From the NCBI GenBank assembly GCA_964036195.1, contig OZ038455.1, forward strand, positions 7,519,855 to 7,583,854: 64,000 nt of DNA, read 5' to 3'. Origin of the DNA: Sphaerolaimus hirsutus. Its lineage: Eukaryota > Nematoda > Chromadorea > Monhysterida > Sphaerolaimidae. Both the position numbers and the translations under genes were made by a program. Under the pieces are notes generated by a model. The model had not been told where the DNA came from. It saw nothing but the letters and a program-made list of their open reading frames with translations, and ran no database searches. Below, piece after piece: positions 1 to 64,000 of the stretch. Within the stretch, counting starts at the first letter, position 1; every line of letters begins with the position of its first letter.

Positions 1-3000
1 CGTTGCTAGCGATTTTGCAATGGCCGCATGTTCGCTAGGCAAATTTGCGAGCTGATAGAAAACTTGTCGCTTTCGAATTATAGTATACACCAAGTTGGCA
101 TTGCCTGGGTTGGCGGATGGTCAATTTTAAAATGTCTAAGCGAATGAAATGTTGTCACAAAAAGCTGTCTTGTGAAAATGATATGTTTATCCCATGTAAA
201 GAAAAATTGCATCACGTGGAAATGAAACAAAGGGATCCCAATCAATCAGGGTTCTCCAACGGGGGTTACTCCCAAATGGCCCAGGTATATATCCATTCCT
301 GAACACCCCCCCCCCCCGAAATGCGCATCTTTGCATAAATGCGCAAATTTCAGAGAAATTTTAGAAATGTAAAAAATTATTTTCAACGACCCGATTTTTA
401 AAATCTTTGAAAAAACATGAAGAATAAAATAATTCTCCTTTCTCGATCTCGATTCCCACAATCGGAAATATCCAGATCCCCCCCCACCAAAAAAAATCCA
501 TTAATAACGATCTCAAAAAAAATAGAAACCCGCTCACTAACCATCAAACTGATACTGAATTATATTGTTGAATATTTCGAGCAGGAAAAACACCAAATGG
601 TGATTATTTGGCGACGAGTAGAGAAACCAGGGGGTAGAGAAAGCCTCCAATAGATGCACCAATTTGTTGGCGGACAACATGCACAGCGACTTCAGGTACG
701 GCGACACTGAAAAGTGTGTGGGCGTGCACAAGAAAATGTTCGTGATAGTTTTTGCTTGACAGAAGAAACAGACACAAAAACACGTTTCATAAAAAAACAT
801 TGGTGATAAGATTATAGACTAAGGACTTGCTTACTTTATTTTCAAGCTTTATATGTATTTTACCATATTTTATCTTTGCGGCAGTCAGAATGAATGTTGT
901 GTTTTGATGGTGAAAGACATGCAGGGATATACAGTGGGGGAGGGGCTGCCCCCCCAAATCGTCCAGCCATAAATGTATTCTGGAGGGCGCTCAGCTATAA
1001 ATCTATCACGGAGGCAAATTTTTTGGCTACTACCCCCTGAACCCCTACACTTCCCACATCGCTCAGCTATGAAGTTTGAGCAAGGAGTTTGAGCAAGTTT
1101 TTTGAGCAAGTTGAGCAATTTTCACCCAAAACCGCAAAAAATTCTCCATTACTTTAGCGAAAAAAAACGGAAAAAGTACAAATTGACATCCTTCCAAACC
1201 GACCATTGACCAAAATCGTCAGAAAACAATCGAACAAATTCTGCAGTCGCTGATTCCCAGTAGTAATCAATTTATGGAACACGATAATCAACAAATCAGC
1301 GTGGTTCCCAGTAAACATGGCGATGTCCATGGGCACTCTAACAGTGTACGGTTTGTTCAAACGCACGCCGAAATTTCGCTCGCCCGATAAAAGTAGGATT
1401 ATGAATACGCCCATGTGGATTAAACCGACTCGGGCTGAGATTGTGTTAGGGTTGAGTGATGTTTTTGGTGTATCTGATAAAAAATGAATGAAGTGAGAGA
1501 AGGGCAGAGTAATGAGAATTATTTATCCGATACATGAGTTCAGTATGCTCAGTTATATAGCTTGATAACATAGATTTACGATTTTCAGCTTGATATGTTA
1601 ATAAAAATTAAAAATGCTGAATATAAACTTTATCCCTCTCATCTCTGCACACAAAAGTGCAAAAATTTAAATACTGTGCCCCAAGTACAGTAAAGTCAAA
1701 CAAAATACAAAACAAATAAGGAAACATACACTGGTCATTCCTAGAGTCATTTATGAAATAAAGGATCGGCACCAGAATTTCCAGCACATCACTAGTTTTC
1801 AGCACGTGGTACAGAAATTTCTGCGGGGCAAAATATATCAAATTTGAACAGAAAAACGTAGCGGCGGAAAAAAATTGAAAAAAATTCCGCAGTGAAAATT
1901 AAGATTTTGACGAAATTTTGCGAACCTTGTTATATTCGCAGCACTTCCACAGCAGCACCAGCAGCTCTTGATAAAATGTGATTTTCTTCGTTGAATTTGG
2001 CAGGTAGGATTGACTCAGTGGGTTGTTCAAAAGTCGCGTAAAACCCTTCAGCATAAAGTCAAAGTCCTGTAAAAAACAATAGATACAACAAATTTGCAGT
2101 CAAAGTAATGAAAAATTTAAAAATAAAAATAAAATTTGCAGGTTCGAACCTCTTCACGATGGATCCTGGATAAATAATTGATGAAAAAGTTGTCGGTGTA
2201 ACCAGCCTGAAAATTAAGGTAAGAGTTATAGCGTAAAACGTTTTTTCCCACATAAGTGGAAAACTAGGCAAAGCCCACACCAAGCCATGATTAAAAAAGA
2301 CGATCCTGAAACAGTTCCAAATTCGCCCTAAAAATTACATAATATTGGACACTCTACTTCACACTTGCCAAGACTTTTTGGCTCAAAACACTCACTTAAC
2401 AGAGTGCAGAAGCAATACAACGTAAACAATACCCCTCAAAACCCCCACCCAAAACATGACCTCACCTCATCAGTAGGGGGTTTATTATGGTCCAAAGCAG
2501 CCACCAAAACATGCAGGCATATCTGCACCAGGGGGGCGCGCGCGTCCGAAAAAAGCAGGTGGTTATACGGTAGAATACCGTAACCCACGGGATCGTAACC
2601 GAGTACGGTATTGAGCAGGGAGGTGAATAAGGGTAATACGTGACGATTTTCGGAGCTCGATACCCACTCGATCCAGCGATTTGGGCTGCCTTTGTGGCTG
2701 TCGCCTGCGGTTATTTGTTTTGATCAGGTTTTTTAAAGAACGAGATATAGATACCCCATTTGCTTGAGTAATTCCCCCCTGTAAGACGAGTAAGGAAAAA
2801 TTACCCCCTCGAATAATTGCACCCTTAAGGTATATGGTGAATTTGCTGTGTCCAATTTGAACTAAAATGGCATATTACTGCGTTTATAAAGCATATTTCG
2901 TGCAATGAGTGGATAGAAACATGTTTGACCTAACATGACCTAATAAAAATCCCCCCTTGTATAATTCCCCATCATACAAGTGTGACAAAGTAATAATTCC

Positions 3001-6000
3001 CCAGGTGAATTATTCAAGCAAATACAGTATTATTCTCGGTAGTGCAAAGTGTGCGATCAATCGAATAGAGATGCACACATATAAATCATATAAAAACACT
3101 GCACACACTAGATGCAATTCCTAACAGCATTAACAAAAAACTCAACGCACCCTGCTGCGGGACCACATAAATCAACTCGCTGAACCCGCAAAGAACAAGT
3201 TTCAACAATTCGGAGCGGTTGTGTTCGTGCGCGGCCGAAGAGGGCGGAGCTTGGGCGCAGCCAACACCGGGCGCCCAGATGTACTCGCAACTGTCCAATG
3301 AGGATAGATCTAGGGCGGTGTCCTGCGAGGATGGCAGAGTTACTTGAACTGGGTAAACGTGACATGGAAAATTCATTAATCAGGAGTGTAGATAAATATT
3401 TAGCAATTAGCAGAATTTTTCATTGTTTTTTTCACACATCCTGATGTATTTATTATTATTAATCCTACCCATCCAGCAGGAAAAAATCGCTGTGTGCAAC
3501 ACATAGGGATGGCAAGCGCTCTTTTTAAAGCGCTTTTTTTAAAAAAAAAACGCCGCTTTTTTAAAAAAAAAGCGCTAGGGTCCCAGCGCTTTTTTTAAAA
3601 AAAAGCGCTGGCAAAAATTTTTGTACTTATGCACTAGGTATTTTGCTATTTTTTGTGCGCAAGCGCAAAATTTCACATGCAAATTACTTCTGGTGGATGT
3701 TTTCATTGGTTTTGTGGCATTTTCAGTGTCATTGCTTCTATCGCTGCATGCTATCATGTAAAAAAAAGTTGTGATATGTTAGTGTAGTATAGAATATTCA
3801 GCCAATGTGCTCCCAAATACTTCAACAGTGGGGAACATTAGTCTCAATGTGTTAGCCTTCTCTTATAGCCTTATTTATAAGCACTATTTCATGCCTAACT
3901 TCACTCGGAAGTCATGAAACATTCACAAACTGCGATATACATAATGAGTCAACATAAAAAGTAATTTTTTGGCAGAAATCACCACTGATCATGTTATCCA
4001 ATGACTACACAGCCATTATATGGCTATATATCATTACAAGTACTGCCACTTGTCTGATATACCTGTATATATTGATACAGGACCATATTTGGGAGGTTTT
4101 TAGGGAAAGTCTCAACATTTTTTGAAAAAAAGCGAAAAAAGCGCGTTTTTTTAAAAAAAGCGCTTTTTTTAAAAAAAAAGCGGGGCCGTTAAAAAAGCGC
4201 TTTTTTCCATCCCTAGCAACACATATCGGGATTCGGGAAGACACATAAATCTTTTCCACAATGTAGATGTGCATTTACACCGTAAATACACACAGTATTT
4301 ACACTACAGTTCAATATGTTCGATTGCTTTGCAAAATCTGAAGTTTCGTCGCAAGCTAATTTCCGGGTCCCAATAAAAAATATCCAAAATCAAGGACGTA
4401 GCCAGGGGGGGGCGGGGGGGGCGGCCGCCCCCCCCCCTTCCCGGGCCGGACCAAAAAATGTGCCAGAAATGGCACTTTCAGACGACGATTTTGTCGACAG
4501 TTTGAAAAATTTTTGCGCGCAAGCGCGCATTCTCCCTTCACAACATATCTTTTTGGCTGACCAGTCTCCGCGGCCTCAAAGCCAGTGAAAATGGACTCAA
4601 TTTCTGTCCATGTCGCTGTATATGCCTGTAAAACACAGACGTATACTGCTGTTTTGGCGCCATGGCGTGGCGCCTACGAATGGCGCCAGCGCCATGGCGC
4701 CATTCCCCTACAACAGGGGTAAAATTTTAGGGGGGGGGCGCCGCCCCCCCCCGTTCGCCTGGCTCCGTATACAATCCGCCCCCCCCCGCTCAAAAATCCT
4801 GGCTACGTCCCTGTCCAAAATGTCACCCAAACGACCCCGAACTTACCGGTCCCTTTTTCAGCGATCCGACAGTGAATTCGGGACAAAACAGCAGATCACA
4901 CAAACTACCGAGAAGCGCCTTGGCCAGGGGCACGTCGCTAGTTGAGTGAGAGTTTTGTACACCCCTAGCGAGCGAAGCATTCTGGGTCAAATTGGGCGCG
5001 TCCGCGGGTAGGGCTGACCAAAAATAGCCGCGCCAATCGGCATCCTCGAAAATGTACGGCAGCAGGCGGGTTAGCAGACGGCAGCAGTTGAGAACTGAAA
5101 TTTTGAGGGAAAAACATTGCGCCATTTTTCTATCGCTCGAAACGGCAACCCCCAAAAGATCGATCAACTATCTATCTGTATGGAGCAGGGACGTACGCAG
5201 GGGGGGGGGGGCGGGGAGGGGCGGCCGCCCCCCCCCCCCCGTTCCCGGGCCGGACAGAAAAATTTGCCAGAAATGGCAATATCTGAGGCGATTTTGTGGG
5301 CACTAATAAGTTTTTGGCGCGCAAGCGCCCAAATAGGCGCCCCATTCTTTAATATGTATTTTCAGGTGTCAAATTGCATTACTCACGTGTCCAACAGTCC
5401 CAAAAGTGGTCTAGTACAACATATATAGCAAGGACGTATCCAGGGGGGGGCGGGGGGGGCTGCAGCCCCCCCCCCGTTCCCGGGTGAGACCGGACTAAAT
5501 CGAGGAAAATGCCGTTTTCGGTACTAATTTCCAAGGTGCTATGTAAAAATTTTGCGCATTTGTCCACCGTCCACAGGAATTATTGGAAAATCGGCACCTG
5601 TACCCTCAAATATCTGTTCAAATAGCGGTTCATGGCGCCAGCGCCAACGCCAATGGCGGCATGGCGTTGCGCCTACAAATGGCGCCAGCGCCATGGTGCC
5701 ATTCCGCCACTGTACAGGTAAAATTTTAAGGGGGGGGGGCTGAGCCCCCCCCCATTTGCCGGGCTCCGTAAACAAACAGCCCCCCCCCGCTCAAAAATCC
5801 TGGATACGTCCCTGATATATAGGTATAAATAGATACCTATATAGTAGACGTTTGCGCCAACACCAACGCCAATACTGCCATGGCGCTGGCGCCTACAAAT
5901 AGCGCCAGCGTCATGGCTCCATTCCTTTACTATAGGGCCAAATTTTAGGGGGGGGGGGCGCGCCGCCGCCCCCCCCCCGCTCAAAAATCCTGCGTACGTC

Positions 6001-7889
6001 CCTGGTATGGAGCGATTTTTCAGAATTTTCGCCCAAATTTTCACCCAAAATTGCTGATTTTCATACCTCGCTGGCGTAATAAATGTTGAGTGTGGTATTT
6101 TTCATTCATGTTCCCATATTATTCTAATGTGTGCAAAAACACTTTGAACGTATGAAACTACTTTTCTAAGCTTTTTTATGCATTACTCCGTGTGCAATAT
6201 CACTTTTCTGTCCCAAAACTTCCGATGAGAGGCGATACAAATACTAATTAAATGTGTCGGTAGAAAAACGGTCTTTTGTGCCATAAATCACAACTTAAAA
6301 CACATTCCCATTTCCAGCCTCAGTTAACCCCCAATAAACCCTACTCGAACCCGACCTTTATACTGCTCGCCGCTATTCCCGCACGCGTGTTCACAGGCGG
6401 TCACCAATCTCTCAACCGCTTTGTAACACAAAGTCGCCAGATTATTCGGAGCGTCTTCTCTCAAAGCGCGGATTTCGTCGGCAGGAATCAGACTGAAAAC
6501 ATCCTGCGCTGAGTGGACATTCGCCGGCGCCCAGAACTGGTCCCAGAAGGCATCGTCCGCTGGTTCCACTGCCTGGAATTTGAGGGTGGACTTTTTGAGT
6601 GGCGGTTTTTGAAAATGATTTTTAAATTTGATTTTTTTGTGACTTTTTGCTAGTTGTTCACAAGGTGTTTTCAAATGAAGGGTGTGCTTCTAGTAGTACC
6701 GATCTACAAAAAATCGATTTTGAGATAATCGCGATTGAAAGTTTGGAGTATGCAATACCCATACATGAGTATTGGGTATGGGAATTTTGGGTATGGGTAT
6801 TTCGGCCATATTGTTGGGTATCCACGTGCATGGGTATAATCATTCATTATACACATAATACTAGCTATATAAAATTTAGTGAATTGTGTTTTTGTAGTAC
6901 AGTACATTTTAAAGGAACAAATTGGTAATAGCATGTAGATCGGTATTTTTTAAAGCACAAAATCAGAAAGCTGTAGATCGGTACTTTTACCCATAATAAA
7001 AAAGCACAAAATGAGTTATTGCGCAAACGGACACCGATATGACATCGGTACTTTTAGAAGCACAAAAAATGTGCAGATCGGTACATTTAAAAGAACAATT
7101 TTGAATAAAGTGTGTAGATCGGTACTATTAAAGACACAAAAGCTGAAAAAGCTTGTAGATCGGTACTTATAAAATTTTAAAAACTGTATTTTGCGATTTT
7201 TTTGCTTTTTTCGACCCCCCATATCTCAAAATTGAATTTCGCACCCCCCACATATTATATATATTTTTAAGCGCATTTTTATGGGGACCCCATACTCAAA
7301 TTTGAAAAATTTGTAGATCGGTACTTTTAGAAGCACACCCTTCAAATGTCTCCACGAAAGTGCAGAAAAATGTGAATTTTTACTGGTTTCGAATTTCCTG
7401 CATTTCAATGCTACCACGCGGTGAAAAAGAAATATGTTAGTGTGCATATAAATTTTTTCCATCCCTACAAATGACCAAATGGATAATTTTCGTATTTTTT
7501 GTGGTTGTGTATAAGCGTTGAAACTCTTGAACTTTTTGCAATAATCCAAATGATACGAAAAATTTGGAGGAATATAAAAAACAACAGTATTTTCCACATT
7601 TATTTCTGCGATGCCAAATTGCGGAGACACATGTTTAAACTTTGCTGTGTATTTTCGAACATCCGACGTTAGCGTGCCATAAATAACGAGAGGTATATCA
7701 GAGATTGACATGTGAACACATTTTCTGTCAAAAAATGGCAATTCGCCAACTCCGTCACATCTTCAATTTATCAAAAATCCCAAATAAATCGCAGCTTCCA
7801 GAGAGCACCGCAAAAAAACGAACTTTCTTGTTTGATGTGAGCTCTATGACAGCTTTCCGAAAATTGAGTCGACTGTCCGAATTCCCCAT
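1..7889 (-). CDS. HID1: HID1 family protein, 11 exons, 3' end beyond the window
   Basis: HID1 is a peripheral trans-Golgi protein needed for dense-core vesicle and secretory-granule cargo sorting in animals. Exons, in transcript order: 7824-7889, 6356-6572, 4847-5094, 3151-3322, 2466-2704, 2150-2206, 1926-2066, 1730-1820, 1204-1434, 542-706, and 1-104 (cut by the edge). All acceptors are AG, all donors GT, and every exon phase joins correctly, giving 577 codons so far. The start MGNSDSRLNFRKAV fits the family and has Gly2 plus Ser6 for N-myristoylation. Recognisable family stretches are DDAFWDQFW (exon 2), LPYIFEDADWRG (exon 3), SLDSCEYIW (exon 4), YNHLLFSD (exon 5), NYLSRIHREE (exon 6), YLPNSTKK (exon 7), SGERNFGVRLNKPY (exon 9) and NNIIQYQFDG (exon 10). 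Introns 1 to 4 are filled by transposable elements. I am very sure of the family; single splice sites could shift slightly, most likely the GTCGGG donor of exon 2. Confidence 0.94.
2754..3027. mobile_element. TA-inserting element, TTGAATAATTCCCC word variant
   Basis: CCCCATTTGCTTGAGTAATT after TA at the left; AATTATTCAAGCAAATACAG before TA at the right. TAATTCCCC words repeat inside. In HID1 intron 4. Confidence 0.72.
3504..4215. mobile_element. hAT-like element, GCGCTTTTTTTAAAA word family
   Basis: Ends TAGGGATGGCAAGCGC and GCGCTTTTTTCCATCCCTA. Perfect duplications GCAACACA at 3496-3503 and 4216-4223. Both ends carry arrays of GCGCTTTTTTTAAAA. In HID1 intron 3. Confidence 0.92.
4391..4813. 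mobile_element. CAAGGACGTAGCC-end element with G/C runs
   Basis: Ends CAAGGACGTAGCCAGG and CCTGGCTACGTCCCTG. Perfect 8-bp duplications TCCAAAAT at 4383-4390 and 4814-4821. G and C runs of 7-10 and GGCGCC words inside. It ends 27 bases from the HID1 exon 3 donor. Confidence 0.9.
5186..6004. mobile_element. CAGGGACGTACGC-end element, outer copy
   Basis: Ends CAGGGACGTACGCAGG and CCTGCGTACGTCCCTG. Perfect duplications GTATGGAG at 5178-5185 and 6005-6012. It contains a second copy of its own family. In HID1 intron 2. Confidence 0.9.
5429..5814. mobile_element. CAAGGACGTATCC-end element nested in its own family
   Basis: Ends CAAGGACGTATCCAGG and CCTGGATACGTCCCTG. Perfect duplications ATATATAG at 5421-5428 and 5815-5822. 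Confidence 0.9.
6677..7343. mobile_element. GAAGGGTGTGC-end element, short copy
   Basis: Starts GAAGGGTGTGCTTCTAG and ends CTTTTAGAAGCACACCCTTC, flanked by AAAT (6673-6676, 7344-7347). It carries seven or so copies of GATCGGTACTTTTARAAGCA in its right half. Same family as 45118-56267. In HID1 intron 1. Confidence 0.85.
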
Positions 7890-8215
7890 TCTTTAAATGC
7901 GATCACCAAACTTCCACGTTTTCGATTTTTTATTTTTTCACATTTTCGAAAGATTTGGATACGTATTGTAAAAGATAGGGCAGACGACCCCCTATATAAT
8001 CTCAAACAAATTCTAACCCACCAAAGAATAAAAACCGATACATGTCTACTACATTGTCTAATAGCCATACTTTTCACTGGTTTATGTGCCCACAAGTCAC
8101 CACGATCGGCTGTGAAATATATAAATATCGTTTTTTTTTTATCTGTGTATCCAAACGATAAAAAGTTCACTCTCGCTCTTCATATTGTAGAAGCTCTTCA
8201 TTTGGGAAATAGAAA
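7890..8215. promoter_or_regulatory. Putative bidirectional promoter between HID1 and PCYOX1
   Basis: The start codons of HID1 (minus, 7889) and the prenylcysteine oxidase (plus, 8216) are separated by only 326 bp and point away from each other. No repeat is recognisable in this gap, unlike nearly all other noncoding DNA here. Both genes serve endomembrane functions, but shared control is an inference from spacing only. I see no convincing TATA box or CpG cluster. Confidence 0.45.
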
Positions 8216-11200
8216 ATGGCTAGAACTGGCTTTTTGAGATTTTGTGGTGGCTCACTCGCTGCTGCTTTCATTGGAACACTGTCTAAAACTGAAAAACAGA
8301 CAAACCACAAAAGCAAAAAGCAAAACCGGAGGAAAATAGGTTGGTTTTTTATTAAATTGTGTTTTTTTTGGCAATTTGCCTGATACATTGAAATTTCAGC
8401 GATAATTGGTGGTGGGGTTGGAGGAGCTTCATGTGCACATTTCCTGCGCAATTCAGAAAATTTTGACAAAAGGAATATTGATTTGGTCATGTTCGAAACT
8501 GACAAAGGTTGGTTATGCATGTTGCATTTATACAATTAAATATAATCTATGATTATGCATACAAGTTCATTTTTTGCAGACAAAATTGGTGGTCGCACAA
8601 GCCTTATCATGGTTGATGGAAGAAACTATGAGAGTGGAGGGAGTATTATCCACGACAAGAACAAATACATGAGTAATTTTGTCAAAATTTGTGGTCTGTT
8701 TGAAATATTGATGTGCAAACATATTTTAGATACTTTTTTTTTATTTGAGCACATACAGACATTATACATGCACATTATATGGTTCTATAGGCCACAAAAG
8801 AACATTCAGGTATGCAAAACAGTAAAGTTATGTGTTTGGTGAATCCAACAAGCCAACATCACTTTGTATGGTTGATGCCTACATGGTGAATTATGCTGAA
8901 GTATTTCAATTAGCTACTGATGTTAAACTAATGAGGATTCTAGAGTGGTTACATTTTCACCACATCAACCTTTTTGCTTGTTTACTAAAAGATACATACA
9001 TGTGTTGTCATTTGTTTGTATTCAACCAGGCCAAGTGACAGTCCACCATAGCGATTCACCACCGTTATGACATGTAGTACCAACGTGGTTACAACATTTC
9101 CACCAACTTGAAAACAACGTTCTGACAAAATTTTCAGCGTTGGGACAACATCGTCCCACAGCATGTAAATGCATGCTTTAATTGTGACGCGTAACGATGG
9201 CAAACCCTCCAAAAAAGTATTTAAATTTTTAAGTGTTTTTCCCAAATGAATTTTCGAATTTTTCCTGAAATTAATTTTTGAATTTCGAATTTAATTTTCG
9301 AATTTTTGGCAATTTTCGAATTTTTTTGGCCATTTTTCGAATTTTTTCAAATAATTTTCGATTTTTTTGGAAAAATATTGAATCTGAAGCTTTAAACACA
9401 GAATTTGGACTGTTTTGGAAGTGGCTATACTCAGCAGACGTGCTAATCTACAAATAGATATGATTAATATCTTTGGCTGGCAGACAGCCAACTGAAAACT
9501 TGTGAACTGATTCACCACTGCACTCCATTTCATCCTGACTCTGAACCAGTTCAGTCAGCCGTAAGTTCACTGCGGACTGCAGTTATGACGTCATGATGGA
9601 GTGTTACCACCATAAAATGTAGGGTGTAATTTCGCCCGAGTATAGCACACTGAGCGTACTCAGTGCATACAGTGGCAGTGCTAACTGCACGAAATATGGG
9701 TACTTCTCAAACCAATACTCAAAACCACTCTTATACTCCAGCGACATTACACCTACAATGAAATCTACCATAACCCATCTGAATAAAAGAACAAACAAAA
9801 ATTTTTTCATCATATTTATCAAAGCAATCTGATTAATATGATGACAAAATTTTATGTTTGTTCTTTCATTCAGATGGGATATGGTAGGTTTCATTATAAA
9901 GTGTAATGTCGCTGGAGTATATCTTTAATCACATCTCTTTTACTTATAAATATGTGCAGTCCCAGACACCTGTAAAATGCTCTGTGAAATGTCAAATGTT
10001 ATGCAAATTGTCTAAAGTCATGGAAATGCTGTGGAAAATGGCAAATATGTTTGCCATTTTACCAGGGCATTTTCATAACTTTTGACACTTTGCATGACAT
10101 TTCACATTTTACAGGGCAGTTTACATTTCAACGTTTTTGGACCTTTTTTCTGTTTTGTTTCGCTTTTTCATAAGCAGCGCGTACCAATTTTCGTTGTATT
10201 TAGTACGTTGAACTTAAGAGTGCCTTGAATTGCCTGAAAAATTCGAAAAGTATTTTCGAATTTTCGAATTTTTTGAAAAATAAATCGATTTTTAAGTGTT
10301 TTTTCTAGGGGTGAAATAAAAATTCGAAAATTCCGGAAAAATTCAAAAATTAGAAAATGTTTTCGAATTTTCGAATCTTTTTTTTGCCATCGTTAGTGAC
10401 GCGCACAAACCCAGCATTGAAACAACATTATGACACATCGAGACAACAGCGAAACAACGTGTTGACAATGCCTTGTCAACACATTGTTTCGCTGTTGGCA
10501 CTACATGTCATAACGTTGCTGAATCGCTGTGCACGTTCATCTGATCAGTACCGGGTTTTCTGTTTCAGGTCTGCAAAAACAAAAACATGATGATAACAGC
10601 TTGGGACTTTTTGATGGCAATGCTTTTGTGTTTCTAGGGAGTTCCTGGTCAATAATCACCTCGCTCAAATTATTATGGCAGTATGGGTTTGACATCTTCA
10701 GGCTAAAATGCTTAATAAATGATATGCTGAAAAAATTCTCAAAGTGAGTATGGTTTGCATTATAAATGTGTGCATTACCATTTTTCTTCCAAAAGAAGTG
10801 CAGGTCTCCAATATAGAGTCATCTTAAATAGAATGTAAACCAGAGTTGCGAAAGCGTATTTACGCTTACCCGAAATACCCGGGTAAATGGGTATTTATAC
10901 TTACGCTTACGCTTACGCTTTCATAAAATACCCGTACGCTTTATTACGCTTTCCCGGTTGAAATACCCGGTTACTAAAAGCGTAAAAAAGATTTTTCACA
11001 TGGTCCGGTTTTATGCTTTTGTAAAAAGTGTAAAACTACAAAAAAGTGAACTAAACTGCATAAAAAAAGACTGCATGTGTAAATACAGTAATGCATTGGA
11101 AATAACGGCACATTATTTTACAAATTGTGTCGCAATATGAATGTCTCCTTTATACTGTTTCGTCTGGCGAAATATTTAGATTGCTTTAAATGGCAATGGC

Positions 11201-14200
11201 TTCAGAATAGAAATTTTGTGACCGAAAATGCACGACATCCGAGTTCGAAAATGAAGATGACATAAGTGTATCTTACGTTTACGCTATACGTAGAAATGTG
11301 GAAAGTATTTATGAGAATTACCGTATTTCCTCGAAATACCTCCCCCCTTGAAATACCCCCCTCATTTGACCCCCCCCCCCTCTCGAGACCACTATGAAAC
11401 AATCACCCCCCCCCCCCTCGAAATACCCCCCCCAGATTGAGTGTAAAGAGAACGTACATGACAAATACTGCAGTTTGTGTTCTGCGTAGTGCAGAACACA
11501 CGTTAAAACAATGTTGTAATCACGTGTGAACAGTGTTTTTACCATCTAAGTACTAATATTAGTATACAGGAGTTGATACATGTCAGTTATTGATGCATTT
11601 TTCTACCCCAGCACACATCACAAACCACGATTTTGTACTAGGATTTCAAAAAATTTCCTGTGAAATAATAACCCCCCCCCCTCGAAATACCCCCCCCTCG
11701 TTTAACCCCCCCTCTCGGGAGCACTATGAAACAATCACCCCCCGGGGGGTATTTCGAGGAAATACGGTATGTATAAATACATCGCAAAAATCGACAACAA
11801 AAAGTCCGAGTTTGGAAAAGAATATTAATTAAATGGTGCTGTCGATTAAGTGCCATCAACATCTAAGGGCAGATTACCAAGTGGACATCTGAAAAATGTC
11901 GCTGAAAGCTTGATTTTGAACGAACTCACTGAGCAAAAACTCCCTGAAAATTTTTACGCTGACGCTTTATTTTACGCTTTCCTAGGTATTTAAAAAATAC
12001 CTTACGCTTTTAGTATCCACACTCAAAATTTGGAAAGTGTATTTACGCTTACGCTTACGCTTTCCAAAAATACCGGTATTTTGACAACTCTGATGTAAAC
12101 TTGATGGTATTTTTCAGCCATGAAATACAAAGGAGCTGGAATTGTGCCAAATGCAAAATAATAATAAAAAATGTCACCAAAGGCTGTTATTTAGTAATTT
12201 TGGTCAATTCACACATTGCTGTTTTAAGATCAAATGTTGAAGCAGTTGTATGAATCATTGTTTGTATTGGCACTCAGTGAATACTGTTAAGTAGCTGTTT
12301 GTAAAACTATGGCAGAATGTGAAAAAAATAGGTGGAAAAATGGGGCAGTTAAATTAATGTTCACAAAAAGAATTGAAAGTGCCTGTACTATTAGAGGAAA
12401 TATGGTAAAGCATTATTCAGTGAAATATTAATTGATGGTGTCATACTTGTGCAGTATTTATGTGCTCCAGGACCAAGGTATGACATTTTTAAATACCTCT
12501 GAAATGGCTGATGGAATATCAAAGGAATTTCCACCATTGCTATACAAGACACTAGCTGACCATTTGAGAAAGAAAGGATTTTCTGAGAAATTCATTCATG
12601 AATTGGCATCTGCTATTGTTACAGTCAATTATGGGCAGGATGTAGAGAAAGTTTGTTTTTTTAAATTTTGAAATTGTCTGTGATTTCTGTGTTTGGTCTG
12701 TGATTTCCCACTATTAACAAAATTATCAACAATAATGTGAACACAAGGATGTAGCCAAGGGGGCGGTATCCCCCCCTGGGTGTCCCGGGCTGGACAAAAG
12801 ATATGCTAGAAAATGCACTTCCGTAAAGTGATTTTGTCAGCAGTGTGCAAAAATTTTGGTTTTCCACATTTCCCCACCCATACGATATATCTTATTAATT
12901 TTTGATGTTTAAGGATTTAAAAAATCTGATTTTAATTTGAAAAGAGCAATTTAACAAAAAATTGATTGTTTAAAAAAATCAAGGCATTTAAAAAATTGAT
13001 TTTTTTTCCCAACTGTAGCATTGACGCCTACAAATGGTACCAGTGCCATGACCATATCCCGTAATCTAGGGCAAAATATTAGGGGGGGGGGTGCACTCAA
13101 ACATCCTGGCTATGTCCCTGTGTGTGTGATTTATAACGAAAAATCTCTCATTACTGCAATGTCAGAATGTTTTCTAGACTCATACCAGCCAGTTCTTATC
13201 CACACTAAATCCATTGTGATTTGTAGCAGTCATGGGTAGCACATATAAATAGTTTACTTTGAACACCCTGCAGGTTCATGCCTTTGCTGGTTCTGTAGGT
13301 TTGGCTGGTGCAGGGGGTGAACTTTTCTCTGTACATGGTGGAAATTGCAAGGTCTCTGAGAAGTTGATAGACATGAGTGGAGCTGAGATGCATTTGTGAG
13401 TTTGCTTGTTGTATTATATAATATTGATTGACATTGACAGTCGCATGCCTATCATATGATTTTAGAAATTACATAAAATACAGTGAGGTTGCATTCCACA
13501 CTTTCCTTTTTGTACCCTGAAATATCATCACTTATCATTCTAGTATAATTTTCCATACTACACTATGTATCATGCAGCGAGCGTGTCCAAGCCATTATCA
13601 GGCACAATGATGGTACATTTTCAATAGAAACAGAAGACTCTAATACCAATCCAAGACAGGTAAAATATCTTTATATGACAATAACATTTTCAATTCATTT
13701 TTGGTGTGTCATTGATGTCTTGTTATCTATGCCCAGCATCAAGGCTTCTCTGCTGTCATAATTGCTGCACCACAACCAGCTAATGACCCTGAAAAGTGTA
13801 TTTCACTTAGAAATGTACCTGGCCTGGCAAGCAATTCAATTTACCTTCCAATGCACAAGTTGACATCAAACTTTGTGCAGGGCAGCATTAAGGCTCATTT
13901 CTGGAATATTACTGATAGAACTCTCCCAAATGGTGGGTTACCTGATGTGATATTATAATCAACTGAATTGTAAAGTGTTTGTTCACTGAAATCTACCAAA
14001 ATAACCACCAACATTGTGCAGAAATTCTCATGACTCATCCTTCATGGTATAATTCTGCATCACAGTGTACACCAGTTGATTCTGAAAAGCTCTCAACAGA
14101 AACAGGTGCTAAATCTGTGTGGAAAATATTCTCACCAAAACCTATTGACAAGTATAAAGTTGATGACATGTTTGGACACAACTATTCATCTCATTATGTG

Positions 14201-14724
14201 GTTGGTTCCATTTCTAAATTGCCATCAATGGTTGTCATTAGGTTCCTTTGTATTTGTTTCAATATATTATCTGAAACAATAGCACAAACTGGAGTATTTA
14301 TTAGCTTGGTATTGACTCATTCAAAATATATACCAGTGCTCGGGTACAGGTTTCATTTAGTACTTATGATGATTATTACTTTCAAGATTGGTTTTGCTGT
14401 AATTTTATTCCTACTTCAATGAAACAATAGACCCTAATGATTACTCCATCAATTCTCAGGTAAATATATACTTTTCAACAAAGTTCCCATGTGGTTTTTC
14501 AGGTAAATTGGCTAGCGTATCCAGAATACTCAATCTGGACTGCAAAACAAGCTAAAAATGGTGAAGAAAGAATTCAGAAATTTGGCAGCATGCCATTTGT
14601 ATTAGCACCTGGGCTGTATTATGTAAATGCAGTTGAGAGTTTAGCATCTGCAATGGAAATGTCTGCCATTGGTGGTAGAAATGTGGCACTGCTGGCTTTG
14701 AATTTTTTAGATGAATGTCTTTGA
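8216..14724 (+). CDS. PCYOX1: Prenylcysteine oxidase (PCYOX1-like), 10 exons, complete
   Basis: This FAD-dependent thioether oxidase cleaves prenylcysteine, released by breakdown of prenylated proteins, in lysosomes or the secretory route. Exons: 8216-8339, 8400-8507, 8580-8693, 10569-10743, 12455-12650, 13274-13395, 13578-13659, 13737-13932, 14022-14200, 14503-14724. Phases agree throughout and the product is 505 aa, the usual family size. The N-terminus has a short hydrophobic stretch (about residues 6-21) then a basic linker. The FAD dinucleotide motif IIGGGVGG is at about 43-50, followed by GGR and the YESGGSIIH segment in exon 3. LLWQYGF (exon 4), KKGFSEKF and VNYGQD (exon 5), VWKIFSPKPIDK (exon 9), WLAYP and SAMEMSAI (exon 10) are family landmarks. 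Exon 5 starts at 12455, not at the nearer AG at 12461, because only this start keeps frame and restores the IY..Q segment. Introns 3, 4 and 5 carry nested transposons. Confidence 0.95.
9192..10395. mobile_element. hAT-like non-autonomous element, CGAATTTT word family
   Basis: Inverted ends TAACGATGGCAAA and TTTGCCATCGTTA are flanked by perfect 8-bp copies GTGACGCG at 9184-9191 and 10396-10403. The uninterrupted site is preserved at 34502-34509 in the related copy. Both subterminal zones consist of repeated CGAATTTT-like words (9240-9400 and 10225-10385). Inside are a hairpin (9736-9920) and a TGTCAAATGTCATG-type segment (9958-10125). Confidence 0.88.
9736..9920. repeat. Hairpin: inverted CCATAACCCATCTGAAT arms
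   Basis: Left arm from 9736 (CTCCAGCGACATTACAC) pairs with the right arm ending near 9920 (GTGTAATGTCGCTGGAG). The AT-rich loop is around 9805-9845. A fragment of the same arm recurs near 43040. It lies inside the CGAATTTT element. Confidence 0.7.
10841..12092. mobile_element. hAT-like element, TACGCTT word family (copy 1)
   Basis: Begins CAGAGTTGCGAAAGCG and ends CAACTCTG, with perfect 8-bp duplications ATGTAAAC at 10833-10840 and 12093-12100. The first and last 150 bp are arrays of ACGCTT / AAGCGT words mixed with AAATACCCG. No transposase reading frame. A TA-targeting element (11321-11767) is nested inside. In intron 4 of the prenylcysteine oxidase. Confidence 0.9.
11321..11767. mobile_element. 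TA-inserting element, CCGTATTTCCTCGAAATA ends (copy 1)
   Basis: Inverted ends CCGTATTTCCTCGAAATA / TATTTCGAGGAAATACGG are flanked by TA (11319-11320, 11768-11769). Subterminal C and G runs of 6-13 bases alternate with TCGAAATA. Mariner-like by target duplication only; no coding capacity. Confidence 0.85.
12744..13120. mobile_element. Degenerate CAAGGATGTAGCC-end element
   Basis: Ends CAAGGATGTAGCC and GGCTATGTCCCTG are inverted and match, with CpG-type changes, the elements at 4391-4813 and 5186-6004. Flanks TGTGAACA and TGTGTGTG are only partly alike. Fills most of intron 5 of the prenylcysteine oxidase. Confidence 0.7.
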
Positions 14725-15258
14725 TTTTTTTCCTATTTATTTTTACAACATAGATTTATGCATTTAACACAATCGTATTTGGATGTGTGGTTATCCTGAT
14801 AACACTTCTTGGATTTGAGTGTTTTAAGTTTTTGGAATACACTGGGACGTATAGATTGGATTGTTGCATTTCTTAATTTTCTGTTTGATTTGTACACATT
14901 TTGGTTTTGCTGACTTCCAAGCTGTAGGACATTTTGTTTTTCCATGAATAGATCCATGTGCAATCCATGTGAAGTTCTATATTGTGTTTTTTTGCATTTT
15001 AAATACATTTTGATGGTGTTCCTGTTTTATGTGGCTTATATGTACTGGGAATATGTATCTTGTGATTCACATCACACTAATTACCGCAGTGATTATAAAC
15101 AAAATTTAAAGCAATATCTCAATCAATTTGATAAATCTGGGACAGTCCTCATTTACCATTGTTCTAGCAAAAAAGTTCAAAAAGTGGGAATATACTTTTC
15201 ATATTCGGAAAAGTGAGAATACTTTTCATGTAGGTAGGTATTTTTGTTTGACGTCATT

Positions 15259-15776
15259 CAGTGGCGTAACCAGGATTTTTAGGGGGAGGGGGGGATTGTA
15301 TATGGAGGCTGGCAAATAGGGGGGGGGGGGCAACCCCACCAACTTTTACCTATATGATCAAGGTTTATGCGTGGGGCAAACACAAAGGCATGCCTATTGT
15401 CCTCTGCCCTGCATTGTTCTGTTCACTTTGTGTTTGCCGCCTGCGCCTTGACACATGACTGAGCTCAGACATGATCGCCGGTCACCTACCCGGTGGACAT
15501 GTAGAAATACATGGCCGCTGATCTGACATGGCCTGCCGGTTTACTAATTATTTGTTGCAGGTTTACTGCAGGTTTACGTCTGTATTTATTAATACATAAA
15601 TATACCGTGGCCGTTCGCTGAATTTTCACAGGTATTTGAACATTAATTGTGACCACAACTGAAAATACAGGATGAAAGGCAAAATTTATAGAAATGACCA
15701 GAAAAATCAGTTTAACAAATTGTGAATTTTAATTGTCTCGCTGGGAGGAGGGGAGAGAGTGCCCCCTGGCTAAGTC
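15259..15776. mobile_element. CAGTGGCGTAACCAGG-end element, diverged
   Basis: The left end CAGTGGCGTAACCAGG and right end CCTGGCTAAGTCACAG are inverted with several mismatches, and G/C-run blocks lie just inside the left end. It looks related to the CARGGACGTAGCC group. No convincing target duplication. Confidence 0.55.
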
Positions 15777-16337
15777 ACAGACAATTTAAATAATGCAGTT
15801 GTTAACACAGAACAAGGGACAAGTGAACAATGCATTGTTTTGAGTAAAGGTATTTGTGTTATTGTGTCTGTCTATGTGCCATTCAGGCATGTGTCCATAG
15901 TTGGTAAATGTACTGAACTCTTTCAAAGTAAACATAAATGAAGTATTTTATTTTTACTCACGGTTGAGTACAGAAAATGTACATTTATTGTTTGGAGGAT
16001 ACATAAATGTATTTATTCGGTACTTGAGTATAGGTATGTATTTTTCGAGTTCACGCAAATATGTTTTAACAACTATGCATGTCTCTTCAAGCTGCAAATT
16101 TGTGCATTGTCAAACCCTTACAATAACATACTGTCCCGACGAGCAATGTTTTTGCCAAGTTGGGCATATTAATTTGTCGCATCTCACTGCACTTAGACAA
16201 CAGGACATTCTGTCATGGACGAGCGCTAAGCAGCACTTTATTGGCCATGATAGGTATTTTGTTTGAGAGTGTCAGAGCTTGAATTATCTTGACATGTTTT
16301 TGTATTTAAAAATAAATACAGCTGTTCCATTGAAATA

Positions 16338-16748
16338 CCCTAAATCCTCGAATAAGACCCCAGGGGAGTTATTTTTTCGTCAGACGTTTTGGAGGGGGGA
16401 GTTATTCAAGGGGGGGGAGTTATTCGAGGGGGGGGAGTTATTATTTCCTCAGGAAATTTGGACTTAATTCATTGTATGGATGCAGTATATTAACTCGTGT
16501 AATTCAGGTATTTCACTGTCCAACAACAACAAAACAATGTATACACTGCATACACATTATGTATCTGCTGTCGCTACTATTCTTTTATAGTTTTGTATTG
16601 TATCCTTTTCATCAGAAGTAGGAGTTATTTAAGAGGGGGGAGTTATTCAAGGGGGGGAGTTATTTTTTCCTCACCCCGCCAGCAGGGGGGACTTATTCAA
16701 GGGGGGGTGTTATTCGAGGGGGGGGGGGTCTTATTCGAGGATTTGCGG
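16338..16748. mobile_element. TA-inserting element, TCGAATAAGACCCC word variant
   Basis: Starts after TA with CCCTAAATCCTCGAATAAG and ends CTTATTCGAGGATTTGCGG before TA. Interior words are GGGGGAGTTATTC repeats in both halves. Same plan as the CCGTATTTCC group but with a different word. Confidence 0.75.
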
Positions 16749-17251
16749 TACAATAGTTCATGTTGAGATTTCCTTGTCACTTGAATCCTATCTCATTCTC
16801 TAGAAAAAAATGGTCATTGAAATGATTATGGGTCAGTCTATTTGTCCACCGAAATAAAATTGAGATGGCTATTCTTTGATTTGATGTCTAGATGTGCTTT
16901 TAGATGATAAAATCATTGTCCCAATGTAATCTCAGAGATAATTTTAAACTATAATATAAAAAGTCCACTCCGCAGCCCACAGTGGCTTTGGATGTGGTCT
17001 CCTGTAGGGGTTCAGAAAGATTATAAATCACTATGATGATATAATGTGTGCCACTTGGCCATGACAATATAAGAATCATTCCTATAAATACTCAACTCAA
17101 GATAGACAGATAACTGACTGTGGTGTAGGTTAGCCAGATGGGAACCAGAGTATTTGTGAGTAGGGGATGCCACCCCAAATCCAACAACCACAACAGATAA
17201 GAAATGCTGTGGTAAAAGCATTAACATTATTCTTCCACATTCAGCAATGTG

Positions 17252-20200
17252 ATGGATAACAAACCAATACTAATGGAACCTATTCTACTAAAAATATGTT
17301 TGATCAGTGTATTGTTTTGTCAAGTTGCAAATTGCGCTGATTACTGTCCAATTATAGATGAATGTAAGGAGTCTGCACCGAATTGCGACGGCTGTACAAG
17401 GTCATACAGTGAGAATGCAAGAAATCGGGAGTGAGATCATTTTATATTTAGTAAAAATGTTAAAAATAGTGTGAAGCTGTTAAGCCGGAATTAGAGCTCA
17501 GCGTCGATTCGACGCAAAATGACGACGTAAAATCAATTACACGAGTGTGGATCATGCTACGGGTCTACAATTTTCTAAGGATAATAGATGAATCAATACC
17601 TTAATCGTGTCCATTACTGAGTGTTATCAGCCACAACTAGAGCGAATTGAAAAATTCAATTTTTATCATTTCACGTCATCATTTTACGTCAGGGAACTAA
17701 CTTTACATTTCACGTCAACGGTTGCTTGCAATCGTTGACGTGAAATGTCAAATTTGTTCCCTGACGTAAAATGATGATAAAAATTGAATTTTTCAATTCG
17801 CTCTAGTTGTGGCTGATAACACTCAGTATTGGACACGATTAAGGTATTGATTCATATATTATCCTTAGAAAATTGTAGACCCGTAGCATGATCCACACTC
17901 GTGTAATTAATTTCACGACGTCATTTCACGTCGTCATTTCACGTCGAATCGACGCTGAGCTCTAATTCCGGCTTTAGGGGAACACCACAAGTGCCCACAC
18001 TGAAAGCAAGACGAGAAGGTGGAAAGAAGCAGTCACTTGATACAAGTGCAGTCTGCACTTTGGGGTTGGGATTTGGCACTTTGGAGCCCCTGATCTGCTG
18101 GCACTTTTGTGGCACCATTCATGTCATTAGCAGGGTTGGCAAAATCTCAGAAAATAGAAAAAAATAAAATAAAAATAATATGAAAAATTGAATAATAAAA
18201 TAAAATAAAATCAAATGGAAAATTAATCAAATAAATATACAATTTTACTAAAATTCGAATTTTTGTAAAATTTTTACTAAAATTTGAATGTTTGTAAAAT
18301 TCTATATAAATTTAACAAGTTTCTATCCTGTTTCTTCAGTTCCTATCTGTCAATTTGATTAACTGGTGCGTGGTTGTTGCTTTCATTGTTGTGATCGAAA
18401 AACATTTTTGCTCAAAATATTTGCTTATAATAGAAAATTTTTACACCTTTTTATATATTCTCACCTTCAAAAATCACTAGTTCATGTGATGTTATCACCT
18501 TTTGTTCATTGCATACCTTGAAAAAGCCTATATATTGAACGCTGGGAGGTGGGAACCCCCCCCCCCCCAAAAAAAAAACAACAACAACAAAAAACAACAA
18601 CAACAAACAATAATTTTTCAGCTATCTTTCCCTTCAGAGGAGCAATTTGCTATCTATCCAGTCCCCACAAAGGTCAAAATTCAAAATATTTACCTGTGTT
18701 GCAACCCATATCACAAGTCCATATGTTCAAATTTTTCATATTCACCTGCATGCCTCTAGCCTGCACATTGTTTTATGTCCTTACAAGCAAGATTCTGATT
18801 TTTTGTAAAAATTTTGTACAATTATTGTAAAAAATTTGTAAAATATTAAATTTTATATTAATATTGCCATTTTGGAATAAAACGAAACATGAATAAAATT
18901 ATAAAAAATACAATTTGAGTATAAAGAATTTTACTAAAACCAACCCTGGTCATTAGCAGGGTTGGCAAAATCTCAGAAAAAAATAAAAATAAAATAAAAA
19001 TAAAATGGAATATTCAAGAATAAAATAAAATAAAATAAAATGGAAAATTTAAGAATAAAAATAAAAATTGTATAAAAATTCGAATTTTTGTAAAATTGTA
19101 TAAAAATTTGTATTTTTGTAAAATTGTATAAAAATTCATATTTTTTTGGTAAAATTTTATCTTGTTGCTTGAGTTTCTACCTGTTTATTCATGTATCTGG
19201 GAGCAGTCCCAAGTGTAAAGTGTCAAATGTCATGTAAAATGTCATGCAAAGTGTCAATTGTCATGACAAATGTAAGGTAAAGTGTAAATTGTCATGACAT
19301 GTAAAAAATAAAGTATCAATTGTCAAGCAACTTGTGTCCAAATCTTATGTTTTATATCTAAATTTTATGTTTTGTATCCAACTTATGTTGTTGTTGAATC
19401 CAAATCTTATGTGAACATTTGGAAAAACATAAACAATAACATAAGATTTGGATACAAAACATACTATGGTTACAAAAACACAAGATTTGGATACACAATT
19501 TACACTTTGCATGACATTTGTCATGACAATTGCCACTTTGCTTGAAATTTGACATGACACTTGACATTTTGCATGACAATTGACACTTTACTTTACATTT
19601 GTCATGACAATTGACAAATTGCATTACATTTTACAAATGTGCCCATCACACTCCACTAGTCCTTCTACTGAAAGTGCAAACCATTCTTATCAATAATTGC
19701 AACTTTACACTTGCAGCTAGCTAACAATACATACTGCATGCAACTTTTGAAAAGTAAGGGAAAAATTTGTCACAGTTTTTTTATGTATAGGTCTGATTAT
19801 AACATTTTTTGGCCTTGCATGCATGATTCTGATTTTTTGTAAATTTTTTGTACAATTTTTGTAAATTTTTTGTAAAATGTGTCATTTTATTTTATTAATG
19901 ACTTTTGGGAATAAAATAAAATAAAATAAAATGAAACAAGAATAAAATAAAAATAAAATAAAATTTTTATACAATTTTTATACAATTTTACTAAAATGAA
20001 TTTTTATAAAACCAACCCTGGTCATTAGTGCCACTGCCTACTATTATACTTATGCCCATGCCAATGCCAATGCCTACTAATGGTATCAGTTCTAGCACAA
20101 TTCTATTTCTCTGTAGGTAAAATTTTAGGAGGGCTCCCTTTGGCACTTGTGTTTTTGTTTGTAACCAAATGGCATATCCGACCCAAAAACCCTGGACATG

Positions 20201-23200
20201 TTCCCCCTGAGGGCACTCCCATCCCAGAAGAAAATGGCAAACGTGTTAGCCATTTTGCAGGGCATTTTCCATGACTTTTGACACTTTGCATGCCATTTTA
20301 CATTTTACAGGGCTTTTTACATTGTCTGGGAGTAGCACCTACCTAACTTGGTGCCCTTTTCTGTGATGCCCTTTGGCGCATGCTGCACATTCCTAATTGC
20401 ATCATACCGTATTTCCTGGAAATACCCCCCCCTCGAAATACCCCCCTCGTTTGACCCCCCCTCTCGAGACCACTATGAAACAATCACCCCCCCTCGAAAT
20501 ACCCCCCCAAATTGAGTGTAAAGAGAACGTACATGACAAATACTGCAGTTTGTGTTCTGCGTAGTGCAGAACACACGTTAAAACAATGTCGGAATCACGT
20601 TAGAACAGTGTTTATACCATCTACCGTATTACCTCGAAATACCCCCCGGGGGGTGATTGTTTCATAGTGGTCCCGAGAGGGGGGGAGGGGTATTTCGAGG
20701 GGGGGGGGGTTATTATTTCACAAGAAATTTTTTGAAAACCACGTACGAAATTGTCGTCTGAAACGTACGCAGACGTCGAAAAATGCAACAAAAACTGCCA
20801 TTTATAAGGTTCTGTAGACTAATATTAGTATGTAGATGGTGTGTCACTGTTCTAACGTGACACCGACATTGTTTTAACGTGTGTTCTGCAGAGTTGCGAA
20901 AGCGTATTTACGCTTACCCGAAATACCCGGGTAAATGGGTATTTATACTTACGCTTACGCTTACGCTTTCATAAAATACCTGTACGCTTTATTACGCTTT
21001 CCCGGCCGAAATACCCGGGTACAAAAAGCGTAAAAAAGTTTTTCACATGGTCCAGTTTTATGCTTTTGTAAAAAGTGTAAAAATACAAAAAAGAAAGTGA
21101 ACGAAACTGTATACCAAAAAAATGACTGCATGTGTGCAGTAATGCACTGGAAATCGTGGCACATGTACAAATTGTGTCGCAATATGAATGTCACTTTTAT
21201 ACTGTGTCCTCGGGCAAAATATTTAGATGGCTTTAGAATAGAAATTTTGTGGCCGAAAATGCACGACGTCCGAGTTCGAAAATGAAGATGACATAAGTAC
21301 ACATGTAGTATGTCTTACGTCTACGCTATTAGAAGAAATATGGTAAGTATTTATGAGAATTAGGTAGGTATAAATACATCGCAAAAATCGACAGCACAAA
21401 GTCCGAGTTCGGAAATGAAGATTAATTAACTGTCGCTGTCGATTAATTGCTATCAACATCTAAGGGCAGACTACCAAGTAGACATCCGAAAAATGTCGCT
21501 GAAAGCTTAATTTTTGAACAAATTCACTGAGCAAAAACTCCCTGAAATTTTTTTACGCTTACGCTTTATTTTACGCTTTCCTAGGTATTTAAGAAATAGC
21601 TTACGCTTTCAGTATCCACACTCAAAATTTGGAAAGTGTATTTACGCTTACGCTTACGCTTTCCAAAAATACCAGTATTTTAACAACTCTGGTGTTCTGC
21701 AGTACACAGAACACAAACTACAGTTATTGTCATGTACGTTCCCTTTACACTCAATTTGGGGGGGGGGTATTTCGAGGGGGGGGGGTAATTGTTGCATAGT
21801 GGTCCCGAGAGGGGGGGGGGTCAAACGAGGGGGGGGGGGTATTTCAAGGGGGGGTATTTCGAGGAAATACGGTACGTATTAATATTAGTCTACAGGAGTC
21901 TTTACATGTCAGTTATTGATGCATTTTTCTCGCGGATTTCTCCCCAGCGCACATCACAAACAACGATTTTGTACTAGGATTTCAAAAAAGTTCTTGCAAA
22001 ATAATAACACCCCCCTCGAAATACCCCCCCCTCGTTTAACCCCCCCCCCCCCCCACCCTCTCGGGAGCACTATGAAACAATCACCCCCGGGGGGGGGGTA
22101 TTACGGGAAATACGGTAATCGATTTTTGTCTGAAAATACAAATACTGTATTACCTCGAAATACCCCCAGGAGGTTTATTATTTCGCCAGCAAAATTTGAG
22201 GGGGGGATAATTCGAGGGGGGCGGGTTTATTCGAAGGGGGAGTCTATTATTTCGCCATAAATTTTTGGAAATTCCCCATACGCAGACGTAGAAAAATCGA
22301 ACAATCACATAGATTTATATGTGTTTATAGGCATATATTACTGTATATACACAAAAACCTTCCCTAACGTCACTTAATCATCAGTTTTAACGTGTGTTCC
22401 GCATAGTACAGATCACAAACTGCGGTATTTGTCATGTACGTTCACGTTACACTCAATTTTAGGGGGGGTATTTCGAGGGGGGGTTTATTATTTCCTCAGC
22501 CGAAATTTAGGGGGGGTATTTCGCGGGGGGTGGGTTAATTCAAGGGGGGATAATTCGAGGTAATACGGTACAATTTTTATCTGAATTGTACAAATTTTTA
22601 ACGGTTCATCGGATAGTTATCTGATGTAAATATATGCAAAAGGATTTGATGCATGTGCGCCTTGTTCTAGACTGCCACAATGTTAAAAGACTATATTCTA
22701 CTTTGGGATGGAAGTTGTGACATTTGGCAATTTGAAATTCGATTTTACATTCATTTAATAACATGACATTTCAGCATCTGTGCTGAAAATGACCATTGTG
22801 GATGTGACTGCAATAATCACTGTGACTGTGATGGTAAAACGTGCGGCAGCTGGCCTTGGAATGACGGGTATTGTGAAAATTGCGATTGCAGAAAGAAAAT
22901 TGTGACCCAGAAGTGTCGGTGGGTGATTTTACAGAACTAAAATTGTTGTTTCCTGTATGTAAAGTCACAGTATAGGGTGGCACACGTCAGGCGCCCGGTT
23001 TCAATTGGCACCCAACACGTCAATTTTGAATGAAACCTGCTCAAATTTGGTATGGTGGTAGATAAATGTACCCCATTTGTTTTGTTAAGTGTACAGTTCC
23101 ACACCACAAATGTTCATGTCAGAACGTGAAGCATACCTAGTTTGATATTTACGTAGTGATGTAAAAGCGCCATGGCGCTGGCGCCTGGCGCTAGCGCCAA

Positions 23201-26200
23201 ACCAAAAAGCGCCATGGCGCTTTTTGCCGTGGCGCTATTGGCGCTTGGCGCCGAGACCTCCAAAAGCGCCATGGCGCTTTTGGCGCTTGGCGCTATAATG
23301 CCGTGGCGCCATTGGCGCTTGGCGCTCACAGTTTAAAAAGCGCCAAAAAAGGGCCATACCATCTGTGTACGTTTTCGATAGGTGGCATCAAAAATGCCAT
23401 CAACATATGAGATGATTGCTTTTTTGTTCCATCCAATTCTTCCATCACCTAACACTTGTGGTCCACACATCCAAATTTCATTGATATAAATATAAATAGC
23501 ACAACTTCACTTGCTTCACTAAGCTACTGAAACTTTCTGCATTCAGAAAAAAACTACCTATATAAATAGCATGCTGAATGTACACTTTACAATCTACCTA
23601 ACTATCATCTCACATTTATTATTCAGACAATCCGTTGAATAAGACTCACTGAATAACTCCCCTTGTTGACCAAGTGATAAAAAATACACCCTTGAATAAC
23701 TCCCCCATCTGGGTATTTGATATGTACATATATCCATCAATGATTTACATTCCGATGAAGACAAATTTTTGCATGGATACCTTGTTTTTGTTGTCGTTGA
23801 ACTATCAAATACCCGGATTACATGAGTTTAGGGAATGCATTCATACAATGAATAACGTGCAAGTTCCGAGGGAAAAAACTCATCCTAGAATAGCACCTTG
23901 AAAACATTACTCCCCTAGGGTCTTATTTGAGGATATACTATACGGTACTTGCATTCACTGTGAGTAAATGTTTTGCACAAATTTTTAGGCAGCTTCATTC
24001 ATAAAGTAGAGGAACAGCTTTGTGTATTTGGCATCCAGATACTGATGTACATGGCTAATTAAAAATCGACCATGAAATGTTTGGCGCTGGCGCTATTGGC
24101 GCTTGGCGCTATAGTCCTCTGGCGCCATGACACATTCAAAAAACGTAAATATGAAACTCTTTCACGTTCTGACACAAACTTTGCGATATGAAAACCGTGC
24201 ACTTAACACAACAAATGGGGTACATTTATTTACCCCCACACCAAATTCGAGCGGTTTTCATTCAAAATTGATGTGTTGGGGGCCAATCAAAGCCGTGCGC
24301 CTGACGTGGGCCACCCGGTATTTCAAAAAAGGTAAATGTATTTACCCAGTACCCAAGTAACTACCGTATTTCCTCGAAATACCCCCCCCCCCCTTGAAAT
24401 ACCCCCCCCCCCCCACGTTTGACCCCCCCCCTCTCGAGACCACTATGAAACAATCACCCCCCCCCTCGAAAATACCCCCCCCCCCCAAATTGAGTGTAAA
24501 GGGAACGTACATGACAATAACTGTAGTTGTGTTCAGTGTACTGCAGAACACACGTTAAAAACAATGTCGGTGTCACGTTAGAACAGTGTACATACCATCT
24601 ACATACTAATATTAGTCTACAGAACCTTATAAATGGCGGATTTTGTTGCATTTTTCGACGTCTGCGTACGTTTCAGACGACAATTTCGTACTTGGTTTTC
24701 AAAAATTTTCTTGTGAAACAATCACCACCCCCCCCCCCCTCGAAATACCCCCCCCCCTCGTTTAACCACCCCCCCCCCCCCTCTCAGGGACCACTATGAA
24801 ACAATCACCCCCCCGGGGGGTATTTCGAGGAAATACGGTATATGTATTTTGAGTATTTTTAAACACATTTTAACATATGTGCAGAATGGCGCCATGGCGC
24901 CTCTATATAGCTAATACTGTGTAAAATATACTGTCCGCTCAGTATAGATAGTGAGGACCAGGGTTGGTTTTATAAAAATTCATTTTAGTAAAATTGTATA
25001 AAAATTGTATAAAAATTTTATTTTATTTTTATTTTATTCTTGTTTCATTTTATTTTATTTTATTTTATTCCCAAAAGTCATTAATAAAATAAAATGACAC
25101 ATTTTACAAAAATTTTACAAAAATTGTACAAAAATTTTACAAAAAATCAGAAACATGCATGCAAGGCCAGAGAAATGTTATAATTAGACCTATACATGAA
25201 AAACCTGTGGCAAATTTTTCCCTTTCTTTTCAAAAGTTGCATGCAGTATGTATTGTTAGCTAGCTGCAAGTGTAAAGTTACAATTATTGATAAGAATGGT
25301 TTGCATTTTCAGTAGAAGGACTACTGGAGTGTGCTTGGCACATTTGTAAAATGTCATGCAAAGTGTCAATTGTCATGACAAATGTAAAGTAAAGTATCAA
25401 TTGTCATGCAAAATGTCAAGTGTCATGTAAAATTTCAAGCACAGTGGCAATTGTCATGACAAATGTCATGCAAAGTGTAAATTGTGTATCGAAATCTTGT
25501 GTTTTTGTATCCATAGTATGTTTTATATCCAAATCTTATGTTTTTGTATCCAAATGTTCACATAAGATTTGGAGTCAACAACAACATAATTTGGATACAA
25601 AACATAAGATTTCGAAATAAAACATGAGATTTGAACACAATTTGCTTGACAATTGATACTTTAATTTTTACATGTCATGACAATTTACACTTTACTTTAC
25701 ATTTGTCATGACAATTGACACTTTGCATGACATTTTACATGACATTTGACATTTTACAATGCTTGGGACTGCCCCCAGATCCATGAATAAACAGGTAGAG
25801 ACTCAAGCAATGAGACAAAATTTTACAAAAAATATGAATTTTTATACAATTTTACAAAAATACGAATTTTTATACAATTTTACAAAAATTTTACAAAAAT
25901 TCGAATTTTTATACAATTTTTATTTTTATTCTTAAATTTTCCATTTTATTTTATTTTATTTTATTCTTGAATATTCCATTTTATTTTTATTTTATTTTTA
26001 TTTTTTTCTGAGATTTTGCCAACCCTGGTGAGGACACACGTCCAAGTTCCCATTTTCATCACAAACAGTTAGCTGATAAGTCTAACGATGGCAAACAATC
26101 GAAAAAAAGTATTTAAATTTTCAAGTGTTTTTTAAAATGAATTTTCGAATTTTCGAATTTTTCTCCAAAATAATTTTCGAATTTCGAATTTTCGAATCTT

Positions 26201-29200
26201 TTTTGGCAATTTTCGAATTTTTTTGGCTATTTTTTGAATTTTTTCAAATAATTTTCGAATTTTTTCAGAAAAATATCGAATCTGAAGCTTTAAACACAGA
26301 ATTTGGACTGTTTTCATGTTTTCATAACTTTTTAACGTTATTTGGACCATAATGGGCCCCCACAGACTGTATGTCAACTGAATTCGTGTCAACTAAATGT
26401 CAACTGAATTTAAGTGATACTGTGATTTCAACTTATCTATCTGATAGAGCATAGTTAATTTTACATCATGACACTTCATTTTCATTGTTCCTGTTAAGTG
26501 TGATGCTTTTTACAAACTTCTTATTTTATACAATTGACACTGAGTTGACGCGAATTTGCGATGTCAATTAGTGTGTGTGTGGGCAAAAAAGCATAAAAAA
26601 TGATGGAAGGAGGTATGTGGTGCATTGCGTGTTTGCACATTGCGACGCCATTTGCCCTGGGCTTGGGGCTGAAATGAATGCCTTTCAAAAAATGCTTGTC
26701 AGACTGCCCTTTGGACGACCTGTGAATGATTTTTTTGATGTAGCGGTGTCTGTTATCACACAAGATCAAAGTGAATGCCGCTTCACAGTCCACCTGGTAC
26801 AACATCGACACTTGATGGGTGTAGTACAAACTTCTGGCCCGTGGAAAACTTTGATGAATTGATTCCAGCTTCAGTTGAAATATGCCAGAATTCGGGCAGC
26901 TGGACAACGGAATCCATGGATGCGTGTTACAGAGGTTAATGTATAGCAGAGTTGTTTAATTACTGCACATTTCTGAAAGTTAACGTAAACGTAAAGTATA
27001 TATATTTTTTACTCACTGCTGAGTACAGAAAACGTACAGTATAATTTTTTATTTTACTCTTGAGTAGTGATGTGAAAGCGTCATGGCGCTGGCGCCTGGC
27101 GCTAGCGCCAAAGCAAAAAGCGCCATGGCGCTCTTGGCGCTTGGCGCTGAAATGCTGTGGCGCCATTGGCGCTTGGCGCCGTGTTTCCGAAAAGCGCCAT
27201 GGCGCTTTTGGCGCTTGGCGCTACTTTCCAGTGGTGCCAGTGGCGCTTGGCGCTACCATTTTTTAAAGCGCCAAAAAAGCGCCAGAGAGTGATAATTACG
27301 CCGCGGTGATCATGTGCCTTATTGCCTATTTTCAACAATTTTTGGCCATGTATGATTTTACATAGGTATTTTACTCAGATATGTAATTTAGCTATTTTTA
27401 CCCTGTTATCTCACAGTTAGCACTTTAAATCTTGAAATATCCAATAGATTGAACCTTTTCAACCCCCAACCCCCAGACAATCTTTCAGCTTCTACCACTT
27501 CAGAGAGGCAATTCGCTATCTATTTGAATAAGTCTTAGTTACCCTTGTATGTTGATGTTGTGGTGTGATGAGTGGTATAACTATCTGAATCAACCAACAC
27601 TGTATGGAAACATGGATAAAAAATAAGTTGTTTTTTTTCTACCAAAAATCCATTTTATGTTGATTTGTTACATATACCTAAAAGCTTTCATCGAACATTG
27701 TCAACTTTCAACATATCACAGGTTATCATTATATTCTAACATACAGAAATTGAAATTCTGATGCAAAAAAGTGCAACATATCAACAAAAAAATTCTCCAT
27801 GCAACATGACCTGGTAGACCCGGTGACCTGAGAAGTAAAAATCAATAAAAAACAGGTATTATTCTCACTGTTGAGCAAGAAAACTTACTGATTTCCATTT
27901 TTTGACCATTTTTGTGTTTTTGGAGGCAATACAAGTTATTGAAAGTGAAGAAAATAGTACTTTGTCTCACCTGTATCATTAACGGCAATATCATTTTGGC
28001 GCTGGCGCCATTGGCGCTTGGCGCCACAGCCCCCTGGCGCCTTTGGCGCTTGGCGCTAAGGTCCAGAAAGGCGCCATGGCGCTTTTGGCGCTTGGCGCCA
28101 TTTTGCTGTGGCGCCATTGGCGCTTAGCGCTAGTTCCGGAAAAGCGCCATGGCGTTTTTGGCGCTTGGCGCGGAAAGTCTGGCGCTTTTTACATCACTAC
28201 TCTTGAGTAAACATGAGTGAATTACTTTTGTCCCCAGAAAACATAAAAGTGGGTATTTTTCAAAACTTTTGCCCCACTTTTAACACAAAATCACAAATTT
28301 CCACAGTTTTTACCCTCAAATTCACTAGTTAATGTGTTTTGCCTATTTTCAAAGCTATTTTGGATATTTTTTCCCTTTTTAGCTTTTTCTCCCTTTTGGC
28401 TCTGAATGCCTTGAAAAAGCCTAGGTATATAAAAGCGAATCTTAAATACGTTTTCTGTACTCGCGTACTTTCAAAAACTAGACGAGTAAGTGAGTAGTGG
28501 TATTTTTGTGAGGAAATGTAAAAATATTTATACGTTTTTTATCAAGTAAACGTGAATACTTTTTTTAAACTATGATTCTCATGGCGCATCAAATTCTCTA
28601 ATTATTCAACGAGACACCCTTTCACACCCAGTTTGTAGGAAATCAATATTGGGTGAACAACCCTACAGTAACAACAGACAAATGGTGGGCTTTGGCATCG
28701 CTGATGGTACAACTGTTGAGTATGGTAATGGAAACCCTAAAGAATTCATCAAGGCAAGTTCTTACCATAGTTGTTAAAACGTATTTACTTTTACTCCATA
28801 AATACGTATACTCGAGTACAGAGTAAAGACGTTTACGTTTCCTTTTGAAAAAAGTTTCTGTACTTGCGTTTACGTATACTTTTTGAAAATACTAGAGTAC
28901 AGAAAACGCATTTCTGATAGGCCATTATATTTTGAAGGCTTGGAATGGAGAAAAGGGTTGAATAGGCCAAAAACAGAGAAAAGTAGCCAAACATTTGAAT
29001 TTAATACGATTTATAGTTTTACAAGCTAAAAATAGGCGACTTTGATGTTGAAAACAGGCAAAAATAATGAAAATTAGTGATTGTGATTTTGAAAATTGGC
29101 GCATAATTTTCAAAAAAACTCACCTTTACATTTTCCAGCGGAAAAAGTATGTTTACTCACGTTTACTCATGAGTAAAAGTGAAAAAAAATTATCTTACGT

Positions 29201-32200
29201 TTTCTGTACTCAGGGGGTGAGTAAAAATAAATACTTTAGGTTTACCTATACTTTGGAAAAAGTTCGGTACTTTTAACAACTCTGGTCCTTACATCATTAT
29301 TCATGTGTGTATTACTGTATTGGCATATTGATGAAAGGTTGATCTAGTCATGCATGACCTCCCATATGGTGGTATTAATGATCAGTGTTTGTAATCATGA
29401 CGTACTCGCAGAGTTGTTAAAAGTACTGAATTTTTTTCAAAGTATAGTAAATGTAGAGTTGATTAAACATGAGTAAAATACTTTTCCCCCTGAAAACGTA
29501 AACAAAAGTATTTTTTAGTAATTTTGCCCCAATTTTCACCAAAAAAACTTACTTTCAAACCTTTTTGTCCATTTTAACTTGCAATTCACTAGTTCCTGTG
29601 TTATTTGCCAATTTTCAGTTACTTTTTGCAATTTTTCCTATTTTTAGCATTTTCCCCATTTTTTTCCCATCTATGCCTTGAAAAAGCCTATCTGAAATAC
29701 ATTTTCTGTACTCAATTACTTTCAAAAAGTATACGTAAAAGCGAGTACAAGTACTTTTTTCAAAGTATACATAAACTTACTTACTCAGTACTAGTGATGT
29801 TAAAGGCACCGGGAAAAATGGCACCGCACCGCACCGGCACCTTTGCCAACGCATGAAAAGGGCACCTGGCACCCTGGGGCACCGGCCAGAAAATGGCACC
29901 GCACCGCACCGGCACCGGTGCCTTTTGGAAAAAATGGCACCGGCACCGAAGGGCACCGGCGGGTTGCCGGTGCTAGCACCGAAAGGCACCGCACCGGGCT
30001 GGAATTTCTGAAGTAAATATCGGCAGTTTCTCAGTGGTCTCACATTTGGAAGTGCATATTTCCATGAATTTTCAACCGATTTTGATGGTTGAGCACTTAA
30101 AATGATCAGAATGATGTGGCAATCACTTTTATGAAGCAATTACAATGATTACAAATGAAAGATAAAATATTTAATTCATTACAATGTCCATAGCCACTAT
30201 TGTCTACTGATCGGAGTCGTTGCTGTACAGAGAATGGAACTATCTCTGTCATAAACTGACAACAAATTTTGAACAAAAAAGTAAGATAACTATACAATAT
30301 AAAAATGATTTAAAATTCAACAAAATTTTAGATTCGCTCATCAGATCACGTATCGGGTATAATGGATTTCACAGTAGGTATTTTTATTTGATAGGGAGGT
30401 TTACAAAATAGGCAAAAACGGTTGGGTAAATATGTCGCTGTTTTTTGAAATATGAATAAGCACATACTATGGACAAAATTGCACAGCACATGAAGCCTTG
30501 GCCGGTGCCTTTCCCGGTGCCTTTTACTTTGCCCTGGTGCTAGCACCTTTGGCACCGGCCAAAAAATGGCACCGCACCGCACCGGCACCGGTGCTATTCT
30601 GAAAAAAATGGCACCGGCACCGGCATGGCACCCCTGAAGATTGCAATGGCACCGCACCAGCACCGGTGCTGGTGCACTTCGGTGCCCAGCACCGGGGCAC
30701 CGGTGCCCCGGTGCCTTTACATCACTACTCAGTACTCGAGTATACATACTTTTTGAGTAACCACAATATGTTTTAACAACTATGGGTACTCGTAGACCGC
30801 CTGAAAAGTGTGCCTGGCATTTTGAATTTATCATTTGTGTTGAATGTGTATGATGCAGTTTTCCACGAATTGAGTTCACTTCGAACTATCAGAATTTCAG
30901 TAAATTTGTGGTGAACATATTTTTCCATAGACTAAACTTTTAAAAGTTCTGGTACAAATGCTAACACTGTAACTAGATAGTAAAAGGTGGGTATAATGGG
31001 TAATAATAAATACTGTTTTGTGAATATAGTCTGGCTGTTTCTATATACCCTGTATTTTTGCAGTCACCTGGCTATGCAACCCTGCAGTGTGAGGATGGTT
31101 ATGTATTCGCTGACACACTGAATAATAACCAAAGAGAAAGTATTTGTAGCAGTGGTAAAGATGGGCATGCCTGTGTCAGGCACTTTACCGTGCATAGGGA
31201 AGCTGTATGTGTACCAGAAGGTGAGTTCGTTTTGTAACCATTATTGTACATCACGATGATATACCATATATCCTTGAATAAGACCCCTGGGGAGTTATTT
31301 TTCATCAGGTTGTTTTTGAAGGGGAGTTATTCAAGGGGTGGAGTTATTTTTGCTTCAGAGTTACATTATGTATCTGTTGTTTCTCCAAAGGCTAATATGA
31401 GGGTCTTATTCGATATAATTGGAGGGTATAATATACTATTATACTATACTATACTATACTATTATACTATACTTTACTATACTATTATATTATAATTGCA
31501 TTCTATTTGATTCAGTTATCCATAACAAAATTGAACCCTCCCCCCACTGAATGAAATCCAAACAAAAAATTGCAATATGTTTCTGAAAATAAGCAACCTG
31601 AAGCTTCTCAGATTTCCTCGATTTCGATTGTGTTTATTGCAGGGCAGTGGCACATATAATTAAGGTGGATTTACAACACAACGACAAAAAGGAAGTGATA
31701 CGGCAAATAAAACATCACCAAATATAAATTTTTTCACGTTTTTAAGTTATTTTATCTAAAATTCATGCTCAATACTCAATTTTTTTGTAAAAGTTTATTT
31801 TGTGCGTTAAATTAAATGTTAAATTAAAGATGTTAAATTTGAATTTGAAAGAAAAACATTGGATGAAGAATGGTCCACCAACAAATCAATTTCACCAATG
31901 AACACCGACAAATTGATTTTAGGGCCTCACCGTGAAATTGATTTGTTGGCGGACCATTTTTATGCTGGTTAATCTTATTCTGGGGGCATTCCCAGACCCC
32001 GTAAAAAGCGCTGTAGAATGTCAAATGTCATGCAAAGTGTCAAAGGTCATGGAAAATGCCCTGCAAAATAGCAAACTTATGTTTGCCACTTTTCAGGGCA
32101 TTTTCCATGACTTTTGACATTTTACAGGACTTTCTACAGGGTCTGGGAGTGGCACCAGGTGCCAGTTCCGCAAATTGAGAAGTGATGAGTGAAATGGCGG

Positions 32201-35200
32201 TGTCAAAAAATAAATTTTTTTAAATTTATTTATTTTGTACACCGCTTTTGCCAATTTACTTGCCATTTCACCTCGCTTCTGCCAATTTACTTCGCTTTTG
32301 CCATTTCACTTCTCACTTCTCAATTTGCGGAACTGACCCCTGTAGTGATATATTTCACACACAATTTCTAACATTGCCGCGATTATCACAGCTTCGTTGT
32401 GCACAAGGCCGATACCATTGGGAGATTACTCGGAAGCAGATGATAATGTCTCCCCTTTGTATGAACACAAACGAGATCGGGAATGCACTGCAGGTGCCAA
32501 TCCCAAACCCTGTAAAAAGCCCTGTAAAATGTCAAATGTCATGCAAAGTGTCAAAAGTCATGCAAAATGCACTGAAAAGTGGCAACTCGGCATTGCATTT
32601 TCCATGACTTTTGACACTTTGCATGACATTTGACATTTTACAGGGCTTACAGGGTCTGGGAGTGCCCCCAGGTTGTGAGGATGAATGTTCAGACTTGTCA
32701 ACTTTTCGAAAGGACATATGGGTGGATGTGTCCAGTGATGATGTCGCAGTTTCTGCGCCAGGTCAGAGAAAAGTGGAGAAATTGTCAAGTTTTACACTTG
32801 ACATTGTAGAGATTGGGTGGGGTGGGGGTAGTGATGGAAAAAGCGCCAGGACTTTGGCGCCAAGCGCCAAAAGCGCCATGGCGCTTTTCCGAACCCCAGC
32901 GCCAAGCGCCAATGGCGCCAGAGCAAAATGGCGCCAAGCGCCAAAAGCGCCATGGCGCTTTTCTAGACCACGGCGCCAAGCGCCAATAGCGCCAGAGGAT
33001 ATTGGCGCCAAGCGCCAATAGCGCCAGCGCCAAAAAATTTTTGCTTCTCATATTTGCAGCAATGCTGATGCACTGCTATTAATTTGTTTTTGGCACAAGT
33101 CAACTGCAGTCACTTTTGTTCTTTTTGTCCTGATATTTTGCAGCTGGGTGTTTGGGCTAAGTATAGCACACCATCTGTAAAAAGTGCTAAGATTTTTTAG
33201 GTGTTTTTTAAAATTACTTTTGGAATTTAGTTGTTTTTCCCCCAAAATAATTTTCAAATGAAGTTTTAAAAAATTGTTTGGAATACTTGCGATTTTTCTA
33301 CTAGGATATTGCAGTTTCGAGTTTTGCTAGTCACTTTTGAACACAGGATTTTGAGGTTTCAAATTTTGGATTGCCATCGTTGGAATGGCTTCAGAAAGTG
33401 ATTCCACACCCTGTAAAATCAAGTGTCAAATGTGAAGAAGTAAATGTGATGTAAAATGTCAATCAAAATAAGAAAGAAAATTTTTTGATTGAACTTTTGA
33501 TATTTCGCATGACACTTAACAAAGTTGTATTTATGAAATATTGGATGATGTTTATTAGCCAACTTTACACTTTACAGGGTCCTGTGACTCTGCTCAAACA
33601 AAACTGCAAGGAACGAGCTCAGTATAGCGATTGAGCTAAAACCTATGTGAAGAGTGTTACTAGTCCGATGAATAGTCACATAAAGTCTTACATAATTCTG
33701 ATTAGATGGGACTTTTAATGTTGAATACCCATGCAATCACAAGGAAATTATTTATAAAGTAATCAAGAATAGGGTATGTTGATCCAGGAATACACTGACA
33801 GTAGCACATATACTTATATAAATTACCTATACTTATTTTAACAGGTCTTTTTGCATAAAATAATGATGAATTTTGAGTACTTCATGGCGCTTTTTTGGCG
33901 CTTTTAAAAACACTAGCGCCAAGCGCCAATGGCGCCACGGCGTCATAGCGCCAAGCGCCAAAAGCGCCATGGCGCTTTTCCAAACCCCAGCGCCAAGCGC
34001 CAATGGCGCCACAGCGAAAAGGCGCCAAGCGCCAAAAGCGCCATGGCGCTTTTTGCTTTGGCGCTAGCGCCAGGCGCCAGCGCCATGGCGCTTTTCCATC
34101 ACTAGGTGGGGGGATGATGCCTATGTAGTATTTTACTCAAAATGACCCGACATGAACACAATACATGCAAACCATTTTGACATGAAATCATACCTGAAAA
34201 TCTCCGGAGTAGAACCCGCTTTCAATATGACTTTTTTACAAATTGTGTAAATACTATATTCCCCTTTTCCGATTTCCATTCATTCACCAAGTTCTGGTTC
34301 ACTCTTCACTTGGTATGAAGTTTGTCACCACACTGAACCTGAATTGTCAGAAGATCTTCACAGCGATTCACCGACATGCCGACATGTAGAAACAACATGG
34401 GGGCAACATCTACACCACACGTGAAAACAACATATTGACAAAAAATGCAGCATGGGGAGTTGGGGACAACATCGTTCCACAGCATCTTAATGCACGCTGT
34501 TGTGACGCGTACAAACCCAGTGTCGAAACAGCATAATGACACATCGAAACAACGTGTAAACAATGTCACAACAAGGCATTGTCAACACATTGTCCCATTC
34601 CTGTTTCTACATGTCAGCACGTTGATGAATCACTGTGCCTCTTTCAACACATGTTTCTTTAGTACATTTTTTCAGGAAGCTAATCTGAACTTATCCACAT
34701 TTAAGAAAATTTTTGCATACCGTATTTCCTCGAAATACTCCCCCCTCGAAATACCCCCCCCAATTGTATGTAAAGGGAACATACATGACTAGAGCTGCAG
34801 TTTGTGACGCGGGATAGAACAGGTTTTGTACCATCTACACACTCTAATAAGTCCATAGACTCTCATACATGGTGCTTATTGTTGCATTTTTCTACGTCTG
34901 CGTAGGTTGCAAGCAACAAATTAGTACTGGGAGTTCAAAAAATTTCTGGCGAAATAATAAGCCCCCCCCCCTCGAAATACTCCTTCCACCTCGTTTAACC
35001 CGCCCCCCCTCAAAATCCTCACTCTGAAACAATCACCCCCCCCCCCGGGGGGTATTTCGAGGAAATACGGTACATTTCTTCCAACATTTTCAGTTACACG
35101 CACCTACACTCGCTGCACAAATGAACATGTTTGGTTTGACGCAACGGGTGACCAATCCGTAGAGGATCAAACCAAAAAGGAGGCCAAATGTAACAGTAAT

Positions 35201-38200
35201 GGGAATGGAATATGGGATGTCGAAAATTACAACTGTGTTAAAAGTCTGCGGTGTCTTGCATTTCTGATACTCTTTTTTTCTAATAGAATGGCGTATTGGC
35301 AATAGAACGGCACCTCCAAAGAATGGCACGTTTTTGCATTCATGAAAACAATAGAATGGCAGCCTCCAATAGAACGGCACCTTCAATAGAATGGCTTGAA
35401 AAAAGTTGATGAAAAAAATATAATGGCACTCCTAAATATATTCGAAGAAATATGGTACTCACACTCAGTTTTGTTTCTCTTCATATTGACATGACACATG
35501 TAAATATCCAACAATTGTTTTTACAGCATGCCCAACTATTCCATCTATGACTGGTGGTGTAATTAACTATGTCTTTAATGGTGATGATGTGTCCAGTTCG
35601 CCTGTCCTTAGTAATAGGTACAAAGCAAATACAATAGCAAATGTCATATGTACTGGCACCTACAGAATGCCACCAGGGGGTGTGGATGTACTTCATTGTA
35701 AACCAGACAGTGGAAACTGGAATGAAACGTTCACCGAGTGTGAAGAAGGTACAGATTTGAACTACATTTTTGAATATGAGACAGATGATATTGGCTGTCT
35801 GCCATCCTGTGATACTGTGAGGCAGACTTTTGAATGTGGACACATAATTACAACTTGCTGGGTTGTAAAAGATTCATATTTTCATAAATGTCTACCTATT
35901 TTAATCAGCATAATACATCTGCAATATACACTGTATCCAACTTGTTACAGTGTGTCATGAGCTGGAACTGGGAAATAACGTTGGCAATGTAACTTATATA
36001 AATCCAATGGAGCCAGGATACGTGTATCGCGAAGGAATCGCAATAATGTCATGCAATGAAGTAAGTACGCAATCACTTTTGCACACCATTCACAATTGAC
36101 ATTTTTATATACTATTCAGTTGTTCACCACTTTTCAGACTTACATGTGGATGGGTGAGCCTCAGAATGATACAAGAACAGCTGAATGCAAGAGTGGTGAT
36201 ATTTGGGAGGGTGGAGGTGTCAGTTGTTCTTCAGGAGTGCCATGCATCACTGACAGATGTTTTGCTTGTGAGTACATTTTTTCTTCCAAGTGCATCACAA
36301 CAAGCATGAGGTCCTTATTTATGTGAGTGTTGTGCAAAATATGGCCACACTGTTTAAAGACTCAAACTGGTTGAGTCCATTTATACAGTCCATCATATGA
36401 GTAGATTTGGGCATATCTGCATTATTTAAGGGCACCAATCCGAGCCACCAAGCACAAGGCACCAAGCCACCAAAGTGTAAATACCGTATTACCTCGATTT
36501 AACCCCCCTTGAATTAACCCACCCCCTCGAAATACCCCCCTATAATTCGGCTGAGGAAATAATACCCCCCTCGAAATACCCCCCCCCCTAAATTGAATGT
36601 AAAGAGAACGTAGATAACAAATACCGCAATTTGTGATCTGTACAATGCAGAACACACGTTAAAACTGATGATTAAGTGACGTTAGGGAAGGGTTTAAATA
36701 TGTGTAAATATGTATATACAGTTTTAAATGCCTATAAACACATACACATCTATGAAATTGTTTGATTTTTCTACGCCTGAGTATGCGGAATTTCTGAAAA
36801 TTTCTGGCGAAATAATAGACCCCCCTCGAATAAACCCCCCTTAAATTTTGCTGGCGAAATAATAAACCCCCTGGGGGTATTTCGAGGTAATACGGTATGC
36901 TAAAAAGTCTTAGGATCGGTATCAATGAATTTAATGCACATCTAAGATCATTTAAAAACATCATTCCAAAACATCTTACAACATTAATGTGTTTCTAGAA
37001 TCTATTGGCATTACATTAAAAAAAGCCATTCACTTTTCACTTTTTCAGCCTGTCCCCACGCTGATCTCCCAATTACAAATTCAAGAATGGTCTCTCCAAA
37101 TCAAGGCAATTTTACAGAAATAGTAGATGAAGAACGCTCACTGCTTGGTGGCACAGCTACGGCGTACTGTGAAATCACATTTGGATGGTTTGATATGGTC
37201 GGTGTATATTCCAATTTTTTACATTGTCATTTGGACACATACTTCTTTTTCACAGATACCTGATGGTGGTTCACAAACAAGGGTATCAACCTGTGTGCCT
37301 TCACCCGACTCTGGCGATGGCAGTGAGCCAAATGCCACTGCATATTGGGACAATATGGAGAGTTTATGCGTTGGAGGTATTTTTTTATACATTTGTCCAC
37401 AGATTCATGTATCTCATGAGTTTTCTATTTTATGAAGTGTTTGTTTCCCCCAATAGAATGTACACCACTAGCTGATGAAATTGGAAGATTTGTTGTGTAT
37501 AACCAGTCTGTACTTGACAGTGGAATGTTTCCAGTCTATACAGAGGTATTTGTTTCATGTGACAATGAAACTGGCCACTGGTTTGAAAATTGGAGTAATG
37601 ATGAGACACTAGTTTGTACTTCAGATGGAACATGGGAACCAGAGATATTCCCAAAATGTGTCAATGGCAAGTCTAAATATTGCTTCATTCACTTTCAATT
37701 ATATGGTTTTATTGCAAAAGTCACTTTCAGTTTGCAAGCCATTTGATGAAAGTGAGTGGGGAAGTCATGTTATCAGAGCAGATTATACAAAAATCAATGA
37801 TGCGAAGGTAAGATCAGGTGGAAGTGTCACATTTCGATGTCAGTCTGATGCTGCATTTGGAAGGCATTGGAATGAAAAGACAAGTGAACTAACATGTGAT
37901 AAAAATGGTGTGTTATTTCATGTTTAAATATCAACTCATCACACCACACACCAACAAATGTGAAATGCAGGTGAGTGGTCTGGCGTGCCAGACAATTGTA
38001 CGGTGTTAGAGGGCCCTTGTTTGGAGACTGTTACACCCGGTGAAAAGACTGGCCGAGCTGCAGCAATGGCTTCTCAGTCACTGAGCTCCATATCTTTATT
38101 TGTCATGTTGTCTATTCTACTCATCATATTCCTTGTTCTATGCGACTTCACACTTCCCAGGCTGTTTCACATGGTGGAGGTGAGGTCAAAAAGGTTTCTG

Positions 38201-40273
38201 TGAAAATGCATTGATGAATTCCTAAAAGCTGATAGTTTGAAACTTCTGAGGGTGTGGTCATGTCGTGTCAACTGTAATTTTCATAGCTCTATGCATCAGC
38301 TGTTATGATCATATCCAGTTTTAAGCAAAGCACCCACCCCAGTATCACTGCATTGAGACATGCCATTGTTTTTGTGTTCATGTGCACATTCATGTACATT
38401 TTAATCACAATACTCAGGAATTGAGCTTGCTGCTAGCGCATGCACTCATTCTGCCTGGAAGATCAACCACCCTTTTTGATCTGGGTGCATTCTGTGATCC
38501 AGCCGCATCGCCAGATTATCAACCACCACAATTGAGCCCAACAATGTGCAGGTTTGTAAAAAAATTACAATATGGAGGTCGCCATCCTTTCTGTGTTTGC
38601 AGGTTTTTTGACACATTTTCCATTTGCATGAATAGGAACTAGATTCTTTTTCACCTATTTGCATGCTAGCATTCTTTTTAAATAGACTATTTCTACATAA
38701 AAAGGTTTGAATAGCCATTTGATCCCGCTCAGGATTATTGCAACAACACTGCACTCACTGTTTGGAATTCATTTTGGAACACTCTTTCTGGAATCATTGC
38801 ACAACTACACAACCTACACAAATGTGTTTACAGTAAAACCACTCTTCAGTAGGCTGACTATGCCTCTAACAGCTCTGATCATAACTGCTGTAATAGTCAC
38901 AACTACATGTATTGGATGGTTTGAAACTTATACCACAGAGGTTATTGCCTTTGCCTGCAACATTGTTGTTCAGACCCTAGTCCCAGTGTAGTAAATCTGT
39001 TCTGCTTGCTCTAACTAATTACCCATGGTAGACAATTATCTGTGCTTTTTACAATTTTTCAAAATTGGCTTTGTTGGGTACTTTTATGAATTTCCTATAC
39101 ATCAATAATTAGTAGAATGTGCACATTCAAGTTTGACCTTATATTGTTTATAGTTAAAAAGTACTGGACAAGTAAACTTAGTGTGTTGTTTTGGGAGTAC
39201 AAAATGTGCAAAATCAAGATAGATGTTGCATTTTGTTATTTTGACAATTTTTTATTTATAATCAGGATCCCAATGATTGACGAAAAGTTTTATTTGACAT
39301 TTCAGGATACATGCTGGTTGAACTTTGACTCCACAAATATGTACTTGGAGGTCATTCCATTCGCTATATTCGGTCTTTCTGCAATTGTAATCGGAGAAGC
39401 CACAACAATGAGGAAATTTCCAGAGTGCATTTCTTTTGATTCATCTCATAGTTACCATTCACAGTAACTTAACTTCCCTGCACATTTCTGTGATGCAGGC
39501 ATCCACTAGCAAACGAGGCTCTCAGGACATCAGCTAGCACAAGTGCCACTGGTCTAATGGTTGTTTCCCCACTCAGTTTGGCTGCTTGGTTTATTGGAGC
39601 CCAGGTTTTTCACACTTTTTGCTCTATGGTTTTAGATGCAGCTATCAAAAATCATGTTCTTTTTCAGGCGGTCTACGAAGTTGATGTTTCCCTCTACTCG
39701 TTGGCATCGATTCTGAACATTGCTTTGGGTGTGGCTTTGTTAGTTTTCCATACACTGGGAAATGCCAGGGCTAGAGCGCTGCTGACAAAGATTTGCTGCT
39801 GTTGTTGCAAGAAGAATAAAAACAAAAATAAAAGTACAACGCAAAATATACAACAAGAAGGTCAAGAAAATAAAGTGGAAGCCGATGCAGCCATTGCTGC
39901 AGATGATGCGTTTTCTGAATCTCAAGGCAACTCTGAGAAAGATTTGAAGAATGGTTCAAATTCCAAAGATGATCACAAATCCAGTAATATTGATTCTGAT
40001 GGCAACAATGATGCAACTACAGATAAGAAAGATGTTGATGATAAGCATGATGATGATACCCATGATAAGCATGATGATAATACCCATGATAAGCATGATG
40101 ATAATACCCATGATAAGCATGATGATAATACCCATGATAAGCATGATGATGATACAAATGATGAGCATCGTGATGATACTGATGATGAGCCGGACATGAG
40201 GAGGGCTATCGCAAGGCATGCTGTGTATGCTGCTAAAAGTGATTCTGATGCAGTTCCACCTAGGATTTCTTGA
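17252..40273 (+). CDS. Sushi-domain adhesion-GPCR-like 7TM receptor, 21 exons, 1207 aa
   Basis: Exons: 17252-17430, 22775-22918, 26789-26934, 28632-28753, 31064-31220, 32392-32493, 32672-32761, 35094-35243, 35527-35748, 35951-36060, 36138-36267, 37049-37197, 37256-37376, 37457-37666, 37731-37907, 37971-38173, 38418-38551, 38733-38940, 39306-39463, 39499-39604, 39668-40273. All phases agree. The signal peptide is at about 1-28; Cys-rich exons 1-2 follow, then about seven sushi-like modules (exons 4-16). TM1 is near 777-796. TM2 (ELSLLLAHALILPG), TM3 (LHSLFGIHFGTLFLES), the extracellular CWL (921-923) and TM7 (LNIALGVALLVFH) are class B2 landmarks. Next come five consecutive cysteines (possible palmitoylation) and an Asp/His repeat tail. 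No GAIN domain or GPS cleavage site is seen. Introns 4 and 14 start with GC. The last intron (39605-39667, 63 nt) is in frame; removing it gives the normal TM6-TM7 spacing. Exon 3 start and exons 6-7 are the least certain. Ligand unknown. Confidence 0.86.
17484..17973. repeat. 490-bp near-perfect palindrome in receptor intron 1
   Basis: The outer ends AGCCGGAATTAGAGCTC and GAGCTCTAATTCCGGCT are exact inverses, and the two roughly 240-bp arms match with only a handful of differences and one short insertion on the right (GACGTCATTTCAC-type). The centre is near 17730. Flanks read TTAA on the left and TTTA on the right, so it may be a foldback element of a TTAA-inserting type. Confidence 0.92.
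18131..18948. mobile_element. hAT-like element, AAATAAAATA word family (copy 1)
   Basis: Ends CAGGGTTGGCAAAATC and CCAACCCTG, flanked by perfect GTCATTAG (18123-18130 and 18949-18956). Subterminal zones are A/T words of AAATAAAATA type. It abuts a second copy with the same 8-bp duplication between them. Confidence 0.9.
18957..20020. mobile_element. hAT-like element, AAATAAAATA word family (copy 2)
   Basis: Ends CAGGGTTGGCAAAATC and CCAACCCTG, flanked by GTCATTAG at 18949-18956 and 20021-20028. The interior carries TGTCATGACAATTGAC-type inverted segments (19200-19650). The interior matches copy 3 at 24959-26027 in the opposite orientation. Confidence 0.9.
20210..20335. repeat. GGGCACTCCCA inverted-repeat element, partial
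   Basis: Related to the element that forms receptor intron 6. It shows GGGCACTCCCATCCCAG on the left and TGTCTGGGAGTAGCACC on the right, with CATGACTTTTGACACTTTGC words between. It is shorter than the copies at 31986 and 32494. Confidence 0.6.
20625..21872. mobile_element. TA-inserting element nested in 20407-22115
   Basis: Starts CCGTATTACCTCGAAATA after TA (20623-20624) and ends GAGGAAATACGG before TA. It sits inverted within the outer copy and is itself split by the TACGCTT element at 20889-21691. Confidence 0.8.
20889..21691. mobile_element. hAT-like element, TACGCTT word family (copy 2)
   Basis: Starts CAGAGTTGCGAAAGCG and ends CAACTCTG. Perfect 8-bp duplications GTGTTCTG at 20881-20888 and 21692-21699. 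Closely similar to copy 1 at 10841-12092 but without the nested TA element. Confidence 0.9.
22145..22568. mobile_element. TA-inserting element, CTGTATTACCTCG ends
   Basis: Begins CTGTATTACCTCGAAATA after TA and ends CGAGGTAATACGG before TA, with G-run and TATTTCG / TTATTTCG words inside. It is about 200 bp upstream of receptor exon 2. Most similar to the copy at 36484-36895. Confidence 0.75.
23154..24130. mobile_element. TAGTGATG / GGCGCC word element, right end degraded
   Basis: Left end TAGTGATGTAAAAGCGCC followed by about 190 bp of GGCGCC and GGCGCTTGGCGC words. A smaller matching block lies at 24083-24130, but the TACATCACTA end is missing. A TA-type AATAAGAC fragment occupies about 23620-23945. 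Confidence 0.65.
23620..23945. mobile_element. TA-type element fragment, AATAAGACTC word
   Basis: Left GTTGAATAAGACTCACTGAATAACTCCCC and right GTCTTATTTGAGGATATAC portions resemble the AATAAGACCCC group. The left terminus is not clear; the right terminus ends CGG then TA at 23946-23947. Confidence 0.5.
24364..24838. mobile_element. TA-inserting element, CCGTATTTCCTCG ends
   Basis: Complete copy: CCGTATTTCCTCGAAATA at the left and GAGGAAATACGG at the right, TA on both sides. It carries long C runs (up to 14) in both subterminal zones. In receptor intron 2. Confidence 0.82.
24959..26027. mobile_element. hAT-like element, AAATAAAATA word family (copy 3)
   Basis: Ends CAGGGTTGGTTTTATA and GATTTTGCCAACCCTG. 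Perfect 8-bp duplications GTGAGGAC at 24951-24958 and 26028-26035. Inverted relative to copy 2 and sharing its TGTCATGACAATTGAC interior. Confidence 0.9.
26091..26300. mobile_element. Half of a TAACGATGGCAAA / CGAATTTT element
   Basis: Starts TAACGATGGCAAACAATCG followed by about 180 bp of CGAATTTT words, matching the left part of 9192-10395. The right terminus is not found before receptor exon 3. Confidence 0.65.
27065..28199. mobile_element. hAT-like element, GGCGCC word family (copy 1)
   Basis: Ends TAGTGATGTGAAAGCG and TTTTTACATCACTA. Perfect duplications CTCTTGAG at 27057-27064 and 28200-28207. About 220 bp at each end are GGCGCC, GGCGCTTGGCGC and GCGCCATGGCGC words; the 700-bp centre is unique and noncoding. 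Confidence 0.92.
28766..29284. mobile_element. hAT-like element, ACTCGAGTA word family (copy 1)
   Basis: Ends CATAGTTGTTAAAACG and TTTTAACAACTCTG. Flanks GTTCTTAC (28758-28765) and GTCCTTAC (29285-29292) agree at 7 of 8. Words are ACTCGAGTA, TTTACTC and ACGTAAA. It begins only 12 bases after the GC donor of receptor intron 4. Confidence 0.8.
29409..30784. mobile_element. hAT-like element, ACTCGAGTA word family (copy 2), host of a GGCACC element
   Basis: Ends CAGAGTTGTTAAAAG and TTTTAACAACTATG; flanks CGTACTCG (29401-29408) and GGTACTCG (30785-30792) agree at 7 of 8. Split by the element at 29792-30727. Confidence 0.82.
29792..30727. mobile_element. hAT-like element, GGCACC word family
   Basis: Ends TAGTGATGTTAAAGGC and GCCTTTACATCACTA. 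Perfect duplications CTCAGTAC at 29784-29791 and 30728-30735. Same terminal sequence as the GGCGCC elements, but both roughly 200-bp subterminal zones are built of GGCACC / GGTGCC. Confidence 0.92.
31264..31425. mobile_element. TA-type element remnant, AATAAGACCCC word
   Basis: Begins CCATATATCCTTGAATAAG after TA; the right part ends GGGTCTTATTCGATAT without a clean terminus. In receptor intron 5. Confidence 0.55.
31426..31492. repeat. ATACTATACT microsatellite
   Basis: About 65 bp of five- and six-base ATACT / ATTATACT units directly after the TA-type remnant. Confidence 0.85.
31986..32157. mobile_element. GGGGGCATTCCCAGACCC inverted-repeat element
   Basis: Left end GGGGGCATTCCCAGACCC and right end GGGTCTGGGAGTGGCACC are inverted, with nested TGTCAAATGTCATGC and AGGGCATTTTCCATG arms, so nearly the whole 170 bp can fold. 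This is the same family as receptor intron 6 and lies in the preceding intron. Confidence 0.85.
32494..32671 (+). mobile_element. Receptor intron 6 consists of one inverted-repeat element (introner-like)
   Basis: The 178-bp intron starts GTGCCAATCCCAAACCCTG and ends CAGGGTCTGGGAGTGCCCCCAG. These are the imperfect inverted ends of the same family as 31986-32157, and the interior is that family's TGTCAAATGTCATGC stem. The exon edges read CAG|GT at both ends, so a CAGGT duplication could supply both splice sites. Exon joining keeps phase 1 (…ACT GCA GGT TGT…). The element occupies the intron with no other sequence. Confidence 0.75.
32829..34104. mobile_element. hAT-like element, GGCGCC word family (copy 2)
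   Basis: Ends TAGTGATGGAAAAAGCGCC and GCGCTTTTCCATCACTA. Perfect duplications GGTGGGGG at 32821-32828 and 34105-34112. GGCGCC word blocks at 32840-33035 and 33885-34095. In receptor intron 7. Confidence 0.92.
34361..34636. mobile_element. AGCGATTCA-end element, uninterrupted copy
   Basis: CAGCGATTCACC at the left and TGAATCACTG at the right, with inverted GACATGTAG segments. It matches 9049-10529 minus the inserted 1204 bp and keeps the unduplicated GTGACGCG at 34502-34509. Confidence 0.75.
34720..35070. mobile_element. TA-inserting element beside the exon 8 acceptor
   Basis: CCGTATTTCCTCGAAATA at the left and GAGGAAATACGG at the right, TA on both sides. It ends 23 bases before the acceptor AG of receptor exon 8, so it must supply or displace the branch point. 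Confidence 0.8.
35275..35455. repeat. AATAGAATGGCA word cluster
   Basis: Five to six spaced copies of AATAGAATGGCA or AATAGAACGGCA in receptor intron 8. The reverse word TGCCATTCTATT recurs at 44228-45097. Confidence 0.6.
36484..36895. mobile_element. TA-inserting element, CCGTATTACCTCG ends
   Basis: CCGTATTACCTCGATTTAACC at the left and GAGGTAATACGG at the right, flanked by TA. Most similar to 22145-22568. In receptor intron 11. Confidence 0.78.
40030..40200 (+). repeat. 24-bp coding minisatellite in the receptor tail
   Basis: Units encoding DDNTHDKH or close variants repeat about five times (near residues 1129-1181). The unit is a multiple of three, so changes in copy number keep frame. 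The encoded tract is strongly acidic with regular His, a possible metal-binding or flexible cytoplasmic tail. Confidence 0.88.
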
Positions 40274-40302
40274 ATGTTTATTGAAAATTTCTTGGAAGGA
40301 GA

Positions 40303-40882
40303 TGCTTTAAGGGCTCCGCACCTGTACGCACAAACGCCTGGCACGCACAAAATGAAAGTCTGGTACGCACAAACGCCCGGTATGCACAAAACTGTAGCTG
40401 TGTGCGTGCCAGTCGTTATGTATTTGTATACTCCAGTCACTTTACACCCTGCACGCGTGGTTCCCGCTGGAAGCGTGCCAATGGTGTTTTATCCATGCAA
40501 TTTTTAAAATTGAAAAGTTGAAAAAAGTTATCTCTCCAACGATACTCATTTACTCTAACGATACTTATTCACACAATGATTTCTCTCATCTTTTATACAA
40601 AAATCGCATGCTTTATCATTGTTGGCACGCTTCCAACGTGAGACATAAATGAGTGCGAGGGCAGAGTATCATATCCGCCGAGTATAACATTGCCACCAAT
40701 CTCACCGAGTGTTTGAGTGCATGTTGGGTGCATTCACGTGTATTCACGTGTATTCACGGTACGCACATAGCATCAGATTTGTGCGTACCGGACATTTGTG
40801 CGTGGCGGGCTCAATTTTGTGTGTGCCGGGCGTTTGTGCGCGCCGGACGTTTGTGCGTAGGAGGCCTGGCCCGCTTTAAGGA
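40303..40882. mobile_element. Foldback element directly after the receptor stop codon
   Basis: GCTTTAAGGGCTCCGCACC at the left is inverted, imperfectly, at the right (GGCCTGGCCCGCTTTAAGG), and TACGCACAAACGCC words pair with GGCGTTTGTGCG-type words. It begins about 30 bp after the stop, so it would lie in the 3' UTR. Confidence 0.6.
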
Positions 40883-41041
40883 CTGTTCTACATAAGAAGT
40901 GTATCATCTTTTTAGTGTAGCTATGAATATATTTATCGTCAATTTTTACCCACTCATGGAATCCATGGGATCTAGAATTGGTCATGGTATGTTACTATAT
41001 AGCACATATCCTTAAATACAACTGAAGCAATGCTCCATGAC

Positions 41042-41894
41042 CATGGTTGGTTTTAGTAAAATTATTTTTACTAAAATTGTATTTTATTTTTATTAAAATT
41101 GTATTTTATTTTTATTTTATTCATGTTTCATTTTTTTATATTTTATTTTATTCTGAAATGTCATTAATAAAATAAAATGAAACCATTTTGACAAAAATTT
41201 TACAAAAATTTTACAAAAATTTTACAAAAAATCTTAGATGCAAAGCCATAAAACAATATGCACGCTAGAAGCATGCAGATGAATACAAAAAAATTTAGTG
41301 TATACTTGTGTGTGACACGGGTGGTGACGTAGGTATCTTGAATTTTGACCGTCACAGGGGCCAGATAGATATGTAGCTAATTGCTCCTCCCGAGGGAAAA
41401 ATAGTCAAAAATTTGTTATTTTGGGGGGAGGTGGGTGGGTATGGGGGCTTGCAGGTTCAATATATGGACTTTTTCAAGGTATGGAACAAAGAAAATAGGA
41501 AGAAAATTACATAAATTAGTGATTTTTAAGGTGACAATATATTAAAAGATGTGAAAATTTTCAATTTTGAGCAAAAATATTTTTCATTCACAACACTGAA
41601 AGGAACAACAAGGCCCCTGTACTGCAAATTGGCAGCTAGAAACTTAAGCAACATGATATAAAACTTTGTTTAGAATTTTACAGGCACTCGAGTTTTCGTA
41701 AAATTTTACTAAAATTTAACAAAAATACAAATTTTTGTACAATTTTACAAATTTTTTTACAAAAATTCGAATTTTAGTAAAATTGTATTTTTATTTTATT
41801 AATTTTCCATTTTATTTTATTTTATTTTATTCTTCAATTTTCTGTTTTATTTTTATTTTATTTTTGTTTTTTTTCTGAGATTTTGCCAACCCTG
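41042..41894. mobile_element. hAT-like element, AAATAAAATA word family (copy 4)
   Basis: Ends CATGGTTGGTTTTAG and GATTTTGCCAACCCTG. Perfect duplications TCCATGAC at 41034-41041 and 41895-41902. Confidence 0.88.
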
Positions 41895-41902
41895 TCCATG
41901 AC

Positions 41903-43260
41903 ATCATTTTGATCCATTTTTGTGAAGTGTGTGCAATTAATTGATCTGAATGAAGCAGAAGTGAAGCGATGGGCCTACAAAACGTGTTCTCTGTGCGTCC
42001 TCTTTCTGTGGTGTCCTTGGTGCATGGCACCTAGTTAGCAAATAGTGTCATGGCACCATTGGTGCTTGGCGCCCTTTTTCTGGTGCTTTTTCATCATACC
42101 AGTAATGCAAACACTCAAATATGTGAGCAAATGCATGAGGCTGTTCATAAAATCTAAAAGTGGACACAAAAAGCCAATATCTACATTTTTCAAACCAGAG
42201 TTAGGTTTACCTGAACACTGCCATAATGTTCCATGAATCCATTAGCTGTTAATTTATTCAATTGATGCTTTTGTCCACTCTCTGTTGCCCATAGCTGCAT
42301 CCATAATGATCCGTCACTGTGCTAGCATTAAGGTACCAGTTTAAATCCTTTGAAGCAATCCATAACACACTTAATTATTTACTCAACATATGTATACTCG
42401 GCGGACATCACACTCAGTAAAGTCGGCGGACATTTCACCCTACAAAATCGGAGAGTTAGACTTCGCTCGTGAATAGAGCGAACAACGAAACTTGTGTCCC
42501 ACCTCCCACGCGGACGCTAGAAATTGAAAAAGAAAATCATATTAAAAGAAAAATGGACGTTTCGATGCGTCCGCGCGTGCCACGCCCTATTTATCTACAT
42601 TTTCAACGTTGCTCAAACTACCGTTTTACCGTTCAAACTAACGTTAAAAAAAAAAAATTTTTCATTCGTTGGCTCCGTTCCAACAGAAGATAACTTGGCA
42701 GCCGGCCAAAATTTCGAAATCCGCTATTTATATGAATAAGATAGGCTCACAATAGCTAAATATATAACCATGTATATAAACCAAACTAGCGATTATGAAG
42801 GTGGAAATTGGCAAAGCGAAGCCAATTCTAACGATTTTTAGCTAACTTTCAGTTTTCACTCTCATTTGTATAATACGCAACTGGTAACTGGGATACGTGC
42901 CAAGTTTTCATACATGACCCGATCTATTCCAATCGTTAAAATATTGCGTCACAATACCTAATGCCGTCATGCACTCTCCACTGGAGAGATTGACGCAAAT
43001 GTTTGTAGGGCGATACGTCTGCCAACTTTATGGAAATATACCATAACCCATCTGAATAAAGAACCAAAAAGCATACAGTTTTTCAGCATAATATTTCGTT
43101 TTTAATATGGAATAATTAATTACGAAATTATTCAGAAGCGTATATTCATAAAATTTCGCTAGAAATCTGCGCATACTTTGCGGTCCGCTGAGTATACCTA
43201 CATATGTGCAAAATTTTATGGGCTAGTCAGTCATCAAAAAAGTTGAAAAGACTTCAAAAC
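41903..43260. other. Intergenic, repeat fragments only
   Basis: A short mixed GGCACC/GGCGCC fragment lies at about 42045-42100, and a fragment of the CCATAACCCATCTGAAT hairpin near 43040. In the rest I see no exon or recognisable element. Confidence 0.5.
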
Positions 43261-43433
43261 ATGGATTACACATATCACAGCCTATCGCTGATTTTGCTGT
43301 GGATGTCCAGTTTGATTTCTTTGGTAGAGTGCTGGACTGGGTACTGTCCTGTAAAAAAGAAATGTGAATTCCCTGCAGATGTAGCATCGTGCACAGGATG
43401 TGAGCTAAATGAGCCGGGTCAAAAAAATACTAA
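43261..43433 (+). CDS. Probable first exon of a receptor paralogue
   Basis: It encodes a start Met, a hydrophobic signal segment (LSLILLWMSSLISLVECW) and then YCP-x4-C...SC-x-GC, the same Cys layout as receptor exon 1 (YCP-x4-C...NC-x-GC). A GTGGGT donor at 43434 gives phase 2, as in the receptor. The exon lies 3 kb downstream of the receptor on the same strand, which suggests tandem duplication. Later exons would be displaced by the 11-kb element at 45118-56267; I found none that convinces. It could be a broken copy. Confidence 0.55.
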
Positions 43434-43539
43434 GTGGGTTTGCATTTGACACATTTTGCTGTGTTGCTGTTGTATTTATGTCTAAGATGGAATTGGAAAT
43501 ATGAAAGCATTCAAAGAATAAAAAAGAAGCAGAAACAAC

Positions 43540-43678
43540 GGTTGAAATAAAACAAATCATTTGTAAACCTTGAAAAGTTTGCTTGACAGAAAAGTGGTGC
43601 TAATCATTTAGGTTACAAACCACAATGGTTGAAATAAAACACATCATTCTGAAACCTTGAAAAGTTGCATCATTTAGG
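43540..43678 (+). repeat. Short tandem duplication with GGTTGAAATAAAAC
   Basis: Two copies of roughly 85 bp, each with GGTTGAAATAAAAC, ACCTTGAAAAG and ATCATTTAGG, directly before the element at 43679. Confidence 0.7.
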
Positions 43679-44138
43679 CAGAGTTGTTAAAACTAGCGAA
43701 ACTTTTTTCAAAGTATACGTAAACGTAAAGTATTTATTTTTTACTCACCCCTTGAGTACAGAAAACATAAAGTAAACACATTTTAGTAAAGAGATATTAG
43801 TAAACGCAGTAAAGAGAAATTTCGCTTAAAATTAGCTATTTTCATCACTTTTTGCCTATTTTACGCAATTTTTGACTATATTTTTGGTTCTATCCCCATT
43901 TTTGTCTAGTTTCATCATGTATTTTTAGCTAATTTTCTCCGTTTTTCCCTTGTATGCCTTTAAAAACCTATATAAAAGGCTCTATATAAATCTAAAATAC
44001 TCGAGTACTTTCAAAACGTATACGTAAAAGCGAGTACCAGAACTTTTTTCGGAAGAAACGTAAACGTACCTATTTACTCTGTACTCGAGTATACGTATTT
44101 ATCGAGTAAAAGTAAATACGTTTTAACAACTAGGTATG
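43679..44138. mobile_element. hAT-like element, ACTCGAGTA word family (copy 3)
   Basis: Starts CAGAGTTGTTAAAAC; the right end TTTTAACAACTAGGTATG looks like the usual end with four extra bases. Perfect duplications CATTTAGG at 43671-43678 and 44139-44146. Confidence 0.78.
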
Positions 44139-44227
44139 CATTTAGGTTGCAAAAGCTGATCACAATTTCTGGTGCACTTTAAAATAGTGCAGATGTTTTT
44201 GGGTTTTTTGAGGTGTTAATGTGAGAC

Positions 44228-45097
44228 TGTATTTCATCTAATAGAAGAGTGCCATTCTGGGTTTTTTTCATAAACTTTTTTACCTGCTGTTCTTTTGGCA
44301 GTGCCATTCTGTTGGAAGCTGCTATTTTATTTATTCCATCATTTTTCACACATTTTTTCATTTGAATGTTAATTTATTTATTTGTTTTTGAACTTCTTTA
44401 ATGAGAGTCCAACAATACTTAAGTATCATATAATAGATATGTATATCATAGAATAGATAGCTGTCACATAAGTTTTTGCCATTCCCGCATCGTCTCTCAT
44501 AGGATCATGCTAGAAGATCCCAGTGTGTTTCAGCCGGGTATAAAAGCTGCAATTAATTGAAGTGTAAAATATTCCAACAAAATCGAATACGTAAAAGTGG
44601 ATCCAGTACTAATTCATATCTTAATTATGTCCAAAACTCAGCATGCACTGTCACCGTTTCCAGGCTTACCGAGTTTTCAATGAAATGTCACAGTAAAATC
44701 ATTTGAAAACATAAAGTTCGATATAAGTAGTAGTGTCCACTTTTGTGTAATCAATTTCCCGGTAAACTATTGTTCTTGAATTTTTCATCGAGCTGCAATT
44801 GCAGCTCATATACCCTGGCTAAAACCCCACGATCCAGGAGGATTCAATGAGAGACAATGCGGAAACGGCAAAGACTTATGCGACAGCCCAATATAGGTAA
44901 ATATCTATGATAATACCTATTAGAATGCTCTGAGTGTTCTTTCTGTTGATTTGTTCTGTGTTTTGGCACTGTTCCAACATAATATTTAATTGCCATTCAA
45001 TAGGAGGCTGCCATTCGATTGTTTTCATGAGTACAAAAACGGGCCAAAACCTGCCATTCTATTGGAGGTATGCCATTCTATTAAAAGAAATATGACA
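44228..45097. mobile_element. Foldback element with TGCCATTC words
   Basis: Left ATTTCATCTAATAGAA and right TTCTATTAAAAGAAAT are inverted. Inner arms pair (AGCCGGGTATAAAAGCTGC near 44533 with GCAGCTCATATACCCTGGCT near 44803). TGCCATTCT words occur near both ends. Confidence 0.6.
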
Positions 45098-45579
45098 TTA
45101 ATGTAAAGTGTACATATGAAGGGTGTGCTTCTAAAAGTACCGATCTACGAAAAATCGATTTTGAGATAATCGCAATTGAATGTTTGGAGTATGCAATACC
45201 CATACATGAGTATCAGGTATGGGTATTTTGGGTATGGGTATTTAGGGTATATTGTTGGGTATCCACATGCATGCGTATAATCTTCGATTATACACGTAAC
45301 ACTAGCTATATAAAATTTTGTAATAGTGATGCCATTAATTTACTGTAGATCGGTACTTTTATAGGCACAATTAGGAAACATTTAAGAAGATCGGTACTTT
45401 TAAAAGCACAAACTGTAGATCGGTACTTTATGAAAGCACAAATAGTTGCATTTCATGTACATCGGTACTTTTAAAAGCACATTTAAGAAAAAACACATTT
45501 TTATGGCAGATCGGTACTTTTTGAAGTACAAAATGTATAACCGTACTTTTAGAAGCACAAATCTTTGAATTAAATGTAT

Positions 45580-45770
45580 TGTTGTGGACACGAGCGCCTG
45601 AGCAGAGGCAAACTTACGCTCGTTCCACGGGGAATAATTTCAAGGTGCCGGACTTCGCGGAGATCAGCAATGGGCCTTAGTGACTGAGGCGATGTCACGC
45701 CCGTAAGGGCGACCGAGCGCCGCGCCGTCATGGCGGCGCACGCGACGGTCAACTTGCACCGGGTGCAACA
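45580..45770 (-). repeat. Gypsy 3' LTR, internally deleted (191 bp)
   Basis: It begins and ends TGTTGTGG...GTGCAACA and is identical to the outer parts of the 572-bp LTR at 53097-53668. The segment matching 53220-53600 is absent, joined through 1-2 bp of homology. The target duplication GTAT lies at 45576-45579. Confidence 0.95.
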
Positions 45771-45785
45771 CCCCCCCCAAAGCCC
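45771..45785 (-). other. Polypurine tract of the gypsy element
   Basis: On the minus strand GGGCTTTGGGGGGGG lies directly before the 3' LTR, the standard place for plus-strand DNA priming. Confidence 0.75.
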
Positions 45786-46176
45786 GGGGCCGGGGTTCAT
45801 AGGAAAAATAAAAAATCCGACTGTAAAAAACCTCAATAAAAATGGACCGGTGAGATTCGAACACGTGAAGCTGCCAAAAAGTGAAAATAAATACTAAACA
45901 AATACTTGTTAGCACCACAACGTTTTTGTGAATAAATAAATAAATAAAAATGACCCGTAAGCACTTTTTTTTTTACAAATAAAAATAGGAATCATTAGTA
46001 AAGTTTGTCAAAATTTGAACCTGAGACTTTTTTAAAAAAAACACGATCACCCGTTTTCCACAAACTACTGCGTTAAAAAAAAACCTGTGCGCCAAAAGTG
46101 CGCCTAAACAAATCGATCAAAACTCATGCGCGAGAAAAAAAATCTTCAACGGTTTTTGTAAAAAATCACCTACTTT

Positions 46177-49100
46177 CTAATGGCGCCTATTTTTCTTCAG
46201 TCCGGATGTCACAATGCCGGATGGCCCGGCCTCCTCGCCCGCACTTTGTCCCAATGGTGTTGGCGAGCGGGCGCGCGGAATGCGGCTTGCGGGGGGCTGC
46301 AGCGGCGATAGTAGGGGGGGGAACGTGGAAAAAAATGTGCAAATGCGTCGCACCTCGGGGGGGCTGTGTGGCAGCAGCTCGCTGTCACTGAATTCATGTG
46401 GGTCGGGACTGAGGGTTGGGCTTTTAGGGGTGGCTGTGGGTGGCGGCTGGCGCGCCGCCGCCTCTTCTTCGACGCCGTCCAAAATCTCGCCGGCGGTCTG
46501 GAGCTCTTCTTGGCATTCGGCCAGCTGCTGGCGCAGCGCGTCGCGTTCCACGCGAATGCGGGCTTCCGCATTCAGACTCCAGCGGAGCATCGGCAGCGCC
46601 TCGCTAGGGTACAGCGACAGGCGCTGCACCGCGGAGGACAGTAGGTCGACCGAACTGCGCAACTTGGCAAGTTCGTCGACATCTGGGGGGGTGGGCGGTG
46701 GGTTTTGGGTTGGCGGGGGTTGAGTGAATGTGAATTTTAAGCGAGAATCCTGATTTTTTGACTCACCGCACTGGGGGTCTGGGACCAAATGTTTGGGGGT
46801 GGGCAGCAGGGGTTGCGCGCGCGGGATGTCTGCGCAAGGCGCCATGACTTTCCGCACATATTTACTATTCCAAAAAGTCATTCCGGTGAACTCACAGGAC
46901 TTGTTCACGTGGGGGGCGGCCGCGGCCGTGCGGTTGGCGCCAGTGGGGTTGCGACTCGGTTGGTGATGCGCGGCATTGTTGTTTGTGTCTGCGGGGGCAT
47001 GTATTTTGACTTTACAACCCCGTTTTTGTGGAGATGTGCCCCGGGGGGTGAAACGCGTACCTGCGGCTGGTTTCGGCTGCACCGCGTTCAATGGGACCGG
47101 CGCCTGGACATTCACTCGGGCGACTACGCTTTCCAGCGTGCGCCGCCGGGCGGGGGAGCGAGTCTGTGTCGGGGAACGTTCGTGGTTAGATGTGTCCGCC
47201 GCTTGGCTGTGGCGGACAGAACTGACCCGGTTTGTGTTCGGGCGCTTGGGGCTGGGCTCCCTGGATGGTGGGCTGAGCGGCCGGTAACGCCTGCCATCGG
47301 TTCTGCCCACGCGTGAGTTGTTCATGTCGCCGCGGTTCTTTACTTCGCTGGTGATTGTGTCTGTGGGCGGAGTTTCGATTTTTATTTTTATTTTGTTGGC
47401 AGGTGTTAAGGTACTCATTGGTACTCTCCGGAGAGAGTCCCCTGTATCTATTATCGCCACCGATTTATCAACTCCGACGATATCGTATGGGCCAGTGCGC
47501 AGGGGCCGCAATTTTTGGTCCACCGATAACCCCCACTTTGTTTCTAGATAGGCTGTATCGCCTATTTTCATTTGTGTCCCTGTTTTTAGGTCGTAGGTAC
47601 GCTTGTACCGAGCTTGTGCATTTCTTAGGTGCATTTTGGCCTGTTGCCATAATTGTTGTAAGTGCCCTGGACGATCTGCTGCTGCTGGCACTCTTGTAGC
47701 CAGGGCTTTCAATGTTTTCTGCAGTCGTGTGTTACTGCTGGGCGGATTGTGGTCCGTGGTGTCTACTTTTTGGGGCCCATCTGCTTTATCTTCGGTGATC
47801 GGTGGCATGTAGCCAAAGAGTAACTCGAACGGTGCGTGTGCGATGTCCCGGTTGTACGCCACATTCATTCGTAATGCTACTTCGGGCAATGCTGCGGGCC
47901 AGTCGTTGGATTTCGTGTTTCTTTGCGCCCATTGTCGCGTTAGTTGTTCGACACTGCGAATTGCCCTCTCCGCTAATCCATTTGACTGCGAATGGTAGGG
48001 GGTGGTCGTACGCAGGGAAAAGTTCCACTTGTGGGCGAGGTTGGATATGTCTTTGTTCACAAATTCTGTGCCATTATCCGTGATTAGCTCTGCGGGAGGT
48101 CCAAATAGATGGATGACATGTTTTTCGATGGTTTTCGCCACTGCTTCTCCGGTGAGTTGTCGCAGGGGTGCTAGTGCTACTGCCCTTGTGAGGTAGTCGA
48201 TGGCCAGTAATATGTGTCGGTATCCCCGGAATTCGGGCATTGGGGTTGTGTCTACTGCCACTTTCTGCCAGGGCCTCGTGCCTGGCTCGACTGGGAACAG
48301 TGGGCTTGATCCCTTGCGTTGTCCGTCTTTTGTGATTTTGCATGTGTGGCATTTTTTCACAAATTCTAGCGCGTCTTGCCGCATGCCGGGCCATGCCGCT
48401 ATTTTGGCCAATTGTTGGGTGGTTCGTTCTGCGCCTCCATGCGCTCCAAGGAGCCCTGCATGTGCGTCGTTTAACAGTTTTTCCCGCATGTGGCTGGGTG
48501 CCCATGGTTGCGGCCCCTGGGGCCCTCTGTATTCAATGATGCCCTCTGCCCAGGTGTATTGGGCCTGTCCCATGGCATTGTTTTTCAGCTTATTCTTCAG
48601 AATTTCGTATTCCGGATCTTTACTTTGCTCGCGTTGCCAATTTGTGACTGTTTGGGAATATCTGCTCATGTGGGGGCATAATTTGTCAAGTGGGATGCGG
48701 ATACTTTCGCTAGCTCGTTGAAAAGCCAGTGTGTCTAGATCTTCGATCGGGTTTCGACTTAGGGCGTCTGCGACCACGTTGTGTTCTCCGGGGCAATATT
48801 CGATTGTTAGGTCTTTTAGTGACAATCGCATTGCCCATCGGTGTGTCCACCTTTCAATTTTTCCGTGGGCCGGTTTGACAAGTGCGTTTACTAGGGCTTT
48901 GTGGTCGGTTCGCAAGATCACTTTTTGCCCGTCGATGTAGTCGCCCAGTCGATCCAACGCCCACGTGCATGCCAGAGCTTCTTTTTCGATGACCGACCAG
49001 TTCTTGTGTGTTGTGGGTAACTTTTTGGACACAAACGCCACTGGTCTTAATTGTTCTGGGTCTGTTGTGCATTTTTGCATTAGTACCGCTCCCAAACCAA

Positions 49101-52100
49101 TGTCGCATGCATCTGTGTACAGGTAGTAATCTTTTGCCCGGTCCGGGTGTGCTAATATTGGGGCGGTGCTGAGCGTGAGTTTGAGGGTCTCGTATGCACT
49201 TTTGGCGTCTTCTGACCATTGCTCGTGTGGTGGGATCAGGTCGTTTCCGTGTACTCGGTATTTCCCTTTGGCCATTTCGTTCAGCGGAGCTGCTAGACGG
49301 TGGAACCCTGGAATGTGCTGGCTGAAATAGCCCGCTTTCCCTAGGAATGTTTTAATTGTTTGTTTCGTCGTGGGGATGGGCATTTCTAGTATTGCCGCGA
49401 TATTGCTTCGTTTTGGGGCGATGCCTTTTTCGCTTAACTCGAATCCCAGGAACTTGACTTTGTTGCAGAAGAAGTGGCATTTTTCCGGTTTCAGGCGTAT
49501 GCCTGCCCATTTCAGTCGGTGGAATAGTTGGATTAAATGTTGCATGTGCTCCTCTGGTTTATTGCTCGCGACTAGGCAGTCGTCTATGTATGCGAAGAAT
49601 GCGGGTCTTTCTGGTTCTGTGTTCAATCCAGTCAGGACGCAATCCATGAGCCTTTGGAAACTCGCACCGGCATTTTTTAGGCCCAGCGGCATGCGCGTGT
49701 AACTGTATTGACCGCGGCTGCACACAAATGAGACCATGTCTCTTGTGGCTGGGTCTGAGATTGTGACATTGTAGTATCCGAAACTCGCGTCCATGGTGGA
49801 AAAAACCGTTCTTTGGTTCATTTGTTGGAGCATATCAGTGATGCGTGGGAGTGGGTACGCGTCTCGGACTGTGACGTCGTTCAGTTTGCGGAAATCTAAG
49901 CACAATCGATAATCCGATTTGCCTTTGGGAACAATTACTAGTGGGAATGCCCATGGGGATGCGGAGGGCACGATCAGTTTCTTTTTCAACATTTCGTCTA
50001 TGGTTCGCCACACAAATGCGCGTTTTGGGGGAGTTTCAAATCTCGCTGCGCACTTGATTGGTTCGGCCCCTGGCACTAACTCGATTTTGTGTTCAGTTAC
50101 TTGTGTTTCACCGATGTCATACTCGTTCATACTAAACAGACCTTCTTGCCTGGCCAGGAGATTCTTGAATCGGTCTTTCATTTCCGGTGGCAGTGCGTCC
50201 TGGCTCTCTGTTGGCAAACGGCTCCAAATTTCGTCGATGCGTTCTTGTTCCTCTTGCGTCAATTGTCGCCATTCTGGGAACGTGGCTGTTGGTGGCGGGG
50301 GTTGGGGAAGCTCTTTTAACCCCTGAGCTGCTGGCGGCTCTTCTTCGTCTTCGAGTGCTAGTGCGTGTGTTGTTGTGAACAGTTCCGCTACCTTAGTGTG
50401 GGCTGGGATGTGGCACTCTGTGCCCGTTGTGTTGGTTACGCACATTTTGAATTCTGCTGCATCCAGCCACTCGCGGTCTGGCTGCAGAATGGCGTCGCAT
50501 GCGAGTCCCGATACTCGCTCGTGCAATTTTCCGTCTGTGTCTCGCGTGTATGGGTCTAGTGCATATGCCACTTTGTATCCTATTTTCGCCTCTGCTGGTA
50601 TGGGGGTGCTTTTGTCCACTGCGACTTGCATGTGGGCCCGTTGGCCAGCTGGGATGATCGTTTTGTGTGTGGTGTACACGTTTATTGTGTAGCATTCTGC
50701 CTGGTCTGCTTGATCATTGGTTCTGAACACTTCTGTTTCTTGTTCGTATTCTTTGGACAATCGTTTCAGTTCCTGGTGTGCTGTTTGGACTATTTGCAGG
50801 GGGCCCCAGATGGCCGCCCGTCCGATCAGCAGTGGATCTGCCGGGGGGAGGAATTCCATTAATTTTACTACGGCGGGCAAAGTGTCTGTGCGCTGTGCCC
50901 CGTCTGGGGTTCTGTGCTCCACGGTCATGTCATATAGTCTGAGCCATTCGCCCTTGATAATGTTTCCCGAGGTGCGGATGTGGCTGCCCGTATAGGGTCT
51001 GAATTTTGCTCTTTCATTGTTGGGGTTCATATGGGCCTTTGCCCAAACGCGTTCTAGTGTGGAGTCCTCGATGAACAGCCCAATGTTACATCCTGTGTCT
51101 ATGTGACCCGTGATGGGGATCCCGCAAAACAGGATAGTGGCCATTGGGTCAGGCGATCCCACTGTGCGTTTGCATGTGTCCATTTTTGTGCTTGCAACCG
51201 TAGGGACCCAGTCGTCTAAGTCACCGCCCTCTTCTGGGTCGTCACTGTTGTCCCATAGGTCGTTGTCTAACTCGTACTGTTCTTGCGTGCACCTGCTGGA
51301 CGGTGTGTCGGTGAAAGGGATGCCCATTTCGGCACATTTTTGTTTCATGTTAATTTTGGCTTCTTGTTCCGATTTTCCCCGCCTTGCGAGGGATTGTTTG
51401 ATGTTGCTCGCTCTGTCTGCTTGGTGCGCTGGGGATTCTGGGTTGAGGTAGCATTTTTCGGGGCCATGGGGCATAGGTTTGGGATGCAAGTGGAAAGTGC
51501 ACCAAGGTCCTTTGTAATTTCCGGGGTCGAACGCGGCCCTGACGCCTTCCGCGTTGCTGTTTGTGCTATAGGCTTTAGCCTCGGGTTGCCAGTTGGTGTT
51601 ATAGCGTGGGCGGGTGCGTTGATTTCTTTGTTCTTCCCGGCGCTGTGTTCTCGCGTCTTCGGCTTCTTTCCGGGCGGCGTCAATTTTTGCGATGGCTCGG
51701 TTGATGGTGCATGCGCCATCCTGCCAGCGTTCGCGCCACATGTACCAGCAATTCACTGGGGCCAGTTTGGGGGCTTCGGTGAAGAATTTGTCTCCAATCA
51801 TTCTTTGGCGTTCGTGGTCTGACATGGTTTCGCTGACGTGGAAAAAATTTGTGCAAAGTCGCGTGTAGAATGAGGACGCGGACTCGCCGGGGTCGGGTTT
51901 CAACTTGTACCAGTCTGCCACCGAATGGACTGTGTGGTCAGCTTTGTACGCCTCTACTAGGCTGTCGAGCACGTAGAGGATGTCGTGGCGTTTGTTTATG
52001 CGCACCGCTAGGTATTTGTTCTGCGCGTCTCCCGTCAGACTTTGCATGAAGATGTTCGTCCAAAACAGTTGCTGTTGGCTCTCGGGAATGCCCATGGCTT

Positions 52101-52935
52101 GTTGTGTTATCATGTGGAGCCAGAAGCGGAAAGGCCCAGTTTGGCTTTTTTCATTCCCGTCGAATTTGATTTGTTTACTCGCGGTGGATACGACGTGTCC
52201 GACGCCGATTTTATCTCTTGGGGCCTGTATGGTGCCCAGGGGTTGCAAACCGTCTTCTGGCGCAATGACGTACCGCTCCATGTATTCTATGATTTGGCTT
52301 AGGAGGGGGCCCTGCGTCAATGTTGCCAATCGGTCTTCTGTCGACCATCGCCAGGCGTCGTCGGGTAGTGGCGCCGTGTTTCGGTGTGAGGGTCCGAGGG
52401 AGTTGTTGGCTATGAGTCGTGTCAGTTGCTCGATGCGCTTGTTTTGTTCTTCAAATCGTTGGTTGAACATGGAGGCCATCGCGGCCAAGTCTGACGTTTG
52501 GACTTCCATTTTTGCGAATGGCGCCGGGGATGCGGAATTGCGCGGTTGTGTGGATGGTTGCAGTAAGGGTTCGTTTGTTGCGGTGGCATTACCGCTATCA
52601 CTTTCTTCCCCGCTGCTGCCACTGTCATTGCGCTCCGGATTTTCGATCGTGATTGTGGTCTTTTGTGTACTTTTGAAATACGCGTCTGCCAGGTTTATTA
52701 ACCGGCGGCCCAAAGTGGAGTTACTGTCTTTGCTGGCTATTGTGCCCTTTGGCCAGTTTGACTTTCGCCAGTAGTTCACGGATTCGATTGCGTTGATGAG
52801 AACTCCTCTTCTGCGGGCCATTGTCCATTCGGACACTTTTTGGGTGAGTTCTCTCTCAGAATATTCCACAGGTGCGTGTAGCACTGGGTGCGATGCTCCG
52901 GCCTCTGGTGGGCCTGTGGGGGGATTGGTTGTCAT
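46177..52935 (-). CDS. Gypsy Gag-Pol polyprotein, single 2252-codon frame
   Basis: It copies and integrates the element. Gag covers about 1-560 and ends with an unusual knuckle C479-x2-H482...H490-x4-C495 instead of CCHC. The retropepsin Asp is D613 (IDTG). RT has the YIDD box at 1116-1119, RNase H starts near D1275 (YTDACD), and the integrase zinc finger ends at C1532. The integrase core is D1562, D1620 and E1656, with exactly 35 residues between the last two. After about residue 1870 there is a roughly 380-residue Pro/Arg/Ser-rich tail with a predicted coiled coil (DELAKLRSSV... to EEEAAARQ), not standard for the family. There is no stop or frameshift between Gag and Pol, so the two must be made as one chain or by proteolysis. 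It looks intact. Confidence 0.95.
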   Translation of the reverse strand: MTTNPPTGPPEAGASHPVLHAPVEYSERELTQKVSEWTMARRRGVLINAIESVNYWRKSNWPKGTIASKDSNSTLGRRLINLADAYFKSTQKTTITIENPERNDSGSSGEESDSGNATATNEPLLQPSTQPRNSASPAPFAKMEVQTSDLAAMASMFNQRFEEQNKRIEQLTRLIANNSLGPSHRNTAPLPDDAWRWSTEDRLATLTQGPLLSQIIEYMERYVIAPEDGLQPLGTIQAPRDKIGVGHVVSTASKQIKFDGNEKSQTGPFRFWLHMITQQAMGIPESQQQLFWTNIFMQSLTGDAQNKYLAVRINKRHDILYVLDSLVEAYKADHTVHSVADWYKLKPDPGESASSFYTRLCTNFFHVSETMSDHERQRMIGDKFFTEAPKLAPVNCWYMWRERWQDGACTINRAIAKIDAARKEAEDARTQRREEQRNQRTRPRYNTNWQPEAKAYSTNSNAEGVRAAFDPGNYKGPWCTFHLHPKPMPHGPEKCYLNPESPAHQADRASNIKQSLARRGKSEQEAKINMKQKCAEMGIPFTDTPSSRCTQEQYELDNDLWDNSDDPEEGGDLDDWVPTVASTKMDTCKRTVGSPDPMATILFCGIPITGHIDTGCNIGLFIEDSTLERVWAKAHMNPNNERAKFRPYTGSHIRTSGNIIKGEWLRLYDMTVEHRTPDGAQRTDTLPAVVKLMEFLPPADPLLIGRAAIWGPLQIVQTAHQELKRLSKEYEQETEVFRTNDQADQAECYTINVYTTHKTIIPAGQRAHMQVAVDKSTPIPAEAKIGYKVAYALDPYTRDTDGKLHERVSGLACDAILQPDREWLDAAEFKMCVTNTTGTECHIPAHTKVAELFTTTHALALEDEEEPPAAQGLKELPQPPPPTATFPEWRQLTQEEQERIDEIWSRLPTESQDALPPEMKDRFKNLLARQEGLFSMNEYDIGETQVTEHKIELVPGAEPIKCAARFETPPKRAFVWRTIDEMLKKKLIVPSASPWAFPLVIVPKGKSDYRLCLDFRKLNDVTVRDAYPLPRITDMLQQMNQRTVFSTMDASFGYYNVTISDPATRDMVSFVCSRGQYSYTRMPLGLKNAGASFQRLMDCVLTGLNTEPERPAFFAYIDDCLVASNKPEEHMQHLIQLFHRLKWAGIRLKPEKCHFFCNKVKFLGFELSEKGIAPKRSNIAAILEMPIPTTKQTIKTFLGKAGYFSQHIPGFHRLAAPLNEMAKGKYRVHGNDLIPPHEQWSEDAKSAYETLKLTLSTAPILAHPDRAKDYYLYTDACDIGLGAVLMQKCTTDPEQLRPVAFVSKKLPTTHKNWSVIEKEALACTWALDRLGDYIDGQKVILRTDHKALVNALVKPAHGKIERWTHRWAMRLSLKDLTIEYCPGEHNVVADALSRNPIEDLDTLAFQRASESIRIPLDKLCPHMSRYSQTVTNWQREQSKDPEYEILKNKLKNNAMGQAQYTWAEGIIEYRGPQGPQPWAPSHMREKLLNDAHAGLLGAHGGAERTTQQLAKIAAWPGMRQDALEFVKKCHTCKITKDGQRKGSSPLFPVEPGTRPWQKVAVDTTPMPEFRGYRHILLAIDYLTRAVALAPLRQLTGEAVAKTIEKHVIHLFGPPAELITDNGTEFVNKDISNLAHKWNFSLRTTTPYHSQSNGLAERAIRSVEQLTRQWAQRNTKSNDWPAALPEVALRMNVAYNRDIAHAPFELLFGYMPPITEDKADGPQKVDTTDHNPPSSNTRLQKTLKALATRVPAAADRPGHLQQLWQQAKMHLRNAQARYKRTYDLKTGTQMKIGDTAYLETKWGLSVDQKLRPLRTGPYDIVGVDKSVAIIDTGDSLRRVPMSTLTPANKIKIKIETPPTDTITSEVKNRGDMNNSRVGRTDGRRYRPLSPPSREPSPKRPNTNRVSSVRHSQAADTSNHERSPTQTRSPARRRTLESVVARVNVQAPVPLNAVQPKPAAGTRFTPRGTSPQKRGCKVKIHAPADTNNNAAHHQPSRNPTGANRTAAAAPHVNKSCEFTGMTFWNSKYVRKVMAPCADIPRAQPLLPTPKHLVPDPQCGESKNQDSRLKFTFTQPPPTQNPPPTPPDVDELAKLRSSVDLLSSAVQRLSLYPSEALPMLRWSLNAEARIRVERDALRQQLAECQEELQTAGEILDGVEEEAAARQPPPTATPKSPTLSPDPHEFSDSELLPHSPPEVRRICTFFSTFPPLLSPLQPPASRIPRARSPTPLGQSAGEEAGPSGIVTSGLKKNRRH

Positions 52936-53078
52936 TTTTCAACGTTTTCTTGTGCTCGTATTGCGCCAAATTGCCACTTGTTCTGGGCGGAATTTACTGT
53001 GCGCGGGGCTCCTGTGGCGCTGTATTGCTGCCACAGGCTATGTTTCGCTCTCGGGTTCGCTTTGGCTTGGGGGGATTC

Positions 53079-53096
53079 AAGCCAGTGTGGTCACCA
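53079..53096 (-). other. Primer-binding site of the gypsy element
   Basis: Directly inside the 5' LTR, the minus strand reads TGGTGACCACACTGGCTT, beginning with the TGG that pairs with a tRNA CCA end. The full tRNA cannot be named: tRNA-Trp fits the first eight bases only. Confidence 0.7.
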
Positions 53097-53668
53097 TGTT
53101 GTGGACACGAGCGCCTGAGCAGAGGCAAACTTACGCTCGTTCCACGGGGAATAATTTCAAGGTGCCGGACTTCGCGGAGATCAGCAATGGGCCTTAGTGA
53201 CTGAGGCGATGTCACGCCCAGGGTGCTGGCGACCGAGGAGAGGAACGTTTGGAATGGGTGTAATTTCGTTTATAGGCAAAAAACCGTCGCCTCGCGACAA
53301 TGGCTGCACTTTTTAATGAACACTCGCATTCATTTTCGTGAGCGGTAAATCGCGAGGGAAAAAGAGCTGCGAAATGGAACACAACTGAAAAAGACCTCAA
53401 GCGCGCACCTTATAAATGTCGGCTGGCGCATGCGCTGTGCGGGTGCCGTCGCGACCGCCCGCTGCACACGCGCGCCACAGGCGCGCGGTGCCGCGGGCGA
53501 TCGGGGCGACACCCGCGTGCGCACGCCCCGGCCGAGAGTGTCAATCAGCGCTTGCGACACCCGGGCGCGCGTCGCCATGGCGACGCGGTGCCCGGCCGCC
53601 GTAAGGGCGACCGAGCGCCGCGCCGTCATGGCGGCGCACGCGACGGTCAACTTGCACCGGGTGCAACA
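53097..53668 (-). repeat. Gypsy 5' LTR, full length (572 bp)
   Basis: TG...CA bounded, followed by GTAT duplication. It contains the GC-rich segment (53220-53600) absent from the other LTR, with a TATA box about 254 bp from the LTR start. Confidence 0.95.
53409..53418 (-). promoter_or_regulatory. TATA box of the gypsy 5' LTR
   Basis: Minus-strand CATTTATAAG in otherwise very GC-rich LTR sequence, at a position suiting the U3/R boundary. Confidence 0.55.
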
Positions 53669-53694
53669 GTATATGGGCACTCAATTAGTATTTT

Positions 53695-54115
53695 TGCAAA
53701 TCGAAATTTCGATTTGCACATGTAAAATGAATATTTTTTGCGAATCGAAATTTCGATTTGCACATGTAAAATGAATATTTTTTGCGAATTGAAATTTCGA
53801 TTTGCACATGTAAAATGAATATTTTTTGCAAATCGAAATTTCGATTTGCACATGTAAAATAAATATTTTTTGCAAATCGAAATTTCGATTTGCACATGTA
53901 AAATGAATATTTTTTGCAAATCAAAATTTCGATTTGCACATGTAAAATGAATATTTTTTGCAAATCAAAATTTCGATTTGCACATGTAAAATAAATATTT
54001 TTTGCAAATCGAAATTTCAATTTGCACATGTAAAATAAATTTTTTTTTGCAAATTGAAATTTCAATTTGCACATGTAAAATGAATATTTTTTTGCAAATT
54101 GAAATTTTGATCTGC
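53695..54115. repeat. 44-bp tandem repeat with an internal palindrome
   Basis: About nine units of 44 bp, each with AAATCGAAATTTCGATTT (self-complementary), then GCACATGTAAAATGAATATT. Units decay to the right, blending into related AT-rich sequence up to 54370. Confidence 0.93.
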
Positions 54116-54489
54116 ATATGCAAATAGATTAGTTTTGTTGTATCAAAATTACAATTTGTTTGTACACTTGTTTTGAGATTGGAAATTTTGATCAGCATGT
54201 GTAAAATGGATAAATAATTTCAAAATCAGCAGATCGAAATTTTTATTTGTAAAAAATATATATATCTTACATGTGCAAATCAAATTTTTTTTTCAATTTT
54301 CATTTTACATGTGCAAAATGAAATTTCAATTTGCTAAAAAATGTCTATTTGCACATAAATTATATTTTTATTATATTTTAATTGAAATTCAAAATGTCGA
54401 GTAAAAGACATTTAATATGATAAGTAAAACAATGATGTGATCTTTTTTGATTTTGACGCTATTTTCTGTGATCTTTGCTGTTAAAAGTA

Positions 54490-55740
54490 CCGATGTACAG
54501 TGCTGAAAATTAAAGTTTCAAATTTGTGCAAAAAGAAGTACTGATCTACATGTATATCAGTACCTTCGGAATTACCAATTGTGTTAATTTGCAATTTTTA
54601 GGCACCTTTTTTGATGTGTGCTTTTAGAAGTACCGATCTACAGCAAGAATGAATTTTTTAAAATTTGTGCAAAAAGAAGTACCGATCTACATGCAGATCA
54701 GTACTTTCAGAATTCTGTGTTGGCCCTATTTTGATTAAAATTGACTTTTTCGAAGGTGTACTTCTAGAAGTACCGATCTACAGCACAAAAATAAAATTTC
54801 AAAATTTGTGCAAAAATAAGTACTGATCTACATGCAGATCAGTACTTTTAGAATTCCGTGTTGGCTTTATTTTGATTAAAATTGACTTTTTTCTAAGGTG
54901 TACTTCTAGAAGTACCGATCTACAGCACAAAAATAAAATTTCAAAATTTGTGCAAAAATAAGTACTGATCTACATGCAGATCAGTACTTTTAGAATTCTG
55001 GGTTGGCTTTATTTTGATTAAAATCGACTTTTTTCTAAGGTGTACTTCTAGAAGTACCGATCTACAGCAAAAAAATTTTTTTTCAAAATTTGTGCAAATA
55101 AAAGTACTGATCTACATGCAGATCAGTACTTTTAGAATCCCGTGTTAGCTTTATTTCGATTAAAATCAACTTTTTTCCAAGGTGTACTTCTAGAAGTACC
55201 GATCTACAGCACAAAAATAATATTTCAAAATTTGTGCAAAAAGAAGTACGGATCTACATGCAGATCAGTACTTTTAGAATTCCGTGTTGGCTTTATTTTG
55301 ATTAAAATTGACTTTTTTCTAAGGTGTACTTCTAGAAGTACCGATCTACAGCAAAAAAATAAAATTTCAAAATTTGTGCAAATAAAAGTACCGATCTACA
55401 TGCAGAACGGTACATTCAGAATTACTCATTTTGGCTATATTTTGATGAAAAGCAAACTTTTTTCCGAGGTGTGCTTCTAGAAGTACCGATCTACAGCAGA
55501 AAAATAAAATTTCAAAATTTGTGCAAATAAAAGTACCGATCTACATGCAGAACGGTACATTCAGAATTTCTCATGTTGGCTTTATTTTGATGAAAAGCTA
55601 ACTTTTTCCAAGGTGTGCTTCTAGAAGTACTGATCTGCAATCTAAAGTCACTGTTCAAGATTGTGCTTCCAGAAGTACCTATCTGCAATCTAAAGTCACT
55701 ATTCAAAATTGTGCTTCCAGAAGTACCGATCTACAACCAT
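54490..55740. repeat. 142-bp tandem repeat built from the element's own terminal motif
   Basis: About eight units; the motif GTGTACTTCTAGAAGTACCG recurs at 54756, 54898, 55040, 55182 and 55324 (142 bp steps), then 55469 and 55613. Each unit contains AGTACCGATCTAC, the motif just inside the element ends, and a hairpin CTGATCTACATGCAGATCAG. Confidence 0.93.
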
Positions 55741-56285
55741 AAAAACTAAAATTCCGAAATTTGTGCAAATAAAAGTACCGATCTACATGCAGATCGGTAC
55801 TTTAAGAATTACCAAAAAAAATTGTGCATTTGAATGTACCGATCTAACAGCGGTACTTTCAGAAGCACAAATTATTTCTATGTAGATCGGTACTTTTACC
55901 CATACAAAAAAAGCACAAAACGAGTTTGTGCTCTTAAAAGTACCGATCTGACATCGGTACATTCAGAAGCACAAAAAATAATGTGCAGATCGGTACTTTT
56001 AAAAGAACAATTTTGGAAAAAGTCTGTAGATCGGTACTTTGTAAGATACAAAACCTGAAAAAGCTTGTAGATCGGTACTTTTAAAATTTCAGAAACTGTT
56101 TTTTGGCATTTTTTGGCATTTTTCGACCCCCCGTATCTCAAAATGCATTTTCACACCCCCCACTTTTTTTAATTTTTTTTGAAGGGCTTTCCTATGGGGA
56201 CCACGAAAATGGTCTTAACTCAAAATTGACAAATTTGTAGATCGGTACTTTTAGAAGCACACCCTTCATATAGTATATGTAAATA

Positions 56286-56395
56286 CTGTATATCATCGAA
56301 TAAGACCCCAGGGGAGTCTCTATTTTTTGTTAGAGTTTTTGAGGGGGAGTTAATCAAAGGGAGTTATTCGAGGGGGTCTTATTCGAGGATACCTA
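56286..56395. mobile_element. TA-type element remnant, TCGAATAAGACCCC word
   Basis: Starts CTGTATATCATCGAATAAG after TA and ends GTCTTATTCGAGGATACC; short and slightly damaged at the right. Confidence 0.6.
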
Positions 56396-56495
56396 TACGT
56401 TAAATACTTTTGGTGCACAGAACAATGAACTAGAAAAATGTACTTCATGGCAATTCAATGCATTTCACTTTCAGTGCATGCTAAATTGTCATGAG

Positions 56496-57669
56496 TAGTG
56501 ATGTAAAAGCGCCATGGCGCTGGTGCCTGGCGCTAGCGCCAAAGCAAAAAGCGCCATGGCGCTTTTGGCGCTTGGCGCTTTTTTGCTGTGGCGCCATTGG
56601 CGCTTGGCGCTGTGCTACGGAAAAGCGCCATGGCGCTTTTGGCGCTTGGCGCTATGATGCCGTGGCGCCATTAGCGCTTGGCGCTAGCGTTTTAGAAAGC
56701 GCCAAAAAAGCGCCAAGAGGTTAATAAAAAATATACCATTATTTTATGTAAAAACACCTTGTGTGCATAATATACGTAAGTAAATGTGTTACTGTCAGCG
56801 TATTCCAGGAAGAACAAACCCTCCACTTGCTTATTTTGTGAACCATGTCCATGCAATTGCAAGGATATTCAAAACTTTTCCCAAATAATGGGCCTAATGG
56901 TTCCCATCCCAATTCAAAGCTTGCTCACGAGCCGACAAGCGATGTTCAAATGCATAGTGTTGCATCATGTTGAAAATGAAGTTGTATTGTTGGTATGTTA
57001 ATGTGCAATGTACCAGGCCGGCATGAAGTATATGTGTATACAACACTGGGTAGTGTTACTCCTTAGCAAGCTCTGAATTGGGATGGGAACCAGTTGACAC
57101 TGGCTGTCATTGTCAACCAATGTGTGTAGGGCCAATCGGACCAATACTACACACAGAAGATGAATGTAGACACTGTGAATTGGGAGGGGGGTGAGCCGGC
57201 CGATAGAGGGCGCAGCCGCGCAAGTGACCCGGCCATAATACAGTCAGACACACAAAAATCAGAAATGTTAAAATGATAAACGAATTTTACAATATCCATT
57301 AAAATCTAAGCACTTTTTGTCGAGATGGCTTGCCATTGTTAACCCGAATTCTCTGCAGTAAAAAGAACATCACAAAAAGATGAAAACATGACTCAATTAG
57401 ACGTAATCTTGCATCTTACACAAATAAATAGCACTGCATTAGCATGGCTGCACTCTATGAGCAGCAAAATTTTTGGCGCTGGCGCTATCGGCGCTTGGCG
57501 CCAACATCCTCTGGCGCCATTGGCGCTTGGCGCCATGTTCTAGAAAAGCGCCATGGCGCTTTTGGCGCTTGGCGCTATTTTTCTGTGGCGCCATTGGCGC
57601 TTGGCGCTCGCATGCCAAAAGCGCCATGGCGCTTTTGGCGCCAAAAGTCTGGCGCTTTTTACATCACTA
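56496..57669. mobile_element. hAT-like element, GGCGCC word family (copy 3)
   Basis: Ends TAGTGATGTAAAAGCGCC and GCGCTTTTTACATCACTA. Perfect duplications GTCATGAG at 56488-56495 and 57670-57677. The centre contains an inverted pair (GGTTCCCATCCCAATTCA near 56897, reversed near 57070) and a Cys-rich exon-like stretch (56809-56992). Confidence 0.9.
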
Positions 57670-57677
57670 GTCATGAG

Positions 57678-57966
57678 TAGTGATGTAAACAGCGCCAGAA
57701 CTTTGGTGCCAAGCGCCAAAAGCGCCATGGCGCTTTTCCAACCCCTAGCGCCAAGCGCCAATGGCGCCAGAGCAAAATGGCGCCAAGCGCCAGAAGCGCC
57801 ATGGCGCTTTTTGTTTTTGCGCTAATGCCAAGCGCCAGCGCCAGGCATTTTGTTCCTGGCGCCGGTCAAAAATAGCGCGAAGCGCCAAAAGCGCCATGGC
57901 GCTTTTCATGGGTATAGCGCCAAGCGCCAATGGCGCCACAGCAAAATAGCGCCAAGCGCCAGAAGC
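57678..57966. mobile_element. GGCGCC word element, truncated on the right
   Basis: Begins TAGTGATGTAAACAGCGCC directly after the second GTCATGAG, with dense GGCGCC words. No TACATCACTA end or third GTCATGAG is found before 58250. Confidence 0.75.
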
Positions 57967-58703
57967 GTGAATAATACCATAAAAAATAGTGAAAACGTTC
58001 CATAATTCCGGAATAAAGTTCCGTATTATATCTGCAAAGAAAGGCAGTAAAGTGTGCTCACTAGCGTAAATACACACATGCCAATTGCAGATAATTTGAG
58101 CCTGTCATTCAAGATTTACCTATATGCATTTTGAAACTAATTTCAGTTGTCGGTCGGTTCGGTTTTTGTTTTGAAACCAAATTGACAACAGAAATTCGTT
58201 TTCAAATTTGAATGACATGCACGAATTATCTGCAAATTGGCATGTGTGTACACTCAACCAGAGTTGCGAAAGCATATTTACGCTTACCCGAAATACCCGG
58301 GTAAATGGGTATTTATACTTACGCTTGCGCTTACGCTTTCATAAAATACCCGTACGCTTTATTACGCTTTCCCGGCCAATTTACCCGGATACTAAAAGCG
58401 TAAAAAACTTTTCACACCGTCCAGTTTTACGCTTTTGAAAAAGCGTAAAACTACAAAAACGAAAATGAACGACAACGCGTACCAAAAAAATGACCGCGTG
58501 TGTGCAGTAAAACACTGAAAATAGCGGCACATGTACAATTAGTGTCGAAATACAAATGTGTGGTAAAAATTGTATCACTTTGCAATATCGTGGCTTCAGA
58601 TTAGGAATTTTGGGGGTGCAAATGGATTCCGACAACGATGTTGTCGCCATCGACAGCACCAACTCCGAGGTACAAGGTGAGAAGGAATTGAGTGTTGTTG
58701 TAG

Positions 58704-59532
58704 CAGAGTTGGAAAAACGTATTTACGTTTACCCGAAATACCCGGTTATTCGGGTATTTATACTTACGTTTACGTCTACGTTTTCCAAAAATACCATTAC
58801 GTTTTGTTACGTTTTCCTGGCACAATTACCCGGGTACCAGAGAAAACGTAAAAATCCAGCTACACGAAACCACGCGTCTGTGAAATGTGCTCTATTACCG
58901 CATTCACATTGATTTTGTGTAAATAGTTCTACCACTGGACCTAAATAATGCCAATTATGTTGTGTAATTGTCTTTTTGACCGTGAAAATATTGTAAATAA
59001 GTGCAATCAATCAATTGTAAATGTATTCAATGTGTCAATTTTGGAATATGAACAGTGTCTAGGAATGTGTTACCTATAAATACAAGTAGAAAAGTGGAAT
59101 GTGTGTATGTATTTCTGTTGTGGAATTTACAATCATTCACTGTTTTGTTTTATTCATATCCTGCTGAAGTTTTGCAGTAATGGAATTTTTGATGAATAAG
59201 TGTGCTAATCCATGTGCTAAACTGCGAGGCCATCAGCACCAACATTCGTAAACAAATAGACACAAATTTAAATATTTTTTTTTTGCTATGAATGTGAGTG
59301 AAAAATATGGATAGAAATTATGTATACATTGTTGAAAATGTCACAACAATGGTATTTTCAGAAGCTCAGCTCATATGGGGCACTTCTTGAAATTTTTACG
59401 TTTACATTTTTTTTACGTATTCCTTGGTATTTTAAAAATACCTTACGTTTTAGTATTTATACTTTAGATTTGGAAAAGGTATTTACGTTTACGTTTACGT
59501 TTTCCAAAAATACCAGTATTTGTACAACTCTG
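58704..59532. mobile_element. hAT-like element, TACGTTT word family
   Basis: Starts CAGAGTTGGAAAAACG and ends CAACTCTG. Perfect duplications TGTTGTAG at 58696-58703 and 59533-59540. It has the same ends as the TACGCTT elements, but the word is ACGTTT / AAACGT at both ends. Confidence 0.92.
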
Positions 59533-60124
59533 TGTTGTAGTCACACTACATGACACACTATTCTATACTCTCTTCCTTACTTCTACTCTGTATTCAATTC
59601 TAAGTAGGTTTTGAGTGATTGGTCTGAACCGTTAACTTTTATGTTTCAACCAATCTTGAGTAGTGACCACTTGGGTGTTTAGGTCAGTTGATGTACATTG
59701 ACTCATTTTCCCTCATCATTCATGTCCCCTTCGGGGGGTGACCATCTATGAATATGAGATGCTAAAACTTTGAGACCCGTGTCGCCGAGCGACGTTACCC
59801 ACAAACACAACCACATAACATCTCAAACGCAAATATCCTCCGGTTGGTGGCTTCGTGGACTTGGCTTCGCCTCTTGCCCAAGGTCCACATGCCAATCCAG
59901 CTGAAACTCACTGCACGTTTCTCATCTGTGCGCCACGGACTCGGTACGCAGTCAGCCCCATTTCCCGTGTGCACAACATGGTGATCGTACTGGCTTGAAA
60001 CTTCTCAAGCCTATGTGAACCCGCCTGCCCCCGACTGTCCAACAATGACATCGGTGGCACCCCAATCGAACCTGCGGCAGCAACTGCCAGCAAGAGCAGC
60101 CTCCGCCGCGCGCCACAAGAGCGC

Positions 60125-60634
60125 ATGCATGACACAAAAGATGTCAAATGCAAAAACCCTGGCCGTCAAAGCAGCAACTGGGTACAGAGGCAAACAGGTC
60201 AGCGGCCCAACATAGACATTGACAGCCTAACCCCAGCCATTAAGCAGCGACACCAGGAACTGAGGCATACAGGTCGGCCGTCAAGCAACGACACCGACAG
60301 CCTAACCATCCCAGCTGTCAAGCAGCAACACTGGGAACCCTCACCAGCATACCAGATGTCAATCAGTGACACTGGTCAATTAAAAACACCACTTTGGCCA
60401 TTAATCAGCAATGCCAGGACCCAAGCATACCCTGAATGTCAATCAGTGACACCAGCAGAACTACCCACCCAAACACCCACCAACCTATGTCAATGCACAA
60501 GTATCCAATACACACCTGAAACAGTCCACCTACATGAAGTCCAAAATAAGGCAGTAGACAGTTTTCCTGCAGAAGACACCACTATCCGGCCTGCCACCTC
60601 CAACCAGTACACCAGATCACCGAGTACCATGTAA
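60125..60634 (+). CDS. Open frame of unknown meaning inside the non-autonomous LTR element
   Basis: 169 codons, rich in Thr, Ser, Pro and Gln, with loosely repeated segments (AIKQRHQEL, AVKQQHWEP). I recognise no Gag, zinc knuckle or enzyme motif. It may be a chance frame in a repetitive internal region. Confidence 0.25.
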   Translation: MHDTKDVKCKNPGRQSSNWVQRQTGQRPNIDIDSLTPAIKQRHQELRHTGRPSSNDTDSLTIPAVKQQHWEPSPAYQMSISDTGQLKTPLWPLISNARTQAYPECQSVTPAELPTQTPTNLCQCTSIQYTPETVHLHEVQNKAVDSFPAEDTTIRPATSNQYTRSPSTM

Positions 60635-61682
60635 TCCAGATCAGACACACAACCCATTCAACATACCAGCCAAGCAGCAAACATCCACTGCACCAGATAC
60701 GGAATTCAATGGGCAGAAGAACCACTAGAAGAAATTCAAGAAATACTCCAACTCCAAGGCTAGGTGATAATTGACAATTGTGATTTTTATATCATTAATA
60801 TGGTAATGTTTAGCGTTTTTATAATTGGTGTTGTTTGTTGTGATTTTGATTATTGGGTTTTCTGTCAGTTCCCCCTGTAGGGTGAACTTGGGGGGGGGGA
60901 CTGTTGTAGTCACACTACATGACACACTATTCTATACTCTCTTCCTTACTTCTACTCTGTATTCAATTCTAAGTAGGTTTTGAGTGATTGGTCTGAACCG
61001 TTAACTTTTATGTTTCAACCAATCTTGAGTAGTGACCACTTGGGTGTTTAGGTCAGTTGATGTACATTGACTCATTTTCCCTCATCATTCATGTCCCCTT
61101 CGGGGGGTGACCATCTATGAATATGAGATGCTAAAACTTTGAGACCCGTGTCGCCGAGCGACGTTACCCACAAACACAACCACATAACATCTCAAACGCA
61201 AATATCCTCCGGTTGGTGGCTTCGTGGACTTGGCTTCGCCTCTTGCCCAAGGTCCACATGCCAATCCAGCTGAAACTCACTGCACGTTTCTCATCTGTGC
61301 GCCACGGACTCAGTACGCAGTCAGCCCCCGTTTCCCGTGTGCACAACAGTGTCGCTGTCCATAAGTTGCCATCTACATCAAAGAGCAGACTACCAAGTGG
61401 AAAAATGTCGCTGAGAGCGTGATTGTGAAAGTATTCGATTTACAAAAATGAACAGAATCTGTGATGCATTGATCTAAATGTGAAAGCAAGGGTATTTTCC
61501 GATGCTCAATAGCAAGAGTGCTCTCTCAAAAAATTTTTACGCTTACGCTTTTTTTACGCTTTCCTAGGTATTTTAAAAATACCTTACGCTTACAGTATCC
61601 ATACTCAAAATTTGGAAAGTGTATTTACGCTTACGCTTACGCTTTCCAAAAATACCGGTATTTTAACAACTCTGCACTCAAC

Positions 61683-63944
61683 TAATCAGTATACATTATC
61701 ACTTTTCATTGCAGATTTGGAACTTTATTTCGGAGTTATGGATCCTTTTCACTCCTTTTTTTGTTGGCACGAAATGCAGTGTAAGCGTGGCTTTATATGA
61801 TTTAATATCAGTACCGTATTTCTCCGTGTAAAGGACCCCCCCGTGCACAACACCCGGGGTGTTATACAGCTGCATAGCACCCCGGGGTGCTATGCTAGGT
61901 TTCAAAAAATCACTGATTTGAATTGCTTAAATATCGCTTAAATGGCGCGCGCAACTCATTGTAATTCCGCGGCGCGCATTTTTCCATTGGATTGCTGCAC
62001 GCTGGGAACCAAAAAAGCCTAAATATGTTGTGACGTGTATCATAAATTTAAAACGAAAGCACACTTTTTTAGTTTAGTCCAGTTTCCGTGTATAACACCC
62101 CCCGACCTAACACCCAGGTGTTATACAAGTTTTAAAAAAAGGTTGCTGGAAAGGGTCTCGATTTTGTATAGCACCCGGGTGCTTTACACGGAGAAATACT
62201 GTACACATTTTTGAGAATAAGTAATTTTATGCATAAGCTTTTATAGCAGTTCTTATGCAGTTCTTATAGCTAGCCTTATTCTTATACTTAGGATTATAGC
62301 TTATTCGTATAGATAGCCTTTCCTTCCATTTTTTATTTAGATGTTCTACAAAAATTACATGCGGTGACAAATGAGGAGTCCAATTCTAAAAGTCAACAAG
62401 TCCAAAATTTGAAAATTTGGAGTTAGAGCCGGAAACATGATCAGGGGACACTCCCTCCCATTTTTCAAAATTTTCCATAAATTTTTTGACCTCACATGCC
62501 CATATACGATAGTGTCAAATTTGGCATTTTCAGGGAAAAAGGCAAAAAATTTGGGCAAGAAGTCGACAAGTCCACTTAGTTTTAGGCTAAAAGTTGACAA
62601 GTTCACCTCCAGAACGCTTTTCTTATGGGAAAAAAGCAAGAAATGTGATAAGTCCACTATGGACAGTGATTTCTAAAAGTCAACAAGTCCACATGGTTTA
62701 AAGCAAGAAGTCAACAAGTCTGAAGCTGTTTGCAGCAAGAAGTCGACAAGTCCACTTTTGTTTACTGGACTTTGCTGCTGATTTCTTGCAAATATCCAAA
62801 TGGCATTTTATGGACACCCCATTTTTTGTATACAAATGTATATATGTTACAAATGACAAATTAATACCGGAAGTTCAGAAAATTTCTGCTGAAATAATAA
62901 GCCCCCCCCCCACCTCAAAATTCTCACTCTGAAGCCATCACACCCCGGGGGTTATATCGAGGAAATATGGTATTAATTGTTTCACATCCTAATAATAGAT
63001 ATATTTGAGGCCTCGAATTCTAAAAGTCGACAAGTCCACAAAATGTGATTTTGGGTAAATCGCATTTAAAGTTTCAGATCCAATTTATGCTCTGTGCAGC
63101 CTGTCCAATGTGGCTCCCTCATGCTTTACATTAAGTTCCTTATGTTGACAATAAAGTGTCAAATTTTCAGCCCCTGCTCTCAATGTATATACAAAAAATG
63201 GGGTGTCCATAAAATGCCATTGGATATTTGCAAGAAATCAGCAGCAAAGTCCAGTAAACAAAAGTGGACTTGTCGACTTCTTGCTGCAAACAGTTTCGGA
63301 CTTGTCAACTTCTTGCTTTAAACCATGTGGACTTGTCGACTTTTAGAAATCACTGTCCATAGCGGACTTATCACATTTCTTGCTTTTTTCCCATAAGAAA
63401 AGCGTTCCGGAGGTGGACTTGTCAACTTTTAGCCCAAAACTACGTGGACTCGTCGACTTCTTGCCCAATTTTTTTGCCTTTTTCCCTGAAAATGCCAAAT
63501 TTGACACTATCATATATGGGCATGTGAGGTCAAAAAATTTATGGAAAATTTTGAACAATGGGAGGGAGTGTCCCCTGATCATGTTTCTGGCTCTAACTCC
63601 AAATTTTCAACTTTTGGACTTGTCAACTTTTAGAATTGGACGCCTCATTTGTCACCTCATGTAATTTTGTAGAACATCTAAGTAAAAAATGGAAGGAAAG
63701 GCTATCTATAAGCTATAAAACTAAGTATACGAATAAGGCTAGCTATAAGAACTGCATAAGAACTGCTATAAGAGCTTATGCATAAAATTACTTATTCTCA
63801 AAAATGTGTACGGATATTAAATCATATAAAGCCACACTTACACTGCATTTTGTGCCAACAAAAAAAGGAGTGAAGAAGATCCATAACTCCGAAGTAAAGT
63901 TCCAAATCTGCAACAAAACGTGGTGATGTATACTGATTAGTATC
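61683..63944. mobile_element. Large inverted repeat (foldback) with GTCGACAAGTCC words
   Basis: The left arm (61683 to about 62850) starts TAATCAGTATAC; the right arm (about 63186-63944) ends GTATACTGATTA. Over most of their length the arms are near-exact inverses, including several AAGTCSACAAGTCC words. The left arm is longer because of the TA insertion at 61814-62201. The 62851-63185 spacer holds a TA-type fragment (62880-62975). Confidence 0.88.
61814..62201. mobile_element. TA-inserting element, CCGTGTAAAGGACCCC word variant
   Basis: CCGTATTTCTCCGTGTAAAG at the left and CTTTACACGGAGAAATACTG at the right, flanked by TA. The opposite arm of the foldback has the empty site with a single TA (63809-63810), which proves the insertion and its TA duplication. 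Confidence 0.88.
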
Positions 63945-63950
63945 GTACAC

Positions 63951-64000
63951 TAGTGATGGAATGGCGCCATCGCGCTGCCGCCATTTGAGGGCGCCAAAGG
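63951..64000. mobile_element. Start of a GGCGCC word element, cut by the window end
   Basis: TAGTGATGGAATGGCGCC at 63951 matches the left end of the GGCGCC family; only 50 bp are visible. Confidence 0.7.

Follow-up and report, generated by a model that had tools for sequence, protein, structure and literature searches.

Concerted Switching of Subterminal Words Between Sister hAT Transposon Families of the Nematode Sphaerolaimus hirsutus

hAT Elements of the Window

The window, i.e., the stretch of 64,000 nucleotides of contig OZ038455.1 analysed here, contains a series of elements, lettered by family (A to H; see Table 1), which are hAT cut-and-paste transposons, mostly present as short copies without genes. 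All of the 17 element starts proposed in the original prediction proved correct, each having hAT-type ends and an 8-bp target duplication, exact in 15 cases and with one mismatch in two. A script closed 16 of these elements (14 exactly; those at 28766 and 29409 with one mismatch), and the remaining one at 43679, which escaped it owing to an insertion of 4 bp close to the right tip, was read by eye, its end at 44138 being followed by an exact CATTTAGG. As a control, the flanks were displaced for the same start/end pairs, tip similarity not being demanded; 20 trials yielded one exact match (0.05 per trial) and 14 with at most one mismatch (0.7 per trial), compared to 15 exact rows (14 elements and the joint 18131-20020 span) and four one-mismatch rows, one of them spurious, for the undisplaced flanks. 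At this control rate, the assignment of the one-mismatch elements depends on their tips too. The target preference of hAT transposons is nTnnnnAn; among the 17 distinct duplications (the family G element at 15896 included and GTCATTAG counted once), T is found at the second position in nine, A at the seventh in ten, and both in seven, which fits this preference.

The terminal inverted repeats are short, and the tips follow YARNG, the end consensus across the hAT superfamily, in 15 of the 17 starts, the exceptions being 28766 (CATAG) and 41042 (CATGG); a superfamily-wide consensus is no proof of the single lineage of ends that had been proposed. The family E element at 58259 contains a 447-bp direct repeat pair (99.3% alike), and the family F element is inserted behind the initial 8 bp of one of the two copies; this position in a single copy of so similar a pair indicates that it probably moved recently. 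The window also holds a Gypsy polyprotein whose closest listed relatives share no more than 41% identity with it and whose gag part has no listed match at E 0.001. A hAT-like tblastn match at 9087-9146 (E 0.006) was discarded, its translation pointing to chance.

Table 1: Elements, isolated ends and the head-to-head word pair in the window (window positions; word counts as left 200 bp/middle/right 200 bp where three numbers are given; TSD, target duplication).
Positions	Strand	Feature	Evidence
3504..4215		Family C element; ends TAGGGATGGMAA, word GCGCTTTT	TSD GCAACACA exact; AAGCGC words in ends
9192..10395		Family D element; ends TAACGATGGCAAA, word CGAATTTT	TSD GTGACGCG exact; words 4/0/5
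10841..12092	+	Family E element; word AAGCGT (TACGCTT)	TSD ATGTAAAC exact; words 8 left, 6 right
10852..10867		Head-to-head word pair, E left end bp 12-27, centre 19.5	Compare the Hermes STR1/STR2 quasi-palindrome, within LE bp 11-27
15896..16077		Family G mini element, absent from the original prediction	TSD one mismatch, similar tips
18131..18948	-	Family H element; word AAATAAAA; in tandem with 18957 element	TSD GTCATTAG exact
18957..20020	-	Family H element; one GTCATTAG copy common with 18131 neighbour	TSD exact; words 8/0/7
20889..21691	+	Family E element; word AAGCGT	TSD GTGTTCTG exact; words 8/0/7
23154..23383	+	Family A end, not in the original prediction; inside inverted repeat 22975-24316	Aligns with A ends
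24959..26027	+	Family H element	TSD GTGAGGAC exact
26083..26314		Family D left end, not in the original prediction	85.7% to 9192-9416; partner end not found
27065..28199	+	Family A element; word GCGCC (GGCGCC), 74-bp modules	TSD CTCTTGAG exact; 74-bp tandem
28766..29284	+	Family G element; words AAACGT, AAAGTA, TACTC	TSD one mismatch
29409..30784	-	Family G element; the family B element at 29792 is nested inside it	TSD one mismatch
29792..30727	-	Family B element; word GCACC (GGCACC), 75-bp module, tandem	TSD CTCAGTAC exact; words 13/2/11
32829..34104	-	Family A element	TSD GGTGGGGG exact
41042..41894	+	Family H element	TSD TCCATGAC exact
43679..44138	-	Family G element; 4-bp insertion by right tip	TSD CATTTAGG exact, by reading
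56496..57669	+	Family A element	TSD GTCATGAG exact
57678..57907	+	Second family A end, not in the original prediction; adjoins TSD of 56496 element	Aligned with A ends
58259..61674	+	Family E element; a repeat pair interpreted as LTRs, containing the 58704 element, interrupts it	TSD CACTCAAC exact
58704..59532	+	Family F element; word AAACGT (TACGTTT), sister of E	TSD TGTTGTAG exact

Position, Conservation and Polarity of the Words

Up to about 15 copies of a short word are distributed across the ends of an element, crowding its outer 200 bp or so and being nearly absent from its middle; besides TACGCTT in the family E element at 20889 and GGCACC in the family B element (Table 1), this is seen for TACGTTT in the family F element (7/0/5) and GGCGCT in the family A element at 32829 (13/2/15). 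The pattern is weaker in family G (the ACTCGAGTA family), in which words are mixed, and the word of family H is of low complexity. Words were defined in one copy and scored in the others, a count with consensus-defined words being biased toward conservation; in counts that pool overlapping comparisons, variation at the held-out word positions is lower than in the intervening sequence by a factor of 3.6-7 in families A and E, and of 1.6-2 in H. In agreement with the original prediction, each family keeps a single word at homologous places.

The words had also been described as repeated symmetrically at both ends; their location at the ends is confirmed and the symmetry is not, most of them running in one direction along the element (13/15 in the family E element at 20889, 10/12 in F, 9/11 in the G element at 28766, 14/15 in the H element at 18957, and 20/26 in B). 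Polarity is weaker in the A element at 32829 (14/21) and the D element at 9192 (8/12); G, A and D are each non-significant alone, and the combined P overstates independence because E is homologous to F, and A to B. Left-type ends of families A, E and F, and less perfectly of G, have their first and second words opposed to one another about bp 19.5; a head-to-head pair near bp 19 with polar words beyond it is absent from the D and H ends. Palindromes matching at 7 of 8 arm bases and centred at bp 17-20 occur in 6 of the 16 representative family ends, as against a mean of 0.7 and a maximum of 3 in 47 control windows, and a mean of 0.17 in shuffles; two of the six (the E right end and the CAGAG end of G) are built without the main word of the family. 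A helical phasing of the words was rejected, being good solely in family A, whose 74-bp modules lack independence.

Three Word States on One Skeleton

One skeleton is found in three word states, namely AAACGT (family F), AAGCGT (family E) and AAGTGT (hereafter T). Comparison of the three E copies of the window with its single F copy, which match only near their ends, reveals that AAGC is replaced by AAAC at all 15 word sites, the other differences amounting to 3 of 75 other word bases and 35 of 204 skeleton bases; a transition of this kind is seen at 9 of the 66 other G/C sites. The third state was read elsewhere in the assembly, in two of the stretches fetched around transposase exons (see below): in L018 (4533-5304), the E skeleton carries AAGTGT at 8/8 left and 7/7 right sites, and L022 has it at 7 of 8 left sites. 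In alignments with L018, six E copies display AAGCGT at 44 of 48 left sites, and the F copies display the exact AAACGT at 29/40 left and 21/28 right sites and AAGCGT at one, copies of the F type being less pure than those of E or T.

The GCGCC/GCACC pair of families A and B, which have 74/75-bp modules in common, behaves similarly. After the word of A had been put into B, and with two of the four A copies tried per end, the left end of B matched the non-palindromic A end (z 4.6 and 5.4) and its right end the palindromic one (z 3.9 and 4.2, the best of 300 shuffles being one point higher in one comparison), as against z 0.5-2.3 for the crosswise pairs. Where A word patterns are aligned to B, the word of B itself is present in 10-14 of 18-24 overlapping patterns, many of the remaining cells being overlaps or misalignments; the 217-bp ends of B contain no A word, and the A ends contain zero or one B word per copy. 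No sister with a switched word was found for families C, D and H.

The original prediction combined constant cleavage ends with a swappable word, the families differing in nothing else. The swap holds, since the entire word set changes together between sister families (E and F, the third state AAGTGT, and A and B); the constancy of the ends does not, because, among the pairs compared, an alignable skeleton is common only to A/B and to E/F/T, with G more distant.

Family G, at a distance of 0.41-0.53 from E and F, offers an outgroup: as read from the alignment, it carries the switched base of F in 15/16 left-end and 11/17 right-end cells, and it has TACTC where E and F have TACCC. Rooted on G, the E lineage would have passed from AAACGT to AAGCGT and then to AAGTGT, one letter per step; confidence in this order is moderate, owing to the right-end count and to the uncertainty of alignment at such distances. 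The loss of a CpG in the change from AAGCGT to AAGTGT, and again from GCGCC to GCACC, might suggest that the switched words arose by mutational bias (CpG decay, deamination). This is, however, a very improbable explanation: decay predicts AAGTGT and AAGCAT equally, and L018 has 15 copies of the former and none of the latter; moreover, the outgroup counts make the E step an A to G change, opposite to deamination.

Purity of the States in the Genome

Throughout the copies sampled from the assembly, words have switched in concert and in place, along largely clean lineages. An exact search of the assembly holding the window (348.5 Mb) with TTGNNAAARYGTATTTACRYTTACCC, a motif spanning the two half-sites STR1 and STR2, returned 4276 matches (2126 + 2150), and the reversed control none. 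The first 100 matches listed, which lie on one contig and are not a random sample, comprise 40 AC/AC, 27 GT/GT, 25 GC/GC, 8 mixed and no AT/AT pairs, so that the half-sites agree in 92, compared to 33.6 expected under independence. The first 40 copies listed were fetched, four mixed ones, whose other sites are mainly GC, were set aside, and the other 36 were sorted by their two half-sites, the rest of their sites being scored. With gaps set aside, the left-end sites agree with the sorting in 72/74 cases for AAGTGT, 60/68 for AAGCGT and 49/66 for AAACGT; the corresponding figures at the right end, found in 25 copies, are 42/44, 67/69 and 42/48, which gives 332 of 369 overall. Of the 37 misses, six carry one of the two other states, and 11 fall on the eighth left site of AC copies, which an indel has probably shifted. 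No half-switched copy occurs among the 40 fetched.

In a tree of the left-end skeleton of the 36 copies, from which the word columns had been removed, GT forms one clade (99/96), and GC and AC are not single clades; the word label changes three times, as against a mean of 17.4 after shuffling. The bootstrap of this tree had yet to stabilise, and the AC row L052 is a long one. For 35 of the 36 copies, the copy nearest by the word-less left end has the same word; skeleton distances average 0.18 for AC versus GC and 0.17 for GC versus GT. Exact searches with three patterns in viral contigs and with one in genome contigs gave no match.

The lack of half-switched copies among the 40, together with the partly tandem nature of the word tracts (6-bp TACGCTT runs, 74-bp modules), could also be accounted for by homogenisation in which selection for binding takes no part, a mutated word without a fixed reader having been spread within the element by repair slippage or gene conversion. 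Such a process is rather unlikely, given that the switches affect dispersed sites of either orientation at the two ends, among intervening bases that keep their own differences, and that the words are restricted to the ends and mostly of one polarity.

Transposase Exons and the BED Finger

A search of the assembly with the PF05699 profile (E 0.001) gave 28 matches, none of them within the 64-kb window; 22 were fetched, in 20 stretches. A scan of these stretches for duplications yielded 47 pairs, some spurious or overlapping, and further words, ATCCCG, ACCCGA and CGGTAC among them; the stretches read contain more than a dozen word types. hAT dimerisation exons lie inside word-bearing elements that have target duplications, namely elements of the F type (L012, L015), of the D type (L020, L021, L023, L024), a G-like element of 6 kb, one end of which is rich in GCGTAC (L011), elements of family I, whose word is AAACGG (L009, L010, L014, L026-L028, and, with one mismatch in the duplication, L013), and of the J type, the TATCGA family (L017 and L018, one mismatch each). 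The exon in the B-type span of L028 belongs to a nested family I element, as probably does that of L022; the exon of L019 is found behind an F-like right end, and no convincing element surrounds those of L016 and L025. In local alignments, the exons are 59% identical between F and G (L012), 34-39% between F and D, 45-48% between G and D, 36-57% between I and J, and 32-43% between I and F. Unrelated transposases, or words missing from the transposase-bearing copies, would have spoken against the original prediction; in the F, D, G-like, I and J elements the exons are instead related and lie inside word elements. Among the 22 of 28 matches fetched, no dimerisation exon was found in elements of families A, B, C, E or H.

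Searching the genome with the F exon gave at least 149 matches (150 of 274 candidates scored), of which 12 were fetched, target duplications being unchecked there; nine have a right end nearby and three no clear one. Five of the right ends are F-like (four CAGTGTTG and one decayed CAGTCTTG), accompanied by AAACGT, intact or decayed, one is CAGAGTTG of the F type, and three resemble L011; the 2.5 kb downstream of a 76%-identical F exon at C4:3057309 contain no right end. Neither the 22 of 28 profile matches nor the 12 of 149 F-exon relatives fetched placed a transposase exon in an element of the AAGCGT or AAGTGT state; these two states make up 52 of the 100 listed skeleton matches. The presence of exons in AAACGT-type copies and in none of the other two states among those fetched would be compatible with a single transposase of loose specificity moving all three, the states just marking amplified founder copies. 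This alternative is unlikely, though far from negligible: a founder with nearly all of its sites changed, and without intermediates, would still need explaining, and copies of each state retain their word.

As for the BED domain, a genome search with PF02892 gave eight matches, seven of them in one cluster. The BED finger of L011, split by an intron and joined manually from two exons, scores 25.3 bits against a Pfam cut-off of 20.6, and a genome search with it gave nine matches, including L011 itself, L083, L084 and L085. In L085, a CAGTGTTG left end carrying AAACGT words is followed by a BED-like exon, a second BED exon and a right end not being found; no hAT end was found at L083 and L084. 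BED and dimerisation exons occur together only in L011, and these searches found no BED finger for the other families, the AAGCGT and AAGTGT elements included. The tips of family I, which is found elsewhere in the assembly, AAACGG not being the word of any family of the window, are TAGGGTGTCAA, unlike the TAGGGATGAAA of maize Ac.

The Words as Probable Sites of the Transposase

The closest parallel is offered by Hermes, the hAT transposon of the house fly, in the portion of its published description drawn upon here (PMC10368747): common to both are the 8-bp duplications, the many short sites in both ends, the head-to-head pair (in Hermes the BED-bound STR1/STR2 quasi-palindrome) within bp 11-27 of the left end, and the orientation of the later sites, antisense in the left end and sense, i.e., inward from the tip, in the right. 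The Hermes site AAG(T/C), bound by BED with R70, which like S66 and N67 is a base-reading position, contacting the G, resembles the first four letters of AAGTGT and AAGCGT, and the bases switched here are the third and fourth of AA(A/G)(C/T)GT, where Hermes has G and T/C. Unlike in that description of Hermes, the words are here longer, their types more than a dozen, and nearly all of them are switched between sister families; the spacing of the half-sites differs as well, and binding is here inferred from sequence. Since an isolated AAGC is bound weakly in Hermes and mutants of inner left-end sites keep about 70% of activity (PMC10368747), not every word need be bound. The second parallel is Ac, whose transposase binds the subterminal hexamer AAACGG within about 200 bp of the ends; this is the word of family I, and as far as the cited account goes (PMC3260210) Ac has one word, the types being multiple here.

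With related hAT exons in five word types and the Ac site among the words, the latter are very probably transposase sites, and the precedents of Hermes and Ac make the BED finger the best candidate reader. The reading that we favour, with a probability of roughly 0.6, is that the words of these hAT transposons are subterminal sites read by BED and that their switches follow changes of its preference: the N-terminal BED finger of the transposase would read the repeated word and the shared catalytic core would cut the tips; a change in the preference of the finger would precede each word switch, after which elements matching the new finger at many sites would be moved and amplified, the outcome being families that ignore each other. 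A bolder proposal, for which the odds are about even, is that such mutually deaf families arise by re-keying, a one-letter change of the BED target being followed by change at some 15 scattered sites, along the ladder AAACGT, AAGCGT, AAGTGT, in both ends, in place, and without tandem amplification or surviving intermediates. The joint change of a DNA-binding protein and its many sites is an old puzzle, for transposons and transcription factors alike; thousands of matches to one skeleton, in three word states and with skeleton distances from which an order can be read, make the question testable by binding and excision assays, and such families might also supply natural orthogonal pairs of transposase and ends.

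The words might instead bind another trans-acting factor and co-evolve with it, be it a host protein or an element-encoded anti-silencing protein such as VANC of the Arabidopsis VANDAL elements, where a repeated motif co-evolves with a trans protein and differs by 1-2 letters between related elements (PMC5735166; PMC10398659). Indeed, VANC motifs are short, vary among related elements and change together (PMC5735166). In the sections of these studies relied upon, however, VANC acts in anti-silencing and not in transposition (PMC5735166; PMC10398659), and its sites, located in introns as well as in intergenic and terminal non-coding parts, evolve by way of tandem repeats (PMC5735166), whereas the words described here switch in place within conserved ends, in some families in fixed register to the tip, and one of them is the hexamer of the Ac transposase; this explanation is thus quite unlikely, and the 8-bp duplications and hAT exons argue against membership of VANDAL/VANC. 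Returning to recognition by the BED finger of the transposase, a literature search in which subscription papers were mostly outside the scope brought up no recognised account of hAT sister families whose words had switched in place. Finally, Kat1 of Kluyveromyces, according to the part of its description used here (PMC4763223) a single domesticated system, likewise couples a hAT transposase having a BED finger with repeats of a hexamer, AATTCA, which resembles the AATTCG core of family D.

Target duplications and word variants

Among the 17 distinct 8-bp target duplications that flank the hAT elements of the window, the outer bases are predominantly G or C across families, G or C being present at base 1 in 14 and at base 8 in 16. 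In each of two same-family tandem pairs (two family H elements at 18131-20020; a family A element and a second family A end at 56496-57907), one copy of the target duplication is common to both members, as though the second element had landed right beside the end of the first.

In stretches from elsewhere in the same assembly (local coordinates), TAGGGTTCAAACG tips are accompanied by the subterminal words ATCCCG or ATATCG (L013 7651-8241, L018 8619-9039, L019 1259-2021, L020 1388-2121), perhaps another switched word pair; a left end at L010 4660, where AAACGT words predominate and TACTC words are also present, combines F-type and G-type features.

Other features of the window

The Sushi-repeat exon and the possible membrane-protein exon listed below are perhaps parts of an animal receptor-like gene. 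For residues 160-700 of the Ty3/Gypsy-like polyprotein, no relatives were found at E 0.001. The direct repeats within the hAT element E58259 are probably the LTRs of a short retroelement, and another hAT element, F58704, lies after the first 8 bp of one copy of the direct repeat.

Coordinates of further features in the window
Feature	Position	Strand	Details
Hid1/Dymeclin exon	6324-6689		
Sushi-repeat exon and possible membrane-protein exon	35490-40273		
Ty3/Gypsy-like polyprotein	46177-52938	minus	open frame, 2253 aa
44-bp tandem array	53691-54124		10 copies
142-bp tandem array	54485-55636		8 copies
Direct repeat pair	59533-59978 and 60902-61348		within E58259; 99.3% identical
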